A stretch of 64,000 nucleotides of DNA, from assembly GCF_001642935.1 (NCBI RefSeq), contig NZ_CP016761.1, forward strand, positions 3,286,001 through 3,350,000. The letters run 5' to 3'. This document shows positions 1 to 64,000 of the stretch, piece after piece (positions within the stretch are counted from its first letter, which is position 1; each line of letters begins with the position of its first letter). The position numbers were made by a program, and so were the translations under genes. Source of the DNA: Fictibacillus arsenicus. Its GTDB lineage: Bacteria > Bacillota > Bacilli > Bacillales > Fictibacillaceae. The notes under the pieces are model-generated. The model searched no databases, was not told the DNA's origin, and saw only the letters and a program-made list of their open reading frames with translations.

Positions 1-919
1 TGCCTTTTGGAGCAGCAGATCCTCCACATAAAACAGCTCTTAAGCTGGAAGTTTCATAGCTCTTCTGATCGAGTTCACGAAGGAGTCCCATCCAAATCGT
101 TGGTACACCAGCGGTTACCGTAACTTGTTCCACCTCTATGAGCTCTGCTAAAAGCTGCGGAGTGAACTGCGGCCCAGGCATAACCTGCTTCGACCCGAAC
201 CAAGTCGCAGCATAAGGAAGCCCCCAAGCATTAACGTGGAACATCGGTACAACAGCCATACAAACATCACTCTCTGAAACGGCTCCGCAATCAGCTAGCC
301 CAAGTGACATCGAGTGAAGAACTGTTGAACGATGCGTATACGTTACCCCTTTCGGATTTCCAGTCGTTGCAGACGTGTAGCACATTCCAACAGGGTCGTT
401 CTCATCAACATTTTGCGGGAACTCATAACCCGGGTCACCCGTCTCAAGAAGTTTTTCATAATGATAAAGTGGCTGAAGCGGTGACTTAGGCAGCTCATCT
501 TCATCGGTCATCAATATAAAAGCTTTTACGTTCGGAATATGGTCTTTTATGTGTTCAACAAGAGGAAGAATGTCCTGATCGATCAATAAAATCTGGTCAT
601 CGGCGTGATTGATAATGTATGCGATGTGCTGAGGGGAAAGTCGGATATTTATCGTGTGAAGTACAGCTTCCACACCCGGGATGGCAAAATACGCTTCAAG
701 GTGGCGATGGTGGTTCCATGCAAGCGTACCAATGCGCTCACCCTTTTGAACACCAAGCCGCTTAAGTGAACTCGACAACCTGCGAGTCCTTTCCCCTATC
801 TCCCGGTAACTGAACTTACGAATCCCTGACATCGTCCGGCTCGTTACTTCTTTTTTGGCAAAATAACGTTCCGCGTGCTCCAACATACTCGTTACTCGAA
901 ATGGCACATTCATCATCAT
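1..919 (-). CDS. Acyl-CoA synthetase (AMP-forming), 3' part beyond the window
   Basis: Reading from the minus strand gives an open frame that runs off the left edge, so only about the first 305 residues are visible. It carries the adenylate-forming P-loop motif TSATTGNPKG followed by THRS, then FHVNAWG and GVPTIWMG, typical of FadD-like fatty acyl-CoA ligases. These activate a carboxylic acid with ATP and CoA, usually for beta-oxidation. The start is the first of three consecutive ATG codons (919), chosen because AAAGGAGG lies about 10 bases upstream. A cre-like operator lies just upstream, which fits catabolite repression of fatty-acid use. The substrate chain length cannot be told from this part. 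The family is sure; the exact function is inferred. Confidence 0.9.
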   Translation of the reverse strand, partial: MMMNVPFRVTSMLEHAERYFAKKEVTSRTMSGIRKFSYREIGERTRRLSSSLKRLGVQKGERIGTLAWNHHRHLEAYFAIPGVEAVLHTINIRLSPQHIAYIINHADDQILLIDQDILPLVEHIKDHIPNVKAFILMTDEDELPKSPLQPLYHYEKLLETGDPGYEFPQNVDENDPVGMCYTSATTGNPKGVTYTHRSTVLHSMSLGLADCGAVSESDVCMAVVPMFHVNAWGLPYAATWFGSKQVMPGPQFTPQLLAELIEVEQVTVTAGVPTIWMGLLRELDQKSYETSSLRAVLCGGSAAPKG

Positions 920-949
920 AACTGCTTCTCCTCCTTTGAAATAAAACAA

Positions 950-979
950 GCTATAATTGTAAGCGCTATCACTACTCAA
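950..979 (-). promoter_or_regulatory. Promoter with CcpA cre site for the acyl-CoA synthetase
   Basis: At 958-971 the sequence TGTAAGCGCTATCA fits the cre consensus TGWNANCGNTNWCA at every fixed position. On the minus strand it lies between a possible -35 (TTGAGT, 974-979) and -10 (TATAGC, 950-955) with an 18-base spacer. CcpA bound there would block the polymerase. The cre match is seen directly; the promoter boxes are weaker. Confidence 0.65.
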
Positions 980-1143
980 CTAGTTCACCTTACCTAGGAG
1001 GAAATCCTGCTATAGAAACACATTTATTGAAGGGTTTTACTGGTAAAATGATAAGGATTTTTTAATGCAGAGAAAACATTTTGAAATTCTGTTAGATTTT
1101 TACGTTAAACTATAAAAAAACGGCATAAAAAGGAGTGTCAATT

Positions 1144-2999
1144 ATGCCAGATTGGTCGTATCATACATTTTTCAAACCCGTACTGTTCCGGATGAAGCCA
1201 GAAACAAGCAGGGATTTTACTTTGCAGTTAATGAACACGCTCGCGAGACTTCCAATTGGAGATAAAGTCATCAACTTCTTTGGACACATGCAGCCGCCTG
1301 CAGAATTAGTGCAAAATATTGCTGGCATTCGTTTCCCCTCCCCTGTAGGTATTAGCGGAGCATTAGATCCTAACTTAAAAGGAACATCTGCTTATTCTAA
1401 TCTTGGGTACGGTTTTATAGAAGTTGGACCAATTTCAATAAAACCTTGTACAGTGCATGAATCAATCGTACGCAATACTGATGAAGAAACGTTATGGTAT
1501 CAGCAATTGCAGTCGAATATGGGGTTAGATGAGGCACTCATAAAACTTCAACAGACCAAGCGAACCGTCCCAATGGGTATAGGGATTAAGGGTGAAACAG
1601 AAGAAGAGCTATCTCATCTAGCTGAAAAACTTGATGAATATGCTGATTTTTTTATTGTTGATCTTAATGTCGCTGATCACATTGAGAAGATGAGGAGTAT
1701 TACAAGTAAGCCGGTTTTCTTGAAAGTAACTCACCACCAGTTGGATGTGAACAAATTTAGCGATCAAACGATGGATGGATTTTTGATTCGAGAAGGTGTT
1801 CAAAAAGACGGCGGATTAGAACTAGGAAAATCTGAGATGCCGTTCTTAAAAAGCAGCATTCAGCAGCTTTTACCTTTTGATAAACCGATTATCGCCTCAG
1901 GCGGTGTCCACGAACCGAGCGATGCTATGGAACTTTTCCGCTCTGGAGCATCACTTATCCAGCTTCATAGCGGATTTGTTTTTTCTGGGCCTGGTCTTCC
2001 TAAGAGGATTAATGAGCGGTATGTCTTTGAAAAAACAACTGAAATCAAGCAAAACACAAATGGATGGCTATCGTTTTTCTTTATGGGTTTTGGTGTTTTT
2101 CTGGCAGGCATCATCGCGCTGTTCATCGGTCTTACTCAGGTTCTGCTGCCATATGACGAGGCTTTTTTAGGAATGAAAAGCGAGGAGATCATTGCTTACA
2201 ATCACCATCTGTTTCACTTCATGTCACATGACCGGATCTGTCTCGCCGGAGTCATGATATCCGCAGGTTTTATGTTCATGCAGCTCTCTTACCACGGCAT
2301 AAGAAAAGGTGACCATTGGGCAAGAAAGGCATTCGTGATTGCAGCAACTATCGGTTTTTTAAATCTCTTTTATTTTATAGGCTTTGGTTATTTCGATAAG
2401 CTCACTTTATCTATTACCTTATCATTTTTCCATTTTTCATATTTGGACTTTATCGGTCCCGGAACATGACAACCGGAAGCAGTGGGTCGAATTTACACAA
2501 CAGCACTTCATGGAAAAAAAGTCAGCTTGGTCAAAGCATGTTTGTGATCTCAGGCGTCTGCCTGCTTTCTGCTGGTTTTGTAATTTCGATTATCGGCATG
2601 AATGGCGTTTTTGTACCAGAAGACCTGATGTTCTTTTCGCTGACACCTGAACAGATTTCAGCATTCAACGAGAGACTCATTCCTTTAATCGCCCATGACC
2701 GGGCAGGCTTTGGCGGAGCATTGATCTCCGAAGGATTTCTCCTGCTCACTATCGTGTTATGGGGATATAAAGAGGGTGCCAAATGGATATGGTGGACACT
2801 TGCAATTGGAGGAATTCCAGGATTTCTAACTGGAATAGGCACTCATTTTATGATTGGGTATGATAACCACTTCCATCTTTCACCTGCTTATCTGTTGTTT
2901 GTTTTTTATATTGTCGCATTGATTTATTCCTACCCATTTTTATGTGGAAGAATGGAACAACCTCAAGCCCTTACTACGTTTGAAGCAAAAAAAGTGTAG
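1144..2999 (+). pseudogene. Dihydroorotate-dehydrogenase-like membrane protein, broken by a 1-base frameshift
   Basis: The first open part (start ATG 1144, AAAGGAG 8 bases upstream; a GTG at 1135 overlaps that ribosome site) encodes a PyrD-type FMN barrel of about 300 residues. It contains FLKVTHHQ, the phosphate-binding ASGGVHEPSDA and RSGASLIQLHSG. It is followed by paired transmembrane segments and stops at 2469. A second open part in the frame one base back continues to 2999 with more membrane segments and a repeat of the same HDR-centred module (HDRICLAG earlier, HDRAGFGG later). Adding one T to the T5 run at 2425-2429 joins the two into a protein of about 618 residues and gives a smooth FFPFFIFGLY helix. 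The break is either a real mutation or a homopolymer sequencing error. The true substrate is unknown; it need not be dihydroorotate. Confidence 0.8.
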
Positions 3000-3018
3000 A
3001 CGCGATTGCATCTGCACT
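2993..3018. terminator. Bidirectional terminator between convergent genes
   Basis: AGTGTAGA and TCTGCACT form an 8-bp stem (one G-U pair) with A-runs on the left and T-runs on the right, so it can work for both the gene ending at 2999 and the DinB gene ending at 3028. Confidence 0.7.
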
Positions 3019-3027
3019 TTTTTATAT

Positions 3028-3510
3028 TTACTTCACTTGGGTTTGTTTTTGTAGATTGATTGCTTTTCGGATCGCGATGATCGTTCCCATATGCAGCCCT
3101 TCATGATAAAAAGTTCGTGGCAGCACTTCCGCAAAGGTACTCATGCCAAGTTCTGTTGGTTCATCTAACTCCTGATCGAGCCGATGACCGAATTCCTGCT
3201 CAATATATTGTACCTGCTCCATTAAACGATTGCGCAATTCTTCAAGTGTTGGAGGAGTCTGCTGCCAGTTCTCCGGCTTTGTTCCGTATCCGAACAGCTC
3301 ACGGTAATGTTTAGGTGCCGGATTATCCTCACGCGTTTTATGATAAAGCCAGTCATATTGATCTAAATAGATGTGGCCTAAGTTCCAACGAATGTTGTTG
3401 TTAAATCCTTCTGGTACAAAGTCAGCCTCCTCCTCTGACAATCCTTCAACGGCACTAAGCGTATTATGGCGGAATGCAGCGAGCTGTTTTAATAAGATTT
3501 CATTTCTCAT
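3028..3510 (-). CDS. DinB family protein (DinB_2 type)
   Basis: A protein of 160 residues with the DinB/YfiT four-helix fold pattern. Candidate metal-binding histidines sit in NLGHIY and in the late HEGLHMG motif. The family includes metal-dependent thiol transferases and many stress-linked proteins of unknown reaction. The start at 3510 is preferred over the upstream in-frame ATG at 3528, because AAGGAGG lies 8 bases before 3510, inside the longer reading. It stands alone, with a terminator shared with the convergent gene on its right. The family is fairly sure; the function is unknown. Confidence 0.8.
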   Translation of the reverse strand: MRNEILLKQLAAFRHNTLSAVEGLSEEEADFVPEGFNNNIRWNLGHIYLDQYDWLYHKTREDNPAPKHYRELFGYGTKPENWQQTPPTLEELRNRLMEQVQYIEQEFGHRLDQELDEPTELGMSTFAEVLPRTFYHEGLHMGTIIAIRKAINLQKQTQVK

Positions 3511-3588
3511 CCTAATTACCTCCTTCATTTCCGTGCTATTTACTTTTTTCGCTTAAACGTTAACAAATCCCTTCTCCGCGTAAAAAAA

Positions 3589-3610
3589 GCACGCCCTATA
3601 CAGAGCGTGC
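3589..3610 (-). terminator. Terminator of hpf
   Basis: On the minus strand GCACGCTC pairs with GGGCGTGC (6-base loop, one mismatch), followed by a run of seven T. Confidence 0.8.
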
Positions 3611-3628
3611 CTTCATCATTTTTTTAAG

Positions 3629-4183
3629 TTACATATCTCCAGCAATCAATCCATATTTGCCGTCTTTACGTCTGTACACGACGTTCATCTCACCAGTTTC
3701 GGCATTGTTATAGACGAAGAAGTTATGGCCCAGTAAGCCCATTTGAAGAATCGCTTCCTCAGTGTCCATCGGTTTAAAGTCGAACCGTTTTTCACGGACA
3801 ATCTCGAAGTCATCTTCTTCCTCTAACAGAGCAGTGGATACTCCTTCTGTTCCGTTAGCAAACATGTGCTTTGAACCTTCAGCATTTCTAAATTTGCGGT
3901 TTACTTTTGTTTTGTGTTTACGAATTTGACGCTCTAATTTTTCTACCACCAAATCAATCGCAGCGTATAAATCCAAATGACGTTCCTCTGCACGAAGCAA
4001 GAGTCCCTTCATCGGTATAGTTACCTCAATGGACTGTTCATTGTTATACACTTTCAAATTGACATGTACTTCAGAGTTCGGAGTTTCGTTAAAGTATTTT
4101 GTGAGTTTAGTTACCTTTTTCTCCACGTAAGCCCTAATGGCTTCGGTCACCTCGATGTTTTCCCCGCGAATGTTAAAATGCAT
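3629..4183 (-). CDS. hpf: Ribosome hibernation promoting factor, long form
   Basis: 184 residues, the normal length of long HPF (YvyD in B. subtilis). The N-terminal S30AE/YfiA domain (about residues 1-100, opening MHFNIRGENIEVTEAI) binds the 30S decoding region. The C-terminal domain (about 125-184, with DTEEAILQMGLLGHNFFVY) dimerises and pairs two 70S ribosomes into inactive 100S particles in stationary phase. ATG 4183 has AAAGGAGGAG just upstream. In B. subtilis the gene sits between the flagellar genes and secA-prfB; the flagellar side is kept here but secA is not next to it. No clear sigma-H or sigma-B promoter was recognised upstream. Confidence 0.96.
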   Translation of the reverse strand: MHFNIRGENIEVTEAIRAYVEKKVTKLTKYFNETPNSEVHVNLKVYNNEQSIEVTIPMKGLLLRAEERHLDLYAAIDLVVEKLERQIRKHKTKVNRKFRNAEGSKHMFANGTEGVSTALLEEEDDFEIVREKRFDFKPMDTEEAILQMGLLGHNFFVYNNAETGEMNVVYRRKDGKYGLIAGDM

Positions 4184-4437
4184 AACTTAACTCCTCCTTT
4201 CGGTGATGTATATATATTTCTATGTACCCTAAAAGAATTCCTCCGTAACATTTAAAATATATTGACAATTTCTTTACATTCTCGACATTTTCTTAATATA
4301 GCAACTCAATACAACTTTAGATATAAAGGAATTTGAATCGAATTTCATAATGAATTGGTTAAATTCAAGAAGAACATTACTTTTCACACAATTTATCACT
4401 ATTTTAAAATAAATTATCGTCTAATAAAAAATAAAAA
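4184..4437 (-). other. AT-rich leader region of hpf, no gene seen
   Basis: About 250 bases of very AT-rich sequence upstream of hpf. I see the ribosome site next to hpf but no open frame with a ribosome site and no promoter boxes I would defend. The right end abuts the cold-shock gene terminator. Confidence 0.5.
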
Positions 4438-4460
4438 CCCGCCTGCAAAATACAGGCGGG
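4438..4460 (-). terminator. Terminator of the cold-shock gene
   Basis: CCCGCCTG and CAGGCGGG form an 8-bp GC-rich stem with a 7-base loop. On the minus strand it is followed by TTTTTA. Confidence 0.9.
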
Positions 4461-4489
4461 ATCTAATGTTTGGTCATTAATGCTTTGAA

Positions 4490-4687
4490 TTATAGTTTAG
4501 TTACGTTAGCCGCTTGAGGCCCACGTGCGCCATCTACAATATCAAACTCAACTTGCTGACCTTCGTCAAGGCTTTTGAATCCATCAGTGTTGATTGCGGA
4601 GAAGTGTACGAACACATCGTCCCCGTCTTCGCGCTCAATAAATCCAAAACCTTTTTCTGCGTTAAACCATTTTACTTTTCCTAACAT
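4490..4687 (-). CDS. Cold-shock protein, CspA/CspB family
   Basis: 65 residues forming a single OB-fold cold-shock domain. The RNA-binding motif KGFGFI (RNP1) and VFVHFSAI (RNP2) are intact, and the end [11 protein letters not shown] is typical of Bacillus Csp proteins. These are RNA chaperones that melt structured mRNA. The open frame continues upstream to 4855, but only the part from ATG 4687 matches the family, and the promoter at 4745-4774 would place the transcript start downstream of the longer start. The ribosome site (AAGGGA, about 11 bases away) is modest. Several paralogues usually exist, so I give no cspA/B/C/D letter. Confidence 0.95.
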
Positions 4688-4744
4688 GCCTTTCACAATC
4701 CCTTCATCATGCGAATCTTTGTATAGTAAATCTATACACTTCAT

Positions 4745-4774
4745 AGTATGACACATACCCAAAAAAGTTGTCAA
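4745..4774 (-). promoter_or_regulatory. Sigma-A type promoter of the cold-shock gene
   Basis: On the minus strand a perfect -35 TTGACA (4769-4774) and a -10 CATACT (4745-4750) are 18 bases apart. The predicted leader is about 50 bases and starts near a small hairpin (GTATAG/CTATAC, 4721-4737). Confidence 0.65.
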
Positions 4775-4858
4775 AGGCTTAAGATTAGCGAATAATAAGA
4801 AGTTTTGTCGAAAAATCTTAGTCGGTTTATGCGAATAAATATACATTATATACATAAA

Positions 4859-4884
4859 ATAACCGGTTTGTTACAACCGGTTAT
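4859..4884 (-). terminator. Strong hairpin 3' of a possible small gene
   Basis: ATAACCGGTT and AACCGGTTAT are a perfect 10-bp inverted repeat with a 6-base loop. On the minus strand it continues TTTATG, so it can end a transcript coming from the right. Confidence 0.6.
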
Positions 4885-4897
4885 CAAAACCTATTTA

Positions 4898-5029
4898 TTA
4901 CATTTGAGAAACCATCTGAGCCAGTTTTGCGCACAGAACAGCCCTATACGTTCCGACGATATTACCCATGATCACAGAATCGATAGCCATACGATCCTCA
5001 TTAGAAAATATTGAGGTCTTCGACAACAT
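4898..5029 (-). CDS. Possible 43-residue small protein, not recognised
   Basis: An ATG-to-TAA frame on the minus strand. It begins right after an in-frame TGA, has a weak ribosome site (AAAGGCG, about 10 bases upstream) and is followed 14 bases later by a strong hairpin. The middle and end (DSVIMGNIVGTYRAVLCAKL) look like an amphipathic or membrane-surface helix. I recognise no family. Support is the ORF, ribosome site and terminator arrangement only; conservation in relatives would decide. It could also be an untranslated RNA ending at the same hairpin. Confidence 0.35.
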   Translation of the reverse strand: MLSKTSIFSNEDRMAIDSVIMGNIVGTYRAVLCAKLAQMVSQM

Positions 5030-5085
5030 AGATCAAGTTCGCCTTTGCACCAATCGTCGCAAGCAGTCAGTCCTTCAATTGGAAA

Positions 5086-5109
5086 GTTGCGAATAGTAGC
5101 AACTTTTTT
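5086..5109 (+). terminator. Terminator-like hairpin of unclear owner
   Basis: GTTGC and GCAAC form a 5-bp stem (extended by A-T) with an 8-base loop, directly followed by six T on the plus strand. No plus-strand gene that I trust lies upstream, so it may end a small RNA or be chance. Confidence 0.35.
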
Positions 5110-5197
5110 CATACTTCTAATTCAGGCTTGGCCACATATAATGCAATATACAAACTCAGGAAAGTTAAACACGTGTTTAAAAAGGAGGCAATGGACG

Positions 5198-5470
5198 TTG
5201 CTGAACATGATCGAAAAAGTCGTCCTAAGCATGGCCGCAATCCGTATTCTATCCGGAACCCTCGAAATCACTGCAGCTCTTTTTATGCTGCATTACAATA
5301 CCGTTGAACGCGCACTCGTTATCAATTCCCTGCTCTCCATGGTTGGCCCGGTTATCTTTTTCTCCACAATGACCATTGGAATCTACGGGTTGTCTGCTAA
5401 ACTATCATTCACTAGCTTGTTATGGATTATGTTGGGGGTTATTTGTATTGTTTATGGAATTAAGAGGTGA
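5198..5470 (+). CDS. yqhV: YqhV-type small membrane protein (DUF2619)
   Basis: 90 residues with three predicted membrane segments. The pattern AAIRILSGTLEITAALFML, then VINSLLSMVGPVIF and TIGIYG, matches my memory of B. subtilis YqhV, a conserved membrane protein of unknown role. The start is TTG 5198 because AAGGAGG ends 9 bases before it; the next ATG (5207) is too far and the longer reading (from 5045) has no ribosome site. A TATAAT box at 5137-5142 may be its -10. The gene faces the fliT operon, and the gap between them holds repeat copy 1. Confidence 0.75.
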   Translation: MLNMIEKVVLSMAAIRILSGTLEITAALFMLHYNTVERALVINSLLSMVGPVIFFSTMTIGIYGLSAKLSFTSLLWIMLGVICIVYGIKR

Positions 5471-5535
5471 AATTTTTTATGGAAAAATTTCACTTATAGT
5501 TACTTTTATCCCTATGGATTTGCTGTCTGGTAAGC

Positions 5536-5635
5536 AATCTCACGAAAATGTGAATTATTCTCGCGAAAATGGAACTTATTCTCACGAAAATCTTTACGAA
5601 TCTCGCGAAAAATAAAATATACTCGCACGGCGACA
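5536..5635 (+). repeat. Phased intergenic element, copy 1
   Basis: Four units start at 5536, 5557, 5578 and 5599 (spacing 21, 21, 21, then 20). Each opens with AATCTC or ATTCTC and runs to about CRCGAAAAT. They are followed by the end box at 5619 (ATACTCGCACGGCGACA, a diverged form of ATACTCGCGAGTCGACA). It lies between the convergent ends of yqhV and fliT. One frame translates as SHEN/SREN heptads, which is a by-product of the 21-base period, because the other copies contain stops in that frame. Confidence 0.9.
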
Positions 5636-5668
5636 CAGTTCGACACGCTACTCTAATCAAAACAAAAA

Positions 5669-5691
5669 CCTTAGCCCACTCAGAGCTAAGG
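5669..5691 (-). terminator. Terminator of the fliD-fliS-fliT operon
   Basis: CCTTAGC and GCTAAGG form a 7-bp stem with a 9-base loop, followed on the minus strand by TTTTTG. Confidence 0.8.
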
Positions 5692-5696
5692 TTTCC

Positions 5697-6047
5697 TTAA
5701 TTTTTCTTATCAAAATACATCCCATCCGCCGATAGCGTCTGGTACGGGTTCGCGTACTGGACATTCTTTTCTTTCTTTTTCTTCATCATCGATAAGTTGT
5801 GCTTAATTTCTTCAAACTGGCGCACCAGCAGCGGTTCGATTGTCTCGTTCATCTTTACAATCATCTGTCCCATACGCTGATCTTCGTCTGAATACTCACT
5901 AGGCAGCTTATCCATGATCGCCTGACGCTGATCGAGCAGCTCATTCAACCTTTCGATGTAAGGTTCGCGCTCTTCTTTTGGAAGTCCTTTACTCACATGA
6001 TCAAACAGATTTTTCGTAATCTCCAATAAAATCTTAACTGCTGACAT
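5697..6047 (-). CDS. fliT: Flagellar protein FliT
   Basis: 116 residues, all helical, in the last position of a fliD-fliS-fliT operon. In B. subtilis this place holds fliT, which in enteric bacteria is the export chaperone of the FliD filament cap. Its ATG overlaps the stop of fliS (TAATG), so the two are probably translationally coupled. A charged KMNETIEPLLVRQFEEI helix and a lysine-rich KKKKEK stretch near residue 95 are visible. Sequence conservation in this family is low, so the call rests on both position and pattern. Confidence 0.88.
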   Translation of the reverse strand: MSAVKILLEITKNLFDHVSKGLPKEEREPYIERLNELLDQRQAIMDKLPSEYSDEDQRMGQMIVKMNETIEPLLVRQFEEIKHNLSMMKKKKEKNVQYANPYQTLSADGMYFDKKN

Positions 6048-6448
6048 TACACGCGCCCAGCCTCGCCGTGCTGCATGCGGCGGTTAATCTGGATTACTTC
6101 TTTCCAAGTGTTTCGGAAATCCAGCACATAATCTTCCACTTCATCCAGGATCTCAACATCGCTTTGGATGTTTGCCTCAATCAGACGGCGATTAATGTAA
6201 TCGTACATCTGCATCAAAGACTTGGAAACTTCCAGATCCATGTTCAGCGTAACCATCAATTCCTGAATGACCTTCTGTGCTTTTAATAGATTTTTATTCT
6301 TTTCTTCTGTATTCTTCATCTCGATCGCCGTACGCGCGAGACCGATAAATTTCAAACATCCGTTATAGAGCATGAGCGTCAACTCGCCGGGTGACGCCGT
6401 TTGGACTGAGTTATTCTGATACGCCTTGTTCGCGTTAAGTATGGACAT
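6047..6448 (-). CDS. fliS: Flagellin export chaperone FliS
   Basis: 133 residues, the family length. It has the FliS signatures AYQNNSVQTASPGELTLMLY near the start and LMQMYDYINRRLIEAN in the middle. FliS binds the C-terminal helices of flagellin in the cytoplasm, prevents premature polymerisation and hands it to FlhA. In Bacillus it also cooperates with the CsrA-FliW-Hag circuit. It follows fliD by 31 bases and overlaps fliT. Confidence 0.97.
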   Translation of the reverse strand: MSILNANKAYQNNSVQTASPGELTLMLYNGCLKFIGLARTAIEMKNTEEKNKNLLKAQKVIQELMVTLNMDLEVSKSLMQMYDYINRRLIEANIQSDVEILDEVEDYVLDFRNTWKEVIQINRRMQHGEAGRV

Positions 6449-6479
6449 GTAAAGGTAACACTCCTTTTTGGTTTAAAGA

Positions 6480-8006
6480 TTACTGTCCGCCGCCAAACTG
6501 TTGCATTAAGTACATAGATTGTTGATTCGATCGCTGAATCGCTTGCTCCATTGCAGAGAACTGACGCCAATAGCGATCTTCTACTTGAACTAAACGATCT
6601 TCGAATGCAGAGATACGCTTGTCCACGTCTGTTAGTTCACGGCCTAGTGTGAACTGTGCGTTTGTGCGAAGAGCATTACCTGCTTTTAGTTCAATTTTAT
6701 CAATGGTCGTGTCAATTGTTTTACGAAGATTTTTTGCGATTCCATCATCACCAGTAAATAACTTCATAACTGCGTCAGGATTGTCAGCTAATGCTTTACG
6801 CAGTTTTGTCTCGTCGATTTTCAGCTTACCTTTATCCAAGTAATTATTCGTCGTTGTGATACCTATTTCAGAAAGCTGATTATAGTTTGTATCTCCGGTA
6901 TTTACAGTAGCGTACATATTTTGGCGAAGAGTATTAATGCTAGATGTAAGAATGGAATCTCCTCGCAACATACCACTTTTTGCTTTTTCATCCCATAGCT
7001 CCGCTTCCTTCTCAGAAAGGTCTTTTCGCTGTGCATCTGTTAGCGGAGGAAAATCACGATACTTAGTTTCACTCGTTTTTTTGTTGATTGCTTCAATGGT
7101 TTCATTATACTTGTCCACAAAATTTTTGATCGAATCGACTACACCATCTGTATCTGTTGTTGAACTAATTGTTGCTGTACCTAAAGCTTTTAATGAATAT
7201 GAAACTCCGCTGATTGTAAAATTATTTGAAGATCGTTTAATATTTGTTAGACCATTTAGAGTAAATTCTGCGTCCTTACCATCAACAGCTGGTGTAGGTT
7301 CCAATAATTGTGCATCAGTTCCACTTAGCATTGAACCAAAGCCGATTTTATTAAAAAAACTTACCGTATTAGTATCTTCAAGAGATAACTCAGAACCCGA
7401 GCCAGTTAAATTGTTAGAAATAACAAACTTACCAGTTGATTCATCATAGAAGGCAGACATTTCAAGTCCTGCTTCAGATAATTTTTTAGCTACTGATTCT
7501 AAAGTATCCTTTGTTGGATCAATTGTTATTTCTTTTGCTAATGCTTCAAAAGAAGAACTGCCAGGTTTTTTCACATTTACCTTAAGAGATATAGGATCAA
7601 CTCCAAATAATGCATTAACATCCTTTAACGTATCAGTAGCTTTGGCATTAACTCCAGAATCTTGGATGACTCCTGATACCCAGTTCCTCGCAGTTGCGAG
7701 CTCTTTAACTGTAATTGTCGATGTAATATTCGATGCACTACCCGAAGCTGTTGCAGAGACTGCATTTGGATTTGTGCTCGTAACCATTTTCTTGTTAAAA
7801 GTCCCCTGCAGAGCTATTCCGTCAAAAATAGTACGATCTAATTCTTCTAATAGTTTATTCATCGAACGATAATCATCACGCTGCCATTCGAGCATCGTTT
7901 TTTTCTGCGCTAATTTATCTAATGGAATACGCTCTGCTTTCATTAAATCGCCTACGAGCGTGTCAATATCCATTCCACTGGCTAATCCGCCAATTCTCAT
8001 GCTCAC
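6480..8006 (-). CDS. fliD: Flagellar filament capping protein FliD
   Basis: 508 residues, close to B. subtilis FliD (about 498). The N-terminus IGGLASGMDIDTLV is the FliD_N signature, and the C-terminal FliD_C region is coiled-coil and ends near the filament tip binding segment (RLVQVEDRYWRQFSAMEQ). It forms the cap at the filament tip that folds flagellin subunits in place. The start could be GTG 8006 or ATG 8000; the GGTGAT ribosome site is weak for either. It is the second gene of flaG-fliD-fliS-fliT. Confidence 0.96.
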   Translation of the reverse strand: MSMRIGGLASGMDIDTLVGDLMKAERIPLDKLAQKKTMLEWQRDDYRSMNKLLEELDRTIFDGIALQGTFNKKMVTSTNPNAVSATASGSASNITSTITVKELATARNWVSGVIQDSGVNAKATDTLKDVNALFGVDPISLKVNVKKPGSSSFEALAKEITIDPTKDTLESVAKKLSEAGLEMSAFYDESTGKFVISNNLTGSGSELSLEDTNTVSFFNKIGFGSMLSGTDAQLLEPTPAVDGKDAEFTLNGLTNIKRSSNNFTISGVSYSLKALGTATISSTTDTDGVVDSIKNFVDKYNETIEAINKKTSETKYRDFPPLTDAQRKDLSEKEAELWDEKAKSGMLRGDSILTSSINTLRQNMYATVNTGDTNYNQLSEIGITTTNNYLDKGKLKIDETKLRKALADNPDAVMKLFTGDDGIAKNLRKTIDTTIDKIELKAGNALRTNAQFTLGRELTDVDKRISAFEDRLVQVEDRYWRQFSAMEQAIQRSNQQSMYLMQQFGGGQ

Positions 8007-8021
8007 GGTTCATCACCGTCC

Positions 8022-8366
8022 CTAAATTTTTTTATCTACGAAAATCCCCATAAAATCAATCATTTCAGCATACATATCAAGAAACTTTTTATTCGGAATT
8101 TCTTTTACAACTTCCTTAGTCACTTCATCCACAATCTGCACATAATAATCGTTCAGTTTTTCGTGCAGAACAAACTTTGACGAAGTATGTGCCGGCTCCA
8201 GCATGTCGTTCATCGCACTGATTACTTTTTCTAGCTTCTCTTTACTTGGTTTTACTTGTACTGTAGCTTCGGCTTGAGAAGTAGTTTCTTGTGTGTTTTG
8301 GCTTTTAAGCACAGGCTCAGATTTTTGAAAAACAGGAGAACTAATTGATTGTAGTTCCACCTTCAT
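8022..8366 (-). CDS. flaG: FlaG family protein
   Basis: 114 residues. The first half is a low-complexity S/Q/E/T tail; the second half (about 60-114) is the FlaG domain, with SSKFVLHEKLNDYYVQIVDE, VVKEIPNKKFLDMYAEM and FVDKKI. FlaG (YvyC in B. subtilis) influences filament length in some bacteria; its mechanism is not settled. It is the first gene of the fliDST operon and has a sigma-D promoter directly upstream. Confidence 0.94.
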   Translation of the reverse strand: MKVELQSISSPVFQKSEPVLKSQNTQETTSQAEATVQVKPSKEKLEKVISAMNDMLEPAHTSSKFVLHEKLNDYYVQIVDEVTKEVVKEIPNKKFLDMYAEMIDFMGIFVDKKI

Positions 8367-8393
8367 CGCCCCTTTTATTTTTCTCTACGTTTT

Positions 8394-8420
8394 ATATCGG
8401 ATTGTACAAATAATTGTTGA
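8394..8420 (-). promoter_or_regulatory. Sigma-D promoter of flaG-fliD-fliS-fliT
   Basis: On the minus strand TCAA (8417-8420), 15 bases, then TCCGATAT (8394-8401). This compares with the sigma-D consensus TAAA-N15-GCCGATAT (two mismatches). The -10 box is identical to that of hag in this window. Confidence 0.75.
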
Positions 8421-8619
8421 GGAAGAAGCTTAAAAAGAAAACTGAAGAAATTTTATTACAATTCTATGAAACTACTCTACTAGCCGGTTTTTTATTGTAA
8501 AATAGTTGATGTTGAAGAAGATTAATGAAATAAAAATAACAATAACTACCTTTCTATTTAAATCCTAAAAATAAATGAACCAATAAATAAAATCCTAAAA
8601 TAATTCTAACGAGAGGATA

Positions 8620-10539
8620 ATGGCAGTAATGAAAGACCATCAAAAAAAACATCTAAAGAAACGCAACCGGTCTGATAAAGAACAGAGAACAGCCATTGAA
8701 CAACCTCTGAAAAATAGATACATAACAGGTCTGGATGGTTTGCGGGCCATTGCTGTTCTTGCTGTTATTGCCTATCATTTAAATTTTGATTGGGCAGCTG
8801 GAGGCTTACTTGGAGTAACCGTCTTTTTTGTTCTATCTGGTTATTTGATTACAGATCTATTAATTGCGGAGTTCGTTACTACCAATCGGATAAATTTTAA
8901 AAACTTTTGGATAAGAAGAGCTCGCAGGCTCCTACCAGCCATGTTTACGATGCTTCTTGTGGTCATTACGTGGGTTACGATCTTTGAGCAGTCAATGTTG
9001 GATCGACTAGAGGAAGATACAGTTGCCGCTATTCTTTACGTCAGCAACTGGTGGTACATTTTCCAGGACCTTTCATATTTTGAGAGTTTCGGTCCCCCTT
9101 CCCTGCTGACACATTTTTGGTCGCTGGCAGTGGAAGAACAATTTTATATTCTATGGCCGCTCCTGATCGTTTTGGTCTTGAAGCTTAAAGTAAAAGAAGG
9201 ATCACTTTTCTCTATTATTCTATTAGGTGCTATCGCTTCAGCTGCTGCGATGACCATGTTGTACGAACCAGGAACGGATCCAAGCCGGGTTTATTACGGA
9301 ACGGATACCCGTGTCTTTTCGCTATTACTTGGGGCAAGTCTGGCTGTCATCTGGCCGAGCCGAAAACTATCAACCAGCTTACCATCTGAAATACGGTGGA
9401 AACTAGATTTTGTCGGTCTATTCGCTTTAAGTTTCATTTTCTACATGTTCTGGAGCTCGGACCAGTATCAGGAATTTCTCTATCAAGGCGGTATGGTGGC
9501 GATATCCGTTGCCTCATTGCTTGTAGTCGCAGTAATCGTTCATCCTTCAAGTAAGTTGAACACATGGTTAAGTTTTAAGCCGTTACGCTGGATTGGCGTC
9601 CGCTCATATGGAATCTACTTGTGGCATTTTCCAGTGATTGTGTTAACGAGCCCTCAATGGGGAGCAGATTCACCAAGCCTGGTGAGGACCGCGTTTCAGC
9701 TGTTTTTAATACTAGTACTTGCAAGTCTTTCATGGATGTTCATTGAAAATCCGATTCGTAAAGGCGCATTAACCAAGTTTTGCAGAGTTGTTAAACACGG
9801 TGAATGGAGACGCGAAATATCGTTTATCGGACGCTTTGTCACAACAGCAAGTATCTTGTGCGTTTTTCTTGCCATTTCCACCATTGGACTCACAACAACA
9901 TCCGTTGCGCTTAGTAAAGACAATGTGATTAATGCGATCCAAGAAAAGGTCGGTAAAGAAGCTGAACCGCCTACAGAGAATAAGATAAATAAACCCGATT
10001 CTAAACCTGAAACACCAAAAGTAGAGGAAAAACCGAAAGAGAAAACACCTCCAATTGAAGCTCCACCCGTTTCGGAAAACAAATCCGTTACTGTAATTGG
10101 GGATTCAGTCATGAACGATGTAATCCCACACCTTGAAGAAGCCTTTAACAAGGTGGAAGTTGACGCAAAAATTGGCCGTCAATTTCGAGAAGCTGAAGAC
10201 ATTGTGAAGCAAAAGAAAAGCAGTGGCAGCTTAGGAGAGATCGTTGTCATTGAACTTGGAGCAAACGGACCGCTTTCAGATAAAAAACTAGCTGAGTTAA
10301 TAGAAGAGATCGGAACGGACCGGGAGATTTACATGATCACTACACGTGTACCAAAACCGTGGCAAAATGAGATTAACGAGACCATCAAAAAGGTTGCCAG
10401 AGGGTATCAAAATGTGAAAGTGGTAGATTGGTTTACTTTTAGTGAATCTCACCTCGATTGCATTGGAAATGACGGTGTTCATCTAACACTAACAGGTGCA
10501 AGAGTTTACGCGGAATATCTGATAGATCATATCAAATAA
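8620..10539 (+). CDS. OatA-like O-acetyltransferase (AT3 membrane domain plus SGNH domain)
   Basis: 639 residues. The N-terminal acyltransferase-3 domain (about 35-385, some ten membrane segments) includes GLDGLRAIAVLAVIAYH and AVEEQFYILWP. A second hydrophobic stretch near 410-430 leads to a K/E/P-rich linker (about 450-485). A C-terminal SGNH esterase-type domain follows, with GDS near 493-495 and the D-x-x-H pair in DGVH near 618-621. This layout is that of OatA/YrhL proteins, which carry acetyl groups out and transfer them to peptidoglycan or wall polymers, often giving lysozyme resistance. It is inserted on the opposite strand inside a region that is purely flagellar in B. subtilis. The acceptor is not certain. 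Confidence 0.88.
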   Translation: MAVMKDHQKKHLKKRNRSDKEQRTAIEQPLKNRYITGLDGLRAIAVLAVIAYHLNFDWAAGGLLGVTVFFVLSGYLITDLLIAEFVTTNRINFKNFWIRRARRLLPAMFTMLLVVITWVTIFEQSMLDRLEEDTVAAILYVSNWWYIFQDLSYFESFGPPSLLTHFWSLAVEEQFYILWPLLIVLVLKLKVKEGSLFSIILLGAIASAAAMTMLYEPGTDPSRVYYGTDTRVFSLLLGASLAVIWPSRKLSTSLPSEIRWKLDFVGLFALSFIFYMFWSSDQYQEFLYQGGMVAISVASLLVVAVIVHPSSKLNTWLSFKPLRWIGVRSYGIYLWHFPVIVLTSPQWGADSPSLVRTAFQLFLILVLASLSWMFIENPIRKGALTKFCRVVKHGEWRREISFIGRFVTTASILCVFLAISTIGLTTTSVALSKDNVINAIQEKVGKEAEPPTENKINKPDSKPETPKVEEKPKEKTPPIEAPPVSENKSVTVIGDSVMNDVIPHLEEAFNKVEVDAKIGRQFREAEDIVKQKKSSGSLGEIVVIELGANGPLSDKKLAELIEEIGTDREIYMITTRVPKPWQNEINETIKKVARGYQNVKVVDWFTFSESHLDCIGNDGVHLTLTGARVYAEYLIDHIK

Positions 10540-10545
10540 ACAAAA

Positions 10546-10572
10546 AGCCAATCACGGGTCAAGTGATTGGCT
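10546..10572. terminator. Bidirectional terminator
   Basis: AGCCAATCAC and GTGATTGGCT form a perfect 10-bp stem with a 7-base loop. It serves the acyltransferase gene, and probably the pilO-like gene on the other strand (AAAAA on one side, TTCTTC on the other). Confidence 0.85.
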
Positions 10573-10576
10573 TCTT

Positions 10577-11332
10577 CTATTCTTCTTCATCACCATTGAT
10601 AAGCGGGTTTTCTTTTCCGTCTGGAGCTGGAAATCCCCCTTTTGGCAGGTCTTTTAAATACACGGTAAGTTCAGGCAAGTAATAGGCAGCCACGGTTACT
10701 TCATATTGTAACTGGTCATGATTCACTTCTGGTGAAGATAGTTCGATTTCATCTAAGCTAGAAAAAATGATCGCCTCAATGACCGTAATTCGTTTTAAGT
10801 CCTTAATCGTGCTTAAAAATTTTAGCAAGCCTTCATAATTTTTAGACACAACCGACATTTCAACCGTAATCTTTTGAACCCCTTCAGGTAAAGCTTCGGG
10901 TGATGACGATTCTTTTCCATCAGATGAATTTGTTTGATCTAAAAGAATTTCTCCCGCTTTTTTTAAAGGATCATCTGTTTCTTCTTTGGGAGTGGTACTG
11001 ATTTTACTGTCGCTAAAATCCATCGTTACGATCAAACTATCAGACAGGGTCTCTGCTTTTTCAAATTGAAGAATGAGCTGGTCAACTAAAGGTTTTACAG
11101 GGACTTCTTCTTGAAGAGAATATGTATTTTCCAGTAAAACCGGTGTTGATTCATGGAGAGGCTTGTTCATTTTTTCTAAGAACGTTTGCTGTTGTTTGAT
11201 TTCTGAACTGACCGTTTCGACTTTTTGATGCAGGGGAGCAAGAACACCAAAATATCCATAAAGTCCACTAGCTAAAAGCAGGATAGATGCTGCAATGCCA
11301 ACATATGATAAACGCTTATCCTTATCTCTCAT
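10577..11332 (-). CDS. PilO-like type IV pilus inner-membrane protein
   Basis: 251 residues. A short basic N-terminus and one membrane helix (about 10-30) are followed by a coiled-coil (VETVSSEIKQQQTFLEKM) and a C-terminal ferredoxin-like region with KITVEMSVVSKNYEGLLKFL. This is the pattern of PilO proteins, which pair with PilN to form the alignment complex of type IV pili. Its ATG overlaps the stop of the upstream pilN remnant (TAATG). With pilM and most of pilN missing it is probably non-functional. Family assignment is by pattern, not by strong motifs. Confidence 0.65.
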   Translation of the reverse strand: MRDKDKRLSYVGIAASILLLASGLYGYFGVLAPLHQKVETVSSEIKQQQTFLEKMNKPLHESTPVLLENTYSLQEEVPVKPLVDQLILQFEKAETLSDSLIVTMDFSDSKISTTPKEETDDPLKKAGEILLDQTNSSDGKESSSPEALPEGVQKITVEMSVVSKNYEGLLKFLSTIKDLKRITVIEAIIFSSLDEIELSSPEVNHDQLQYEVTVAAYYLPELTVYLKDLPKGGFPAPDGKENPLINGDEEE

Positions 11333-11520
11333 TATTCTCCACCTGCTAAATCATGTAAATGATCTTTGTTGAATTGTATTTTGTATTGAGCTCTATACCT
11401 TGGTAAATACCCATTAAGCTCTGTCAAATCTTCTCCTTCAGCAACTTCTTCAAAATTGGTAGTTTCCATATTTTCAATCTTAGCTTCGGTTAAATAACGT
11501 GAATTTGTCAACTCGTGCAA
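11332..11520 (-). pseudogene. PilN-like 3' remnant, 5' part missing
   Basis: A 62-codon open frame with no ATG and no ribosome site, opening just after an in-frame TAG. It ends in the overlap with the pilO-like gene. The tail (LTELNGYLPRYRAQYKI) resembles the C-terminal part of PilN proteins from Bacillus pilus clusters, and position upstream of pilO is the normal one for pilN. The 5' end was evidently lost at a break near 11515-11535, where a remnant on the other strand begins. Confidence 0.55.
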
Positions 11521-12105
11521 GTTGGCAATCCACTAGAGTTCAGAAACGACAGTGATCTTTATCAAAAATTTGAAATAGATGGCCCTCTCTATGTAGATGG
11601 AGACCTAAATTTAATCGGAGCAAATGTGAAATTTAATTCAACCATCTACGTGACAGGCAAAACTACCATTCGTTATTCACGGATACAAGGACTTCAAGAT
11701 GACGGAACGGAAACATCCCTGGTCATCTTTGGAAAAGATGCGATTGAAATTTCAAATAATAACGTTTATGGGGACGAACCAAATACTATAAGGGGCTTTT
11801 TCTATTCGGAAGAATTAATGGAGATCTACGGGGTATCTTCCAACCTTGAAATCCAAGGAGGCATCTTTGGAAGAAAGGTAGTTCTGAACGCAACAAGAGG
11901 CCAAGTTCGTCGGGGTGATCCGATTTACTGGGGATCACTCCTTATAGGGTATGAAGAGGAATACGCAGAAAATCAGCAAAACATCTCCCCTTCTAAATCC
12001 AGACTGCGAGTAATCTATAATCCTGAACTTATAAAGAATCCTCCAGAAGGGCTGCCGATTGTAAAGGATTTAGATGTGTCGGTAGTGAAGCGTGAAATGC
12101 ATTAA
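11515..12105 (+). pseudogene. 3' remnant of a larger beta-rich protein (pilus-cluster type)
   Basis: 196 codons with only a GTG (11515) near the 5' end, no ribosome site and an in-frame TGA 15 bases upstream, so the N-terminus is probably missing. The sequence is rich in short beta-strand steps (DGDLNLIGANVKFNSTIYV, ATRGQVRRG), like parallel beta-helix or polymer-forming proteins found in type IV pilus clusters of Bacillaceae. It meets the pilN remnant head to head with a 6-base overlap. It ends in a good terminator, so the 3' end is intact. Function not known. Confidence 0.5.
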
Positions 12106-12117
12106 ACTCTTATCATC

Positions 12118-12147
12118 AAGTCTTTCCTACCGTTTGTGGAAAGACTT
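12118..12147 (+). terminator. Terminator after the 11515-12105 remnant
   Basis: AAGTCTTTCC and GGAAAGACTT form a perfect 10-bp stem with a 10-base loop, followed by GTTTA. Confidence 0.7.
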
Positions 12148-12149
12148 GT

Positions 12150-12455
12150 TTACATTGAAAAATATAAAAAGAGCTGCCATCCAACCACACAACTATAAAT
12201 AATGAAGGCAATCAAACTCAGTCTTCTTACATTCTTATGAACTGGAAAAAATCCATACCATATAACAAGAACAGAGAAAACAAACTTCAGTAACAAAAAC
12301 AAAATGGGATGATAAGCATATAGAGTGTTCATCAAAGGATTAAGTTCCCTAGCGCCATTCATCAGCAAAACATGAGTTACAACAGCATCTAACATATTTA
12401 ACAAGCCCAAACCTAAGCAGATCCAAAAATGAGGTTGGAACTGATATGCTTTCAT
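12150..12455 (-). CDS. Small membrane protein, DUF5658-like
   Basis: 101 residues with three hydrophobic segments. The motif NMLDAVVTHVLL, then ARELNPLMN, then LLLKFVFSVLV is the DUF5658 pattern (N-x-x-D-x-x-x-T and NP). The function is unknown. The start ATG 12455 has GAGGGG about 12 bases upstream; the in-frame GTG at 12467 overlaps that site. It lies alone between the pilus remnant and the hag region. Confidence 0.7.
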   Translation of the reverse strand: MKAYQFQPHFWICLGLGLLNMLDAVVTHVLLMNGARELNPLMNTLYAYHPILFLLLKFVFSVLVIWYGFFPVHKNVRRLSLIAFIIYSCVVGWQLFLYFSM

Positions 12456-12528
12456 GATTGAATACACCCCTCTCTTACTAGGAATATATCCAAAGCATGC
12501 TTGTTAGTATGTTTATATATGAAAAAAA

Positions 12529-12543
12529 GACCCTAAAAGGGCC
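12529..12543 (-). terminator. Terminator of the yjfB-type gene
   Basis: A short stem GGCCCT/AGGGTC (one G-U) followed on the minus strand by seven T. Confidence 0.7.
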
Positions 12544-12550
12544 AAGAGTG

Positions 12551-12727
12551 TTACAACTTTAAGTCAATTGAACTTCCTAAGTGTGGTTGAACGGATTGTT
12601 CCAACATTTTTGTTAGTTCAGCACCATTTTGCTCCGCTGTGTTAATTGCCATTTTCATAACGGAAATACTGGCTTGCTGCTGGACTTGTGATTGATTCAT
12701 AGCTATGGATAATGCCGCAATGTCCAT
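12551..12727 (-). CDS. yjfB: YjfB family putative motility protein
   Basis: 58 residues starting MDIAALSIAMNQSQVQQQAS, followed by ISVMKMAI, which matches the YjfB family of small proteins seen next to motility genes in Bacillaceae. The role is not known; in B. subtilis the gene is thought to belong to the sigma-D regulon. ATG 12727 is chosen over the GTG at 12736, because GTGAGGTG lies before it and the family begins MDI. It follows the 12749-13117 gene by 21 bases, so the two are probably co-transcribed, downstream of hag. Confidence 0.8.
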   Translation of the reverse strand: MDIAALSIAMNQSQVQQQASISVMKMAINTAEQNGAELTKMLEQSVQPHLGSSIDLKL

Positions 12728-12748
12728 GTGATACACCTCACTTAACTA

Positions 12749-13117
12749 TTAATTCAAGATATATTGACGAAAATCCCCTTGCAGTAAAGACTGCCATTTT
12801 TTATAGGCTGGTAATACATTAAATTGAATGACTTCTTGTGCTCTAGAATATTGAGATACCTCAAACGCAGAAACCAGTACATTAATAGATTCGCGCAACG
12901 AAATCGTTTGGTTTCTTAGTTCATCCGAAAGTTGATTCTTTGCAATTAATCCACAAGTTTTTTCCATCTGATAAAAAGCCTGAGTAAAATCTCCAGAAAG
13001 AATCAAAGCAGACTCGATATTACCTTCATTAAGCATTTGTTTAACATGCTCTAAACCTTCTAAAGCGGAATCTGACAACTCAGACACTTGTTTCATTAAA
13101 TCTATGTAATTTTCCAT
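12749..13117 (-). CDS. Helical protein of unknown function beside hag
   Basis: 122 residues, predicted all-helical and soluble, with no membrane segment and no signal peptide. The end is Q/Y-rich (QFNVLPAYKKWQSLLQGDF). I recognise no named family. The place between hag and the yjfB-type gene, on the same strand, and a clear ribosome site (AAAGGAGAAC) suggest a late flagellar accessory, such as a chaperone or cytoplasmic adaptor. That is inference from position only. Confidence 0.7.
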   Translation of the reverse strand: MENYIDLMKQVSELSDSALEGLEHVKQMLNEGNIESALILSGDFTQAFYQMEKTCGLIAKNQLSDELRNQTISLRESINVLVSAFEVSQYSRAQEVIQFNVLPAYKKWQSLLQGDFRQYILN

Positions 13118-13139
13118 GTTGTTCTCCTTTTGTAAAAAA

Positions 13140-13166
13140 AGAGACCTTAGACGAACTAAGATCTCT
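13140..13166 (-). terminator. Terminator of hag
   Basis: AGAGATCTTAG pairs with CTAAGGTCTCT (one G-U) and is followed on the minus strand by seven T. Confidence 0.9.
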
Positions 13167-13183
13167 TTTATAATAATTAATGA

Positions 13184-14998
13184 TTAACGAAGAAGTTGAA
13201 GAACTCCTTGAGGTTGTTGGTTAGCTTGAGCAAGCATAGCTTGAGCAGCTTGAGAAAGAATAGAGTTCTTAGTTTGGTTCATCATTTCTTTAGCCATATC
13301 AACGTCACGGATGCGAGACTCAGCAGCCGTTAGGTTTTCAGCGGATGTACCAAGGTTGTTGATTGTGTGCTCTAAGCGGTTTTGGTAAGCACCCAATTGA
13401 GAGCGTTGAGCAGAAACTGACTGGATAGCATTATCTAAAACTTCGATTGCTGCAGTAGCAGATTCATGTGTCGATACATCAAGAGCGTATTCAACTGCAT
13501 CATTGTTTGTTCCATTAGTTACATTTGTAACTGCTGTAAATTTCGCCCCGGCAACATCTTCATGCGAACCACCTGAATTTGTACCTGAAATATTAAGTGC
13601 TTGAGAACGCATATCTTGTACGTCCACTTGGAAACTTTGACCATTACTTGCACCAATTTGGAATTTTGTAGTAAAAGTTCCACCTACTGTATTCTTACCA
13701 TCTGTTATGCCACCTAATAAGGTTGCAGCATAATCACCGGATAATTTAAGCATTGGAGTAGTACCGTCATCCGGTACTGTCCCAGCTTGCATTGTAAGTG
13801 TGATTTCATTATCAGCTGAAGCAGAAAATACTACATCACCAGAGATATCTACAGTATTACCATCTTTATCTACTGCTCTATCTAAAGCATCATTTAAAGT
13901 AGATACAAGATTAGCTTCAGTAGCCCCACCAGTTAGACCAGCTGCAATAGACGCTTCATCAATTGTTACATTATAAGTTTCCCCATTAATTGTAACGTCA
14001 AATTTTTTACCAAATGCTGTATCTGCATTAATCTGATTTGATTCAGCACCATATGTTGTTGTTGTATCTAATTCATTTCCAGTTACTACTGCTGCTGTTC
14101 CATCTACGCCTACAAATGAATCGGTTTGTACAAGGGTAGCAGGTAAACCTAATTCAGTTAATGTTGATGCAGCTGCTGCACCAGACCCAGCTTCATTTGC
14201 AATAGTAATCTTAGCATTTACACCTGTTTCCTTTGTTGTGAAGGAAACAATTCCGTTATCGGTAACATTTACATCTACTAAATCTCCCAATTTAACTAAT
14301 CCACTTGCATCTGTTAAATTCTCTAAAAGACTTTTGAAATCTTCAGCAGTGTTTGCCGTACCTGCATTATACGCAGTTAATGCAGTATTATTAGCTCCTC
14401 CGGCAGCCAAACTGAAAGCTACACCAGTAGCCGCATCTCCAACCCAAATAGCTGAATCTGCTTGTGTCAAATCTCCAGTAGCTGCAACAGCTGTTGCCCC
14501 CTGCGTTGAAGTTACGGTAGCACCACGACCAGCAGTACCTGCAGCTTCATTACTTCCCAAAGCTGTTTTATTAGCACCTGCACCACCATCAAGTAATTTT
14601 TGAGTATTGAACTCAGTAGTGTTACCTATACGGTTAATCTCAGAAGTTAATTGATTTACTTCTTTTTGAATCTCAGCGCGGTCAGAATCCGTGTTTGTTC
14701 CGTTTGCTGCTTGAGTAGCAAGCTCTTTCATACGTTGAAGGATGTCGTGTGTTTCGTTAAGAGCTCCTTCAGCTGTTTGAATCATAGAAATACCGTCTTG
14801 AGCATTACGTCCAGCTTGCTCTAATCCACGGATTTGCCCACGCATTTTTTCAGAGATTGCTAGACCTGCAGCTTCATCTCCTGCACGGTTGATACGAAGA
14901 CCTGAAGATAATTTTTCCATGGATTTAGATTGTCCAGTAGCTGCCGTATTCAATTGACGATACGTGTTAAGTGCAGCGATATTGTGATTAATTCTCAT
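13184..14998 (-). CDS. hag: Flagellin, with a large central insertion
   Basis: 604 residues, about twice B. subtilis Hag (304). Residues 1-138 (MRINHNIAALNTYRQL to NTQKLLDGG) and about the last 100 (AAIEVLDNAIQSVSAQR to QPQGVLQLLR) are the conserved D0/D1 helices that form the filament core and bind FliS, FliW and FlhA. The middle (about 140-495) is a poorly conserved A/T/G/N-rich surface region, made of beta-rich D2/D3-type domains. It is the only flagellin gene in the window. The leader carries a sigma-D promoter and CsrA sites. AAGGAGG lies 8 bases before ATG 14998. Confidence 0.97.
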   Translation of the reverse strand: MRINHNIAALNTYRQLNTAATGQSKSMEKLSSGLRINRAGDEAAGLAISEKMRGQIRGLEQAGRNAQDGISMIQTAEGALNETHDILQRMKELATQAANGTNTDSDRAEIQKEVNQLTSEINRIGNTTEFNTQKLLDGGAGANKTALGSNEAAGTAGRGATVTSTQGATAVAATGDLTQADSAIWVGDAATGVAFSLAAGGANNTALTAYNAGTANTAEDFKSLLENLTDASGLVKLGDLVDVNVTDNGIVSFTTKETGVNAKITIANEAGSGAAAASTLTELGLPATLVQTDSFVGVDGTAAVVTGNELDTTTTYGAESNQINADTAFGKKFDVTINGETYNVTIDEASIAAGLTGGATEANLVSTLNDALDRAVDKDGNTVDISGDVVFSASADNEITLTMQAGTVPDDGTTPMLKLSGDYAATLLGGITDGKNTVGGTFTTKFQIGASNGQSFQVDVQDMRSQALNISGTNSGGSHEDVAGAKFTAVTNVTNGTNNDAVEYALDVSTHESATAAIEVLDNAIQSVSAQRSQLGAYQNRLEHTINNLGTSAENLTAAESRIRDVDMAKEMMNQTKNSILSQAAQAMLAQANQQPQGVLQLLR

Positions 14999-15004
14999 TT
15001 CTTT

Positions 15005-15038
15005 TTCCTCCTTGAATGTGTTCCACCCACGTCCTTGT
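15005..15038 (-). promoter_or_regulatory. CsrA-binding sites in the hag leader
   Basis: On the minus strand ACAAGGACGT (15029-15038) is close to the known CsrA target RUACARGGAUGU. Its GGA lies in a 6-base loop closed by CCAC/GTGG. A second site, CAAGGAGGAA, overlaps the ribosome site (AAGGAGG at 15007-15013). The two-site arrangement repeats what is known for B. subtilis hag, where CsrA blocks translation until FliW removes it. Confidence 0.75.
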
Positions 15039-15106
15039 GGTTGGATGCTTATTGAGAAAAGAATACTTATACGGCCGATAAAGCACTCTCTGTCTCTACA
15101 TAAGTT

Positions 15107-15133
15107 ATATCGGAGTTAAAAGATGTATCTTTA
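15107..15133 (-). promoter_or_regulatory. Sigma-D promoter of hag
   Basis: On the minus strand TAAA (15130-15133), exactly 15 bases, then TCCGATAT (15107-15114), one base from the consensus. Predicted transcript start is about 100 bases upstream of the hag ATG, leaving room for the CsrA sites. Confidence 0.88.
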
Positions 15134-15140
15134 ATCTGTT

Positions 15141-15368
15141 TTATATCTTTTTTAAACTTTTTAATTTTTGAAAAGTATCTATTGACGTACTAGCTGCATC
15201 ATTGTTCTCTTTTTGGATGGAAACAAATACTTCTTTACGATGAATTTCGATATTTTTTGGAGCAGAAATTCCTAACTTAACTTGATCTCCATCAATGGAT
15301 AAAACAGTAAGCTCAATGTCATTTCCAATTTTAATGACTTCTTTTGGTTTGCGGGTCAATACAAGCAT
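15141..15368 (-). CDS. csrA: Carbon storage regulator CsrA
   Basis: 75 residues; the start [20 protein letters not shown] and [15 protein letters not shown] are the CsrA signature, including the conserved arginine of the RNA-binding edge. The homodimer binds GGA-containing leader hairpins and represses translation of hag. FliW (next gene upstream, 3 bases away) antagonises it. The last 15 residues form a short extra tail. Confidence 0.98.
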
Positions 15369-15371
15369 TCA

Positions 15372-15815
15372 TTAACCCTCCTGTCCCATTAAGTTAGATT
15401 CATTCAACTCGTGACGTGTTCCGTATGTAGTATCTAATAAAACAACTTGCTTCGCTAAATTTTCTTTATAATTAATAACCAATGGTGCCTGCAAGTTAGC
15501 AGTAGACTTTTCCAATGGTTCATGAATGGTGAGGATTACTTGGATCATTACATCTGAAACATCTTTTATTCTAAGGTACTCTTGTACAGATTTTATTATT
15601 TCAAAATCATACTCTTTAAAAAACAAAAAAGGATTTGTTGTAAAAAATGCAAGTTCTCTTGTTGATACCGACTGCAGCGTTGAAAATGGTGTTCCTTCCA
15701 TAGGAATTAATACAAAGTTTTTTTCATCTTCAAACCCTGGCAGACCTTGCTCAAAATGTATGATGTCTTTTTCATCTACTTCTATTGTTTCTTCAAATTT
15801 CGTATGAATTATCAT
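15372..15815 (-). CDS. fliW: Flagellar assembly factor FliW
   Basis: About 147 residues with FEQGLPGFEDEKNFVLIP and the family beta-barrel pattern through NPFLFFKEYDFEI. FliW binds either flagellin or CsrA; when flagellin is exported, free FliW sequesters CsrA and hag is translated. ATG 15815 is preferred over the GTG at 15824, because AAAGGGTGA precedes it. It lies 5 bases after the stop of the yviE-type gene. Confidence 0.96.
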   Translation of the reverse strand: MIIHTKFEETIEVDEKDIIHFEQGLPGFEDEKNFVLIPMEGTPFSTLQSVSTRELAFFTTNPFLFFKEYDFEIIKSVQEYLRIKDVSDVMIQVILTIHEPLEKSTANLQAPLVINYKENLAKQVVLLDTTYGTRHELNESNLMGQEG

Positions 15816-15820
15816 AGCAT

Positions 15821-16402
15821 TCACCCTTTACTTTTTTCATCAATAAACAGACCTACGAAGTCTATGGATAAAGATGGTCTTTGTATCAAATCAATACTAA
15901 CTGTTCCAGGCGTATAAGTATGAGTTAGTTTGTTTAGCTTTACATCAATTTCCGGTTTGTTTGTATTCCAATTTATGTTTACATTTCCTGGCTGATAATC
16001 TATTTTTACACTATTAGGTGAAGGAATAAAACCAATATTGAATTCATAGATTGGACCTTCACTGTTTGTTTTCGCATGCTCTGCTATCGGATTACCACCA
16101 TTTTCAATTCTCATCAGGTCGTCTCCTTCTTGAGACATCCTTGCAAGACCGGCTAACCAGTCCTCGTAACCTTTTTGAGCAAACTCTTCTATTCTTTTCG
16201 AAATATTCTTTAAATCCATATCTTCTCTGGCTATTGATTGATCGATAGTAAGCTGTCCAGGCGTACGGTCAATTTCTAGTTCAGCTTTTGGTTGTTTAAT
16301 AGACAACTCTGCTGGTGGTTGTTTAATTTCTTGGACTGCCTTTTGAGAAGTTATAGATATCTGTCCAAAAGTAGTTTCCAATCTTATTTGAGGAAAGTTC
16401 AC
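15821..16402 (-). CDS. yviE: YviE-type protein (DUF6470)
   Basis: 193 residues, the gene found between flgL and fliW in Bacillus. It is built of short repeating strand elements early on (IKQPPAELSIKQPKAELEI), followed by a helical stretch and further strand repeats (VKIDYQPGNVNINW, TYTPGTVSIDL). The function is unknown; position ties it to flagellar assembly. The start ATG 16402 has AGGAGGGGAA upstream. A terminator-like hairpin separates it from flgL. Confidence 0.88.
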   Translation of the reverse strand: MNFPQIRLETTFGQISITSQKAVQEIKQPPAELSIKQPKAELEIDRTPGQLTIDQSIAREDMDLKNISKRIEEFAQKGYEDWLAGLARMSQEGDDLMRIENGGNPIAEHAKTNSEGPIYEFNIGFIPSPNSVKIDYQPGNVNINWNTNKPEIDVKLNKLTHTYTPGTVSIDLIQRPSLSIDFVGLFIDEKSKG

Positions 16403-16436
16403 TAGTTTCCCCTCCTAATAAGTAGTTACTGCAAGA

Positions 16437-16465
16437 AAAGAGCTATCACGAGGATAGCTCTTTTA
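16437..16465 (-). terminator. Intercistronic terminator between flgL and yviE
   Basis: AAAAGAGCTATC and GATAGCTCTTTT form a perfect 12-bp stem with a 5-base loop. The lower stem supplies the A and T runs, so it can act in either direction, and probably divides flgM-flgN-flgK-flgL from yviE-fliW-csrA expression. Confidence 0.8.
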
Positions 16466-16469
16466 AGAT

Positions 16470-17366
16470 TTACCGTAAAAAGTCCATTAAAGAAGGTTGA
16501 ATAATTCTCGCACCCACTCCAAGTGCTGCACGCTGGACAGTTTCCTGCATTTTTAAATCTGTAATAACTCGTTCAATATCAGCATCTTCATTTTCAGAAA
16601 GGATTCGATTCGCAATGACTTCTTGTTCACTTACACGTGCATCGATTAACTCAACTCGGTTATAGCGCGCACCTAACTCTGCACGTTCTGAAACAAGTTT
16701 TTCTAAGTTTTTATCTAATTTCCCTATAAAACTATCGATATCTGAAGGGTTAGTACTATTTAATGCTTTCTCAAGTTCCATAATGTCACCAAACAATCCG
16801 CTATCAGTAGAACCACTTGTGTAAGTGAAAATAGTTTTCGGATTTACGTTAATAGCAATATCGATACCCTTTGACAGCTCGATTTTAACTGGATTCCCGT
16901 TTTGCGATACAGGATTTGGTTTAGAAAAGTCTACTGGCTGTGTGGTTGTATCATTTCCATTAAAAATATATTTACCGGCAACCTGAGTATTTGCTATTGA
17001 AACTAGATGCTCTTTTAATTGTCCGATTTCTTTTGAAATAATTTGGCGCTGTGAATCTTCCAAAGTCCCATTACTAGCCTGAACTGTAAGTTCTCGAATT
17101 CGCTGCATGACACTCGTTGCTTTATCTAAGGCAGCATCACTGTTCTCCATCCAGTTGTATGCTTCCGATAAGTTACGTTTATATTGTTCCACTTCTGTTA
17201 AATTTGTTCTATAGGACATGCCTTTCATGGCAACAACAGGATCATCTGAAGGACGGCTGATTTTTTTACCTGTTGACAGTTGTTCCTGTGTTTTCGCCAT
17301 GCGCTCATAGCCCTGACTGATATGTCGTAGCATGTTATTTGATAACATTGATTGAGTTACACGCAT
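16470..17366 (-). CDS. flgL: Hook-filament junction protein FlgL
   Basis: 298 residues, B. subtilis length. The N-terminal flagellin-like helices (MRVTQSMLSNNMLRHIS, then STGKKISRPSDDP) and the C-terminal helix (VITDLKMQETVQRAAL, ending MDFLR) are the FlgL/HAP3 signature. It joins the hook-side FlgK to the flagellin filament. It follows flgK by 10 bases in one operon. Confidence 0.97.
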   Translation of the reverse strand: MRVTQSMLSNNMLRHISQGYERMAKTQEQLSTGKKISRPSDDPVVAMKGMSYRTNLTEVEQYKRNLSEAYNWMENSDAALDKATSVMQRIRELTVQASNGTLEDSQRQIISKEIGQLKEHLVSIANTQVAGKYIFNGNDTTTQPVDFSKPNPVSQNGNPVKIELSKGIDIAINVNPKTIFTYTSGSTDSGLFGDIMELEKALNSTNPSDIDSFIGKLDKNLEKLVSERAELGARYNRVELIDARVSEQEVIANRILSENEDADIERVITDLKMQETVQRAALGVGARIIQPSLMDFLR

Positions 17367-17376
17367 TTACTTGCAC

Positions 17377-18879
17377 CTACCTTCCTCCAACACCCATGCC
17401 ATTAATAATTTTGTCCAGCATTTCATCAATAACTGTAATATTTCGAGCAGAAGCATTGTAAGCATGCTGGAATTGAATCATGTTAGTCATTTCTTCATCT
17501 AATGATACTCCGCTTATACTCTGTCTTCGCGAATCTACTGCTGATTTTAGGACATTTGAATTATCCATAAGTCTAACAGCTTCTTGTGATTCAACAGCCA
17601 TTCTTCCAATCATTCCTTCATAAGTTGTTTTTAGTTTTACATCCGAGTCATTTTTAACATCTGAAAGTAATTGAGCATTATCTCCATCACCATCAGATGT
17701 GGTTAATCCCGCTGCAATATTTTCGATTTTATTTTTAATATCATCGTGAATGGTAAGACGACTTGCAAAACCTGCTATTGGAGTCGTAGATGTAATCTCT
17801 TCAGAAACTGCCCCTGGAATTTCCAGAGCAAAGAAGTCAATGTTTGTTGTATTAGTAAGTGAATATCCATTGCTATGAACCTCGTTAAATTTCACTGCAA
17901 AACCTTTAGCTAGCTTATCCAGGTCATTTAGCATAGTTGGATATGTGTTATTAAAAGAGTCTGTTAAGCCGGAAAGACGCCCTCCTACTTTTAGAGTAGT
18001 AATATCAGAAGGAGGTGCTCCTAGAGTAAATTTAGTAAGTTTTCCTGTTGTACTGTCAATATTGTAATTAACATCACTTTTAGCTAAAGCTGCACCATCT
18101 ACAAGTTTCCCAAGACTTTGTGTACCATCACCACTTATTAGTTCAATAGTATACTTGCCTGCTGCCATTGGTGAAGGATCATCACTAGATGGTTCAGAAG
18201 TAACTTTGATATTCACTAATTCTGATAGACGATCAACCAGCATGTCTCTTTCGTCATACAAATCGTTAGGAAGATAACCATGTGGTTCAATCTCGCTAAT
18301 TTGTTTATTGATATTATTAATCTGAGTCGTTAAGGAATTAACTTCTAATTTCGTTATATCAATTTGACTTTCCATATCTTTCTTAATTGTATATAGCGAG
18401 TTTGAAAGGTAATTAAATGTTTCAGCAACCGCTATCCCTCTTTGTCGAACGACTGACCTTGCTCCTGAATCTTCTGGATTCACAGCAAGATCCTGCAAAG
18501 ACTGCCAAAACCGGTCTAACGTTTTAGAAAGCCCATTATCAGAAGGCTCATTCATGATGTCTTCCATCTTTTCAAGGCCTTCAGCTTTCGCACCCCAATA
18601 ACCTAACTTGTTGTTCTCCGTTCGAAACTGAACATCCAAGAAACCTTCACGGACACGCTGAATAGAGCCGGCTTTCACCCCTGTTCCCATTTGACCTGGA
18701 ATATTTGGACGGTTCATAGCAGCTGCTGGGTATGGCTCTGTTTGTTCGAAGTTTACGCGTTGACGCGAATAACCTGGTGTATTGGCGTTAGATATATTGT
18801 TTCCTGTTACTTGAAGAGCAGTCTGCTGGGTAAACATCCCCCTGCGAGCTGTTTCAAGACCGTGAAAAGTTGAACGCAT
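17377..18879 (-). CDS. flgK: Hook-filament junction protein FlgK
   Basis: 500 residues. The N-terminus (FHGLETARRGMFTQQTALQV, then NISNANTPGYSRQRV) is the rod/hook/HAP signature, and the end has GVSLDEEMTNMIQFQHAYNA. FlgK (HAP1) caps the hook and starts the junction. The order flgM-flgN-flgK-flgL is as in B. subtilis. AGGAGG lies before ATG 18879. Confidence 0.97.
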   Translation of the reverse strand: MRSTFHGLETARRGMFTQQTALQVTGNNISNANTPGYSRQRVNFEQTEPYPAAAMNRPNIPGQMGTGVKAGSIQRVREGFLDVQFRTENNKLGYWGAKAEGLEKMEDIMNEPSDNGLSKTLDRFWQSLQDLAVNPEDSGARSVVRQRGIAVAETFNYLSNSLYTIKKDMESQIDITKLEVNSLTTQINNINKQISEIEPHGYLPNDLYDERDMLVDRLSELVNIKVTSEPSSDDPSPMAAGKYTIELISGDGTQSLGKLVDGAALAKSDVNYNIDSTTGKLTKFTLGAPPSDITTLKVGGRLSGLTDSFNNTYPTMLNDLDKLAKGFAVKFNEVHSNGYSLTNTTNIDFFALEIPGAVSEEITSTTPIAGFASRLTIHDDIKNKIENIAAGLTTSDGDGDNAQLLSDVKNDSDVKLKTTYEGMIGRMAVESQEAVRLMDNSNVLKSAVDSRRQSISGVSLDEEMTNMIQFQHAYNASARNITVIDEMLDKIINGMGVGGR

Positions 18880-18899
18880 GTTGAATTCCTCCGTATGGG

Positions 18900-19355
18900 T
18901 TAAGCTTTAGAATCAAATAAAGAAGTCGAGTTGGATTGGTATGGGTTTGCCCTTTTCGTATATGTGGTTGGTTCTTGTTCAGGCTGAATCATACCTAATG
19001 ACATATTTACATATTGAAGAGACTGTTCTAACAGCTCTTGATTTAATTCATTTCTGCTTTTTAGAGCTTCATAAGCAGTAATTAATTTCTTTTGCAGTTG
19101 TAAAAGGTTTTCCTTTTCATTGAGTTCAGCCTGTTCAAGCACATCACCTAAAGTAACATTTGCAAACTTAAGTAGTCGTTCTTTTTCAATCAACTTCAAT
19201 TTTTTCACTTGAAGATCTTCTTCTTTTAATAGAACGTCAAGTGCTTTTATATCACCAAGCTTTAATACATCCGTTTTTCGGTCTCCTAGTGTAAGAAGCT
19301 CTTCGTGGGATTTCAATAAACGCTCCAGCAATGATGTCATTTGTGCAGTTTCCAT
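18900..19355 (-). CDS. flgN: FlgN family export chaperone
   Basis: 151 residues, helical. The first two thirds match the FlgN pattern (LLERLLKSHEELLTLGDRKT). The chaperone protects FlgK and FlgL before export (YvyG in B. subtilis). The Gly/Pro-poor sequence and coiled-coil pattern support the call. Spaced 9 bases from flgM and 20 from flgK, with AGGAGG before the start. Confidence 0.93.
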   Translation of the reverse strand: METAQMTSLLERLLKSHEELLTLGDRKTDVLKLGDIKALDVLLKEEDLQVKKLKLIEKERLLKFANVTLGDVLEQAELNEKENLLQLQKKLITAYEALKSRNELNQELLEQSLQYVNMSLGMIQPEQEPTTYTKRANPYQSNSTSLFDSKA

Positions 19356-19364
19356 GGAGTCCTC

Positions 19365-19631
19365 CTAGGATTTAGGCCAAAAGTCTAGAATAGATTTTGC
19401 AACTCTCGAAGCGTCGACTTGATAGTTTCCACTCTCAACTTGTCGCTTAATTTCGTTCACTTTATCAGCACGCTCTTGTTCAAACTTAGAAGAAGACAGA
19501 AGCTTTTTTGCCTCGTCTGAAATTTGAATCTCATCTTTTTTATATGCAGACTGAACTGTCTCTTGTTTCACATCTTGTGTCTGTTTTTTGTATGGGTTGT
19601 TTTGTATAGAATTAAAATGGTTAATGCGCAT
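19365..19631 (-). CDS. flgM: Anti-sigma-28 factor FlgM
   Basis: 88 residues. An unstructured N-terminal half is followed by the FlgM core (DEIQISDEAKKLL, then RADKVNEIKRQVESGNYQVD, then VAKSIL). FlgM holds sigma-D until the hook is finished. Its own perfect sigma-D promoter lies upstream, giving the known feedback loop. Confidence 0.97.
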   Translation of the reverse strand: MRINHFNSIQNNPYKKQTQDVKQETVQSAYKKDEIQISDEAKKLLSSSKFEQERADKVNEIKRQVESGNYQVDASRVAKSILDFWPKS

Positions 19632-19681
19632 TTTTTAGTCACCTCATTTTTAAAAGAAAAACCGAACTCTCTTACTCTAGA

Positions 19682-19708
19682 GTATCGGCTAAATGTGTTA
19701 AATCTTTA
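19682..19708 (-). promoter_or_regulatory. Sigma-D promoter of flgM-flgN-flgK-flgL
   Basis: On the minus strand TAAA (19705-19708), exactly 15 bases, then GCCGATAC (19682-19689). Only the last base differs from the consensus, the best sigma-D promoter in the window. Confidence 0.9.
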
Positions 19709-19728
19709 AGGAATGAAACAAAATTAGG

Positions 19729-20142
19729 TTAATTGTCATCAGTATGGTAAGAAGGTAATGCTTCCTCTGCTTTTTTCTTAATAAAATCCTCAATAGACAG
19801 ATCGCTTTTGATTCTGTTTTTACATTCTTCACATAGACGACCATCGTTAATTGGTTTCTGGCATCCATCACATGGATAGCTGAAGTTCGGGAAACCTTTT
19901 ACTCTTATTCGGCCTTGATGAATAAATTGAATAATCTTACTCTCAGGTACTTTTGTGCCTTCACTTACATCAAGTAGTGTAGCGTTTCGATTTTCACTTC
20001 TGCGTATGAATTTGTATACATCATCATACTGTTTTTCTTCTTCACGATAACACACATCACAATTATCTCGCAGAGTTTTTATAAATAGTTTTCCGCATTG
20101 CGGACAGTTCATCAAGTTGCCCATAAAACCGCTCCTTAGCAT
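19729..20142 (-). CDS. yvyF: YvyF-type flagellar operon protein (TIGR03826)
   Basis: 137 residues with two zinc-ribbon cysteine sets (CPQCGK..CDVC near the start; CDGCQKP..CEEC near 105-125) flanking a short helix-turn-helix-like stretch (LLDVSEGTKVPESKIIQFIH). It is always found between comF and flgM in Bacillus; reported as a likely regulator, mechanism unsettled. Start 20142 has AAAGGAG 7 bases upstream; an internal ATG at 20124 with AAGGAG is also possible. Confidence 0.9.
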   Translation of the reverse strand: MLRSGFMGNLMNCPQCGKLFIKTLRDNCDVCYREEEKQYDDVYKFIRRSENRNATLLDVSEGTKVPESKIIQFIHQGRIRVKGFPNFSYPCDGCQKPINDGRLCEECKNRIKSDLSIEDFIKKKAEEALPSYHTDDN

Positions 20143-20204
20143 TCTATCTCTCCTTTTTATCGGAGACAGCTAACGAGATTTTAACAGTGACAATCGATTT
20201 ATTT

Positions 20205-20915
20205 TCACCTTCCTAATGTAATGGAAGAAACACTTATGGCTCCAGCTTCTATCAGGACTTTAGCCGCATATCGCAATGTACTGCCGGTTGTGTAAACATC
20301 GTCAATTAACAAAACGGAATGACCTCTTATTGAATTATTATCTATTACTATAAAGGGGTTGTCCTTTTTCTTCATTCTCTCAAGACGATTCTTTTTACTC
20401 TGTTTCTCTTCATGAGCATTTCTCTCTAATAAATTATGAACATCTCTATTAAAACCTCGTGCGATTATGTCCGCTTGATTGAATCTTCTTTCATAGTGTC
20501 GCTCATTACTAAGAGGAATTGGTACTAGAATTGTATCTCCGGAAATACCCTTTAGCTTAGAGCGCATAACTGGATAGAAGCCCTTCACCAATTCTGCATC
20601 ACCGCGATACTTTATCTTTGAAATAACTTCTTTTAAAAAATCGTTATAGACATAAAGTGACCGATTTTGCTGCAGGACTCCTGCCAATTCTTCATCTTCC
20701 TCCCACCGAATACAGTCGTAACAAGAATCACCCTGTCGATATTGCTCGGGAAATAATGAAAATGATCGTCCGCATATTCTACAAATATCCCCCTTGATCA
20801 ACTCCAGTTTCACAGTGCACGATTGACATAATAAAGGTTCAGTTTTTAATCCAAAAAATGCTACCCAAGACCATGTTTCTGAATATGATTGATGACAATA
20901 TAGGCAATAGCTCAA
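20205..20915 (-). CDS. comFC: Competence protein ComFC (phosphoribosyltransferase-like)
   Basis: 236 residues. The N-terminal zinc finger (CLYCHQS, CQSC, CRICGR, CYDC) is followed by a type I phosphoribosyltransferase domain with VLLIDDVYTTGSTL. ComFC is needed for full DNA uptake and works with the ComFA helicase. The start is TTG 20915, overlapping the TGA of comFA, so no comFB lies between them. Confidence 0.95.
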   Translation of the reverse strand: MSYCLYCHQSYSETWSWVAFFGLKTEPLLCQSCTVKLELIKGDICRICGRSFSLFPEQYRQGDSCYDCIRWEEDEELAGVLQQNRSLYVYNDFLKEVISKIKYRGDAELVKGFYPVMRSKLKGISGDTILVPIPLSNERHYERRFNQADIIARGFNRDVHNLLERNAHEEKQSKKNRLERMKKKDNPFIVIDNNSIRGHSVLLIDDVYTTGSTLRYAAKVLIEAGAISVSSITLGR

Positions 20916-22408
20916 AATCCCGCCTCCTCATTCATGTGCCTAATATGTTTTATTGCATTCAACATACTCAGAGATTTGCCGTAATGAAAAAAGAGTACCT
21001 GTCCATTGTGATCATCTTTACTTCTACCTGCTCTGCCTGCCATTTGAACAAGTGCACTTTCAGAGAACACTTCATGATCAGCCCCGAAAATTACTACATC
21101 TAAAAATGGTACAGTTACACCCCGCTCTAAAATCGTCGTTGTAACTAAAAGCTGTATATCACCTTGCCGAAACCTTGCTACTTTATCTTTTCTTAGTGGA
21201 TCTTCTGCATGAACAAAATCGACGATTACTTCAACATGCCCTCTTATCAGTTCAGTTACTTTTTCAATGATGGATACAGAAGGCACGAAAATCATTGCCC
21301 GTCTTTCACTGACAACTTGCGATTTAATCCATTTCAAAAAAGCAGGAGGTAACTTTCCTCTTTCTAAACGCTTCTTCCACTCTCCACTCCATACCATCTT
21401 CGGTTCAGGCAGAGGAAACCCGTGAAATCGGATCGGTATTTTTACACACGGTAGTTTGTTTTGAGTGACTTGTTTTTTCATCTTTCCGGAGGGGGTTGCT
21501 GAAAGGTAAAGGCGAAGAGCATCATTTCGCACGGAACCTGAAACTGCATGCTGAAGAGTCTTATCGTAGGAATATGGAAAAGCATCGACTTCATCAACGA
21601 TCATAAGATTAAACGCTTGTTTAAATCTGTAGAGCTGATGCGTGGTTGAGATAACTAATTGTGCGGGTGTTTCTCTTTCTTTAGATCCGCCATAATAGCT
21701 GACGATCAAAGTATTTGGGAAAGCCTCTTTTATACGGGGTGCGAGTTCTAAAACGACATCAGTACGTGGTGTTGCGATGCAAACCCGTAATCCCATCTTC
21801 AATGCTTTTTCTATTCCATGAAATAGAACTTCAGTTTTTCCCGCTCCACATACTGCCCAAATTAATAGTTCTCCACTATTGCCAACTTGTTCAACAAAAC
21901 AATCAGAAGCAATTTGCTGTCCTGCGGAAAGTTCCCCTCGCCACATTAACTGATGATCTGATTTATGTTTCACATCTGGACCTATCCAGGATAAAAGAGG
22001 CGAACACACACTTACTCTTACCATCATAATGCAGTTACGGCAATATACACAGTTTTCGCTTTTACATCGAAAACAGGAAAAAGAAGCAAACAAATGATAT
22101 TTTTCATTGCCGCATCGTTTGCATTGCCACCCATATTTGGTTTTTATAACACCTTGGTTGTACATGACAAAACCATTCTCAAAATGTTCTTGTATTGTTT
22201 TTAAAGGAAGTTGAAGTTCATCAAAAAGAAGCATCTTTCCATAGAGGACTTGCTGGAGTTTTTCATCATACTTAAACGAGGAATTCAGAAGTTGGGGTTC
22301 TATTTGAGGAAGTTCCCCAAACGGAACTGGCGTGAAATCGAGGTTTTCTACAAGTGTTTCAGGAGCAACTATTAAACGATCGTTTAAAAAATAGGAGACA
22401 AACCTCAT
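20912..22408 (-). CDS. comFA: Competence DNA-uptake helicase ComFA
   Basis: 498 residues. A four-cysteine zinc finger cluster (about 96-126) is followed by Walker A GAGKTE (188-193), a DEVD box (272-275) and the C-terminal helicase motif MAGRAGR. This ATPase drives single-stranded DNA through the ComEC channel. The ribosome site AGGAG (8 bases from ATG) lies in a 9-bp hairpin that also contains the start codon in its loop. Confidence 0.96.
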   Translation of the reverse strand: MRFVSYFLNDRLIVAPETLVENLDFTPVPFGELPQIEPQLLNSSFKYDEKLQQVLYGKMLLFDELQLPLKTIQEHFENGFVMYNQGVIKTKYGWQCKRCGNEKYHLFASFSCFRCKSENCVYCRNCIMMVRVSVCSPLLSWIGPDVKHKSDHQLMWRGELSAGQQIASDCFVEQVGNSGELLIWAVCGAGKTEVLFHGIEKALKMGLRVCIATPRTDVVLELAPRIKEAFPNTLIVSYYGGSKERETPAQLVISTTHQLYRFKQAFNLMIVDEVDAFPYSYDKTLQHAVSGSVRNDALRLYLSATPSGKMKKQVTQNKLPCVKIPIRFHGFPLPEPKMVWSGEWKKRLERGKLPPAFLKWIKSQVVSERRAMIFVPSVSIIEKVTELIRGHVEVIVDFVHAEDPLRKDKVARFRQGDIQLLVTTTILERGVTVPFLDVVIFGADHEVFSESALVQMAGRAGRSKDDHNGQVLFFHYGKSLSMLNAIKHIRHMNEEAGF

Positions 22409-22421
22409 TGAGTTGTCTCCT
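22393..22421 (-). promoter_or_regulatory. Hairpin over the comFA ribosome site (and possible degV terminator)
   Basis: AGGAGACAA (minus strand, containing the Shine-Dalgarno) pairs perfectly with TTGTCTCCT, codons 3-6 of comFA; the ATG lies in the 11-base loop. The stem is followed by ATTTTTT. It could end degV transcripts inside comFA, or hold comFA translation low until opened. Confidence 0.6.
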
Positions 22422-22456
22422 GATGTGTTAGAGAATGCATATTCATCTCTCCAATA

Positions 22457-23305
22457 TTATTCTTTTATCCAAGTGATTCCGAGTGAACCTTCACCCAGGT
22501 GTGTACCGATCACCGGTCCGAAATAGCTGATCGATACATCTGCATTTACAAACTTCCCGCGAAGTTCTTCTGCAATCTCTACTGCATCGTCTTCACGTTT
22601 CGCATGTATGACACTTATTGTTGCTCTTTCATCAGCCTTCAAATCTTCATCCATCAAATCAAAAATGCGCTTCAACGCTTTCTTTTTTGTACGTACTTTT
22701 TCAAATGGAACAATCTTTTTATCATCAAAATGAAGAATCGGTTTAATTTGCAATAGATTCCCAACAAAAAGCTGCGCTGTGTTCAATCGACCACCGCGGT
22801 GCAAGTGATTCAAATCATCCACTAAAAAGTACGCCGGGATTCCGTTACTCTTCATCTGCAGCAGTTCGTTCATGATGTCGTATCCATTAGCACCTTTACT
22901 TGCAAGCTCTGAAGCTTTCAACACGTAAAACGCTTGTGGTGAACAGCTGATTTCAGAATCGAACACATGTAGGGTAATGCCTTCTACCATTTCACCTGCT
23001 GCGACCGCACTCTGATACGTTCCGCTAATACCGCTAGATAATGTAATCATAACTGCTTCATCATAGTTTTTAGAAAGTTCTTCTAATAGCTCGACTAACT
23101 CACCGATCGCGGGCTGTGAAGTCTTCGGCAGTTTCTCTTCACGGCTGACCATTTCGTAAAAATCATCAACTTTTATTTCTGCTTCTTCTTTGTATGTTTC
23201 ATTGTCAAAAATCACGTTGAGCGGAATCATTACAATGTTCTTTTCACTGCGGATATGTTCGGGTATGTATGAAGTACTGTCTGTAATGACGGCTACCTTG
23301 CTCAT
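22457..23305 (-). CDS. DegV family fatty-acid-binding protein
   Basis: 282 residues, the DegV/FakB fold: VITDSTSYIPEHI at the start, LSSGISGTYQSAV for the fatty-acid head group, and FDSEISCSPQAFYVL. Members bind a fatty acid and, with FakA, deliver it for phosphorylation. The position next to comFA and degU is as B. subtilis degV (yviA); which FakB-type lipid it binds is unknown. Confidence 0.93.
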   Translation of the reverse strand: MSKVAVITDSTSYIPEHIRSEKNIVMIPLNVIFDNETYKEEAEIKVDDFYEMVSREEKLPKTSQPAIGELVELLEELSKNYDEAVMITLSSGISGTYQSAVAAGEMVEGITLHVFDSEISCSPQAFYVLKASELASKGANGYDIMNELLQMKSNGIPAYFLVDDLNHLHRGGRLNTAQLFVGNLLQIKPILHFDDKKIVPFEKVRTKKKALKRIFDLMDEDLKADERATISVIHAKREDDAVEIAEELRGKFVNADVSISYFGPVIGTHLGEGSLGITWIKE

Positions 23306-23443
23306 TTTTTTAGTCCTCTCTTATGCAAAAATCTTGTTTTCGTTACCTTTAACAGTGTACACCATCAGGAAAAGTAATTCACCAAATTCTCTTTTCTCTT
23401 TAGTTTTGTATTCGCCTTTTTAACATTGTATCCTTTAACTATT

Positions 23444-24367
23444 TTAAAGGTCTTTTAAGTGTTTGCTGCATAACGCATAAGCACCATACAAAACTGAGCG
23501 ATTTTGCATAGTTGAAATTCTTAATTCCGGCTTAACAGGTACATATTTTTCGAGATTTTCATCTATTTTACTTAAGTATGGAGTTAGCTCGCTGCCAACG
23601 CCCCCACCTAATAAGATCACTTCTGGATTCAGAATTGCTGCTGCATTTATGATAGCCACTGTAAGATGTCTAACCGCATCATCAATAACCTTTTCTGCAG
23701 CTCGATCTCCTTTTTCAGCCAGTTTAAACAATTGTTTAGTTGTTACGGATTTTCCCGTTTCTTCTTTATACTTAAGAGCTATCCCAAACCCGCCCGCCTG
23801 CGTACTTAAATACCCATATCCAGGACGAGCCGGCGTGAATCCATCAATCAAGACATCTTTATCCGTCACCATATATCCAACTTCACCTGTTGAAAACTGG
23901 CTTCCCGCATAAACTTCTCCGTTAATGAGCAATCCCGCTCCAATACTTGTTCCGATCATAAAATAAAGAGCATGTTTCACATTTTTCAAACTTTCTTTTT
24001 CTACTTCCCCTAAGAGTCCTGTGTTCACATCGTTCCCAACAAAAACAGGAATCCCAAGAATACCATGCAGTTTTTCACCTAACGGATAACGATTCCACTT
24101 AAGGCTAGGTGCTTTTAGAACCATTCCAGTTCGGGTATCAACTAATCCTGGAACACCAAGTCCTACACAGCACACTTCTTCCATCGTTATTCCTTGCTCG
24201 TTAATACGCCGTTTCATTTCTTCTGCCAGACACTCTGCAACATCTGACAAAATGACTTCACCCGTTATTAGCGTTTTAGCATTTAACAGCTCACCATCAG
24301 CATCAAACAGCCCGCATTCAATGGTTGTTCCTCCTACATCTGCAGCTAGAATGTATTTCTTTTTCAT
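23444..24367 (-). CDS. ROK family sugar kinase
   Basis: 307 residues with the ATP-binding DVGGTTIECGLFD near the start, the VGLGVPGLVD motif, and NPEVILLGGGVG near the end. The sequence GTSIGAGLLINGEVYAG with GEVGYM matches the substrate region. The family includes glucokinase, N-acetylmannosamine kinase and repressors; here no DNA-binding domain is present, and the usual CxCGxxGCxE zinc motif is missing. The substrate is unsure; it sits apart from any sugar operon. Confidence 0.85.
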   Translation of the reverse strand: MKKKYILAADVGGTTIECGLFDADGELLNAKTLITGEVILSDVAECLAEEMKRRINEQGITMEEVCCVGLGVPGLVDTRTGMVLKAPSLKWNRYPLGEKLHGILGIPVFVGNDVNTGLLGEVEKESLKNVKHALYFMIGTSIGAGLLINGEVYAGSQFSTGEVGYMVTDKDVLIDGFTPARPGYGYLSTQAGGFGIALKYKEETGKSVTTKQLFKLAEKGDRAAEKVIDDAVRHLTVAIINAAAILNPEVILLGGGVGSELTPYLSKIDENLEKYVPVKPELRISTMQNRSVLYGAYALCSKHLKDL

Positions 24368-24519
24368 ACTTTACACCACCGTTCAATATATAACAAACTG
24401 TTTTATTCACTACAATAAAGTTTAAAGTTTTTAAAAAATATTTTTTCGAAAGAAGAAGGAAATTGTCGGATTTGGAAGAAATTACAATGTGACATAGGAA
24501 AAAAGGAGGTTCAGAACCA

Positions 24520-26322
24520 TTGGATCATAATCTATACATTGTCATTTTATCTCTATTCGTTTGTTTTCTTTTCGCACTGGTTTCCATAGAGTGGACTCAA
24601 AAGCGGTCAGAAGAGCAAAAAACGAAGCACCGATTTTTAATTTTAGGTTCCGTTACAATGGGTATTGCTGTGTGGGCGACACACTTCATGGGCATGCTGT
24701 CCATTCAAAGTCCTGTAACTATGTATTATGATCTCCAGACCATGTTACTTGCTTTTGCAGTGGGGATTATATTTTCTTATGTCTCTTTCTACCTTCTTCA
24801 GTATAACGTGCAAAAGCTTCCAAAAAAAACTTGGGCTCCTGTTATTACTTTTGGAGCCGGATTAATTTTAGTTCATTCAATCGGTTTGCTATCTATGCAT
24901 GTCCATATGCCTCTTCAGACAGACTTACCCTTGATTCTGTTATCAGTCACCTCTGCATTCCTTTTTTCTTGGATTGGTTTTCGAATTCTCCTTTTACAAG
25001 CGTTTAAGTTTAGACTTATTATAGCCAGCCTATCACTGACAAGCGGAGTCAATCTTATGCATTATATCGGTGAGATGGCATTGGTTGGCGGGACACCTAC
25101 GTTTAATTGGCATAACGAATTCCCTCTTTCAAACATAAATATTCTTTCCACCTTACTGGTATTAGGGGCAACGATTATTGTATTGATTCTGTATATATTA
25201 GAGCAGCTTGATCAGAAAAAAATCGTTCAGCAGCGAATCGAACTTTTAGAGAGTGAGCATCGTTATAATTCACTTTTCGACCTTAACCCTGAAGGTGTTT
25301 TTGTAATCGGTCCTGATCGGAATTTTATCAAGGCGAACAATTCCATTGAGATCATTACGGGCTATACTTTCAAAGAACTTCAAAAAATGCCTTACACAAA
25401 CTTGTTAAAAGAAAATCAAATCCAAAATTCATTAAACTTCTTAAAAAGAGTTATGGAGGGTGCAACTGTTAAACATCCACTGACGATTCATCATAAGGAT
25501 GGCCATGAAGTGGAGCTTGAAATCACAAGCCTGCCTTATTCGCTGAATAATACCATTACAGCCGTTATCGGAATCGCAAAAGATATGACTTCATTTTATG
25601 AGGCACAGAATTTTAAGGAAAAGGCTCAAACACTTGCATATGTCGGTGAACTTGCTGCCGGTCTTGCCCATGAAATACGAAATCCGCTCACATCGATAAA
25701 AGGTTTTGCACAGCTATTTCTCTCACAAGATTCTATTGATGAAAAAAATCACTTCCTAGGAATTATGCTTCGAGAAACAGAACGAATTAACTTCATCATC
25801 AGCCAGCTTATGATTTTGGCTAAACCTCACATGATTATTCAAAAAGAGCATGACTTAAATGAAGTACTTAAACGCTCGTTGAAATTTTTAGATGATGAAG
25901 CAGACTTTCATACAACTACTTTTCAGTTTGATCTGCCATATAACCCTGTCTTTTTCAAATGTGAAGAAAACCTGATGACCCAGCTGTTTTTAAATATTTT
26001 AAAAAATGCGCTGGAAGCCATCCCTTCATGGGGAACAATTTCCGTCAGCCTAAAACAAAACAGTGAAAACATTCACATCTCAATACAAGATGATGGTACT
26101 GGCATTCCAGATAACATAAAACCCATGCTTGGACAGCCTTTTTATACGACAAAGGAAAGTAATCCTGGTCTTGGTCTTCTGATCTGTTATCAAATCGCAC
26201 AGCATCATGGCGGCAAGATGAACATCGAATCACAAGAGGGCTGTGGGACGACGGTATCTCTTGAGTTTCCAGTGAATATTGCAAAAGAAGATACAAAATT
26301 GCTTGAAACGAGCAGTGTTTAA
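24520..26322 (+). CDS. MHYT-PAS sensor histidine kinase, orphan
   Basis: 600 residues. The N-terminal MHYT domain (about 1-230, seven membrane helices) has the copper/oxygen-type motifs THFMGM (54-59), SMHVHM (125-130) and LMHYIGEM (179-186). A PAS domain (about 244-360), HisKA with phospho-acceptor H384 in GLAHEIRNPL, and an ATPase domain follow (KNALEAI, DDGTGIPDN, GLGLLI). The kinase core resembles the sporulation kinases that feed Spo0F. TTG 24520 is the start; AAAGGAGG ends 10 bases before it. No response regulator is next to it; degU-degS face it from the other strand. Confidence 0.92.
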   Translation: MDHNLYIVILSLFVCFLFALVSIEWTQKRSEEQKTKHRFLILGSVTMGIAVWATHFMGMLSIQSPVTMYYDLQTMLLAFAVGIIFSYVSFYLLQYNVQKLPKKTWAPVITFGAGLILVHSIGLLSMHVHMPLQTDLPLILLSVTSAFLFSWIGFRILLLQAFKFRLIIASLSLTSGVNLMHYIGEMALVGGTPTFNWHNEFPLSNINILSTLLVLGATIIVLILYILEQLDQKKIVQQRIELLESEHRYNSLFDLNPEGVFVIGPDRNFIKANNSIEIITGYTFKELQKMPYTNLLKENQIQNSLNFLKRVMEGATVKHPLTIHHKDGHEVELEITSLPYSLNNTITAVIGIAKDMTSFYEAQNFKEKAQTLAYVGELAAGLAHEIRNPLTSIKGFAQLFLSQDSIDEKNHFLGIMLRETERINFIISQLMILAKPHMIIQKEHDLNEVLKRSLKFLDDEADFHTTTFQFDLPYNPVFFKCEENLMTQLFLNILKNALEAIPSWGTISVSLKQNSENIHISIQDDGTGIPDNIKPMLGQPFYTTKESNPGLGLLICYQIAQHHGGKMNIESQEGCGTTVSLEFPVNIAKEDTKLLETSSV

Positions 26323-26368
26323 TAGGGTTATTTCTCCTAAAGTGAATATACTATAGACTGCTGATCTT

Positions 26369-26468
26369 AATCTCACGGAAATAGAGGATATTCTCACGAG
26401 AATGCGATTTAATCTCACGAGATTTTACACTAATTTCACGAGAATTACTATATACTCGCGAGTCGACA
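26369..26468 (+). repeat. Phased intergenic element, copy 2
   Basis: Units at 26369, 26390, 26411 and 26432 (spacing 21, 21, 21, then 20), then the full end box ATACTCGCGAGTCGACA at 26452. It lies between the convergent kinase and degU. The frame that gives SHEN heptads in copy 1 meets TAA here after two units, so the element is not coding. Confidence 0.92.
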
Positions 26469-26507
26469 CACTGCCACAAACCCCAGAATCTCATCTGGAC
26501 ACAAAAA

Positions 26508-26531
26508 AAGACCTTCTCACTCGAAGGTCTT
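26508..26531 (-). terminator. Terminator of degS-degU
   Basis: AAGACCTTC and GAAGGTCTT form a 9-bp stem with a 6-base loop, followed on the minus strand by TTTTTT. Confidence 0.9.
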
Positions 26532-26546
26532 CTCTTTCCTCATAAA

Positions 26547-27278
26547 TTAACGTACTTTTACCCAGCCGTTTTTGATCGCTTCAACAACAGCTTGTGTACG
26601 GTCGTTTACATTCATCTTTTGCAAGATGTTACTTACGTGGTTCTTAACTGTTTTTTCACTGATATACAGCTCTTCCCCAATCGTACGGTTGCTTCGTCCG
26701 TCAGCTAAAAGCTGAAGAACTTCACACTCACGGCGTGTTAGGATGTGCAATGGCTTGCGGTATTCCACTTCTACAAACCCAGCTTTGTTTTGTTGTGTTT
26801 TGTTCGTTGTAGATAATCGGCGAAATTCGTTCAGCAAGTTATACGTGATCTTCGGGTGAAGATAAGCTCCACCATCTGCTACAACGCGAACTGCCTCAAT
26901 CAATGAATCTGCGTCCATCTCTTTTAAAAGATAGCCTGATGCTCCTGTCTGAACCGCATGGGATACATAGGTCTCATCATCATGGATGGAAAGGATGATA
27001 ACTTTCGTGTCAGGAGACTTCTCCACAAGACGGCGAGTTGCTTCTACGCCGTTGATGTTCGGCATGTTGATGTCCATAAGCACTACATCTGGATTGTGAT
27101 CGCGGACGATACTTTCCGCTTCTGAACCATCATCACCTTCAGCTACAACAGAGAACTGATCTTCCATATCTAAAATGCGTTTTACTCCTTCACGGAACAA
27201 ACGGTGGTCGTCAATAATAGCTATTCTCGTTTTCTCAGGTGCTGAGGCGTTATTTTCGTACACATTAACATTATTCAT
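26547..27278 (-). CDS. degU: Response regulator DegU
   Basis: 243 residues; receiver domain (about 17-135) with DDH acid pair and phospho-acceptor D69 in VLMDINMPN, and a LuxR-type helix-turn-helix ([18 protein letters not shown], then [13 protein letters not shown]). It is about 13 residues longer at the N-terminus than B. subtilis DegU. DegU controls exoenzymes, competence, biofilm and motility. It lies 12 bases after degS with a GAGGG ribosome site. Confidence 0.97.
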
Positions 27279-27290
27279 GTGTGAACCCTC

Positions 27291-28439
27291 CTAGTCTTGA
27301 ATGGGAATTTGAATGTAAACACTTGTACCGTAGTTCAAGCGGGATTTAACTTTTAATGTACCTTCAAGGAGTTCTACCCGCTCCCGCATCCCCATCATAC
27401 CAAAGGAATTGGATTTTGCAGGCTTAGACATGTCGAATCCTTTGCCATCATCTCGAATATATAATGAAATGAATTTTTGAGTAAACTCCAGTTTAACCTC
27501 GATTAAGTTTGCATCTGAATGTTTAACTGCATTGCTGACAGATTCCTGAATCAAACGGAATATGGCAATCTCCATTTTAGTAGGAAAACGCCTGGATTGT
27601 CCCAGAGCATGCAGTTCAACTGTCTTCCGGGATCGTTCCTTTACGTTTCGCAAATACTTATCCAGTGTAGGAACAAGACCAAGGTCATCTAATGCCATTG
27701 GGCGGAGATCATATATAATCCGGCGAACTTCTTTTAGAGAGTCGCGAACCATCACCCTTAAGTCTTTTATTTCGGCACGGGCGGCATCAGTTCCTTTTTC
27801 GGTATAGATTTTCTCTAGTAATTCCGAGCGAATAAGGACGTTTGCCATCAGTTGGGCAGGACCATCGTGAATTTCACGGGATACCCGCTTTCGCTCTTCT
27901 TCCTGTGCCTCAATGATCTGAAGACCAAATTCCTGCTTTTGTTTGGCATCCTGAACAAGTTCATTGATCTTTCTTAAATCTCCGTTCAGGTAATTCAGGA
28001 CAACAGAGATCTGCCCTGCCAGAGATTCAGCTTTTTGAACGGTTTCATTCAGTGCTAGAATCCGCCGCTCCAGCTCATCTCTTTTTTCACGGAGCTGCTT
28101 TTCGGTTTGCCTAATAATCGATAGCTCGATCTGATACTTATTGGCATTCTCATAAGCATCACGAATATCTGATTCGCTATATTTTTGAAAATGCTTGCTT
28201 ACTTCAGCCAGTCTGGTTCGTGCTAATTTTGCCGAGTCCTCTGTTTTGTCAGCTTTATGAATTACTTCGATTACTTGCTGCTTAACCAATTCAAGTTCAC
28301 GATGCAGCTGCTGAAATTCCTGACGAGAATGCTCACTGATTTCAAAGATCTGCGATTGGCTTTCGGTTACCGTATCGATGGTTTTATTTAATATTCCGTC
28401 CAACAGATGTGGATCTATCGTTAATTTAGCTGCAGACAT
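27291..28439 (-). CDS. degS: Sensor histidine kinase DegS
   Basis: 382 residues, soluble, no membrane segment. A long coiled-coil sensor half (to about residue 170) is followed by the HisKA_3 motif SREIHDGPAQLMANVLIRSE with its phospho-histidine near residue 185-190, and an ATPase domain with DDGKGFD and MRERVELL. It phosphorylates DegU in response to signals including flagellar rotation block. ATG 28439 is used rather than an upstream TTG (28454), since GGGGGAAA lies just before it. Confidence 0.97.
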   Translation of the reverse strand: MSAAKLTIDPHLLDGILNKTIDTVTESQSQIFEISEHSRQEFQQLHRELELVKQQVIEVIHKADKTEDSAKLARTRLAEVSKHFQKYSESDIRDAYENANKYQIELSIIRQTEKQLREKRDELERRILALNETVQKAESLAGQISVVLNYLNGDLRKINELVQDAKQKQEFGLQIIEAQEEERKRVSREIHDGPAQLMANVLIRSELLEKIYTEKGTDAARAEIKDLRVMVRDSLKEVRRIIYDLRPMALDDLGLVPTLDKYLRNVKERSRKTVELHALGQSRRFPTKMEIAIFRLIQESVSNAVKHSDANLIEVKLEFTQKFISLYIRDDGKGFDMSKPAKSNSFGMMGMRERVELLEGTLKVKSRLNYGTSVYIQIPIQD

Positions 28440-28733
28440 GTAAATTTCCCCCAATTAAAACGATAAAGAAGTACAGACGGAAGTTCTAGAACCATCTAGC
28501 CTAATTTTCATATAGGACTTTTTATCCATAAGTCATAAATCCTTCTTATATACTACATTCGCCAAGAAGTGGAATTTTATGACTTTTCTTGCTAAAAAAT
28601 ATTTAAAGAATTTGAAGGATTTTTAAAATACCTTATAATGAAGAATATCATGTTACTTTACAGGATTGAAGATTTTTCGACAATTTTGACTATAAATTTT
28701 TAATGACATCATTTAAAGGGAGCTTTTCTATAT

Positions 28734-29366
28734 ATGTTATCCGACTATCTTACTGTCAAAAAAACTGGCCAGCACGAAATTGTAATTGATAAATCCCGCT
28801 TTATTGCGCACATCGCACGAGCAACGACGGAAGATGAAGCTATCAGTTTTATACAATCCATAAAAAAAGAACACAGCAGTGCCACTCACAACTGCTCTGC
28901 CTATTTAATAGGCGAAACAGACAATATTCAAAAAGCAAATGACGACGGTGAGCCAAGCGGTACAGCGGGTGTTCCGATGTTAGAAGTTCTCAAAAAAAGG
29001 GAATTGAAAGACACTGTTGCTGTCGTTACCCGCTACTTCGGCGGAATAAAGCTAGGTGCCGGCGGGTTAATCCGTGCTTATGGAAAATCCGTTTCAGAAG
29101 GTCTCAACCATATTGGCGTTGTTCAGCGTCAGCTTCATCAAATCGTACACATCACGGTTGATTACACACTTCTAGGAAAAATGGAAAACGAACTTCGCAA
29201 CTCAGTCTATCCCGTTAAAGAGATGAACTACTTAGATAAAGTAGAAATTCAAATGTATGTACCAATAAAAGAAGCAGACTCATTTAGGGACTGGATTACA
29301 GATCTTACGAATGCTCAGAGTAAAATTCAATTTGGCGAGCAGGAATATCTTGAGAAAAATGTATAG
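28734..29366 (+). CDS. yvyE: YigZ/IMPACT family protein YvyE
   Basis: 210 residues with the UPF0029 signature: HNCSAYLIG, DDGEPSGTAGVPML, TRYFGGIKLGAGGLIRAY. The family is related to eukaryotic IMPACT and the ribosome-binding fold of EF-G domain IV; its exact job is unknown. Divergent from degS, as in B. subtilis. AAAGGGAG lies upstream of ATG 28734. Confidence 0.95.
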   Translation: MLSDYLTVKKTGQHEIVIDKSRFIAHIARATTEDEAISFIQSIKKEHSSATHNCSAYLIGETDNIQKANDDGEPSGTAGVPMLEVLKKRELKDTVAVVTRYFGGIKLGAGGLIRAYGKSVSEGLNHIGVVQRQLHQIVHITVDYTLLGKMENELRNSVYPVKEMNYLDKVEIQMYVPIKEADSFRDWITDLTNAQSKIQFGEQEYLEKNV

Positions 29367-29555
29367 TCCTATTTCCCTAATTTCAACAAAATGTAACAAT
29401 AATTTTGTTGCTATTTTCCTTTTGGTCTCTTAACATTAAACTATTGCCAAAAAATTACGGTTAAGTTGACACCAATATTATATATATTTGGTACGAAAGA
29501 TTTATACTATGGGTATAGGCCCTTATTTCTTTGAATGATAAAGGAGTTTTCCATT

Positions 29556-30611
29556 ATGAATAGAAAAGTTATGCGCCAAAGGAGAAAAAAACGACGTCGT
29601 ATACTTTTTATCTTTGTTCCATTGCTGGTTATTGTACTGGCATCTGTAGGTTACGGCTCTTATTTAACATACAAATTAGCAAATGCAACTTCTAATGCGA
29701 ACGAAGAATTAGGTCGCGGCGGGAAATCAGAGAAACGTGAACAGGCAGTTGACCCTTCAGAAGATCATTTCTCTGTGCTTTTAGCTGGGGTCGATGACAG
29801 TTCTACTCGTGGTTTTAGTGCGAATGGTGATTATAAGGGTGTCCGAACGGATGCACTTATCTTAGCTACATTCAACCGCGAAGATAAATCAGTGAAGATG
29901 GTCAGCATGCCTCGTGACTCGAAAGTTGAGATTCCAGGTCGACGAAATACAGACCGTATCGCACATGCTCATTCATATGGCGGTATGGATCTGACAGTTG
30001 AAACGGTTGAAGAACTTTTCGATGTTCCGGTCGATTATTATGTAAAACTTAATTTTGATGCTTTCCTAGAGATCGTTGATGCTCTTGGCGGTGTTGAAAT
30101 CAATGTAGAAAAAGAAATCACTGAGCAAAACAGTAAAGACGAAGCAGGAGCTATTCATTTAGAGCCTGGTTTACAAGAACTAGGACCTGAAGAAGCACTT
30201 GCTTATGCTAGAACACGTAAGCTTGACTCAGATATTTATCGTGGTGATCGTCAGAAGCAGCTAGTTGAAGCTATCATTAAGAAATCTGCACAAATGGAGT
30301 CAATCCCGAAATACGGTACCGTAATTGATTCAGTTGGCGACAACATGGCAACGAACTTTACGTTTGGCAATATCTTGGCTCTATTCAAGTATTCAAAATC
30401 AATTGATACCATTGAGAACCTGAAGCTTGAAGGTTTCGACGATACGAGCACTGGCGCTTATTACTATGCGCTAGACGAGAATTCAGTAGAAGAAGTATCT
30501 GAAAAACTTAAATCTCACTTAGAACTTCCTGGATATGAGTACAACCCAAGTACTGAAAGTTCAACAAATGAGTCAGAGGAAAACGGCTCTGAAGATACAG
30601 AAACACCTTAA
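29556..30611 (+). CDS. LytR-CpsA-Psr family wall polymer ligase
   Basis: About 351 residues. A very basic N-terminus (MNRKVMRQRRKKRRRI) and one membrane helix (about 17-40) anchor an outside LCP domain with SMPRDSKVEIPG, AHSYGG, DALGGVEINV, LAYARTRK and the arginine-rich DSDIYRGDRQKQLV pattern. LCP enzymes move teichoic acid or secondary polymer from undecaprenyl-phosphate to peptidoglycan. In B. subtilis tagU lies here. The E/S-rich tail is extra. ATG 29556 has AAAGGAG before it; the earlier ATG 29535 does not. Confidence 0.93.
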   Translation: MNRKVMRQRRKKRRRILFIFVPLLVIVLASVGYGSYLTYKLANATSNANEELGRGGKSEKREQAVDPSEDHFSVLLAGVDDSSTRGFSANGDYKGVRTDALILATFNREDKSVKMVSMPRDSKVEIPGRRNTDRIAHAHSYGGMDLTVETVEELFDVPVDYYVKLNFDAFLEIVDALGGVEINVEKEITEQNSKDEAGAIHLEPGLQELGPEEALAYARTRKLDSDIYRGDRQKQLVEAIIKKSAQMESIPKYGTVIDSVGDNMATNFTFGNILALFKYSKSIDTIENLKLEGFDDTSTGAYYYALDENSVEEVSEKLKSHLELPGYEYNPSTESSTNESEENGSEDTETP

Positions 30612-30636
30612 TAATATCTTTACAAAATCTTAGTTT

Positions 30637-30667
30637 AGCTTCCCTATCTTTAGGGAAGCTTTTTTTG
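30637..30667 (+). terminator. Terminator after the LCP gene
   Basis: AGCTTCCCT and AGGGAAGCT form a 9-bp stem with a 6-base loop followed by seven T. Confidence 0.92.
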
Positions 30668-30823
30668 TATGCTTTTAGAGAGGATACCGAATTGTAAAAT
30701 AACTGGAAATAAGTGATGGTTTAAGTATCCCAACAAAACATGTTACACTTACGAACGTTGTTATTATGAAATTTTTATCATTAGAAAATATTTATCTATG
30801 CAATCAAAATCGAGGTGAAAGAC

Positions 30824-31993
30824 ATGAAGAACAATACATTACAGCGACCTCAACAAATTCGTGAAATTTACTTGGTCCGTGCATTGGCTATTATCGGAGT
30901 AATTATGGTCCACTCCACTTCTGGTGTTGTAGCAGCTTTCAACCCAGATTCATCACTTTATGGAGTGTATAACTTTTTAAACATCTTCTTTAAATTTGGT
31001 ACACCGACATTTATTTTCTTATCTAGTTTTGTTCTTTTCTTTAATTACTATCACAAACCGTTAACAAAAGAACGCATAACAAGCTTTTATAAAAAAAGAA
31101 TGCTTTACATCATCATTCCTTACTTTATCTTTTCTTTCTTATACTTTGCGATGACAGCAACAGTTCAAGGCTATGCAAGTACAGGCGAGATGATTAGAGC
31201 GTTCGTTATGGACTTTTTAACAGGTAAAGCATACACACATTTATACTTTGTGTTTATCTCAATCCAGCTTTACATTCTGTTTCCGTTTATCTTAATGTTC
31301 TTGAAGAAGTTCCCTAAGGTGACGAAGCACACAATCTGGATTGGATTTGTCCTTCAGTGGGCATTCGTATTGCTGAACCACTACTACTGGCAGTATTCAC
31401 TAAAAGGAAGTATTTCGTTCTCTTATATGTCTTACTACTTCCTTGGAGCCTTTATGGGGATTCACTATCAGCAGATTCATGATTATCTGATTGTGACAAA
31501 AGAGAAGCTTTTCTCTAAGAAAGCTCTCGTTTGGATTCCACTTTGGGCGATTTGGATTGGTACTTCTGCCGGTCACGTTGGTGTATGGTATGCCACTCGT
31601 GCAAATGGAGCGATGATTGACTCTAAGATTTATGAATTATTGTGGAACGTGCATACCTTTACTTCTGCTTTAGTTCTAATGCAGATCGCGTACTGGTTAT
31701 ACCGTAACCTACATGAAAAAGTATTGAACGTAATGATTCACTTAGGTGTTGTATCATTCGGTATTTACTTGATCCACCCGATCCTGCTGTTAATCGCACG
31801 TAAAGTGCTTGTGACATCAGATCCAATTCTGTATCATGTTTCGGTAGCAGTAATGTTCTTATTTGCACTGATCGGTTCATGGATTATTGTAGGAAACATC
31901 ATGAAGTTCAAGGAATCTTGGGTACTATTCGGACCAAAACCGAAGAATCCTTATGTACCATCTTCTAAAAAAGAAGCTTATCAAGCATCATAA
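30824..31993 (+). CDS. Acyltransferase-3 family membrane protein
   Basis: About 389 residues with ten predicted membrane helices and no SGNH domain. AT3 features include IREIYLVRALAIIGVIMVHS near the start and FVFISIQLYILFPF further in. Such proteins O-acetylate wall or capsule sugars. With the LCP gene upstream and wall genes downstream, the target may be a secondary cell wall polymer (inference). ATG 30824 is chosen; the GTG at 30815 lies in the ribosome site. Confidence 0.85.
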   Translation: MKNNTLQRPQQIREIYLVRALAIIGVIMVHSTSGVVAAFNPDSSLYGVYNFLNIFFKFGTPTFIFLSSFVLFFNYYHKPLTKERITSFYKKRMLYIIIPYFIFSFLYFAMTATVQGYASTGEMIRAFVMDFLTGKAYTHLYFVFISIQLYILFPFILMFLKKFPKVTKHTIWIGFVLQWAFVLLNHYYWQYSLKGSISFSYMSYYFLGAFMGIHYQQIHDYLIVTKEKLFSKKALVWIPLWAIWIGTSAGHVGVWYATRANGAMIDSKIYELLWNVHTFTSALVLMQIAYWLYRNLHEKVLNVMIHLGVVSFGIYLIHPILLLIARKVLVTSDPILYHVSVAVMFLFALIGSWIIVGNIMKFKESWVLFGPKPKNPYVPSSKKEAYQAS

Positions 31994-32003
31994 TCATAAT
32001 TTG

Positions 32004-32036
32004 GAGTTGACTCGTGACCGAGTCAACTCTTTTTTT
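32004..32036 (+). terminator. Strong terminator after the acyltransferase
   Basis: GAGTTGACTC and GAGTCAACTC form a perfect 10-bp stem with a 6-base loop followed by seven T. Confidence 0.93.
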
Positions 32037-32071
32037 ATGTTGAAAGTTGCCTGGGAGAGCTCAGCTCGGTG

Positions 32072-32171
32072 AATCTCACGAATAGTGAAGTTAATCTCAC
32101 GAAAATGGACGATAATCTAACGAATTTTGTAAGTAATCTCACGAATATTTCAAAATACTCACGAGTCGACA
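32072..32171 (+). repeat. Phased intergenic element, copy 3
   Basis: Units at 32072, 32093, 32114 and 32135 (spacing 21, 21, 21, then 20) and the end box ATACTCACGAGTCGACA at 32155. The third unit has one change in its core (CTAACG). It lies between the convergent acyltransferase and FAD oxidoreductase genes, after a separate strong terminator. Confidence 0.92.
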
Positions 32172-32181
32172 AAGTGATATT

Positions 32182-34107
32182 TCAAAAACATAAAAGAAGC
32201 TGATACAAGAAATTACTTGTACCAGCTTCAGCTTTATTTTTTAACTGTTTTAACATATGACCAGCAAGATAATAACCTTCACTGCCTTTTAACTCACTAT
32301 CCGGTTTGATACGTTGCTGCAAAGTCCCATCAATATATCCTTTCTCAATGGCTGTGTTCCAAGCCTCTTCTTCTGATACTGAAACACCATTCAACACTAA
32401 CAGCATTTGAGCGGCTTGCTGACCCGTTAAAACATCTTTTCCTTCATCAATCAGCTTTTTCATTTCTTGCATCTTATATTGGCTCGCTTGATCTGGCATC
32501 ATGCGGTTAATTCCATTCGTCAACAAGTTGCTGAAAGATACTTCACTAATTGGTTTGTTTACAGGGAATTCGTTCGTATATCCTCCAACCACAAGACCAT
32601 AATTAATCAATGGCTTCGTGTTTTCGTAGAACCATTCTCCTTCATAAGGGAACTTGATATCAAAAGCGTATAGGTTCGCGCCTTGTTCTTTTAATGTATC
32701 CTGAAGCTTTTTAATTAACTCTTTATTCTCAGACATCTCACGGAAAGTCGTCTCATTTTTTATAGAAATAGCTGAAGCCGCACCTGCTGCTTCTCCTAAA
32801 GTCATTCCAGTTGGAACTACACGTGCACTTCCTGCCGCAATCGAGCTGTATCCTGCAGCCTTACTCGCGATCAACAAGTTATCTACCTTTAAAGGAATCA
32901 ACGAACGGAAAGGAATCGCATACTGCTCCGGCTTTGAAATGACATAACCGTAATCTCCAGGTGATGTTGCTTGAACATCCACAGGATAAGCTCCAAATCC
33001 AATGGAATCCCAATGGTCTTTATTTTCCCAGATGTCTGTCATCGGAAGCTGATATTCTGTCTTCACATGGCGTGTTTCACGCACATACAACTCTGGCGGA
33101 AAGCTTTCGATTTCAGCTTTTTCAAAGCCAGGGAACTCTTTTTGTAAGTAAGCTAAAATGTGTTTTGTTTCTTCTTTGGCAATTTGAATAGCTTTTTGTT
33201 TGTCGGATTCATTCAAACCGTTAATCCCGAAAACCTGCAGCGCATTAATGTAAATCGAACCATCATCCTGGCGAACGACATTCAATCCGCGCAATCTGGT
33301 TTGCGGGTTCACTGGTTTGTAGTCATAATGCAAATCAGAAAAACCCCAAGCAACATTACTCGTCACTTCCCCGCCACCAAAAACACCGTCTTTCGCAGCT
33401 TTTTGAACTTTATCCCAGTCCACATTGCTAAAGTGCATCATAAGCGTCACAGCCATTTTACGATCTTCTAAGCCGATATCTGCTCCACCTTTAAAGAATG
33501 GTGCGTCAGCCGCCGTCGCTAAGTCTGCGTCTTGAGTCGCATCGATAAAGCGTTTAGCAGAAATGGTATGTTGTTCTCCGCTCTCATCAGTTAGCACGAT
33601 GCCTGTTAAAGCATTGCCATCCTTCACAACATTATTCATTTTTGTATTTAGTGATAACGTCAAGTTTTCTTCATTTTGAACTAGCTGCATAAACGCTGTT
33701 TCGGCATCCTCTAAGTCAAATCCGATCCGGCTTCCTGTCAGCTTGAACCACTCAAGGAATACACCCTGATTTGCCCATTTTTGATTTTTATCATAACTTA
33801 CATCCAAAAAGTTTAGTGCACCATATGTAAAAAGACCGCCTAATCCGTCACGGTGTTCAATTAGTAATGTCTTTGAACCATTTTTCGCAGCTGAAACGGC
33901 TGCTGCTACTCCCTCTGGTTCTCCACCCACGACGATAACGTCATATTGTTCCTCTAAATCCGGCGCTTCATATGGATGTACATCCATCTTTGCAACCGTA
34001 GTAGGATATGGATAAATCTTTTTTATAAAAATAAATGCCACTACCAGAACGACCAGTAATCCTCCTGATACAGCCCATCTCATCCAACCTTTATTTCTCA
34101 TCCCCAC
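32182..34107 (-). CDS. Membrane-anchored FAD-dependent oxidoreductase, 3' end apparently read through
   Basis: 641 residues. A basic start and one membrane helix (about 10-30) come before an FAD-binding Rossmann motif, VIVVGGEPEGVAAAVSAAKNG, with RDGLGGLFTYG (FAD_oxidored family). The charge pattern predicts that the enzyme part is outside the cell. The C-terminal part (about residue 500 on) has an SLH-like stretch (KPLINYGLVVGGYTNEF). The last ~13 codons run into the transcription terminator; one more A in the run opposite 32237-32242 would restore an LKK-stop. A paralogue lies at 60339-62162. The substrate is unknown. Confidence 0.85.
   Translation of the reverse strand: MGMRNKGWMRWAVSGGLLVVLVVAFIFIKKIYPYPTTVAKMDVHPYEAPDLEEQYDVIVVGGEPEGVAAAVSAAKNGSKTLLIEHRDGLGGLFTYGALNFLDVSYDKNQKWANQGVFLEWFKLTGSRIGFDLEDAETAFMQLVQNEENLTLSLNTKMNNVVKDGNALTGIVLTDESGEQHTISAKRFIDATQDADLATAADAPFFKGGADIGLEDRKMAVTLMMHFSNVDWDKVQKAAKDGVFGGGEVTSNVAWGFSDLHYDYKPVNPQTRLRGLNVVRQDDGSIYINALQVFGINGLNESDKQKAIQIAKEETKHILAYLQKEFPGFEKAEIESFPPELYVRETRHVKTEYQLPMTDIWENKDHWDSIGFGAYPVDVQATSPGDYGYVISKPEQYAIPFRSLIPLKVDNLLIASKAAGYSSIAAGSARVVPTGMTLGEAAGAASAISIKNETTFREMSENKELIKKLQDTLKEQGANLYAFDIKFPYEGEWFYENTKPLINYGLVVGGYTNEFPVNKPISEVSFSNLLTNGINRMMPDQASQYKMQEMKKLIDEGKDVLTGQQAAQMLLVLNGVSVSEEEAWNTAIEKGYIDGTLQQRIKPDSELKGSEGYYLAGHMLKQLKNKAEAGTSNFLYQLLLCF
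32197..32228 (-). terminator. Terminator inside the annotated 3' end of the FAD gene
   Basis: AAGCTGGTACAAG and CTTGTATCAGCTT form a 13-bp stem (one G-U) with a 6-base loop, followed by CTTTTATGTTTTT on the minus strand. It overlaps the last codons, a sign that the open frame is artificially long. Confidence 0.8.
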
Positions 34108-34225
34108 AACATCCTTTGTAACGAAAATTTAACATAAAATTAGTATATCAGACAATTTTTACCCAGTACACTTCTAGTTTTGTCGATTTTTGCCGAATTG
34201 AGCTTTACAAGAAATATACAGTTTC

Positions 34226-34274
34226 TTTACAAAAGAAAAGCGGACTGGGTATAATTTATTAAACAATTGTTTAA
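34226..34274 (+). promoter_or_regulatory. Promoter and palindromic operator of the LTA-synthase-like gene
   Basis: A -35 TTTACA (34226-34231) and perfect -10 TATAAT (34250-34255) are 18 bases apart. A perfect 16-bp palindrome TTAAACAATTGTTTAA (34259-34274) covers the expected transcript start, the usual place for a repressor operator. The ribosome site GGGGG follows directly. Confidence 0.7.
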
Positions 34275-34287
34275 CGGGGGTGTCGAT

Positions 34288-36174
34288 TTGCAACAAGGAA
34301 GAACTGCATTTTTTGGATCTCTTTTCTTCATATTTGTATTTTCAATGGCTTTAAAAGCCTTATTTGCTCGATATATATTATTTCAGGATATTAATTTGTT
34401 AGATACCATTTCGCTTGAACTCAGCTATATCCTCCTTTTTGCTTGTCTAATTGAATACATAGCGAAAAATAAGCTGAAATTTCCGCTTTACTTAATGATA
34501 AATTTACTGTTATCCACTCTATTCTTTGGAATTGCCGTTTACCACTCTTACTTCGGTAACATTCCAACCTATTATGCCCTAATGCAAGCTGGACAAGTAG
34601 GCGCAGTGAAAGATAGTGTGACGCAGCTGATTCAGCCGGAATATTTTCTTCTATATGCTGACTTTCTCGTAATGATAGGAGTTCTCTTAACTAGAAAACT
34701 TCCCTTATATTCTAATTTAAAACTTTCAAAAACCAAGGTAATCGGTCCGATTTTAGCGCTTTCCTTTGCTGCTTGTTTAGCCAACTTATTTCTTCATAAA
34801 GATGAGATCATCACGAACTCTGCACTAGCTGCAGAGACAAAAGGAATCTTTAATTTTGAAGCACTGCAGGCTTATTACGGACCAAACGGCGGACTTCCCC
34901 AAGCTGCTGCTCTTACAGAAAAAGAGTTAAAGAGTGAAGAAACGATTCAAGATAAAATCAATGAAATTAAAGGGATAAAAGAAATTCCTGATTCGGAACG
35001 TAAATACTTTGGGGCTGCGAAAGGCCGCAATCTGATTTTAATTCAGTTCGAGTCAATGCAAGACTTCCCTATCGGCTTGAAGATCGATGGTAGAGAAGTA
35101 ACTCCGAACATGAACAAGCTGATTCAAAACAGCTTTTATTTTAACAACCTTTATCAGCAGACTGGTGCCGGGAATACGTCTGATGCCGAGTTTATCGCAA
35201 ACACTTCACTCTACCCTGCTGGAATGGTTGCGACATCAACGTTTTTTGAGACAAAGGCTTTTCCGAGTATGCCGAAGCTTCTTAAAGAAGAAGGCTACAA
35301 AACCTTTACGCTTCATGCCGATAAAGTTGATTTTTGGAATCGTGTAGAGCTGTATCCTTCTTTAGGTTTTGATAAGTACTATGCTTTAGAGTTTTTCGGT
35401 AAGGAGGACCTCATTGGACTTGGCCCCTCTGATGAAGTGATGTTTAATAAAGGAATGCCGTTGTTAATGGACTTACATGCTAAAAACAAACCGTTTTATG
35501 CCCATTTTATCTCAATGACAAGCCATCATCCTTATGAGATTCCAGCTGATAAAGAAGTGTTTGAGCTTCCAGAAAAGTATAAGAGTTCAATTGTTGGAAA
35601 GTATATTCGAGCGATCAGCTACAACGATATGGTGTTAGGAAAGTTGATCGATCAGTTAAAAGCTGAAGGAATGTGGGAAAACACGGTACTAGCGTATTAC
35701 GGGGATCATATGGGAATGCACCACACAATGTTTAAGGAAAAAGACCCTGAGATTTTGAAAGAATTCTTAGGACATGAGTATACGAAAATTGACCGCTTCA
35801 ATGTTCCGTTTGTTATTACAGCCCCAGGAATAACTGATGGCGGAATGACTTCCGATCAGCTCGCTGGTCAGCTTGATATGATGCCAACGCTGGCTAACTT
35901 ATTAGGAGTGTCATTGAATGATTATGTTCATTTTGGCCAGGATCTGTTGAATCATAAAGAAAACTTAATTGGTATGCGCTATTATATGCCGGCTGGCTCG
36001 TTCTTTAATGATCATATTGTGTTTCAACCGGAAAAATCGTTTGATGATGGTGAAGCATTGACACTAGAGACCGCAACTAAAGTGCCGCATGCTCCATACA
36101 AGGAAGATTATGACCGAATTTTGAAGCTATTGGGCTTATCTGATCAGTATTTAAAGTCGTTGCCAGAAAAATAG
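34288..36174 (+). CDS. LTA-synthase family sulfatase-fold membrane enzyme
   Basis: About 628 residues. Five N-terminal membrane helices (to about 190) precede an outer alkaline-phosphatase-type domain: NLILIQFESMQ (metal-binding Glu), QTGAGNTSDAEF (catalytic Thr), TLHADKVDFWNR and YYGDHMGMHH (metal-binding Asp/His). LtaS-type enzymes use phosphatidylglycerol to make glycerol-phosphate polymer. It could be an LtaS/YfnI-type synthase or a primase (YvgJ-type). TTG 34288, 7 bases after GGGGG, is the likely start; the TTG at 34267 lies within the operator palindrome. Confidence 0.9.
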   Translation: MQQGRTAFFGSLFFIFVFSMALKALFARYILFQDINLLDTISLELSYILLFACLIEYIAKNKLKFPLYLMINLLLSTLFFGIAVYHSYFGNIPTYYALMQAGQVGAVKDSVTQLIQPEYFLLYADFLVMIGVLLTRKLPLYSNLKLSKTKVIGPILALSFAACLANLFLHKDEIITNSALAAETKGIFNFEALQAYYGPNGGLPQAAALTEKELKSEETIQDKINEIKGIKEIPDSERKYFGAAKGRNLILIQFESMQDFPIGLKIDGREVTPNMNKLIQNSFYFNNLYQQTGAGNTSDAEFIANTSLYPAGMVATSTFFETKAFPSMPKLLKEEGYKTFTLHADKVDFWNRVELYPSLGFDKYYALEFFGKEDLIGLGPSDEVMFNKGMPLLMDLHAKNKPFYAHFISMTSHHPYEIPADKEVFELPEKYKSSIVGKYIRAISYNDMVLGKLIDQLKAEGMWENTVLAYYGDHMGMHHTMFKEKDPEILKEFLGHEYTKIDRFNVPFVITAPGITDGGMTSDQLAGQLDMMPTLANLLGVSLNDYVHFGQDLLNHKENLIGMRYYMPAGSFFNDHIVFQPEKSFDDGEALTLETATKVPHAPYKEDYDRILKLLGLSDQYLKSLPEK

Positions 36175-36210
36175 AGAGAACCGATGTGTAGATGTACACA
36201 TTAAAGGTAT

Positions 36211-36247
36211 AAAAAGCTCTGCAAAGAATTCTTTGCAGAGCTTTTTT
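36211..36247 (+). terminator. Terminator of the LTA-synthase-like gene
   Basis: AAGCTCTGCAAAG and CTTTGCAGAGCTT form a 13-bp stem with a 4-base loop, followed by TTTT. The stem shares GCTCTGCA with that at 60304-60336. Confidence 0.9.
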
Positions 36248-36252
36248 AATGT

Positions 36253-36351
36253 AATCTCACGAGAATTAAGTTTAATCTCTCGAAAACGCAATTTAATTTC
36301 ACGAGTTTTTGATTAATCTCACGAAAATAATATTATACTCGCGAGTCGACA
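36253..36351 (+). repeat. Phased intergenic element, copy 4
   Basis: Units at 36253, 36274, 36295 and 36315 (spacing 21, 21, 20, 20) and the full end box ATACTCGCGAGTCGACA at 36335. A second ATTCTGTGACA follows at once. It lies between the convergent LTA-synthase-like gene and csaB. Confidence 0.92.
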
Positions 36352-36410
36352 TTCTGTGACAAATAAACAACCCTGCCAGAACACCTTTAAGCATCCTAAC
36401 AGGGTTTAAA

Positions 36411-37484
36411 CTACCTCGAAAACAGCTCAATCGCTTGTTTCGCCGTGTCTTTCGCTTTCGCGGTTAATGGACCAACTGCTGCAGCCAACTTCTCTTTCTC
36501 TTGCGGCAGCGCCTCTAAATGGCGACGTAACGCTTCAGCTAGCTCTTCACTCGTCCACTCACCATCAACATGAGCAAACACCGGCTGATTGGCTTGCTCT
36601 GAGAATGCATCAATTTTCGGGTCATAAGACAACGCAAGGAAAGGCGTGTTCATGATTCCTGCAAAGATCAAAGCATGGAGTCTCATCGCTAATAGCATGT
36701 CAGACAAGCCAATGATCGATACCTTCTCCTCGATCGAAGCATTATAAGGTGCTACATACGCTTTTTCATTCATCATCGCGAAAATTTCACGGGAAGTATC
36801 ATCATCATGCTTATCATGCATCGGGATAAACACAACCTCGTTCCCTCTGCGAATAAAATCATCCAGTGCTTCAGCAATTTTCTTTTTAAAATCGGTAGTC
36901 GTCGGCCACTCCCGAACAGATACGGTTAAAACAGGCTTCGTAAAACCTTGCTGCTGGTACCAATCAGACTTAGCTTCACTCAAATGAAAACCTAGCACTG
37001 GATCTGGTACCAGCTCCATCTCATTACGCAACCCGATATCTCTTAACAACTGAATCGACCCAGTATCACGAAGTGTAATCTTCCCTGCTTTTTTCAGCAT
37101 CATTCTTGTCAAGAACTGGCTCACTGACTTATCGATCGGCCCCATTCCTTGCGAATAGATAAAGAACGGTTTATCTGCCATACGAGCAAGCATCATAATA
37201 CCTGTGTAATAAGGAATGCTCTTCATACCTGTTTTATCCTGAAGCAAGCTCCCACCACCTGAAATCAGTCCATCAGAAGTTTTCAATACAGCAAAAACAT
37301 CTTTCATCTGCCAGCGGTTGATGGCATCAACACCATATGTTCTCTTTGTAAATTCCGGATCGTTGGAAAGAACCACGATGTCAATATCCGGCTTTTGTTC
37401 TTTTAAAGCGGAGATGATCGATAGAAGAATCGCCTCATCCCCGATGTTGTTAAATCCATAATATCCTGATAAAACTACTTTCAT
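36411..37484 (-). CDS. csaB: Polysaccharide pyruvyl transferase CsaB
   Basis: About 357 residues. YYGFNNIGDEAIL at the N-terminus, SGGGSLLQDKTG (phosphoenolpyruvate/UDP region), IYSQGMGPI and the late AMRLHALIFAGI are the CsaB signature. It adds pyruvyl ketals to the secondary cell wall polymer, the ligand of SLH domains. The ATG at 37484 overlaps the stop of the DUF5693 gene (ATGA), so the pair is coupled; GTG 37493 is a weaker choice, being in the ribosome site. Confidence 0.95.
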   Translation of the reverse strand: MKVVLSGYYGFNNIGDEAILLSIISALKEQKPDIDIVVLSNDPEFTKRTYGVDAINRWQMKDVFAVLKTSDGLISGGGSLLQDKTGMKSIPYYTGIMMLARMADKPFFIYSQGMGPIDKSVSQFLTRMMLKKAGKITLRDTGSIQLLRDIGLRNEMELVPDPVLGFHLSEAKSDWYQQQGFTKPVLTVSVREWPTTTDFKKKIAEALDDFIRRGNEVVFIPMHDKHDDDTSREIFAMMNEKAYVAPYNASIEEKVSIIGLSDMLLAMRLHALIFAGIMNTPFLALSYDPKIDAFSEQANQPVFAHVDGEWTSEELAEALRRHLEALPQEKEKLAAAVGPLTAKAKDTAKQAIELFSR

Positions 37485-39412
37485 TGTATCCACCTTTCAC
37501 GTACGTACGGGTACAACTTATCTTTTATTGCTTTATAAATTGCGATCATTACAAGTCCGATTATGAGTCCGATTACAAGTGCGTACACGGAGCGCAGAAC
37601 GGACAATAGTAAAGGAATGTGCAGATGTGTAAATGTATTCATCATGGATGCAAACCCGATCGCACCAACAACCAAGAACGCACTCGCAATTCCTGCATAT
37701 CTGCGGAATAAGTATAGCCCAAACACAAAGAACGGGAATCCGATTAAGAATTCTTTCGTACGCGGACGTACAAACATAAGCTCTTCAAGCTTGCTTCTTA
37801 ATGTTAATTCAAGTGCACTCGCTGTTCCTGCGTTTCCTGAACGGCTTAAGTAGTATGCACCGATAATAGCTACAACTCCAAGTACTAAGACATGCCAATA
37901 ACGAACAGGACTGTTAATATAACTGATAAACCTTTTTAGAGATGAAGCATGGTTAATCTGGAGTCCAAGAACAATAGCTGTTACTAAAATTGGTAAAGCA
38001 AGTAACACTTTAATCCCTCGGAATTCCTCTAGTTTATATAAATAAGCATCTCCATAAAGTAAACTCACTACCAGCCAAGCGCCAGCGAAAACAATTAATG
38101 CAGCCATTACATAATTAAGAACGATTTTATTAATGTTATCTGCATGACGAACTCTAAGTATTGCCCAGATTGGACCAGCTACAGCTACTAATAAAGCAAA
38201 TCCTTTTAACAGCATCCCAACTCCAAGAAATAAGTAACCTGCTGAAATTGCCAATCCGCCGATCAGAGCAAGCATAGTTAGTTTTTTATGAACAGATGCA
38301 GCAGCTAATGCAAGATAAACTGAACCACCTAAGAAAGCAAATAGCTGTAAAAGTTTATAGTCCTTCATGTCTTTAAATGGCTGGGCTTCACCTGTTTTAA
38401 AGTAACCAGGTACTTCTGCATGAAAATCCTGAATTTCGTTAATCATTTGTTTAAATTCAGCTTCTGCAGTTTTGTCATCTAACTTTTGAACCTTCACTAA
38501 TAGTGTTCGAATGTTACGTTCTTTTACCGCTCGTGATAATCGTTCAGAAGCAGCGTTTTCACTGGTTCTGTTTTCAGAGTAAAGTCTTTCCACATCATAA
38601 TTCATTTCTTTCGCAAAAGTTTGCATCCCCTTTTGCTCTGTTCCTTCAATAACAACTACATCATAGTCATTAGATTTTAATTGGTTTGCATATTTAACTA
38701 ATTTTTCTTTACTTGTACCATCATAACCAACAACTTCTTTGCCAATAAACAGAACTTTATCTACTTCGTTTTTAGGGAATTTTAATAACTGTCTAACCAT
38801 GGTGTCGTTGCTGGAATGACCGTCTTTTTCATCAGATGAAGAAAAGTCATTTTTTATACGAGGAACCACCTGAAAACCGTTGGACACAATCTCTTGGTAT
38901 GTGTCTGTATTAAAATAGCCTAATGATTTATCCTCAATTTTAGGGTCGTCATCTGTTTTTCCTTCAATAAAATAAAATTTTTGACCGTTCGCTGTTAAAG
39001 TTGAAATGTTATCTTTAAAAGCACGTTGCAAGTACTGCTCAGATTTGTGACCTTGTTTAAGATAGCTTACAAAGATCCCCTCATTAGCTGGAAGTTTATT
39101 TGTATTTAAATTGTTCGTTAAAGCAAAATAATTTTGAATATCACTTTTACTAAGAACCGCTACCACACCTTGGGTTTCTAGTGAGCTTATATTTTCAGGT
39201 TCTAGCGTGATGGAATGGACTTTTGCATCTTTTAATCTTTTATAAATTTCATTAGTAGAAACATCTTCACTTTTCAAAATTTCTAGGTCCGTATACGGAA
39301 CCATCACTTCATATGTATTGTTTGCCGACTCGGTTTTGATGCGTTCGTAGATCATGGGGCTGGTGAGCAGCAAGGATACAATCAATAGGCCGAATAATAC
39401 TTTTTTCAACAA
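37481..39412 (-). CDS. DUF5693 membrane protein
   Basis: 643 residues. An N-terminal signal anchor (to about 20), an outside region of about 340 residues with SVSTNEIYKRL and FLGGSVYLALAAAS at its end, then about eight membrane helices to the C-terminus. DUF5693 proteins often lie next to csaB in Bacillaceae and Paenibacillaceae. The function is unknown, probably wall polymer pyruvylation or display. The start is TTG (39412 or 39409) after AAAGGAA. Confidence 0.85.
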   Translation of the reverse strand: MLKKVLFGLLIVSLLLTSPMIYERIKTESANNTYEVMVPYTDLEILKSEDVSTNEIYKRLKDAKVHSITLEPENISSLETQGVVAVLSKSDIQNYFALTNNLNTNKLPANEGIFVSYLKQGHKSEQYLQRAFKDNISTLTANGQKFYFIEGKTDDDPKIEDKSLGYFNTDTYQEIVSNGFQVVPRIKNDFSSSDEKDGHSSNDTMVRQLLKFPKNEVDKVLFIGKEVVGYDGTSKEKLVKYANQLKSNDYDVVVIEGTEQKGMQTFAKEMNYDVERLYSENRTSENAASERLSRAVKERNIRTLLVKVQKLDDKTAEAEFKQMINEIQDFHAEVPGYFKTGEAQPFKDMKDYKLLQLFAFLGGSVYLALAAASVHKKLTMLALIGGLAISAGYLFLGVGMLLKGFALLVAVAGPIWAILRVRHADNINKIVLNYVMAALIVFAGAWLVVSLLYGDAYLYKLEEFRGIKVLLALPILVTAIVLGLQINHASSLKRFISYINSPVRYWHVLVLGVVAIIGAYYLSRSGNAGTASALELTLRSKLEELMFVRPRTKEFLIGFPFFVFGLYLFRRYAGIASAFLVVGAIGFASMMNTFTHLHIPLLLSVLRSVYALVIGLIIGLVMIAIYKAIKDKLYPYVRERWIQ

Positions 39413-39505
39413 AGAACATTCCTTTCTCGGTTCAGGTCTTGGTGCTTTTATTTTACCTTAATATCGGCATTCTTATAAAGAGCGGCAAGAGATACCCATA
39501 AAATA

Positions 39506-39531
39506 AAGGACACCAGCTAACTGATGTCCTT
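39506..39531 (-). terminator. Terminator after tagO
   Basis: AAGGACATC and GGTGTCCTT form a 9-bp stem (one G-U), 8-base loop, then TATTTTA on the minus strand. This suggests that DUF5693-csaB has its own promoter. Confidence 0.7.
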
Positions 39532-39539
39532 CTTCATTT

Positions 39540-40610
39540 TTATTTTCCGACTCTCGGATTCGTTTTAAGTCCGTAAAAAATCTTTCTTAAAAATTTATTT
39601 ACAGGCGCGTGATCTTTTCCGACTAAACCGATTCGTTCAGCAATAAACTGAGTGATCAGCAGCAACACGGAAAGGATTAAGAGTGATCCCCAAAGCGTTG
39701 TTAAGTTGAAAAGAATCGCTGCGAGTCCGAACAGTGCACTCATCGCGTAAATCACAAGTACCGTCTGACGGTGAGACATTCCGCTGTTTAATAAGCAGTG
39801 ATGCAAATGCGATTTATCTGGTGCAGATAATGGTTTCTTGTTCAAGAATCTGCGGATAATCGCAAACAATGTGTCTGAAATCGGTACACCAAGAATGATA
39901 ATCGGAACAACGAGTGAAAATAATGTGATGTTCTTAAACCCTAGAAGAGAAAGAACAGCGATCATGTATCCTAAGAATAGCGCTCCAGTGTCTCCCATGA
40001 AAATTTTCGCTGGATGCCAGTTGTAAACCAAGAACCCTAATGTGCTTCCTAAAAGAATGATTCCAAGAGCAGCAACTAGAACGTTGCCATTGTAAATCGC
40101 CATACCTGAGATGGTGATCAATACCGTTGATGATACACCTGCTGCAAGTCCGTCAAGTCCGTCAATCAAGTTGATGGCATTCGTAATTCCGATAATCCAT
40201 AAGAGCGTTAAAGGAATTCCAAGGAATCCTAGGCTTAACCGGTAATCAAATGGCAAGTTGATGAAATGAACTTCTACTCCACCATAAATGACGATACCAG
40301 CTGCGATAACTTGCCCAAGCATCTTCACTTTAGGGGAAAGCTCATAAATATCATCAAAAACACCTGTGATGATGATAACGATTGCTCCAAGTACAATTGG
40401 AACCGTATATTGGCTCGCAGGCTGAACGATAAGTACTCCGAGCACGAAGCTGATAAAAATCGCTAATCCGCCTAAACGCGGCATAATTCTTTGATGAACT
40501 TTTCTCTGGTTGGGCTTATCCGTTGCACCAACGAAAAAGGCGAACCTTTTCACGACAGGTGTCAAAAGAACCGACGCAATAAAACATATTAACAATGCCC
40601 AGTAAGTCAT
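39540..40610 (-). CDS. tagO: Undecaprenyl-phosphate GlcNAc-1-phosphate transferase
   Basis: About 356 residues with some 11 membrane helices. The loop motifs GVFDDIYELSPK, NAINLIDGLDGLAAG, MGDTGALFLGY and HLHHCLL are those of TagO/WecA. It starts lipid-linked polymer synthesis on undecaprenyl phosphate for teichoic acid or secondary wall polymer. ATG 40610 has GGGGAG upstream; the TTG at 40625 overlaps it. Confidence 0.95.
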   Translation of the reverse strand: MTYWALLICFIASVLLTPVVKRFAFFVGATDKPNQRKVHQRIMPRLGGLAIFISFVLGVLIVQPASQYTVPIVLGAIVIIITGVFDDIYELSPKVKMLGQVIAAGIVIYGGVEVHFINLPFDYRLSLGFLGIPLTLLWIIGITNAINLIDGLDGLAAGVSSTVLITISGMAIYNGNVLVAALGIILLGSTLGFLVYNWHPAKIFMGDTGALFLGYMIAVLSLLGFKNITLFSLVVPIIILGVPISDTLFAIIRRFLNKKPLSAPDKSHLHHCLLNSGMSHRQTVLVIYAMSALFGLAAILFNLTTLWGSLLILSVLLLITQFIAERIGLVGKDHAPVNKFLRKIFYGLKTNPRVGK

Positions 40611-40814
40611 AGTTACACTCCCCAATTGGCGTGATGATTATTGTTTGTAAAAACGCAATTTATTTTTGTGTTTGATTTCGACAAAAATCAACTTTTAATT
40701 TATACACAGAGAAAATTATAGCATAGATAATTTCAATTTTGTGTGAAAAAATCGTTAACAAATTATTAAATAAATGAAAGCGTTTTTCTGCTATAGTTAG
40801 TTTCCGCTAAATAC

Positions 40815-42395
40815 TTAAGCATTATTTTTAGAAACCCTGCCAAATCGACCCAATTTCTTTCCGATAAACGGTAAAGATTGTAATTCTTCTACTGTCATTC
40901 CCTTTGTCAGCAAAATGAAAACCGCAAAAAGCGCACCGCCGATTATTATTGCAACACCTGCATACAATAAGCTTGCAAGACGTCCGGAAAGATCTATTAA
41001 TAATGTTGGATAACCAATCGCTGCTCCCATAATCAAACTTCCAATCGCAAAGGTTAAAATCGACCGATTTACAAAGGGCAATTTAAACGTTTGTTTAATT
41101 ATAAGCGCATTGGCAACTGTAATAACAATATAAATAACCAATGTTGCGATGGCTGCACCTAACAATCCATACTGTGAAATCAGCATAAAGTTTAAAAGTG
41201 CTTTCCCGATTCCAGCTGCTACGATAATGATTGCCGCTGCTGTTGGTCGGTTGATTCCTTGCAGAATTCCTGTTCCAAGGACAGCAAGCGAAGTGAAAAC
41301 CGAACTGAAGCTTACGATCGCAACAACAAGACTTCCCTCATCATTTGTAAAAAGCGCTATGTTTAATGGAAGAGTTAATGCAGCAATCCCTACGGCTGCA
41401 GGCCATGAGAATAAATGCGTTAAGTTGAACGAGCGTTTAATTACTCTATTCGCTTCATTCATCTCGTTTTTGGCTATTTTCCCTGTAATTAATGGGATCA
41501 ACGGCAAAACAATTGAAGTTGAGAACACAGTGGCAATTTGAACAAGCGAAGCACCACGTGCATAAATACCGTTTAAGTAAAAGGTTTCTTTCGCTGTATT
41601 CCCTGCCATTTTCAGCGCTGAAGGAATAGTCAATGAGTCAACAACATTCAACAACGCCATCGTTAAAGCACCTACACAAATCGGCAGAGATAGCTTTAAT
41701 ATGTGCTTACTCGACTTTTTAAACGCCTCTATTGTATATGGACGATTCGAGCCCGGTTTAAGTTTCGATTTTTGAAAAAGAATTCTTAAAAAGATTAACG
41801 AAATGAGTGCCGCGATTGCTGAACCTGCCATCGTACCAGCTGCGATCGTTTCGTTATCCGCTTGAATAGAAACAAAATAATAAGCGGCAACGATAACGAG
41901 TGCCACACGAATAAACTGCTCAATCACTTGGGAGTAAGCAGTTGGCTTCATATCCTCGTAACCTTGGAAAAATCCACGGTAAACAGCCATATAAGGCGCG
42001 ATCAAAAGCGTGATAGATACGACAATAAGTGAACTTCTCGTTTCTTGACCGCCTAAAATTTCTGCGATTTGATATGAAAATCCGTATAAGAAGCTAAATG
42101 AGAGAATACCGAAAATGACGGCTAAGATACCGGCCGTGTTAAAAATGTTTCGGATTTCAGTATCCTCGCCTTTTGCTCGAGCTTCTGAAATTAATTTTGA
42201 AATCGCAATCGGGATTCCGGCAACTGACAGAATTAGCGCTGTCATGTAAACAGGATAAACGAGACTAAAAATACCAAGTACATCGTCACCTGCGATATTT
42301 TGAAGCGGAATACGGAAAACAGAGCCTAAAAACTTAGATAAAAAGGTAGCGATCGTTAAAATGAGTGCTCCTCTGATGAACGTATTCTTACTCAT
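40815..42395 (-). CDS. Polysaccharide flippase (MurJ/SpoVB-like MOP family)
   Basis: 526 residues, about 14 membrane helices. The N-terminus (GALILTIATFLSKFLGSVFRIPL) and GIPIAISKLISEARA are typical of SpoVB/YtgP-type oligosaccharide translocases. It overlaps wecG/tagA by 8 bases, so it may flip the polymer made by TagO and TagA or the wall precursor lipid II. A dedicated role in sporulation cannot be excluded. Confidence 0.9.
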   Translation of the reverse strand: MSKNTFIRGALILTIATFLSKFLGSVFRIPLQNIAGDDVLGIFSLVYPVYMTALILSVAGIPIAISKLISEARAKGEDTEIRNIFNTAGILAVIFGILSFSFLYGFSYQIAEILGGQETRSSLIVVSITLLIAPYMAVYRGFFQGYEDMKPTAYSQVIEQFIRVALVIVAAYYFVSIQADNETIAAGTMAGSAIAALISLIFLRILFQKSKLKPGSNRPYTIEAFKKSSKHILKLSLPICVGALTMALLNVVDSLTIPSALKMAGNTAKETFYLNGIYARGASLVQIATVFSTSIVLPLIPLITGKIAKNEMNEANRVIKRSFNLTHLFSWPAAVGIAALTLPLNIALFTNDEGSLVVAIVSFSSVFTSLAVLGTGILQGINRPTAAAIIIVAAGIGKALLNFMLISQYGLLGAAIATLVIYIVITVANALIIKQTFKLPFVNRSILTFAIGSLIMGAAIGYPTLLIDLSGRLASLLYAGVAIIIGGALFAVFILLTKGMTVEELQSLPFIGKKLGRFGRVSKNNA

Positions 42396-43125
42396 GCTTG
42401 CCCGTCACCTTTTGCTGGATTACTTTTAATGCGAAGTGCGGCAGGCTAAGCTGGCGCTTCCATCGAGATGGTTGCTTCATCAATCGGTAAGCCCACTCTA
42501 GGTTCATTTTTTGCCAGAATTCCGGTGCGCGTTGAACCGCTCCAGCAAGCACGTCAAACGATCCGCCGATTCCCATGAATACACCTTTTTCAAACTTGTC
42601 CATGTTCTGCCCGATCCACAGCTCCTGTCTAGGAACACCTAGCGCAGTAAAAATAAGGTCCGGTTTCGTGCGCTGAATCTCGTTTGGAATATGATCATCA
42701 TTCCAATCAAAGAAACCGTGATGAGCACCTGCGATCTTCACATTAGGAAATTGTGTCATAATCTCAGTAACTGTTTTTTGAAGCACTTCATCCTGTGCAC
42801 CTAATAGATAAATACTGTATCCTTTTTCGTTAGCAATCTGAAGAAGTCCCATAAACGTTTCAAAACCGGTTACACGTTCAGGAAGCGGCCTCCCAAGAAG
42901 TCCCGCTGCTTTAACAACACCAATACCGTCCGCTGTTACATAGTTTGCTTTCTCAACGACTGCTCGGTAGTTTGCATCTTCACGAACCTTCATTACGATC
43001 TCAGGATTCGCCGTTACAACAAACGTCTTTTCTTCTCTTTCCAGATGTCCGCTTAATGTATTTAAGAATTCAAATAATGTTGAGTTTACGAAATCTACAC
43101 CTAGAATTCGAACTGTATTTTTCAA
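42388..43125 (-). CDS. TagA/WecG family N-acetylmannosaminyltransferase
   Basis: 245 residues with TANPEIVMK, TADGIGVVKAA, ERVTGFETF, LGVPRQELWI, GIGGSFDVLAG and APEFWQKMNLEWAYRL, a full WecG/TagA/CpsF pattern. It adds ManNAc to undecaprenyl-PP-GlcNAc, the second step after TagO. Overlaps the flippase start. Promoter is likely within the 43126-43384 gap. Confidence 0.95.
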   Translation of the reverse strand: MKNTVRILGVDFVNSTLFEFLNTLSGHLEREEKTFVVTANPEIVMKVREDANYRAVVEKANYVTADGIGVVKAAGLLGRPLPERVTGFETFMGLLQIANEKGYSIYLLGAQDEVLQKTVTEIMTQFPNVKIAGAHHGFFDWNDDHIPNEIQRTKPDLIFTALGVPRQELWIGQNMDKFEKGVFMGIGGSFDVLAGAVQRAPEFWQKMNLEWAYRLMKQPSRWKRQLSLPHFALKVIQQKVTGKHE

Positions 43126-43384
43126 TGAAAGTCACCACTTTTTCCTTAATTAACTTTGCTTTTTTTAGCAAAGTTTACCTATTTTAAGTAAAACACTAAT
43201 AAATATATCATAAAACGGTCCTAAACTATATGGTCTGTAACTATATGTTTCACCTTATAATAGGTCGTCTTCCACTTTAGTTTTTGAGGGAGGTGGTGGG
43301 ATTATCCAAGTTTTCTGTAAATGATATGCAGTTTGTGAAGTGAAAATGGTGCTAGGAAAACGCATAAGGGACATCAAAAATGAT

Positions 43385-43485
43385 AATCTCACGAGAATTG
43401 GTGTTAATCTCACGAATTTGAATCTTATTCTCACGAGAAATTACCATAATCTCACGAAAATCAAGCACATACTCGCGAGTCGACA
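43385..43485 (+). repeat. Phased intergenic element, copy 5
   Basis: Units at 43385, 43406, 43427 and 43448 (all spacing 21) and the end box ATACTCGCGAGTCGACA at 43469. This is the only copy not between convergent genes (it is upstream of tagA and downstream of an SLH gene, both minus strand) and the only one with 21 bases before the end box. Confidence 0.92.
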
Positions 43486-43528
43486 ATCCACACTATTATT
43501 TGGCGGGGTGCACCGGCCAATTTAAAAA

Positions 43529-43569
43529 GCCTAACCCCCAGGAACATACCTCATTCCCTTAAGTCAGGC
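43529..43569 (-). terminator. Terminator of the SLH glucosaminidase gene
   Basis: GCCTGAC and GTTAGGC form a 7-bp stem (one G-U) with a long loop; A and T runs on both sides. Confidence 0.65.
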
Positions 43570-43582
43570 TTTTTTCTTGCTT

Positions 43583-45493
43583 TTACTCTTGAGCCAAATT
43601 CAAAAGCTTCATGTTCGTTCCGTAGGACGCTCCATGACTGTACACATAAGCTTTTTCATAATTAGCACCGTTTAAGTTCTTAGGTGCAATCTCATACCAA
43701 GTTCCTTCTTTTTCAGTAACAACTGTATCAAGAACTAAAACAGGTAACCCTGTTACTGTAAGTTCATACAACAAATTATCACCAACAGTCGGTGTACTTC
43801 TTACTTTAGTTGTAGCACCTTTAGTTAAAGTAACCGCAATATCATACCTATTACGTTCCTTGCCTCCTAACGCTACATCCATTCTGTGCATGTGACCAGC
43901 AATCTTTTGACCCCAGTATGGATCTGCCGCATAGAAAACATTCATTCCAAGATCTTTGTTCCCAAGGAATGCGCCTTGGTACTTAAAGGATTTTGTGAAA
44001 TATCCTTTATCTGGGTTAGTCAGGCGATCAACAAGTGCGTTAAAACCTTCATCATAATTAGCAAATGCACCTGCTTCTCCAGAACCGTCATAAGCATCTA
44101 ACCCGAATAAATTAAAATTATTTTTTGCAAATTCACTTGTACCCCATTGGCTTTCATGTATCGCATGGGCAAGCATATACATCGCATTGATGTTTTGCTC
44201 CTCTTCAACTTCTTTAAACTTTGCACCCATTGTTTCTAGAACAGAAATTCCAAGAGTAGAAGGTTTATTGTCTTTCACGTATTGATTCAGTTGCTCAGCA
44301 GTATACGAAGTCTTCGTGTAAAGAGGCAGCTTATTGAAATACTGATGAGCTTCATATGTTGCCCCAGTTGATTCATTCTTATAGAGACTGCCATTTTCAC
44401 TTACATATTTACCCTCAGGCATATCTGCATCACTTCGTCCAAACAAGTAAGATTCATGCTTTTGCGCGTGGGCATTGTACACATAATGTCTTAACAAACC
44501 GTCTTTTACTTCATAAAAGCTTTCACCTTTAACTTGAACAGAAGGGATGAGCTTCGCTTCTTTTAATTTTACGTAACCCGTCTTTTCGCCAAACTTTACT
44601 TTTATCCAATTCTCACCAGATTCTAAAAATTCAACCGGTGTCCCTGATGCCACACCGATAATTATATGGTTGAACGTTGTGTCATTCCAAAGGTTAACTG
44701 TAGGTGCAATAATGCTGTTCGTCACTTGACCTTCTTCAATGGAAACAATCTTTTTGTATTTTAAAACAACGTCATTTGTTCCAGTTGCTGCTGCTTTTGC
44801 TTCAGCATAACTAGCATACTGCGTGCCTTGTTTTGTTTCATTCGCAGTAGCTGTACCTACATAATAAACAGGCTTTGCATAATCCAGCATACGGATCAAA
44901 AATGCTGACGTCATTCCACGCGTAGCATTCTCTTTAGGATTTAACTTATTGTTTGAACCAGCTAAAATACCAGCTCCCACAATTCTTTCCATAGAAAGTT
45001 TTGCATACGAACTCACATGATCTGCGTCATCATATGTAGACAAATCTTTCGCAGGAAGAGCAATACCTTGTTTCTCAAGAACACTATTCATGATTGATGC
45101 GATCTGCTCGCGAGTAATATTAGCTGTCGGAGAGAACTTTCCATTCCCTGTACCGTTAATTATTCCTAATTGTGCTGCTTGTTGAATGGCAGTATATCCC
45201 CAATAGTTTGTCGGAACATCCGAAAAATCAGTCGGATTGGTTACAGGCATATTCCCCTTTCCTAACACACGAACCATTAACGTTGCAAATTCAGCTCTAG
45301 AAATCGTTTTGTCATGCTCGTAATCGATTACGCCGTTTTTATCTGCACCTTCCATTAATCCTAGTTCAATTAATTCTCTCATTGGCACTTTAAAATACTT
45401 AGTGTCTAGACCATCACTCGCCGATGCACCCTGTGCTCCCAATCCGAACAGAAGCACAAATGGCAATACTAAAACCAACAAAAATTTCTTCAA
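43583..45493 (-). CDS. SLH-domain N-acetylglucosaminidase (autolysin)
   Basis: About 636 residues. The signal peptide ends near QGASA. Three SLH repeats follow (about 25-200; ISRAEFATLM, ITREQIASIM, ATRGMTSAFL), which bind pyruvylated polymer. An SH3-like region (about 290-330) precedes a glucosaminidase domain with AHAIHESQWGTSEFAKNNFN and the catalytic glutamate in HESQW. A last SH3 region (about 555-630) ends the protein. TTG 45493 is chosen; GGAGGGG is 5 bases upstream and MKKFLLVL follows, while the longer start has no ribosome site. It cuts peptidoglycan glycan chains. Tandem paralogue of the next gene. Confidence 0.9.
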   Translation of the reverse strand: MKKFLLVLVLPFVLLFGLGAQGASASDGLDTKYFKVPMRELIELGLMEGADKNGVIDYEHDKTISRAEFATLMVRVLGKGNMPVTNPTDFSDVPTNYWGYTAIQQAAQLGIINGTGNGKFSPTANITREQIASIMNSVLEKQGIALPAKDLSTYDDADHVSSYAKLSMERIVGAGILAGSNNKLNPKENATRGMTSAFLIRMLDYAKPVYYVGTATANETKQGTQYASYAEAKAAATGTNDVVLKYKKIVSIEEGQVTNSIIAPTVNLWNDTTFNHIIIGVASGTPVEFLESGENWIKVKFGEKTGYVKLKEAKLIPSVQVKGESFYEVKDGLLRHYVYNAHAQKHESYLFGRSDADMPEGKYVSENGSLYKNESTGATYEAHQYFNKLPLYTKTSYTAEQLNQYVKDNKPSTLGISVLETMGAKFKEVEEEQNINAMYMLAHAIHESQWGTSEFAKNNFNLFGLDAYDGSGEAGAFANYDEGFNALVDRLTNPDKGYFTKSFKYQGAFLGNKDLGMNVFYAADPYWGQKIAGHMHRMDVALGGKERNRYDIAVTLTKGATTKVRSTPTVGDNLLYELTVTGLPVLVLDTVVTEKEGTWYEIAPKNLNGANYEKAYVYSHGASYGTNMKLLNLAQE

Positions 45494-45599
45494 AACTTCC
45501 CCTCCAAAATAATATTTTTCCACTTTCCCACTACTATTCTATCAAACTACAACCAAAGATTACCATAAATTTTATTATATTTTCCTAGACAAAAAGAAA

Positions 45600-45629
45600 A
45601 AGGCTATTGAAATTAGGTTCAATAGCCTT
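45600..45629 (-). terminator. Terminator between the tandem SLH glucosaminidases
   Basis: AAGGCTATTGAA and TTCAATAGCCTT form a perfect 12-bp stem with a 6-base loop, followed by TTTC on the minus strand. Confidence 0.9.
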
Positions 45630-45640
45630 CTACGAAAATA

Positions 45641-47566
45641 TTATTTTGCTAAAGGTAAATCTCTCAGAAGTGTTCCATATGGTCCATCTTCTTTGTAAAC
45701 GAATGCTTTTTCATAATTAGCACCATTTAAATTCTTTGGTGCAATTTGAAGCCATATTCCTTCATTAGTTTTAGACGCCACCTCGTTTAAAACAAGAACT
45801 GGTGTACCTTCTAAAGGAATGGAATACAGCTTGCTAGCTTCAGCTGTCGCATCGCTTCTTACATTTACTCCGTCCGTTAACGTTACCGAAATTCCATATT
45901 GGTTACGTTCCTTCTCACCTAAGTAGCGGTCAATTCTGTACATATAACCTGCAATTTTTTGTCCCCAGTAAGGATCAGATGCGTATCGAACATTCATACC
46001 TAGTTCTTTATCACCAACAACTTCACCGTTTGCTTTCCATCCTTGAATAAAATAGCTGGAAGTCGGATCGAGCAAGTATTCCTTAACCAGAACTTCAATA
46101 CATGCTTCATAGGATTTAAATGTATCGCCGCTCTCATACGCGGAGCCATCGACTGCGCGAATACCGAATAGATTCTTTTTATCGATAGCAAGCCTGCTTG
46201 TGCCCCAACCACTTTCATGGATGGCATGAGACAATAAATACATCGCATTGACGTTATATTTAGCTTCTACATTTTTGAATGCTTGTCCTAAGTTTTCGAG
46301 AATCGTATTGTCCGCAGCTGATTCAGGCTTATTATTCTTAACAAAATCATTCAGCTGTTCTGCCGTGTAGCTTGTCTTCGTATAAAGTGGCATTACATTA
46401 AAGTACTGATACATGTTATAAGTGTTGCCGTTTCCAGAAAATGAATGACCATCTTTACTCTTATAGTCTCCATTCGGAAGGGTTCCGCTGCTTCCAAACC
46501 AAAATGCACCATAAGTATCTGTGTTCACGTTATACGTATAGTGTGTCAGCTTTCCGTTTTCAGCCTTATAATAAGATGCACCTTTTACTTTAACAGTCGG
46601 ATGAAGTGTTGCTTCATTCATCTTAAAGTAACCGATTGTATTATTGAACTTAACCTTAACCCATGTTTCACCGGCATCTAAAAATTCCGTTTCTGTTCCT
46701 GCAACTAAACTAAAGTAATGATCTCCAAATCCGCTAGTCTTATAGAGTACAGATGCAAGTGGCTGAACTTGAGCTGGAGAAACAACTCCACTCTTCATGT
46801 AAACGACTTTGTTGTCTTTTAAAACAACGTGATTAGCATCTGTCGCTGCAGCTTTTGCTTCATCATAGGTTTCATACTCTTTAACATTTGTAGTAGAATC
46901 CTTTGTTACTGTTGCAAGATAAAAGTTTGGAACAGGCGGTTTAGGCGGGTTCTTCAGAACGTCTATCATACGCACTAAAAATGCGCTCGTCGTTCCGCGT
47001 GTTGCATACTCAGAAGGACGGAACGTGTTATCACCATATCCTGCAATAATTTTTGCATAAACCATTCTTTCTACAGAAAGTACTGCCCAGCTTTGGACCT
47101 TTGAAGCATCTGCAAACTTCAACTCTGCTTCTGGAAGCTTGATTCCTTTATATTCAAAAGCTCCATTCATCATGGAAGCCATCGCTTCTCTTGAAATCGG
47201 TGCATCAGGCAAAAACTTGCCGTCTGGTGTACCATTAACAATGTTCATTTCAGCAGCTTGCTGAACAACTTTGTAATACCATGCGCCTTCTTTTACATCA
47301 GAAAAACTTTTCGGGTTGATGACTTCTAAATTTTGCGCTTCTAAAACACGTACTAAAAATGCCGCAAACTCGGCACGGGTTACATCACGATCTGGCTTAT
47401 AGTAAGTCTGGCCATCAATGACTTCCCCTTTTAAATAACCCAAATCGATGAGCTTTCTCATATCCCCTTCAAAATAATGCCCTGTAATGTCATCAGCTGC
47501 ACTAGCTGAATATGTGCTGAACAACATGACAATAGACAATAATAATAAAGCCAACCATTTTTTCAC
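45641..47566 (-). CDS. SLH-domain N-acetylglucosaminidase, paralogue
   Basis: 641 residues with the same order as its neighbour: signal peptide (MKKWLALLLLSIVMLF), three SLH repeats (VTRAEFAAFL, ISREAMASMM, ATRGTTSAFL), SH3-like region, glucosaminidase (SHAIHESGWGTSRLAIDKKN) and a final SH3 region. The third SLH repeat reads ATRG in place of the TRAE motif in both genes. GTG 47566 is the start, with GGGGG before it. A recent tandem duplication is likely; each has its own terminator. Confidence 0.9.
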   Translation of the reverse strand: MKKWLALLLLSIVMLFSTYSASAADDITGHYFEGDMRKLIDLGYLKGEVIDGQTYYKPDRDVTRAEFAAFLVRVLEAQNLEVINPKSFSDVKEGAWYYKVVQQAAEMNIVNGTPDGKFLPDAPISREAMASMMNGAFEYKGIKLPEAELKFADASKVQSWAVLSVERMVYAKIIAGYGDNTFRPSEYATRGTTSAFLVRMIDVLKNPPKPPVPNFYLATVTKDSTTNVKEYETYDEAKAAATDANHVVLKDNKVVYMKSGVVSPAQVQPLASVLYKTSGFGDHYFSLVAGTETEFLDAGETWVKVKFNNTIGYFKMNEATLHPTVKVKGASYYKAENGKLTHYTYNVNTDTYGAFWFGSSGTLPNGDYKSKDGHSFSGNGNTYNMYQYFNVMPLYTKTSYTAEQLNDFVKNNKPESAADNTILENLGQAFKNVEAKYNVNAMYLLSHAIHESGWGTSRLAIDKKNLFGIRAVDGSAYESGDTFKSYEACIEVLVKEYLLDPTSSYFIQGWKANGEVVGDKELGMNVRYASDPYWGQKIAGYMYRIDRYLGEKERNQYGISVTLTDGVNVRSDATAEASKLYSIPLEGTPVLVLNEVASKTNEGIWLQIAPKNLNGANYEKAFVYKEDGPYGTLLRDLPLAK

Positions 47567-47691
47567 TATACTACCCCCATTTGTAAAAATTACTAAGGTT
47601 CACCACACCCTCTCTTAATCTACCAATATTCTACATAATTTGCTAGGAACTTTCAGACTATCTTTTATTTAACAATTATAGTGAAAAAGAA

Positions 47692-47718
47692 AAAACCCAC
47701 CTGAATTAGGTGGGTTTT
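47692..47718 (-). terminator. Terminator of the 47728-48843 gene
   Basis: AAAACCCACCT and AGGTGGGTTTT form a perfect 11-bp stem with a 5-base loop, followed on the minus strand by TTCTTTTTC. Confidence 0.88.
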
Positions 47719-47727
47719 CATTTAATT

Positions 47728-48843
47728 TTATTCTTCAGTTCCAAACAGTAATTCATACCATTCTTCATAATTACTTTCAACTTCATCGGATGTATACAGT
47801 CTCCAGCGATTATTTTCTAAGCGGAGATAGGCATAACCTGATGCATCTTTTTCGTATTCTACAGTTTCCCCATCTTCTGTTCTTTCCATATCATATATTG
47901 CATTTTCCAGCTTTATTTTTACAAGGCGTGTGTTAATCTCGGCATTTTCATAATCGATTCCAATATCACCTGTAAGAACGCTATTGTAAACTACAAATTT
48001 CGGTTCTAAAATCATATCTAAAAAAGTATTACTTGCTGAGTGGGCAAATCCCATTTGTCTAACATCAATTAAGTCCCTCATTGCATCCCAGTTTTTCTCA
48101 TTGATGTATTTTGTACCTTTAGTTTCGTTATCCAAAATAACTAATTCTAGCATTTCTTTAGTAGGTAGATTAGCTGTTTCATTTTTTAGAGAACGGTAGA
48201 TCATAACGATGGATTCAGCACGTGTTGCCTGATTGTTTGGCGCTAACTTATCAGCTGAAATACCTTTCATAATGTCTAATCCGTTCACCATACGAAGATG
48301 GTTGTAAGCCCAATGATCCTTAGGAAGATCCTTGTAATCTTTTGGAGTACCATTCTCAAATTCTACTGTTTTATTAAATGCACGAACAAGCATAGCTGCC
48401 ATTTCAGCACGCGTAATTTTCTTGTTTGGCTCAAATGTTGTAGCAGATGTTCCGCTTACTACTCCATTCTGATAAGCAATTTGAATGTGTGTTTTTCCCC
48501 AGTGTTTACTGATGTCTTTAAAAGGAACAGTTTTTCCATTCGCTTTTAATTCCAAAGCACGTACGATAAAAGAAACAAACTCACCACGAGTAATTTTGTC
48601 GTCTGGGTTTAGAAAAAGTAAATCAAATTCTACCCCGTCATCCTCAACAGTTTCAATTGTACCTCTTACAATGTCTGCATACAGCATTTCCCATAAGTTA
48701 TTCTCAGCCCAGTGCCCTTCAATATCTACCGGCATATAGTATGTAAACGGATCTTTGTATCCAGCCGCACTTGCAGATTGACCAGCGAACGGTGTTGCCA
48801 ACAGAGACAAAGCCAATAATGAACTTGCTAGTTTTTTCTTCAA
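47728..48843 (-). CDS. SLH-domain surface protein of unknown function
   Basis: 371 residues. The signal peptide ends near QSASA. Three SLH repeats (about 35-215) have ITRGEFVSFI, ITRAEMAAML and ATRAESIVMI. The remaining 150 residues are a soluble domain with no motif I recognise (MRDLIDVRQMGFAHSAS, ending EEWYELLFG). Start TTG 48843 has GAGGAGG upstream. It is the third SLH protein in this row, probably attached via pyruvylated polymer. Confidence 0.85.
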   Translation of the reverse strand: MKKKLASSLLALSLLATPFAGQSASAAGYKDPFTYYMPVDIEGHWAENNLWEMLYADIVRGTIETVEDDGVEFDLLFLNPDDKITRGEFVSFIVRALELKANGKTVPFKDISKHWGKTHIQIAYQNGVVSGTSATTFEPNKKITRAEMAAMLVRAFNKTVEFENGTPKDYKDLPKDHWAYNHLRMVNGLDIMKGISADKLAPNNQATRAESIVMIYRSLKNETANLPTKEMLELVILDNETKGTKYINEKNWDAMRDLIDVRQMGFAHSASNTFLDMILEPKFVVYNSVLTGDIGIDYENAEINTRLVKIKLENAIYDMERTEDGETVEYEKDASGYAYLRLENNRWRLYTSDEVESNYEEWYELLFGTEE

Positions 48844-48978
48844 ATTCTTTTCCTCCTCTTATATTTTACATTCTTGGAAATAATAATATCTTTCAGGAAC
48901 TTTTTCTAATGCTTATTTTACTATCTTTAGGAGGAAATGTTAAGTATTTAAATTTTTAAAATAATTATCCAGTATATA

Positions 48979-49983
48979 CTATGGAACGATATTCTTAACA
49001 AACGGAATCTTTTGAAGAATAACGACTGCTAGATAACTAGATAAAGTTACAACAATAAACGTTACGGGGACTCCGAATAGTACGTGAATCGTTCTGCTGT
49101 GAAGCGCAAAGCCAAAGAGATCTTGAAAAATACCAGACTTATATAAGGTTAGAAAGAACGGGTGAATCAAATAGATTCCAAAGCTTGCAGCTGCAAATGA
49201 ACTCATAAATGGCACGTTCATATTAAACGAATGTTTAAATAATACGAAAACTGCAGCTGAAACAAGCACGGTATTTGGCGACAAATAATCTAGCCAAAAA
49301 ATGTCCAAAGCACCTTTTGAAGACGTTGCCCAGTACGTACCAAAGATTGTAACCAGCATTCCAACGATTCCACCCGCATAGATAAGCATCGTTGTTTTTT
49401 TACTTATTGTATGTTTAGCGAGCAAGTAGCCTAATAAAAAGTATCCAGCGAATCCCCAGAACATCCCCATCTTGAAACCGATGTGCATGGACGTAAAATA
49501 GAAGATTACGTTTTCGAAGCACATAAAAAACCAAATAGCGACAAAATAAATCATTAGATTTGTACGGTGTGCAATAGCACGAAAAAGCGGAGTTGCGAAA
49601 TAAATTCCGACAATCATATAAAGAAACCACAAATGGTAATAGGCTTTTCCTGTATATATATTTTTGATTGCAGTTTCAATTGAAAACAGATCCAGCTGCG
49701 TTCTGACTTTAAAAAGTTCATAAAACAGTGTCCAGAAAAGGAACGGTATGATGATCTTGGAGGCTCTCTTTTTAAAGAACACAGAAAGAGGTTCTTCTTT
49801 CCCCAGAAGCAATGCTCCGCTGACCATAACGAAGACAGGAACACTCCATCGTGCAAAACTATCGATAAGGTTTCCTAGCCACCACGTTTTAGAAATATCC
49901 ACTACCATTAATGAAGCGATTACATGAATCATAACAACGGCCATGATAGCCAGTGATCGAAGTGCGTTTGCGTATTGAATCAA
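48979..49983 (-). CDS. Acyltransferase-3 family membrane protein
   Basis: 334 residues, about ten membrane helices. ALRSLAIMAVVMIHVIAS near the start and VMVSGALLLG are AT3 features; HLWFLYMIVGIYFATPLFRA is the middle motif. It may O-acetylate a wall polymer, as PatB-linked acyltransferases do in the B. anthracis group (inference). The start is TTG 49983, with GGAAAGCAGGG upstream. Divergent from secA2. Confidence 0.85.
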   Translation of the reverse strand: MIQYANALRSLAIMAVVMIHVIASLMVVDISKTWWLGNLIDSFARWSVPVFVMVSGALLLGKEEPLSVFFKKRASKIIIPFLFWTLFYELFKVRTQLDLFSIETAIKNIYTGKAYYHLWFLYMIVGIYFATPLFRAIAHRTNLMIYFVAIWFFMCFENVIFYFTSMHIGFKMGMFWGFAGYFLLGYLLAKHTISKKTTMLIYAGGIVGMLVTIFGTYWATSSKGALDIFWLDYLSPNTVLVSAAVFVLFKHSFNMNVPFMSSFAAASFGIYLIHPFFLTLYKSGIFQDLFGFALHSRTIHVLFGVPVTFIVVTLSSYLAVVILQKIPFVKNIVP

Positions 49984-50181
49984 TGCATTCCCTGCTTTCC
50001 TATTTAACTATGAAATTTTGTTGATTTCGTCTTAATCATACAAATTGGTTTGGTATATGACAATATTTTCTTTCCCACCAGCAGATTATTTAACCATTTT
50101 TGACAAAATCATTCTATTTTTGGATATTTTTATAAATCCTTGTGATATACTAGTTTCAGTATTTAATAAGGAGAGAGTAAG

Positions 50182-52545
50182 ATGTTGACCTACTTGAAAA
50201 ACATCATAGATGAGCAGCAAAGAACGTTGAAGAAATACACCAAAATGGTAGACCAAATCAACGAGCTGGAAACTATTTTTAAAAAATATACAGATGAAGA
50301 TTTGCGAGCAAAAACAGCTGAGTTTAAAGAACAGCTCGCAGAAGGAAAAACAATCGATGACATAAAGTTCGAAGCGTTTGCGGTTGTACGTGAAGCTTCC
50401 AAGCGTGTGCTTGGCATGCGCCACTTTGACGTGCAGCTGATTGGCGGACTTGTTCTATTAGAAGGAAACATTGCTGAGATGGCAACGGGTGAAGGTAAAA
50501 CGCTTGTCGCTTCCCTTCCCTCTTATGTCCGTGCACTAGAAGGCAAAGGCGTTCACGTTATCACGGTTAACGAATACTTGGCTCGCCGTGACAGCGAATT
50601 TATTGGACAGATTCATTCTTTTCTTGGATTAACAGTTGGACTGAATGTTCCGCAGATCTCACCTGAAGATAAAGCAGCTGCGTATCAAGCAGATATTACA
50701 TATGGTGTCGGTAATGAGTTTGGTTTTGATTTTCTTCGAGACAACATGGTGCAGCAACCTTCTCAAAAGGTTCAGCGTCCTTATCATTTTGCGATTTTAG
50801 ATGAAGCGGACAGCGTACTGATTGATGAGGCTAGAACTCCGCTAATCGTTGCGGGTAAAACACAAGTAAGCCAGGAGCTGCATTATGTTTGTGCACAGCT
50901 TGTTAAGCGTTTTAAAGAAGAAGAGCACTACCTGTTTGATCCAGAAACGAAATCTGTAAGCTTAACTGATGCAGGAATAGACCGCATTGAAGCATGTTTT
51001 GGTGTTGGCAACCTATATGAACTTGAACATCAGATGCTTTACCACTATGTTCTTCAAGGATTGCGTGCTGCGATCATGCTGAAGCGCGATGTTGATTATA
51101 TCGTACGCGACGGAAAAGTGGAGCTCGTTGACCAGTTTACGGGCCGTATATTAGAAGGCCGCAGTTACAGTGACGGCCTTCATCAGGCGATTGAAGCCAA
51201 AGAAGGACTTACAGTAACAGAAGAAAACAAAACACAAGCCTCTGTTACGATTCAAAACTATTACAGAATGTACCCGATGGTTTCTGGAATGACGGGAACT
51301 GCGAAAACGGAAGAAAAAGAATTCCGTGATGTGTACGGCATGCATGTTATTCCGATTCCGCCAAATAAACCGCGTCAGCGTGAAGATATGACGGACCGTG
51401 TTTATGCGACACATGAGCAAAAGTACGAAGCGATTGCTGAGGAAGTAGCTCGCATCCACGAAACGAAGCAGCCTGTGTTGATTGGGACAACTACAATCGC
51501 ACAGTCTGAAGAAGTGGCATCCTACCTTGATAAAAAAGGCTTAACGTATCAACTGCTGAACGCAAAGAGCGAAGAGCAAGAAGCACAGTTGATCAGTCTT
51601 GCTGGTCAAAAAGGACAGATTACGATCGCGACAAACATGGCTGGCCGCGGAACTGATATTTTACTTGGCGAAGGCGTAAAAGAGCTTGGCGGGCTTTATG
51701 TTTTGGGAACAGAACGTCATGAAAGCCGCCGTATCGATAACCAGCTAAAAGGCCGGTCTGGACGTCAAGGAGATCCTGGACGCTCTCAATTTTTCGTAAG
51801 TATTGAGGATGAGATCGTTAAGCGTTTTGCTCGTGACGAGATGGAAAAGCTGCAAAAAGGAATGAAAACCGATGATACAGGCTTGATTTTAAATCAGAAT
51901 CCGGTTGCATTCATGGACCGTGTGCAGCGCATCTGTGAAGGTTTTAACTACTCTAGCCGTGAGTATACGCTAAAGCTGGATGATGTCGTGAACCAGCAGC
52001 GTACGATCATTTACAAGCTTCGCGATCAGCTTTTAGTTAAAGAAGAGGTCTTCCCTTATGTAAAAGAGATGGCTGAGGAAGCGATTGAAAAAGTGTACAA
52101 CGATCATATTACAGAAGATTTACTGCCGGAAGAATGGCGTTTAGACGAACTGCAGCACGACTTAACAATGATTTACGGAAACTACATTCAATTAAAAGAT
52201 CGCTACCAGGAAGATTATGAACTTCAAGATGATCTGAAGGCACAGCTCACTGTTTATCTAGAGGAACTTGAAGCCTTTATGCAAGCTGATGAGAAGATGA
52301 CACAATGGCTGAAGAGCTATACAGTGATGGCGTTAGACCGTGAATGGGTCAGTCATCTAGAGGCGATGAGCCACTTAAAAGAGGGAATCGGACTCCGCCG
52401 TTATGGACAGGACGATCCTATGAGATTATATGAAAAAGAAGGCCTGCAGATCTTTATCGGGACACGCCACAAGATTCATAAAGCGGCGATTCGCCAACTG
52501 ACACAGTTCATGCAAGCTGTAGAAAATCAAAAGCAAAAACAATAA
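50182..52545 (+). CDS. secA2: Accessory Sec ATPase SecA2
   Basis: 787 residues. Walker A GEGKTL (103-108), LDEADSVLIDEARTPL, FTGRILEGRSYSDGLHQA and NMAGRGTDILLG are the SecA motor motifs. It is shorter than housekeeping SecA and lacks the C-terminal zinc/SecB tail. The next gene is slaP, so it is the S-layer-type SecA2 of the B. anthracis group, exporting S-layer and SLH proteins across the membrane. ATG 50182, with AAGGAGAGAG upstream. Confidence 0.96.
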   Translation: MLTYLKNIIDEQQRTLKKYTKMVDQINELETIFKKYTDEDLRAKTAEFKEQLAEGKTIDDIKFEAFAVVREASKRVLGMRHFDVQLIGGLVLLEGNIAEMATGEGKTLVASLPSYVRALEGKGVHVITVNEYLARRDSEFIGQIHSFLGLTVGLNVPQISPEDKAAAYQADITYGVGNEFGFDFLRDNMVQQPSQKVQRPYHFAILDEADSVLIDEARTPLIVAGKTQVSQELHYVCAQLVKRFKEEEHYLFDPETKSVSLTDAGIDRIEACFGVGNLYELEHQMLYHYVLQGLRAAIMLKRDVDYIVRDGKVELVDQFTGRILEGRSYSDGLHQAIEAKEGLTVTEENKTQASVTIQNYYRMYPMVSGMTGTAKTEEKEFRDVYGMHVIPIPPNKPRQREDMTDRVYATHEQKYEAIAEEVARIHETKQPVLIGTTTIAQSEEVASYLDKKGLTYQLLNAKSEEQEAQLISLAGQKGQITIATNMAGRGTDILLGEGVKELGGLYVLGTERHESRRIDNQLKGRSGRQGDPGRSQFFVSIEDEIVKRFARDEMEKLQKGMKTDDTGLILNQNPVAFMDRVQRICEGFNYSSREYTLKLDDVVNQQRTIIYKLRDQLLVKEEVFPYVKEMAEEAIEKVYNDHITEDLLPEEWRLDELQHDLTMIYGNYIQLKDRYQEDYELQDDLKAQLTVYLEELEAFMQADEKMTQWLKSYTVMALDREWVSHLEAMSHLKEGIGLRRYGQDDPMRLYEKEGLQIFIGTRHKIHKAAIRQLTQFMQAVENQKQKQ

Positions 52546-52557
52546 GGAGGTCCAATC

Positions 52558-53454
52558 ATGCTTTCTCTTTTTAAAAAGAAAAATCTAAACAAAACAGGAG
52601 AAGACACGACGGTGTCCTCTGAAGAATTATTAAATGAAACGGTGGAACAAAGTATGGAGGAAGAAGTAGAAACGAAACTATTTTACTCTCCTGCATATGA
52701 GCCAGCGCAGGAATTAAAGTATGTTTATCAATTTTTGAACTTGGAGCTTTCTCCTTTAAAGCCAAATCAAATCTCACTATCTGGTGTAGATTTGAAGCAA
52801 GATGGCAGCGTAACAGTAACTGCCTTTGTACGCAACAGCTTAAGTAAAGCAATTAAATTGCAGGAAATGCCGCTATTGTTACTAGATGCAGATGGTAAAA
52901 AACTAGCACGCAAAGCGTTTGACCTTTCTGTTGTTGGAGAGATTCCGGCGAAAAGCAGTGTACCTTGGCTGTTTAGTTTTGGAGCAGCTGACTTGTCTGT
53001 TGAAGGTGAACTTCCGAAGACTGGCTGGAAGCTTGCATTTGAATTAAAAACACAGAAAAAGCACGCTTTAGATCTAGAAGAAAGCTGGGCGAACAGCCTT
53101 CCTGAAGAAGATAAAGCACGCTTACATCAGCTAGTAGCTGACATGCAGGCACCGAAACCTGGCGAAGTGAACTTCATGGGGCTTCAGGCGAAAAAGTCTG
53201 AGGATGGCAACTTGCACGTAACGATGCTTATCCGAAATGGTTCCGATAAAAACATCCAGCTGCAACAGCTTCCGCTTGAAGTTTCAGATGCATCTGGTGA
53301 TGTAATTGCTAAAGGCGGTTTTGCGCTGAATGATTTTGAAGTAAAAGCGAACACGAGCAAGCCATGGACGTTTATCTTCCCTAGTAATCTACTACTGAAG
53401 GAAGAAATCGATCTGTCTGTGTGGAAAGCTTATCCTCCACAACAAAATCAATAA
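52558..53454 (+). CDS. slaP: Accessory Sec S-layer assembly protein SlaP
   Basis: 298 residues with two related beta-rich halves (SLSGVDLKQDGSVTVTAFVR and NFMGLQAKKSEDGNLHVTML; PWLFSFGAADL and PWTFIFPSNLL). This matches the SlaP family, which works with SecA2 to secrete S-layer proteins in B. anthracis. It follows secA2 by 12 bases with AAGGAGG. No signal peptide, so cytoplasmic. The halves look like an internal duplication. Confidence 0.93.
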   Translation: MLSLFKKKNLNKTGEDTTVSSEELLNETVEQSMEEEVETKLFYSPAYEPAQELKYVYQFLNLELSPLKPNQISLSGVDLKQDGSVTVTAFVRNSLSKAIKLQEMPLLLLDADGKKLARKAFDLSVVGEIPAKSSVPWLFSFGAADLSVEGELPKTGWKLAFELKTQKKHALDLEESWANSLPEEDKARLHQLVADMQAPKPGEVNFMGLQAKKSEDGNLHVTMLIRNGSDKNIQLQQLPLEVSDASGDVIAKGGFALNDFEVKANTSKPWTFIFPSNLLLKEEIDLSVWKAYPPQQNQ

Positions 53455-53462
53455 TATAATTG

Positions 53463-53512
53463 AACCAATCCTTAAGACGTATAAAAACGTTCAAAGGATT
53501 GGTTTTTTTTAA
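53463..53512 (+). terminator. Terminator of secA2-slaP
   Basis: AACCAATCCTT and AAGGATTGGTT form a perfect 11-bp stem with a 20-base loop, then eight T. Confidence 0.9.
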
Positions 53513-53584
53513 GCATAAAAACCGTGGAAGCAGGTTTGATTAAGCATTATACTGAAAATAATGACTAATTCTCGGAGTACAAAT

Positions 53585-54049
53585 GTGAAATCTAAAAAAC
53601 AATGTTATTTACTGCTTAGAAAAAAATTAAAGGTCCCCGTTTACATAGCTTTAATTATTTACATGACACTATTATTTTACGTTACTTTGCTAACAAAAAA
53701 TGATTATGTTTATGGTGAGGCTATAAACTTAGATTTATTTCGCACGATTATTTTAATGTGGAATAGCGGGAATCAAATGCTGCTCCTTAAAAACGTGTTA
53801 GGAAACCTAATTCTCTTTTTTCCGTTAGGGTGTATACTTCCGCTTTTATTTAGATGGGCTAATCATTTTATTTCTTCTGTTTTATATGGATTTTTGGCAA
53901 GTCTATTAATTGAAACAATGCAATATACGATTGGAAACCGCGTCTTTGATGTGGATGATCTAGTTTTGAATACGGCTGGGACTGTATTAGGCTGGATGTG
54001 TTTTAAGGTTTGTTTTGGAGTAGTTTACCTCGTTTTGAGGAGAAGGTAG
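53585..54049 (+). CDS. VanZ family membrane protein
   Basis: About 154 residues with four membrane helices. VLGNLILFFPLGCILPLLF, SLLIETMQYTIGNRVFDVDDL and NTAGTVLGW are the VanZ pattern (teicoplanin resistance relatives; the cell-wall related role is unclear). GTG 53585 lies 7 bases after GGAG; the upstream ATG 53561 has no ribosome site. Confidence 0.88.
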   Translation: MKSKKQCYLLLRKKLKVPVYIALIIYMTLLFYVTLLTKNDYVYGEAINLDLFRTIILMWNSGNQMLLLKNVLGNLILFFPLGCILPLLFRWANHFISSVLYGFLASLLIETMQYTIGNRVFDVDDLVLNTAGTVLGWMCFKVCFGVVYLVLRRR

Positions 54050-54094
54050 AGAATGGTTGAGTATGCGGATTGGGTGTCAGATAATGTCGTAGAA

Positions 54095-54194
54095 TGGCGG
54101 CTTGCGAGTATATTTTAATTTTCGTGAGATTAGAGGTCTTTTTCGTGAGATTACGGCAACTTTTCGTGAGAATGCCACTCATTCTCGCGAGATT
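54095..54194 (-). repeat. Phased intergenic element, copy 6 (inverted)
   Basis: On the minus strand units begin at 54194, 54173, 54152 and 54131 (spacing 21, 21, 21, then 20) and the end box at 54111 (ATACTCGCAAGCCGCCA, diverged). The first unit has the full palindrome TCTCGCGAGA. It lies between the convergent VanZ and M14 genes. Confidence 0.92.
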
Positions 54195-54254
54195 GTTTCA
54201 ACTTAAAGTTACTAACTGAAATCATCTCCCTCAAAATACCTCTTACAATGCAGA

Positions 54255-54288
54255 AACCATGCCCAAATCACTAGGCATGGTTCCTTTT
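54255..54288 (+). terminator. Terminator of the VanZ gene
   Basis: AACCATGCC and GGCATGGTT form a perfect 9-bp stem, 10-base loop, then CCTTTTTT on the plus strand. Confidence 0.8.
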
Positions 54289-54293
54289 TTCTA

Positions 54294-56399
54294 TTAATTT
54301 TCTTCAACTGCAGGCGATTCTTCCAAATTCGGAACAGATTGAGACTCAATCTGACCATTTTCTGATTCCTGTGTTGTATTTTGCTCTTCTGTTGCATGTT
54401 TCTCAGCATCTTCAGCTGGTTCTTCTACAACTGGAGCTTCCTCTGCTGGTGTTGCTTCTTCAGCAGGTGCCGTTTCTTCAGTTGGTACTGTTTCTTCTGG
54501 CTCATCTACTGCAGGCTGTTCCTCTACCGTTTGAGTTTCTGCCGGAGCATCTGTCTCTTCAGCAGGCTGCTCAACAGCAGGTGCTTCCTCTGCTGGTTGC
54601 TCTGCGGCCGCCTCTTCAGTAGTAATGTGAACCGTCAACTCATCTTGTGACCATGCTACATCGAAGCCGAATGCGTTCGAAATAATTCTCACAGGAAGCA
54701 TCGTTGTATTCTGATCCACAATTACTGGTTCACTCATGTAAATGTACTTTCCGTTTACCGAAATCGTACGTTCTTTAAGATTGATCAACATTCTCGTTCC
54801 ATCTTTTTCTGCCGTCACAATGTTATCTGCAAACGTAACCGTTGCTCCCATTGCGGTTAACAGATCACGAAGCGGTAAGTACACCGTGCTGTAGCCATAG
54901 ATATGTGCTGGTGGATCAAAATTCTGCTGTTCTCCATTAATCGTTACTGCTACTGGATCCGGGTTCTTCACTTTTGAATCCATCACATAACGGTCAATGA
55001 TTGATGCTGTGTATGTGTCGTTGTTCCATTTCGTTTCTGCACCCAATGCGTTTCCGATAAAGCGAAGCGGTACCATCGTTCTGTTATCAACGACTTGCGG
55101 TGCCGCATCAAACGTTACTGTTGATGTTCCACTCTCTGAAACAACTGTTGCTGAAGTAGAACCTAATTTAAATGTTACTGTTCGATCCCAACGTGTTGCC
55201 TTGATAACGCCTGTTGAAGCATTATAGTTCACCGTTGCTTCTAACTCTTCAAAGATTCCGCGCAGCGGTACAAACGTACGACCATCCTTCGCAAAGGCAT
55301 TTTCATCATAATTGAAGAGCTTGCCATTTACGTGAACCGTAATTTTTTGTTCTGGCTTGTAGCGAGGGCTCTTCACATATAGCTTGTAGCCTTCTTGTGC
55401 CACATAGAGTCCAACATATTTATTTTGTGACCAGATCGCCGGATATTCTGATACTGGAACATGCGTATTCCCTGCATAATTTCCAAGCTCAGGCGTAAAT
55501 CCAGGACGCTTGTATTTGATGATGAACCAATCCGTATATCCTCCGCCTGAAGGATTCGTGCCCGGATAAACTAAGCTATATCCAGTCAAGTTCCCAATCA
55601 CTTTGGCATACGCATGATCACGATCATACCAGCTTCCCGTCTGGTGGAAATTCCAATATAAAATCTCTCCGCTCGTGTGATAAGCGAGAGACATTTCAGG
55701 ATTTACTTGAGCTGTAAAGTTAACCATCACTCTAGATTCAGCCTGATTTACAGGTGCTGTACCTTTGTAATTGCTCCAGGACGGACCTGACTTATTGTTC
55801 TTAATGTTTGCCCAATCAGCATCATACTGACGATTAAGATCGACACCGCGCGCATTTGCTTTCCAGCGTTTGAAGTCTGTGCTGCCTTCGTTCATGTTGA
55901 TCAGCTTCCAATGATCTGCAGAAGGAAACTTCGTAAGCCCGTATTGTTGCAGAGTTACACCATCCGGATTGACCATCGGCACGAACCACATCGTTGTTTT
56001 ATTTAAAATATCTCGCACGTTATACTTCCCAAGATAATCTCCGTTCGTATAAGCACTCGCATATTCATCAATCATATCCATGGATAGATTGGTCGAAATC
56101 CATTCGCGGGCATGATGCGAACCGTTAACTAAGACTGTTGCATTTCCTTTACCTAATTTAATCGCGTAAATCGGACGGTTATATTCACTGCGTCCAATTT
56201 CTTTATAGCTGATCAAACCAGGATAATGCGCAGCTAGTTCTTTCATGTCTGTAACCATCTCATCATATGTATAAAATTGATTTGGATTAACTAGATCGTG
56301 TGCGGCTTCTGCTTTTTGGCCTCCCGTAAAACCAAAGACAGAAAACATGGAGACGATCAGACAAAGAACTATGAAACTATGAAGTTGTCGTTTCCCCAA
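54294..56399 (-). CDS. Secreted M14 zinc carboxypeptidase with Cu-amine-oxidase-type stalk domains
   Basis: 701 residues. The signal peptide (about 1-32) precedes the M14 domain (about 40-345) with the zinc pair H96/E99 in SHHAREW, NPDGV, ARGVDLNRQY, third ligand H241 in AYHTSGE and catalytic E304 in FTPELG. Two copper-amine-oxidase N-terminal-like domains (about 355-470 and 485-595; FVPLRGIFEEL, LPLRDLLTAMG) and an acidic E/P/A-rich tail (about 600-701) follow. TTG 56399, with GGGGAG upstream. Probably cuts peptidoglycan peptides (DL-endopeptidase-like) or proteins outside. No wall anchor motif. Confidence 0.92.
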   Translation of the reverse strand: MGKRQLHSFIVLCLIVSMFSVFGFTGGQKAEAAHDLVNPNQFYTYDEMVTDMKELAAHYPGLISYKEIGRSEYNRPIYAIKLGKGNATVLVNGSHHAREWISTNLSMDMIDEYASAYTNGDYLGKYNVRDILNKTTMWFVPMVNPDGVTLQQYGLTKFPSADHWKLINMNEGSTDFKRWKANARGVDLNRQYDADWANIKNNKSGPSWSNYKGTAPVNQAESRVMVNFTAQVNPEMSLAYHTSGEILYWNFHQTGSWYDRDHAYAKVIGNLTGYSLVYPGTNPSGGGYTDWFIIKYKRPGFTPELGNYAGNTHVPVSEYPAIWSQNKYVGLYVAQEGYKLYVKSPRYKPEQKITVHVNGKLFNYDENAFAKDGRTFVPLRGIFEELEATVNYNASTGVIKATRWDRTVTFKLGSTSATVVSESGTSTVTFDAAPQVVDNRTMVPLRFIGNALGAETKWNNDTYTASIIDRYVMDSKVKNPDPVAVTINGEQQNFDPPAHIYGYSTVYLPLRDLLTAMGATVTFADNIVTAEKDGTRMLINLKERTISVNGKYIYMSEPVIVDQNTTMLPVRIISNAFGFDVAWSQDELTVHITTEEAAAEQPAEEAPAVEQPAEETDAPAETQTVEEQPAVDEPEETVPTEETAPAEEATPAEEAPVVEEPAEDAEKHATEEQNTTQESENGQIESQSVPNLEESPAVEEN

Positions 56400-56545
56400 A
56401 ATTATTCTCCCCTTCCAAAAATAAACTACCTTTGTAGCGTATAAGTATTACGTTTTGTAGTCAATGTAAAAAAGCCTTATCTTTTGTTAAGCTATTGTTA
56501 CAAAACATCTAAAATTTGCCTAATATAAATTTTATGCATAAACGA

Positions 56546-56580
56546 ACAAAAACCTGCTCAAATTTGAACAGGTTTTTGTT
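56546..56580 (-). terminator. Terminator of the phosphodiester glycosidase gene
   Basis: AACAAAAACCTG and CAGGTTTTTGTT form a perfect 12-bp stem with an 11-base loop; A and T runs lie within the stem. Confidence 0.85.
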
Positions 56581-56654
56581 AGGATGTGTTACTTAGTATC
56601 CTTAATATCGGCTATATTTCTATAACGTTTAGAAAAATTTATAGTATTTTTTAA

Positions 56655-59183
56655 TTAATTTATATAACGATCCAGCATGGATGAAAATTCAGCTCTTGTG
56701 ATCGGGCTATTTGGTCGGAATGTTCCGTCCGTATATCCGCCAGTAATTCCGTTAGCCAAAATCGTCTGGATGGAATTGTACGCCCAGTAACCTGGTTTCA
56801 CATCAGAAAATGATTTGGTAGTTGTTCCTTCTAAATCATAAGCACGTTCGATAATGGATGCCATCTCACCGCGAGATAAAGTTGCATCAGGTCTGAACGT
56901 ACCGTCTGTAAAGCCACCCATAGCACCAATTGAAGCAACCGCTGCAATTGTTCCATATCCGTAAGTGTTTGGTGTCACATCAGCGAAACCAGGATCTTTT
57001 ACATTGCTCGTCGCTAATTTCATTTGCTTTGATATCATCGTTGCCGCTTGAAGACGTGTAATGTTGTCATTCGGTCCAAACTGTCCATTCGGGTACCCGC
57101 TGATGATAGATTGGCTTGTTAACTGTAAAATTGAGCTCTTCGCCCAAGGTGCTTTTTCTAAATCTGTAAAAGCAGGTTCTACATAAGCTGCATCATAAAC
57201 AGCCTGCAGGTTTTCGAAATAGATCGTTCCTTTATTATGTTTAGCTGCATCTGTTTCTGCAAAATAAAGCTGCTTGAACTTTATCGGGAATGCTAGATTT
57301 GAATCCAGCTTCGCCTCGCTGTAGCCCCAGCTTTTCCAAGTCATTCCGCCTGGTTCTGTAAAATCAATCTTTTGCGTTTGACCGTTTGCATCAATTACTT
57401 CTCCGCGAAGCCAATGACCAGACCCGTCATTATAGGTCCAAACTCCAATTGCCACAGGCTTCCCATTTACAGGAATGGATTGGTTGGCTTCTATATAAGC
57501 TGCTGCAGTACCGCCGCCGCTATTCGTAAAATCATAATCTACTTTCGCGGATGATCCTTCTCTAGCAAAATACGAACTGGATGAAAGAGCAACCGTCGAG
57601 CGGGCTGTTTGAGTTCCCCAGTTAGATAACGAATTAAAATGATCCAGAGCTAAATACTTTGTTCCAGCTGGTACAGAGTTTGCAACCGTCACAGGGATTC
57701 GCGCAACGGCACCTCCCATGCTAGCTACAATCGTTCCTTTGCCTTCTGTTTTAGCAACGAACGTATTGCCTTCCATAACCCCTACTCCGCCTTCAACTGT
57801 CCACGTAAGCTGAGAAGCTGATAGACTCATAGGGTTATAGTTTTCATCAAGTGCATATTTCAAAGGAATAGCTGCCTTCATACCCACTTCAAGAGTTGGA
57901 GCTGAGCCTAAAACAAGAATAGCCGCTGCCCCTGTTGGAGCTGTGTTTACCACTTCTAAAATCGACGAAACCGCACGCTCCACTCCGTCAGATGGCGTAT
58001 TCATTAAAACAGGCTCATACGCACCATACGGACGAGCAACCATCGCAGATGATCCCCCGCCGTCCAGGTTCATAGCGTAGTCTGCACCAAGTAAAATCAA
58101 GTAGTTTGCCATAGCTGTTAACGATGAACCGGAACTCGCTTTAGATCGTCCATCATTCACGATGAAAAATAGTTTCTTATAATCTGCATCGTAAGCTACC
58201 ACTGTTCGCGGTGCACGGTCTTTTACGAGATAATCATTTGCAGACATTGAAATTTCCACTTTTCCGTTGCGAACGAGCAACGGTCCGCTTCCTACAATAA
58301 ACTTCGCATCTTTCCATTTCGCCTCAATGTCCGCTGATACTGAAACCGTATCACCTTTTTTCAAACCAGCTAACTGATCAGCATAATCCTTTCCTGCAAA
58401 TGATACAATCATTCCACCGGCAGGGATTGTACGGTCACCAGGCTGAGTCATTCTAGTAATCTCTGAAACGGTTCCTGTAATCGTATCACCAAACCCAATT
58501 TGCGCAGGATCTTTTGATGTGTTTGTGATGACAATCTCCGTACCCCACTCATTAGTTCCAGATGTAGTTAATTTATTGTTTTTTGTATAAAGAATACCTG
58601 TATTTCCTTCACGAACAGAGTTCATGCTATAAAGGGGGAGTGTTTTCCCGTTAAATCCAAATGATAGACTTGGTCGAGTATAATCGATGATCGGCTCACC
58701 ATTCGCACCGATTCCAAACCCAACTGCTATATTCATAGGCGAAGTAGAATCCGCTGTTACCACTCCATAGTTTACGATTTTATTGTCTTGTGAAAGTACA
58801 CCAGTTGGCGCGTAGCCGTATTTATCATTCGATCTAAAGAAAGACGCGTTTACTGCACCGACTACATAATGTCCGGCTCTGTTATCCAGCTTCGCCCTCT
58901 TAGACACCGTCATTAAAGAACTGATCGGGTTTGGAACACCTACTTTAATTTGTGTGTTCGGATCACCAATCTTCGTTTCTACCATAAAAATATCCTGATT
59001 CACAGTGGAAGTGCTATATGTAATCTCCTTAAACGTTGCTGCTTTTGAGAGCTTAAACTCTTTTACCGTTTTCCCATTAATAAATTCAGACGCATATGTA
59101 TGACCTGCACCTAAAAATGTCTGTCCTGCCAACACTAAAGCTAAAAAAGCCCCCGCCTTTTTAGTAACTCTCTTACCCCTCAT
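56655..59183 (-). CDS. SLH-anchored phosphodiester glycosidase family protein (NAGPA/DUF2233)
   Basis: 842 residues. The signal peptide ends near HTYA. The NAGPA domain (about 60-410) has YVVGAVNASFFR, FIVGSGPLLVRNGK, APRTVVAYD and MNLDGGGSSAMV, the usual signature. A Big-like beta region and a beta-sandwich of carbohydrate-binding type (about 420-670) come next, then three SLH repeats (about 680-842; ITRLQAATMI, LSRGEMASII, ITRAEFSSML). Members remove GlcNAc from phosphodiesters on wall polymers; YngK/NagPA relatives. Anchored at the wall. ATG 59183, with GGGGG upstream. Confidence 0.92.
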   Translation of the reverse strand: MRGKRVTKKAGAFLALVLAGQTFLGAGHTYASEFINGKTVKEFKLSKAATFKEITYSTSTVNQDIFMVETKIGDPNTQIKVGVPNPISSLMTVSKRAKLDNRAGHYVVGAVNASFFRSNDKYGYAPTGVLSQDNKIVNYGVVTADSTSPMNIAVGFGIGANGEPIIDYTRPSLSFGFNGKTLPLYSMNSVREGNTGILYTKNNKLTTSGTNEWGTEIVITNTSKDPAQIGFGDTITGTVSEITRMTQPGDRTIPAGGMIVSFAGKDYADQLAGLKKGDTVSVSADIEAKWKDAKFIVGSGPLLVRNGKVEISMSANDYLVKDRAPRTVVAYDADYKKLFFIVNDGRSKASSGSSLTAMANYLILLGADYAMNLDGGGSSAMVARPYGAYEPVLMNTPSDGVERAVSSILEVVNTAPTGAAAILVLGSAPTLEVGMKAAIPLKYALDENYNPMSLSASQLTWTVEGGVGVMEGNTFVAKTEGKGTIVASMGGAVARIPVTVANSVPAGTKYLALDHFNSLSNWGTQTARSTVALSSSSYFAREGSSAKVDYDFTNSGGGTAAAYIEANQSIPVNGKPVAIGVWTYNDGSGHWLRGEVIDANGQTQKIDFTEPGGMTWKSWGYSEAKLDSNLAFPIKFKQLYFAETDAAKHNKGTIYFENLQAVYDAAYVEPAFTDLEKAPWAKSSILQLTSQSIISGYPNGQFGPNDNITRLQAATMISKQMKLATSNVKDPGFADVTPNTYGYGTIAAVASIGAMGGFTDGTFRPDATLSRGEMASIIERAYDLEGTTTKSFSDVKPGYWAYNSIQTILANGITGGYTDGTFRPNSPITRAEFSSMLDRYIN

Positions 59184-59354
59184 TTTAACTTATCCCCCAT
59201 ACTCTAGATGAAAATTTTTCCATTACTATACTATTTTATAATAAAATCCATAGATTGCAAGATTATGTCAAAATATAGTGAAAAAGGACTAAAATTGTTT
59301 TATCAGTAAAATTAATGTAGAATTTGGATGTAAGATTATACGGAGGGCTTTATT

Positions 59355-59735
59355 ATGAAAAAACATTTGGTGACAACCTTACTTTTGGTACTGATTCTAT
59401 TGCAAGCTTGTTCCAATGATACTCCTGAAACAATGAAAATAAATGACAAAGAATACTCTTATAATGAGAGGTTAATAGACAGTCTTGATTTAACAAAAGG
59501 AACAAATGATTATATCCAATTGCAGATAAAGGGTCTGCCTCCTGAAAGAACACCTGATTATAAAATTGAGCTTAATGCTGACGATAAAAGTGAAGTAATT
59601 ATGGTGTGGGAAGAGAACAAACAGGATTTATCCTATCTCGTGGACATAAAAAAGGAAAAGGATCAATTGTTTACGCAGATTAAAGGAAATGAAGCGGAAG
59701 AAATAAAAAAATTACTTGAAGAGTACGAGGATTAA
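59355..59735 (+). CDS. Small lipoprotein
   Basis: 126 residues. The signal peptide ends in a lipobox (LLQAC), with Cys19 or so as the lipid site. The rest is a small soluble domain (YDIQLQIKG-like strands, ending NEAEEIKKLLEEYED), with no family that I recognise. It lies 2 bases before the next gene, with which it forms an operon. GGAGGGC precedes ATG 59355. Confidence 0.75.
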   Translation: MKKHLVTTLLLVLILLQACSNDTPETMKINDKEYSYNERLIDSLDLTKGTNDYIQLQIKGLPPERTPDYKIELNADDKSEVIMVWEENKQDLSYLVDIKKEKDQLFTQIKGNEAEEIKKLLEEYED

Positions 59736-59737
59736 AC

Positions 59738-60295
59738 ATGAGAAAAATCGTTTTGTTTGGCATATCAGTAATATGTGTATTGGTTTCATTAATTATTTTA
59801 ATTTATAGTATCGGCAGAACATCTTTAGTTGGAATCGCCGTTTTCCCATTGTGGATTGCAATGGCTTCATTTGATCCTGTAACCGGTGAATCTTCTTTGC
59901 CTATAGCTGCAATGGTGCTGTTTGGCTTCGAACTTTTATTTGTTTATATGAACTTTTACTTTATAAAAACAGTTCTTAAATGGAGCATCTCTTTTAGCAA
60001 TCGATTAAAAAACAACATTGCAGTTGTGTTAAATGCACTGTCCTTTATTAGTATCGTTATTTCTGTATTGCTTGTTTTTACTACTCTGACAAGTAATACT
60101 CCGAATGGCTTTGTAATCTATGGAGCTTTACAACCAGCATATAAGTATGAAGAAACGAATCTATTTCTATCAAACCTATGGGTAATCTTTACCTTTTTAT
60201 CTGCCGCATTCTTAATCTATTTAAACATCCGTTTCATAAAGTGGCTGAGACATAAGATGAAAGAAAACAATGTTCAAACTGTTGAGCAGAAATAA
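59738..60295 (+). CDS. Four-helix membrane protein of unknown function
   Basis: 185 residues with four hydrophobic segments (about 5-40, 48-80, 95-120, 145-170). No family was recognised. It is co-transcribed with the lipoprotein upstream (2-base gap), so the two may make one membrane complex. Ends in a shared terminator. Confidence 0.7.
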   Translation: MRKIVLFGISVICVLVSLIILIYSIGRTSLVGIAVFPLWIAMASFDPVTGESSLPIAAMVLFGFELLFVYMNFYFIKTVLKWSISFSNRLKNNIAVVLNALSFISIVISVLLVFTTLTSNTPNGFVIYGALQPAYKYEETNLFLSNLWVIFTFLSAAFLIYLNIRFIKWLRHKMKENNVQTVEQK

Positions 60296-60303
60296 GGATA
60301 TTA

Positions 60304-60336
60304 AAAAGCTCTGCAAGCGGTGACTGCAGAGCTTTT
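60304..60336. terminator. Bidirectional terminator
   Basis: AAAAGCTCTGCA and TGCAGAGCTTTT form a perfect 12-bp stem with a 9-base loop, between the convergent membrane protein and FAD gene. Confidence 0.9.
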
Positions 60337-60338
60337 GT

Positions 60339-62162
60339 TTATTTATCAATCTTATTCAATATTCCCGACACGAGCGCATAACCTTCTTTTTTCAGAAGCG
60401 TTCTGTTTTCATCAACACGTTTGAACACTTCATCATCTAGATATCCGTGCTTTGCTGCAGCGGCCCAAGGATTGTTGCGCTGGTTATCCTTTTTTATAAA
60501 CCAATCAAACATCCAGCGAGCAGCTTTGTCACAAGTTAATGGTTTGTCACCCGTCACTTCAGGCCACTCAATCGTTTTATAGAGCTTCGAGTCCGTTCTC
60601 TCCACTCCATTCTTCACCATCCACACAAACTGATTCTCTGTAAAAGGTTCGTTAGGCTTCAAATCATTTTCGTACCCAGCGAACAGAATGCCTCGTGAAT
60701 ATAGATCCTTCACAGCTGGATAGAACCATTTCCCTTCATATAAATAGTCCAAATCAAAATGGTAGAGATGAGCACCTTTGGCGATCAGCTCGTCCTGCAG
60801 CTCCTTCACCAGTTTTTTATCCTTTGACATCTCTCGGAAATTCACTTTATTTTTATACGATAAAACAGATGCCATACCTGCCGCTTCTGCTGTCGACATA
60901 CCAGTCGGAACAATACGCGCGCTTCCGGCGGCCAGTGAAGAATAACCCGATGCTTTACTCGCTACCAGGAGATTATCTACTTTCTTTGGAACTAGGGAAC
61001 GAAACGGAATCGCATACTGCTTCGGATTTAAAATGATATAGTCTTCCCCGTCTGGTTCGGTGGCTTGAACGTCAACCGGATACGATCCAAACGCAACGGA
61101 ATCCCAATGGTCTTTATATTCCCACACATCTGAGATTGGCAATTGATACTCCGCTTTGATGTGGCGTGTTTCACGAACATAAAGTTCTTCTGGATAGTCT
61201 GCAATCTCTGCCTTTTCGAATCCAGGGAAGTTCGCGCGCAGAAACGCCAATACATGCTTCGTCTCTTCTTTCCCGATTTCAATTGCTTCTTTTTTCGACT
61301 TTTCATCTAACCCATTCGCTCCGAATATTTGAAGTGCATTAATGTAAATGTCGCCATTTGTTACCCGTGCGATGTTGAGTCCGCGCAACCGGGTCCGGTC
61401 ACTCTTTGGCTTATACGCCTCAACAACACCCCAGAAACCATACGCCGTACGAGGCTGAACGACAGCTTCACCAAACGTTTCATCCTTCGCTACTTTATAG
61501 ACCTTGCTCCAGTCCACATTTTTAAAATGCATCATGAGCGTAACGGACATGCTTGTGTCTTTTTTTCCGATATCCTCTTGCCCTATAAAATATGGCACTT
61601 TTGCTAATGCCGCAAAGTCAGCATGAGCGGTTGTATCAATATAACGCTTTGCTTGATAGCGCATGACACCATCTGGATTTTTCGCTTGAATTTGATGAAT
61701 AGCCGTCTGATCTTCATTCAGCTCTACCTTTTCCACTTCCGTTTCAAACTTCAGTGTAATATTTTCTTCGTTTTTTACTAGCTCGTCAAAAGCTTCCCCA
61801 GCTTTATCAATGTCAAACGAGATTTCCTTATCCACCATCTCGTGCCACTCTTTAAAAATTCCGGCGTTCGCTGGCTTCTTGTCTTTATCAAGACCGAGGT
61901 CGAGAAAATTTAACTCTCCGTATGTAAACAAGCCGCCTAGTCCATCACGCTTTACAAGTAAAAGTGTTTTAGCACCAGCTCTTGCTGAAGCAACCGCTGC
62001 TGCCACTCCCTCTGGCTCTCCGCCTACAACGATTACATCATAGGTATTGAGCGGAATATTTTCGTCAATCCGCACGACATCATCATTTTTATAAAGGTAA
62101 TAGCCAGTCCCAGCTCCCGCTATTAACACAATTCCCAAAATTATCGCTATCCACTTTTTCAA
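60339..62162 (-). CDS. Membrane-anchored FAD-dependent oxidoreductase, paralogue
   Basis: 607 residues. One membrane helix (about 5-23), an FAD motif VIVVGGEPEGVAAAVASARAG, RDGLGGLFTYGELNF and a long shared region (LYVRETRHIKAEYQLP; GSYPVDVQATEPD). The SLH-like tail is WFYPAVKDLYSRGILFAGY. It is a close relative of 32182-34107, and ends cleanly (LNKIDK-stop), showing where that gene's stop should be. The substrate is unknown; a sugar or peptide at the wall is possible. Confidence 0.87.
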   Translation of the reverse strand: MKKWIAIILGIVLIAGAGTGYYLYKNDDVVRIDENIPLNTYDVIVVGGEPEGVAAAVASARAGAKTLLLVKRDGLGGLFTYGELNFLDLGLDKDKKPANAGIFKEWHEMVDKEISFDIDKAGEAFDELVKNEENITLKFETEVEKVELNEDQTAIHQIQAKNPDGVMRYQAKRYIDTTAHADFAALAKVPYFIGQEDIGKKDTSMSVTLMMHFKNVDWSKVYKVAKDETFGEAVVQPRTAYGFWGVVEAYKPKSDRTRLRGLNIARVTNGDIYINALQIFGANGLDEKSKKEAIEIGKEETKHVLAFLRANFPGFEKAEIADYPEELYVRETRHIKAEYQLPISDVWEYKDHWDSVAFGSYPVDVQATEPDGEDYIILNPKQYAIPFRSLVPKKVDNLLVASKASGYSSLAAGSARIVPTGMSTAEAAGMASVLSYKNKVNFREMSKDKKLVKELQDELIAKGAHLYHFDLDYLYEGKWFYPAVKDLYSRGILFAGYENDLKPNEPFTENQFVWMVKNGVERTDSKLYKTIEWPEVTGDKPLTCDKAARWMFDWFIKKDNQRNNPWAAAAKHGYLDDEVFKRVDENRTLLKKEGYALVSGILNKIDK

Positions 62163-62307
62163 TTGTATCCCTACTTTTTTCTGGACGATTCTTAATTGAC
62201 CGTCTCATTCATATGTATAAAAGTACATCTCTTATTCTAGCAAAAGTCTATTTACAAGTTTAGACAAATTTCTTACAAATCATATCAATCTGGAAAGGAA
62301 AGTTCAA

Positions 62308-63471
62308 ATGAAGAGTAGATCCCTCGCACTTGTCACCTTGTTCTTTGCTCTGTTTTTGTTCGTTCTCGTTAAACCCGCAAAAGCCGATCATGGAAGTTCC
62401 CTTATTTTCGCGGCACATAATGATAAGATTCTTTTTGATTTGAGCCCCGCTCCTCGAGCTGTGAACGGTGTTTCATATGTACCTGTCCGATCGTTCAGCA
62501 AACACTTTGGATTTCAGGTGGACTGGATTGCAGCTACCGGTGAGATCAGGCTGACCAAAGGTGCCCAGGTTATCACGTTAAACACGAAAACAAAACAGTT
62601 CATTCAAGGAAACTCTTCTGTTCCTTTCTCCTATATAAACATCAATAATAGTTTACTTGTTCCCTATCGTCAGATTAGTGAAGCGTTCGGTTACAACGTT
62701 TCTTTTTCCTATAAAGGTCCAATCGCGCGAGTTTCGGATGCAAATGCAAAGCTAACGTTAGATCAGCTTTATGAAACTAACAAAACACAAATAGAAGCAT
62801 ACCGAAAAGCTCATACCCCTCCACCGCCAAAACCGCCTGCTCCATCACCAGCAAGAAGAGCATTCTTAACCTTTGATGATGGACCGAACAAACATACAGC
62901 AGGAATTCTGGATTATCTTAAAGCGAATAACTTGAAAGCTACATTCTTTGTTCTGAAACCAAATGCTGATAACAACCCCGTATTAATTAAACGGATGTTT
63001 AACGATGGCCATACCATTGCCTGCCATGGGGTCACACATGATAAAAGTAAGTTCTATAGTTCGCCTTCTGCCGCAGTTGGTGAGATGAAGTCATGCTTCG
63101 ATTCAGTTAAGAAAATAACTGGTGGAGCAGCTTCAAACGTCATCCGGACTCCTTACGGCAGCAAACCATACATGACGGATTCTTATCGAACAGCGATGAA
63201 TCAGGCAGGCTATAAAATGTGGGACTGGAACGTGGACAGTCTTGACTGGAGCTATAATAGTGCGACAAAAACGAGCGCGTATACAAATGAACAGATTAAT
63301 GCAGTCATTAAATCTGGTGCGGCTCCCCTTGTACTTCTTCACGATAGGATAGATACTGTTGCAATCTTAAAATCGATTGTCCCTAATTTAAAAAGTAAAG
63401 GATACACATCGTTACCGATCACCTCTTCCATCCAGCCTTATAACTTTTGGAACAAGTATGTCTTGAAATAA
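62308..63471 (+). CDS. Secreted polysaccharide deacetylase (NodB domain) with Cu-amine-oxidase-type stalk
   Basis: 387 residues. The signal peptide (to about KPAKA, residue 26) precedes a copper-amine-oxidase-like domain (about 40-145; YVPVRSFSKHFGF, LVPYRQISEAFGY), a proline-rich linker (about 170-182) and NodB (about 185-380). The latter has TFDDGPN (D190/D191), metal ligands H240 and H244 in CHGVTHD, RTPYG and LLHD. It removes acetyl groups from peptidoglycan GlcNAc or MurNAc. ATG 62308, with GGAAAGGAAAG upstream. Confidence 0.94.
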   Translation: MKSRSLALVTLFFALFLFVLVKPAKADHGSSLIFAAHNDKILFDLSPAPRAVNGVSYVPVRSFSKHFGFQVDWIAATGEIRLTKGAQVITLNTKTKQFIQGNSSVPFSYININNSLLVPYRQISEAFGYNVSFSYKGPIARVSDANAKLTLDQLYETNKTQIEAYRKAHTPPPPKPPAPSPARRAFLTFDDGPNKHTAGILDYLKANNLKATFFVLKPNADNNPVLIKRMFNDGHTIACHGVTHDKSKFYSSPSAAVGEMKSCFDSVKKITGGAASNVIRTPYGSKPYMTDSYRTAMNQAGYKMWDWNVDSLDWSYNSATKTSAYTNEQINAVIKSGAAPLVLLHDRIDTVAILKSIVPNLKSKGYTSLPITSSIQPYNFWNKYVLK

Positions 63472-63477
63472 TAATAA

Positions 63478-63507
63478 AAGCTGAACTCCTAAACTAGGGT
63501 TCAGCTT
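63478..63507. terminator. Terminator between convergent genes
   Basis: AAGCTGAAC and GTTCAGCTT form a perfect 9-bp stem with a 12-base loop; TTATTATT follows on the minus strand. Confidence 0.75.
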
Positions 63508-63513
63508 AACATC

Positions 63514-64000
63514 TTACTTTCGGTAAGATCCATAAAAGAGATAATAAAGCGCAAAACGATATTGTTCCAGAGTTGAATTATATTGAACAGATGTAAGAAT
63601 TACTGGTTTTTCCTCATTAAATTTCGGATACCATTCGGCATGCATTTCTTCAAAATAACCGTCTTCTTCTACTTCCCAATTATTATCCATTTCAGTAGCA
63701 TCACCATGAACAGCTTCTAGCTGCTGAATTAACTCCTGATATTTTTGAGTCGCTTCTTCTTTCGTCATAGATTCTGATGCGTAATGATATTCAATACTTT
63801 TAAGAGAACGTTCTTTTGGAAAGAACTCGTAGCCTGTTTGACCATCTGGGCCTAAGACATTTTCACCTTTATAAACTAAATACGGATATGACTCCTCTCC
63901 TAGTTCTCCTTTTTCAATTGCACGAACGGTTGTATCGTCCATGCCAAGTGAGATGTCCCCAATGGTTTCTATTGGTTTAGATGGCAGCTTCTCAAAGAAC
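63514..64000 (-). CDS. Uncharacterised protein, 5' end beyond the window
   Basis: The frame is open to the right edge: 19 more codons upstream of the first ATG (63942) read FEKLPSKPIETIGDISLG, so the real start is outside. The visible 161 residues are soluble, with GYEFFPKERSLKSIEYHYA and QKYQELIQQLEAVHGD. I recognise no family. Upstream lipobox or signal cannot be seen. Confidence 0.7.
   Translation of the reverse strand, partial: FFEKLPSKPIETIGDISLGMDDTTVRAIEKGELGEESYPYLVYKGENVLGPDGQTGYEFFPKERSLKSIEYHYASESMTKEEATQKYQELIQQLEAVHGDATEMDNNWEVEEDGYFEEMHAEWYPKFNEEKPVILTSVQYNSTLEQYRFALYYLFYGSYRK

Follow-up and report, generated by a model that had tools for sequence, protein, structure and literature searches.

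Rows of four phased sites with a paired TGTCG tail form a dispersed intergenic family in Fictibacillus chromosomes

Chromosome marks that are read by a protein are, to our knowledge, mostly single sites with a fixed core. The parS, matS and Noc sites are dispersed chromosomal marks, each read by one protein, and the BIME/REP, BOX and bcr elements are scattered between the genes of the chromosome in many copies, frequently at gene ends, and are described by their hairpins or by a fixed sequence. The elements reported here resemble BIME/REP, BOX and bcr in their many intergenic copies and differ from them in lacking a fold, in RNA or DNA, and in keeping a fixed step over free spacers. RefZ, a sporulation protein under Spo0A~P, has five single near-palindromic motifs in B. 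subtilis as far as PMC6657595 describes them, so sporulation proteins can read chromosomal marks in Bacillus. Our elements are like these motifs in being dispersed, intergenic and probably protein-read, but unlike the five single sites of that account (PMC6657595) they are rows of four sites with several core types per genome. The nearest working analogue may be a plasmid centromere or iteron array (parC/ParR of pSK41 and R1, tubC, parS of pSM19035), in which, within the scope of what PMC5016525 sets out, one protein dimer binds each repeat; both are rows of direct repeats, and on the plasmids the protein builds up along the DNA. A plasmid centromere is confined to one locus or a few, close to its par genes, whereas here there are about 25-94 dispersed chromosomal copies with random spacers and no partner gene was found; inspection by eye of the ORFs flanking the six copies described below showed no recognisable par genes.

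The window analysed is a stretch of 64,000 nucleotides, positions 3,286,001-3,350,000 of the 4.06-Mb single-contig genome of Fictibacillus arsenicus (G000). An initial annotation of it had described six copies of a 100-bp intergenic element, and all six were found at the positions and on the strands that it gave, each with the four units that it had counted (Table 1). The csaB-like protein encoded beside copy 4 shares 95% identity with its counterparts in Fictibacillus arsenicus Con a/3 and Fictibacillus sp. BK138, which places the genome in this genus. A copy consists of 14-bp cores (roughly WWTCTCRCGARAAT) with 6-7 bp spacers, and a 17-bp end box. The steps are 20-21 bp everywhere, including the 20-bp third gap reported for copy 4, but the last gap is not always 20, as had been thought; it is 21 in copy 5. 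An end box is likewise present in every copy, with the consensus exact in only three of the six. The complete unit had been taken for a perfect palindrome, and this proved wrong: none of the 24 units is one, and ATTCTCGCGAGAAT is present in none of them. The perfect palindrome ACTCGCGAGT belongs to the end box, where copies 2, 4 and 5 have it, and not to the units. Membership of BIME/REP was rejected (0 of 24 units self-complementary and no fold on either strand), as was that of a CRISPR array (14-bp core and 6-7 bp spacer against about 20 bp or more).

Table 1. The six arrays of the window; positions are counted from its first nucleotide.
Copy	Position	Strand	Cores	Steps (bp)	End box	Outer box	Orthologues
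1	5536..5635	+	four, 14 bp	21,21,21,20	5619-5635	second CGACA, 5641-5645, +10 from end-box CGACA	G003
2	26369..26468	+	four	21,21,21,20	26452-26468, exact	weak, CCACA, 26474-26478	
3	32072..32171	+	four	21,21,21,20	32155-32171	absent	G003, G014 (6 nt lost)
4	36253..36351	+	four	21,21,20,20	36335-36351, exact	TGACA, 36357-36361	G003, G014
5	43385..43485	+	four	21,21,21,21	43469-43485, exact	absent	G003
6	54095..54194	-	four	21,21,21,20	54095-54111	CGACA, 54085-54089	G003, same strand

Are the different parts of a copy equally conserved between species? Five of the six copies (1, 3, 4, 5 and 6) stand at the same site and on the same strand in G003, where most of the aligned flanking blocks are about 75-81% identical (copy 1 has synteny on its left flank only). 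With unit borders placed by eye, the five orthologous pairs have an identity of 0.84 in the cores, 0.88 in the end box and 0.29 in the spacers, for which composition alone predicts 0.26; non-orthologous pairs give 0.82, 0.89 and 0.30, respectively. All 40 steps in the orthologous comparison are 20 or 21 bp, and the four-unit layout is kept. Since the spacers are at chance while core and step are kept, selection apparently holds the core and the step, and neither copying nor slippage explains the pattern. The spacing was also measured by chaining cores in 96 copies with any step from 15 to 28 bp allowed (seven loci from other genera were excluded). The 216 intervals were 21 bp in 168 cases, 20 in 45, 22 in two and 16 in one, so that 213 are 20 or 21; these copies had been collected by models that favour such spacing, a bias from which the motif-free scan described below is free. 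Three hundred random 220-bp pieces gave one two-unit chain. Exactly four scoring cores were found in 25 of 46 own chains and in 27 of 50 chains from other genomes, fewer in 18 and 22, and more in three and one, respectively. It is very likely that the elements are real, conserved and phased. The earlier proposal of selection for same-face protein binding is supported by the freedom of the spacers at orthologous sites, the binding itself being read from the sequence pattern. Random spacing elsewhere and copies identical over their spacers, either of which had been named as fatal to that proposal, were not found. When the pattern was followed across the genome and its relatives the spacing was kept; the four-unit rule holds for this family and not for the whole class of arrays discussed below.

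The window copies belong to a dispersed chromosomal family with 25-94 model matches in each of five Fictibacillus genomes. A model built from 32 own copies (the alignment omitted 15 list entries that were diverged, partial or duplicates) gave, at E<=1e-4, 48 matches in G000, 94 in G007, 56 in G016, 33 in G014 and 25 in G015, and among 249 genomes of the order it matched ten, seven of them Fictibacillus. A sequence-only model of the six window copies gave 73 matches at E<=10 in the F. arsenicus genome, some of which are the opposite strand of the same copies; over 60 genomes it matched 17 of 18 Fictibacillus (own included) and four others, and G017 was the sole Fictibacillus of the 18 without a match. 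The end box, with at most three mismatches, occurs at 20 places in the genome versus five for a reversed-pattern control. Those matches of the 32-copy model outside Fictibacillus that were inspected are phased arrays without a TGTCG tail. Several core types are present among the matches: type A is that of the window, type B combines AATCCCACGTTAAT cores with the box ATAACCACGAGTCGACA, and type C has ATTCCTGAAATT cores, then CCCGCGAGTTT cores, and the box ATATCCGCGAGTCGACA. A two-unit pattern demanding CGCG in both cores had no match. Carriage by phages or plasmids is unsupported, in that three pattern scans of IMG/VR gave no match and plasmids and phages gave only short, marginal ones.

Arrays with other cores are also present. 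At the site of copy 2, a type A array is found in two of the 18 genus genomes (own and G010) and an end box remnant in G009, and type A is absent from the other 15; other species have other phased arrays there, with the core TTCTATGAGTCAAA in G012 and G006 and TGCGCCCGCG in G017. Pairs of CGTTGGATTA cores number 24 at 12 places in G007 and zero in 17 other species and in the control; all have a step of 21 although 20-22 was allowed, and their spacers differ. An end box or decayed end box is present at all six of the 12 places that were listed, and these arrays are therefore of the same family with another core. Family H (CTATGAGTCAAA) gave 14 pair matches in six of 18 genomes and none in the control. 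Two places in G000 and one in G006 share the step series 21,21,21,21,19,21,21, of which the run 21,21,19,21,21 is seen at seven of the 12 loci scored, these three included; loci of different species may be orthologous here. One of the 12 consists of a single unit, and noise affects the chains of G014, G005 and G006-degU. G000 carries 7-unit (near 3,182,372) and 8-unit arrays as well.

A motif-free scan for four self-similar units of any period from 12 to about 41 bp (pieces of G018, G035 and G036, of 1.2, 0.2 and 2.9 kb, were excluded) found eight arrays stepping only by 20-21 in the 300 kb of G000 sampled beyond the window, none of them closer than 24 kb to a listed family copy, and another eight in the 156 kb sampled from G007. 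When all arrays from the four Fictibacillus sets are pooled, 81 of their 105 intervals are 20 or 21 bp; shuffling all pieces once yielded a single array. By extrapolation, eight in 300 kb means roughly a hundred more per genome. Outside the genus, where sampling was thin, G019 and G024 of the same family have one all-20-21 array each and G023 has one with steps of 19, 20 and 21; in 500 kb from ten genomes of other families, again a thin sample, no array has all steps 20-21. We think it quite possible, if somewhat short of probable, that helically phased arrays make up a genome-wide class in Fictibacillus and its family, perhaps more than 100 per genome, a class whose rule would be a 20-21 bp step with self-similarity inside each array, and whose core would differ between families and shift between species. 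Such arrays would be fast-evolving, protein-read chromosome marks, one branch of them wired to Spo0A and so to sporulation.

That branch is suggested by the tail of the element. Read on the other strand, the end box starts TGTCGACTCG, and a second TGTCG (at least four of five letters) lies exactly 10 bp outside the end-box TGTCG in 56 of 78 elements, 32 of them exact; other offsets between 5 and 30 bp have 0-6 cases each, except +20 with 14 (loci from other genera were left out here too). Among the 32 own copies, 24 have TGTCG as their inner box and all have at least four of its letters; for the outer box the counts are 12 and 23, respectively. TGTCG-N5-TGTCG does not occur in the 300 kb of sampled genome and occurs once in the window, at copy 1. 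The paired-TGTCG tail belongs to the element. Tandem 0A boxes at abrB are 10 bp apart. The inner box is mostly TGTCGAC and the outer is TGTCGAA once in the 32 own copies; the core of the Spo0A box is TGTCGAA, with contacts at G2, C4 and G5 in the account that PMC3485338 gives. The tail is like tandem 0A boxes in having TGTCG with these contacted letters and two same-direction boxes 10 bp apart. It differs in that the inner box ends in AC rather than AA, for which reason we call it Spo0A-box-like, and in that it adjoins a row of other sites and is mostly off promoters. We put the chances that Spo0A is involved at about even.

Forty-four own copies could be assigned to gaps between genes (three of 47 were excluded because they overlap small ORFs): 20 are in convergent, 21 in co-directional and three in divergent gaps, compared with 12, 54 and 15 of 81 sampled gaps of at least 150 bp. 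The convergent excess has a p of about 1e-6, and of 2e-4 when the copies in the window are set aside (15 of 38).

We judge it slightly on the probable side that each copy provides a landing array to a sequence-specific protein, which binds once every two helical turns on the same face of the DNA, about four neighbours making a stable complex and a tandem Spo0A site beside them, the whole serving as a structural mark. That the arrays are bound by a protein of some kind is likely. The protein would bind each core cooperatively and about four neighbours would be needed; Spo0A~P might dock beside them at the tail and help or displace the array protein at the onset of sporulation, a part that the TGTCG tail suggests for one branch of the arrays. 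The complex may then act in chromosome organisation or gene-end insulation rather than as a promoter operator; this, the weakest step, is suggested by the position of the copies, since they favour convergent gaps. Arrays persist at the same intergenic sites between species, and the core changes in a species-specific way across many loci; a trans-acting, core-reading protein that stacks in phase would explain the conserved cores, the free spacers, the fixed step and layouts, and a core change common to many loci of one species. Against this reading we counted the absence of copy 2 in most species, the 6 nt that copy 3 has lost in G014, the share of only about half of the chains that have exactly four scoring cores, the AC with which the inner box ends, an outer box that is missing from copies 3 and 5 and matches exactly in no more than 32 of 78 elements, the promoter-like match over the end box of copy 4, and the location of about half of the copies outside convergent gaps. 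The proposal that the array class is a new category rests on failed membership tests and on the open-licence literature searched, in which no descriptions of such elements were found; should the binder belong to one of the known families of nucleoid proteins, the arrays would be a variant of something known. If the reading is true, multi-site marks in phase, with cores that change quickly, would add a new layer to the annotation of chromosomes, and the sporulation switch might be linked through them to the structure of the chromosome. For finding the reader protein, the large number of natural copies with random spacers offers good bait.

It is unlikely that the copies are remnants of mobile elements, either MITEs or solo ends left by a transposon of the Tn7/Mu kind with several transposase sites and a TGT...ACA terminus at its ends. 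Such an origin would fit the dispersal of the copies, the avoidance of divergent gaps (3/44), presence and absence between species at one site, and the TGTCGA that closes the row of sites. However, Mu-transpos_C (PF09299) was found in one of seven genomes (G015) and is absent from the other six, G000 among them; as far as this transposase family goes, these six lack a cognate transposase for MITEs or Tn7/Mu-type ends. The sequence outside the end box is conserved too, decay would hit the cores as fast as the spacers and yet the cores persist, and the IMG/VR, plasmid and phage results given above also weigh against this origin. At the empty copy 2 site of G014 the flanks have diverged and there is no clear target-site duplication.

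Quite improbable is a promoter and small RNA, in which the TGTCG boxes and a TATAAT-like stretch would drive a transcript through the units. Type A end boxes do read TATAAT or TATATT on the other strand, and copy 4 has a 10/12 promoter-like match overlapping its end box, but type B end boxes have no TATAAT-like stretch, and copies 1-6 have 1, 1, 1, 2, 2 and 1 matches where shuffles average 1.0, 0.8, 1.2, 0.6, 1.6 and 0.6, respectively. A shared sigma-A promoter is thus unsupported, there being no excess over shuffles, and so is an RNA structure: the folding z values of 32 copies are -0.24 and -0.43 on the two strands, no fold on either. No covariance model of Rfam matched any of the six copies at gathering scores, and the scan of the window found only cspA (4432-4855).

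Tandem duplication by slippage with later decay and no function is very improbable. Spacers are repeated along with cores in ATTAGACTCAATTCCTCAACA of G007 and in the 7-unit array of G000, and the unit number at the degU site differs between G012 and G006. Duplication would, however, copy spacers with cores, and here cores agree while spacers differ both between loci and between species; nor is the irregular 19-bp step that recurs at separate loci of family H expected from slippage. Intrinsically curved DNA with phased A-tracts deserves hardly any weight: A/T-rich stretches do recur about every 10-11 bp, but wedge-model values, on which the test is built, put the mean end-to-end ratio of 32 copies at 0.943 where shuffles reach 0.950 (mean z -0.27), and that of a phased A-tract reference at 0.36.

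Position on the chromosome was calculated with the terminus set from GC skew, a dif-like pattern having given no match. The copies have no common orientation to the replication fork, as the two genomes lean opposite ways (31 against and 16 with the fork in G000, and 22 against and 36 with it among the 58 matches listed of 94 in G007). Origin-proximal clustering is borderline: 31 of 47 copies are origin-proximal in G000 (p 0.04, or 0.16 with the window cluster counted once), and 40 of the 58 listed in G007 (p 0.005), whose origin was inferred from skew. In the window, copy 3 lies between two terminator-like hairpins, copies 1 and 4 have such a hairpin on their right, and at copy 6 the only match overlaps the array.

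Only one Fictibacillus genome, G017, gave no matches to the first, sequence-only model of the six phased copies. The degU site of this genome (locus L208), which corresponds to the site of copy 2, carries about six units of 21 bp each with the core TGCGCCCGCG. At the copy 2 site beside degU, nine genomes carry a GC-rich repeat, roughly 120-150 bp long, that reads CTCCTGCGGGA ... CCGCGGAAAGCGAG.

At three loci, family H arrays consist of about eight CTATGAGTCAAA units in a 21-bp step, with a single 19-bp step ahead of the final three units; no TGTCG tail (the Spo0A-box-like boxes beside an array) was seen at these three loci. Two other loci in the F. arsenicus genome (G000) may represent an additional family: they have the leader TTACGGTACGTGTTCTTAAAT in common, and after it come TTTCACGC units with a step of about 21 bp. 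The array at L053 has about seven units of 21 bp and is a recent unit duplication, since several of its spacers are repeated as well.

Arrays and other features outside the six copies
Feature	Location	Strand	Locus	Score
Leader plus unit array	G000 near 1,617,013		L066	
Leader plus unit array	G000 near 1,817,320		L067	
Seven-unit array	G000 near 3,182,372		L053	
Family H array	G000 near 1,007,126		L252	
Family H array	G000 near 3,564,820		L257	
Family H array	G012, degU site		L195	
GC-rich repeat	beside degU		L205, L204, L198, L207, L197, L199, L202, L196; L203 (partial)	
cspA thermoregulator (Rfam)	window 4432-4855	minus		80.5 bits (cut-off 78)

Some type B copies (same array family, different core and end box; L014, L013, L015, L045 and L062) have ATACC-N5-GGTAT upstream together with ATACCC downstream, as well as a GTTTC...GAAAC inverted repeat farther upstream. 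When copy 1 with its flanks (window 5470-5697) was compared with L099 and L103 of G003, the left and right flanks proved to lie farther apart in G003, with about 27 kb of additional DNA between them that begins immediately to the right of the copy 1 orthologue. The cspA thermoregulator match falls in a Bacillota genome.
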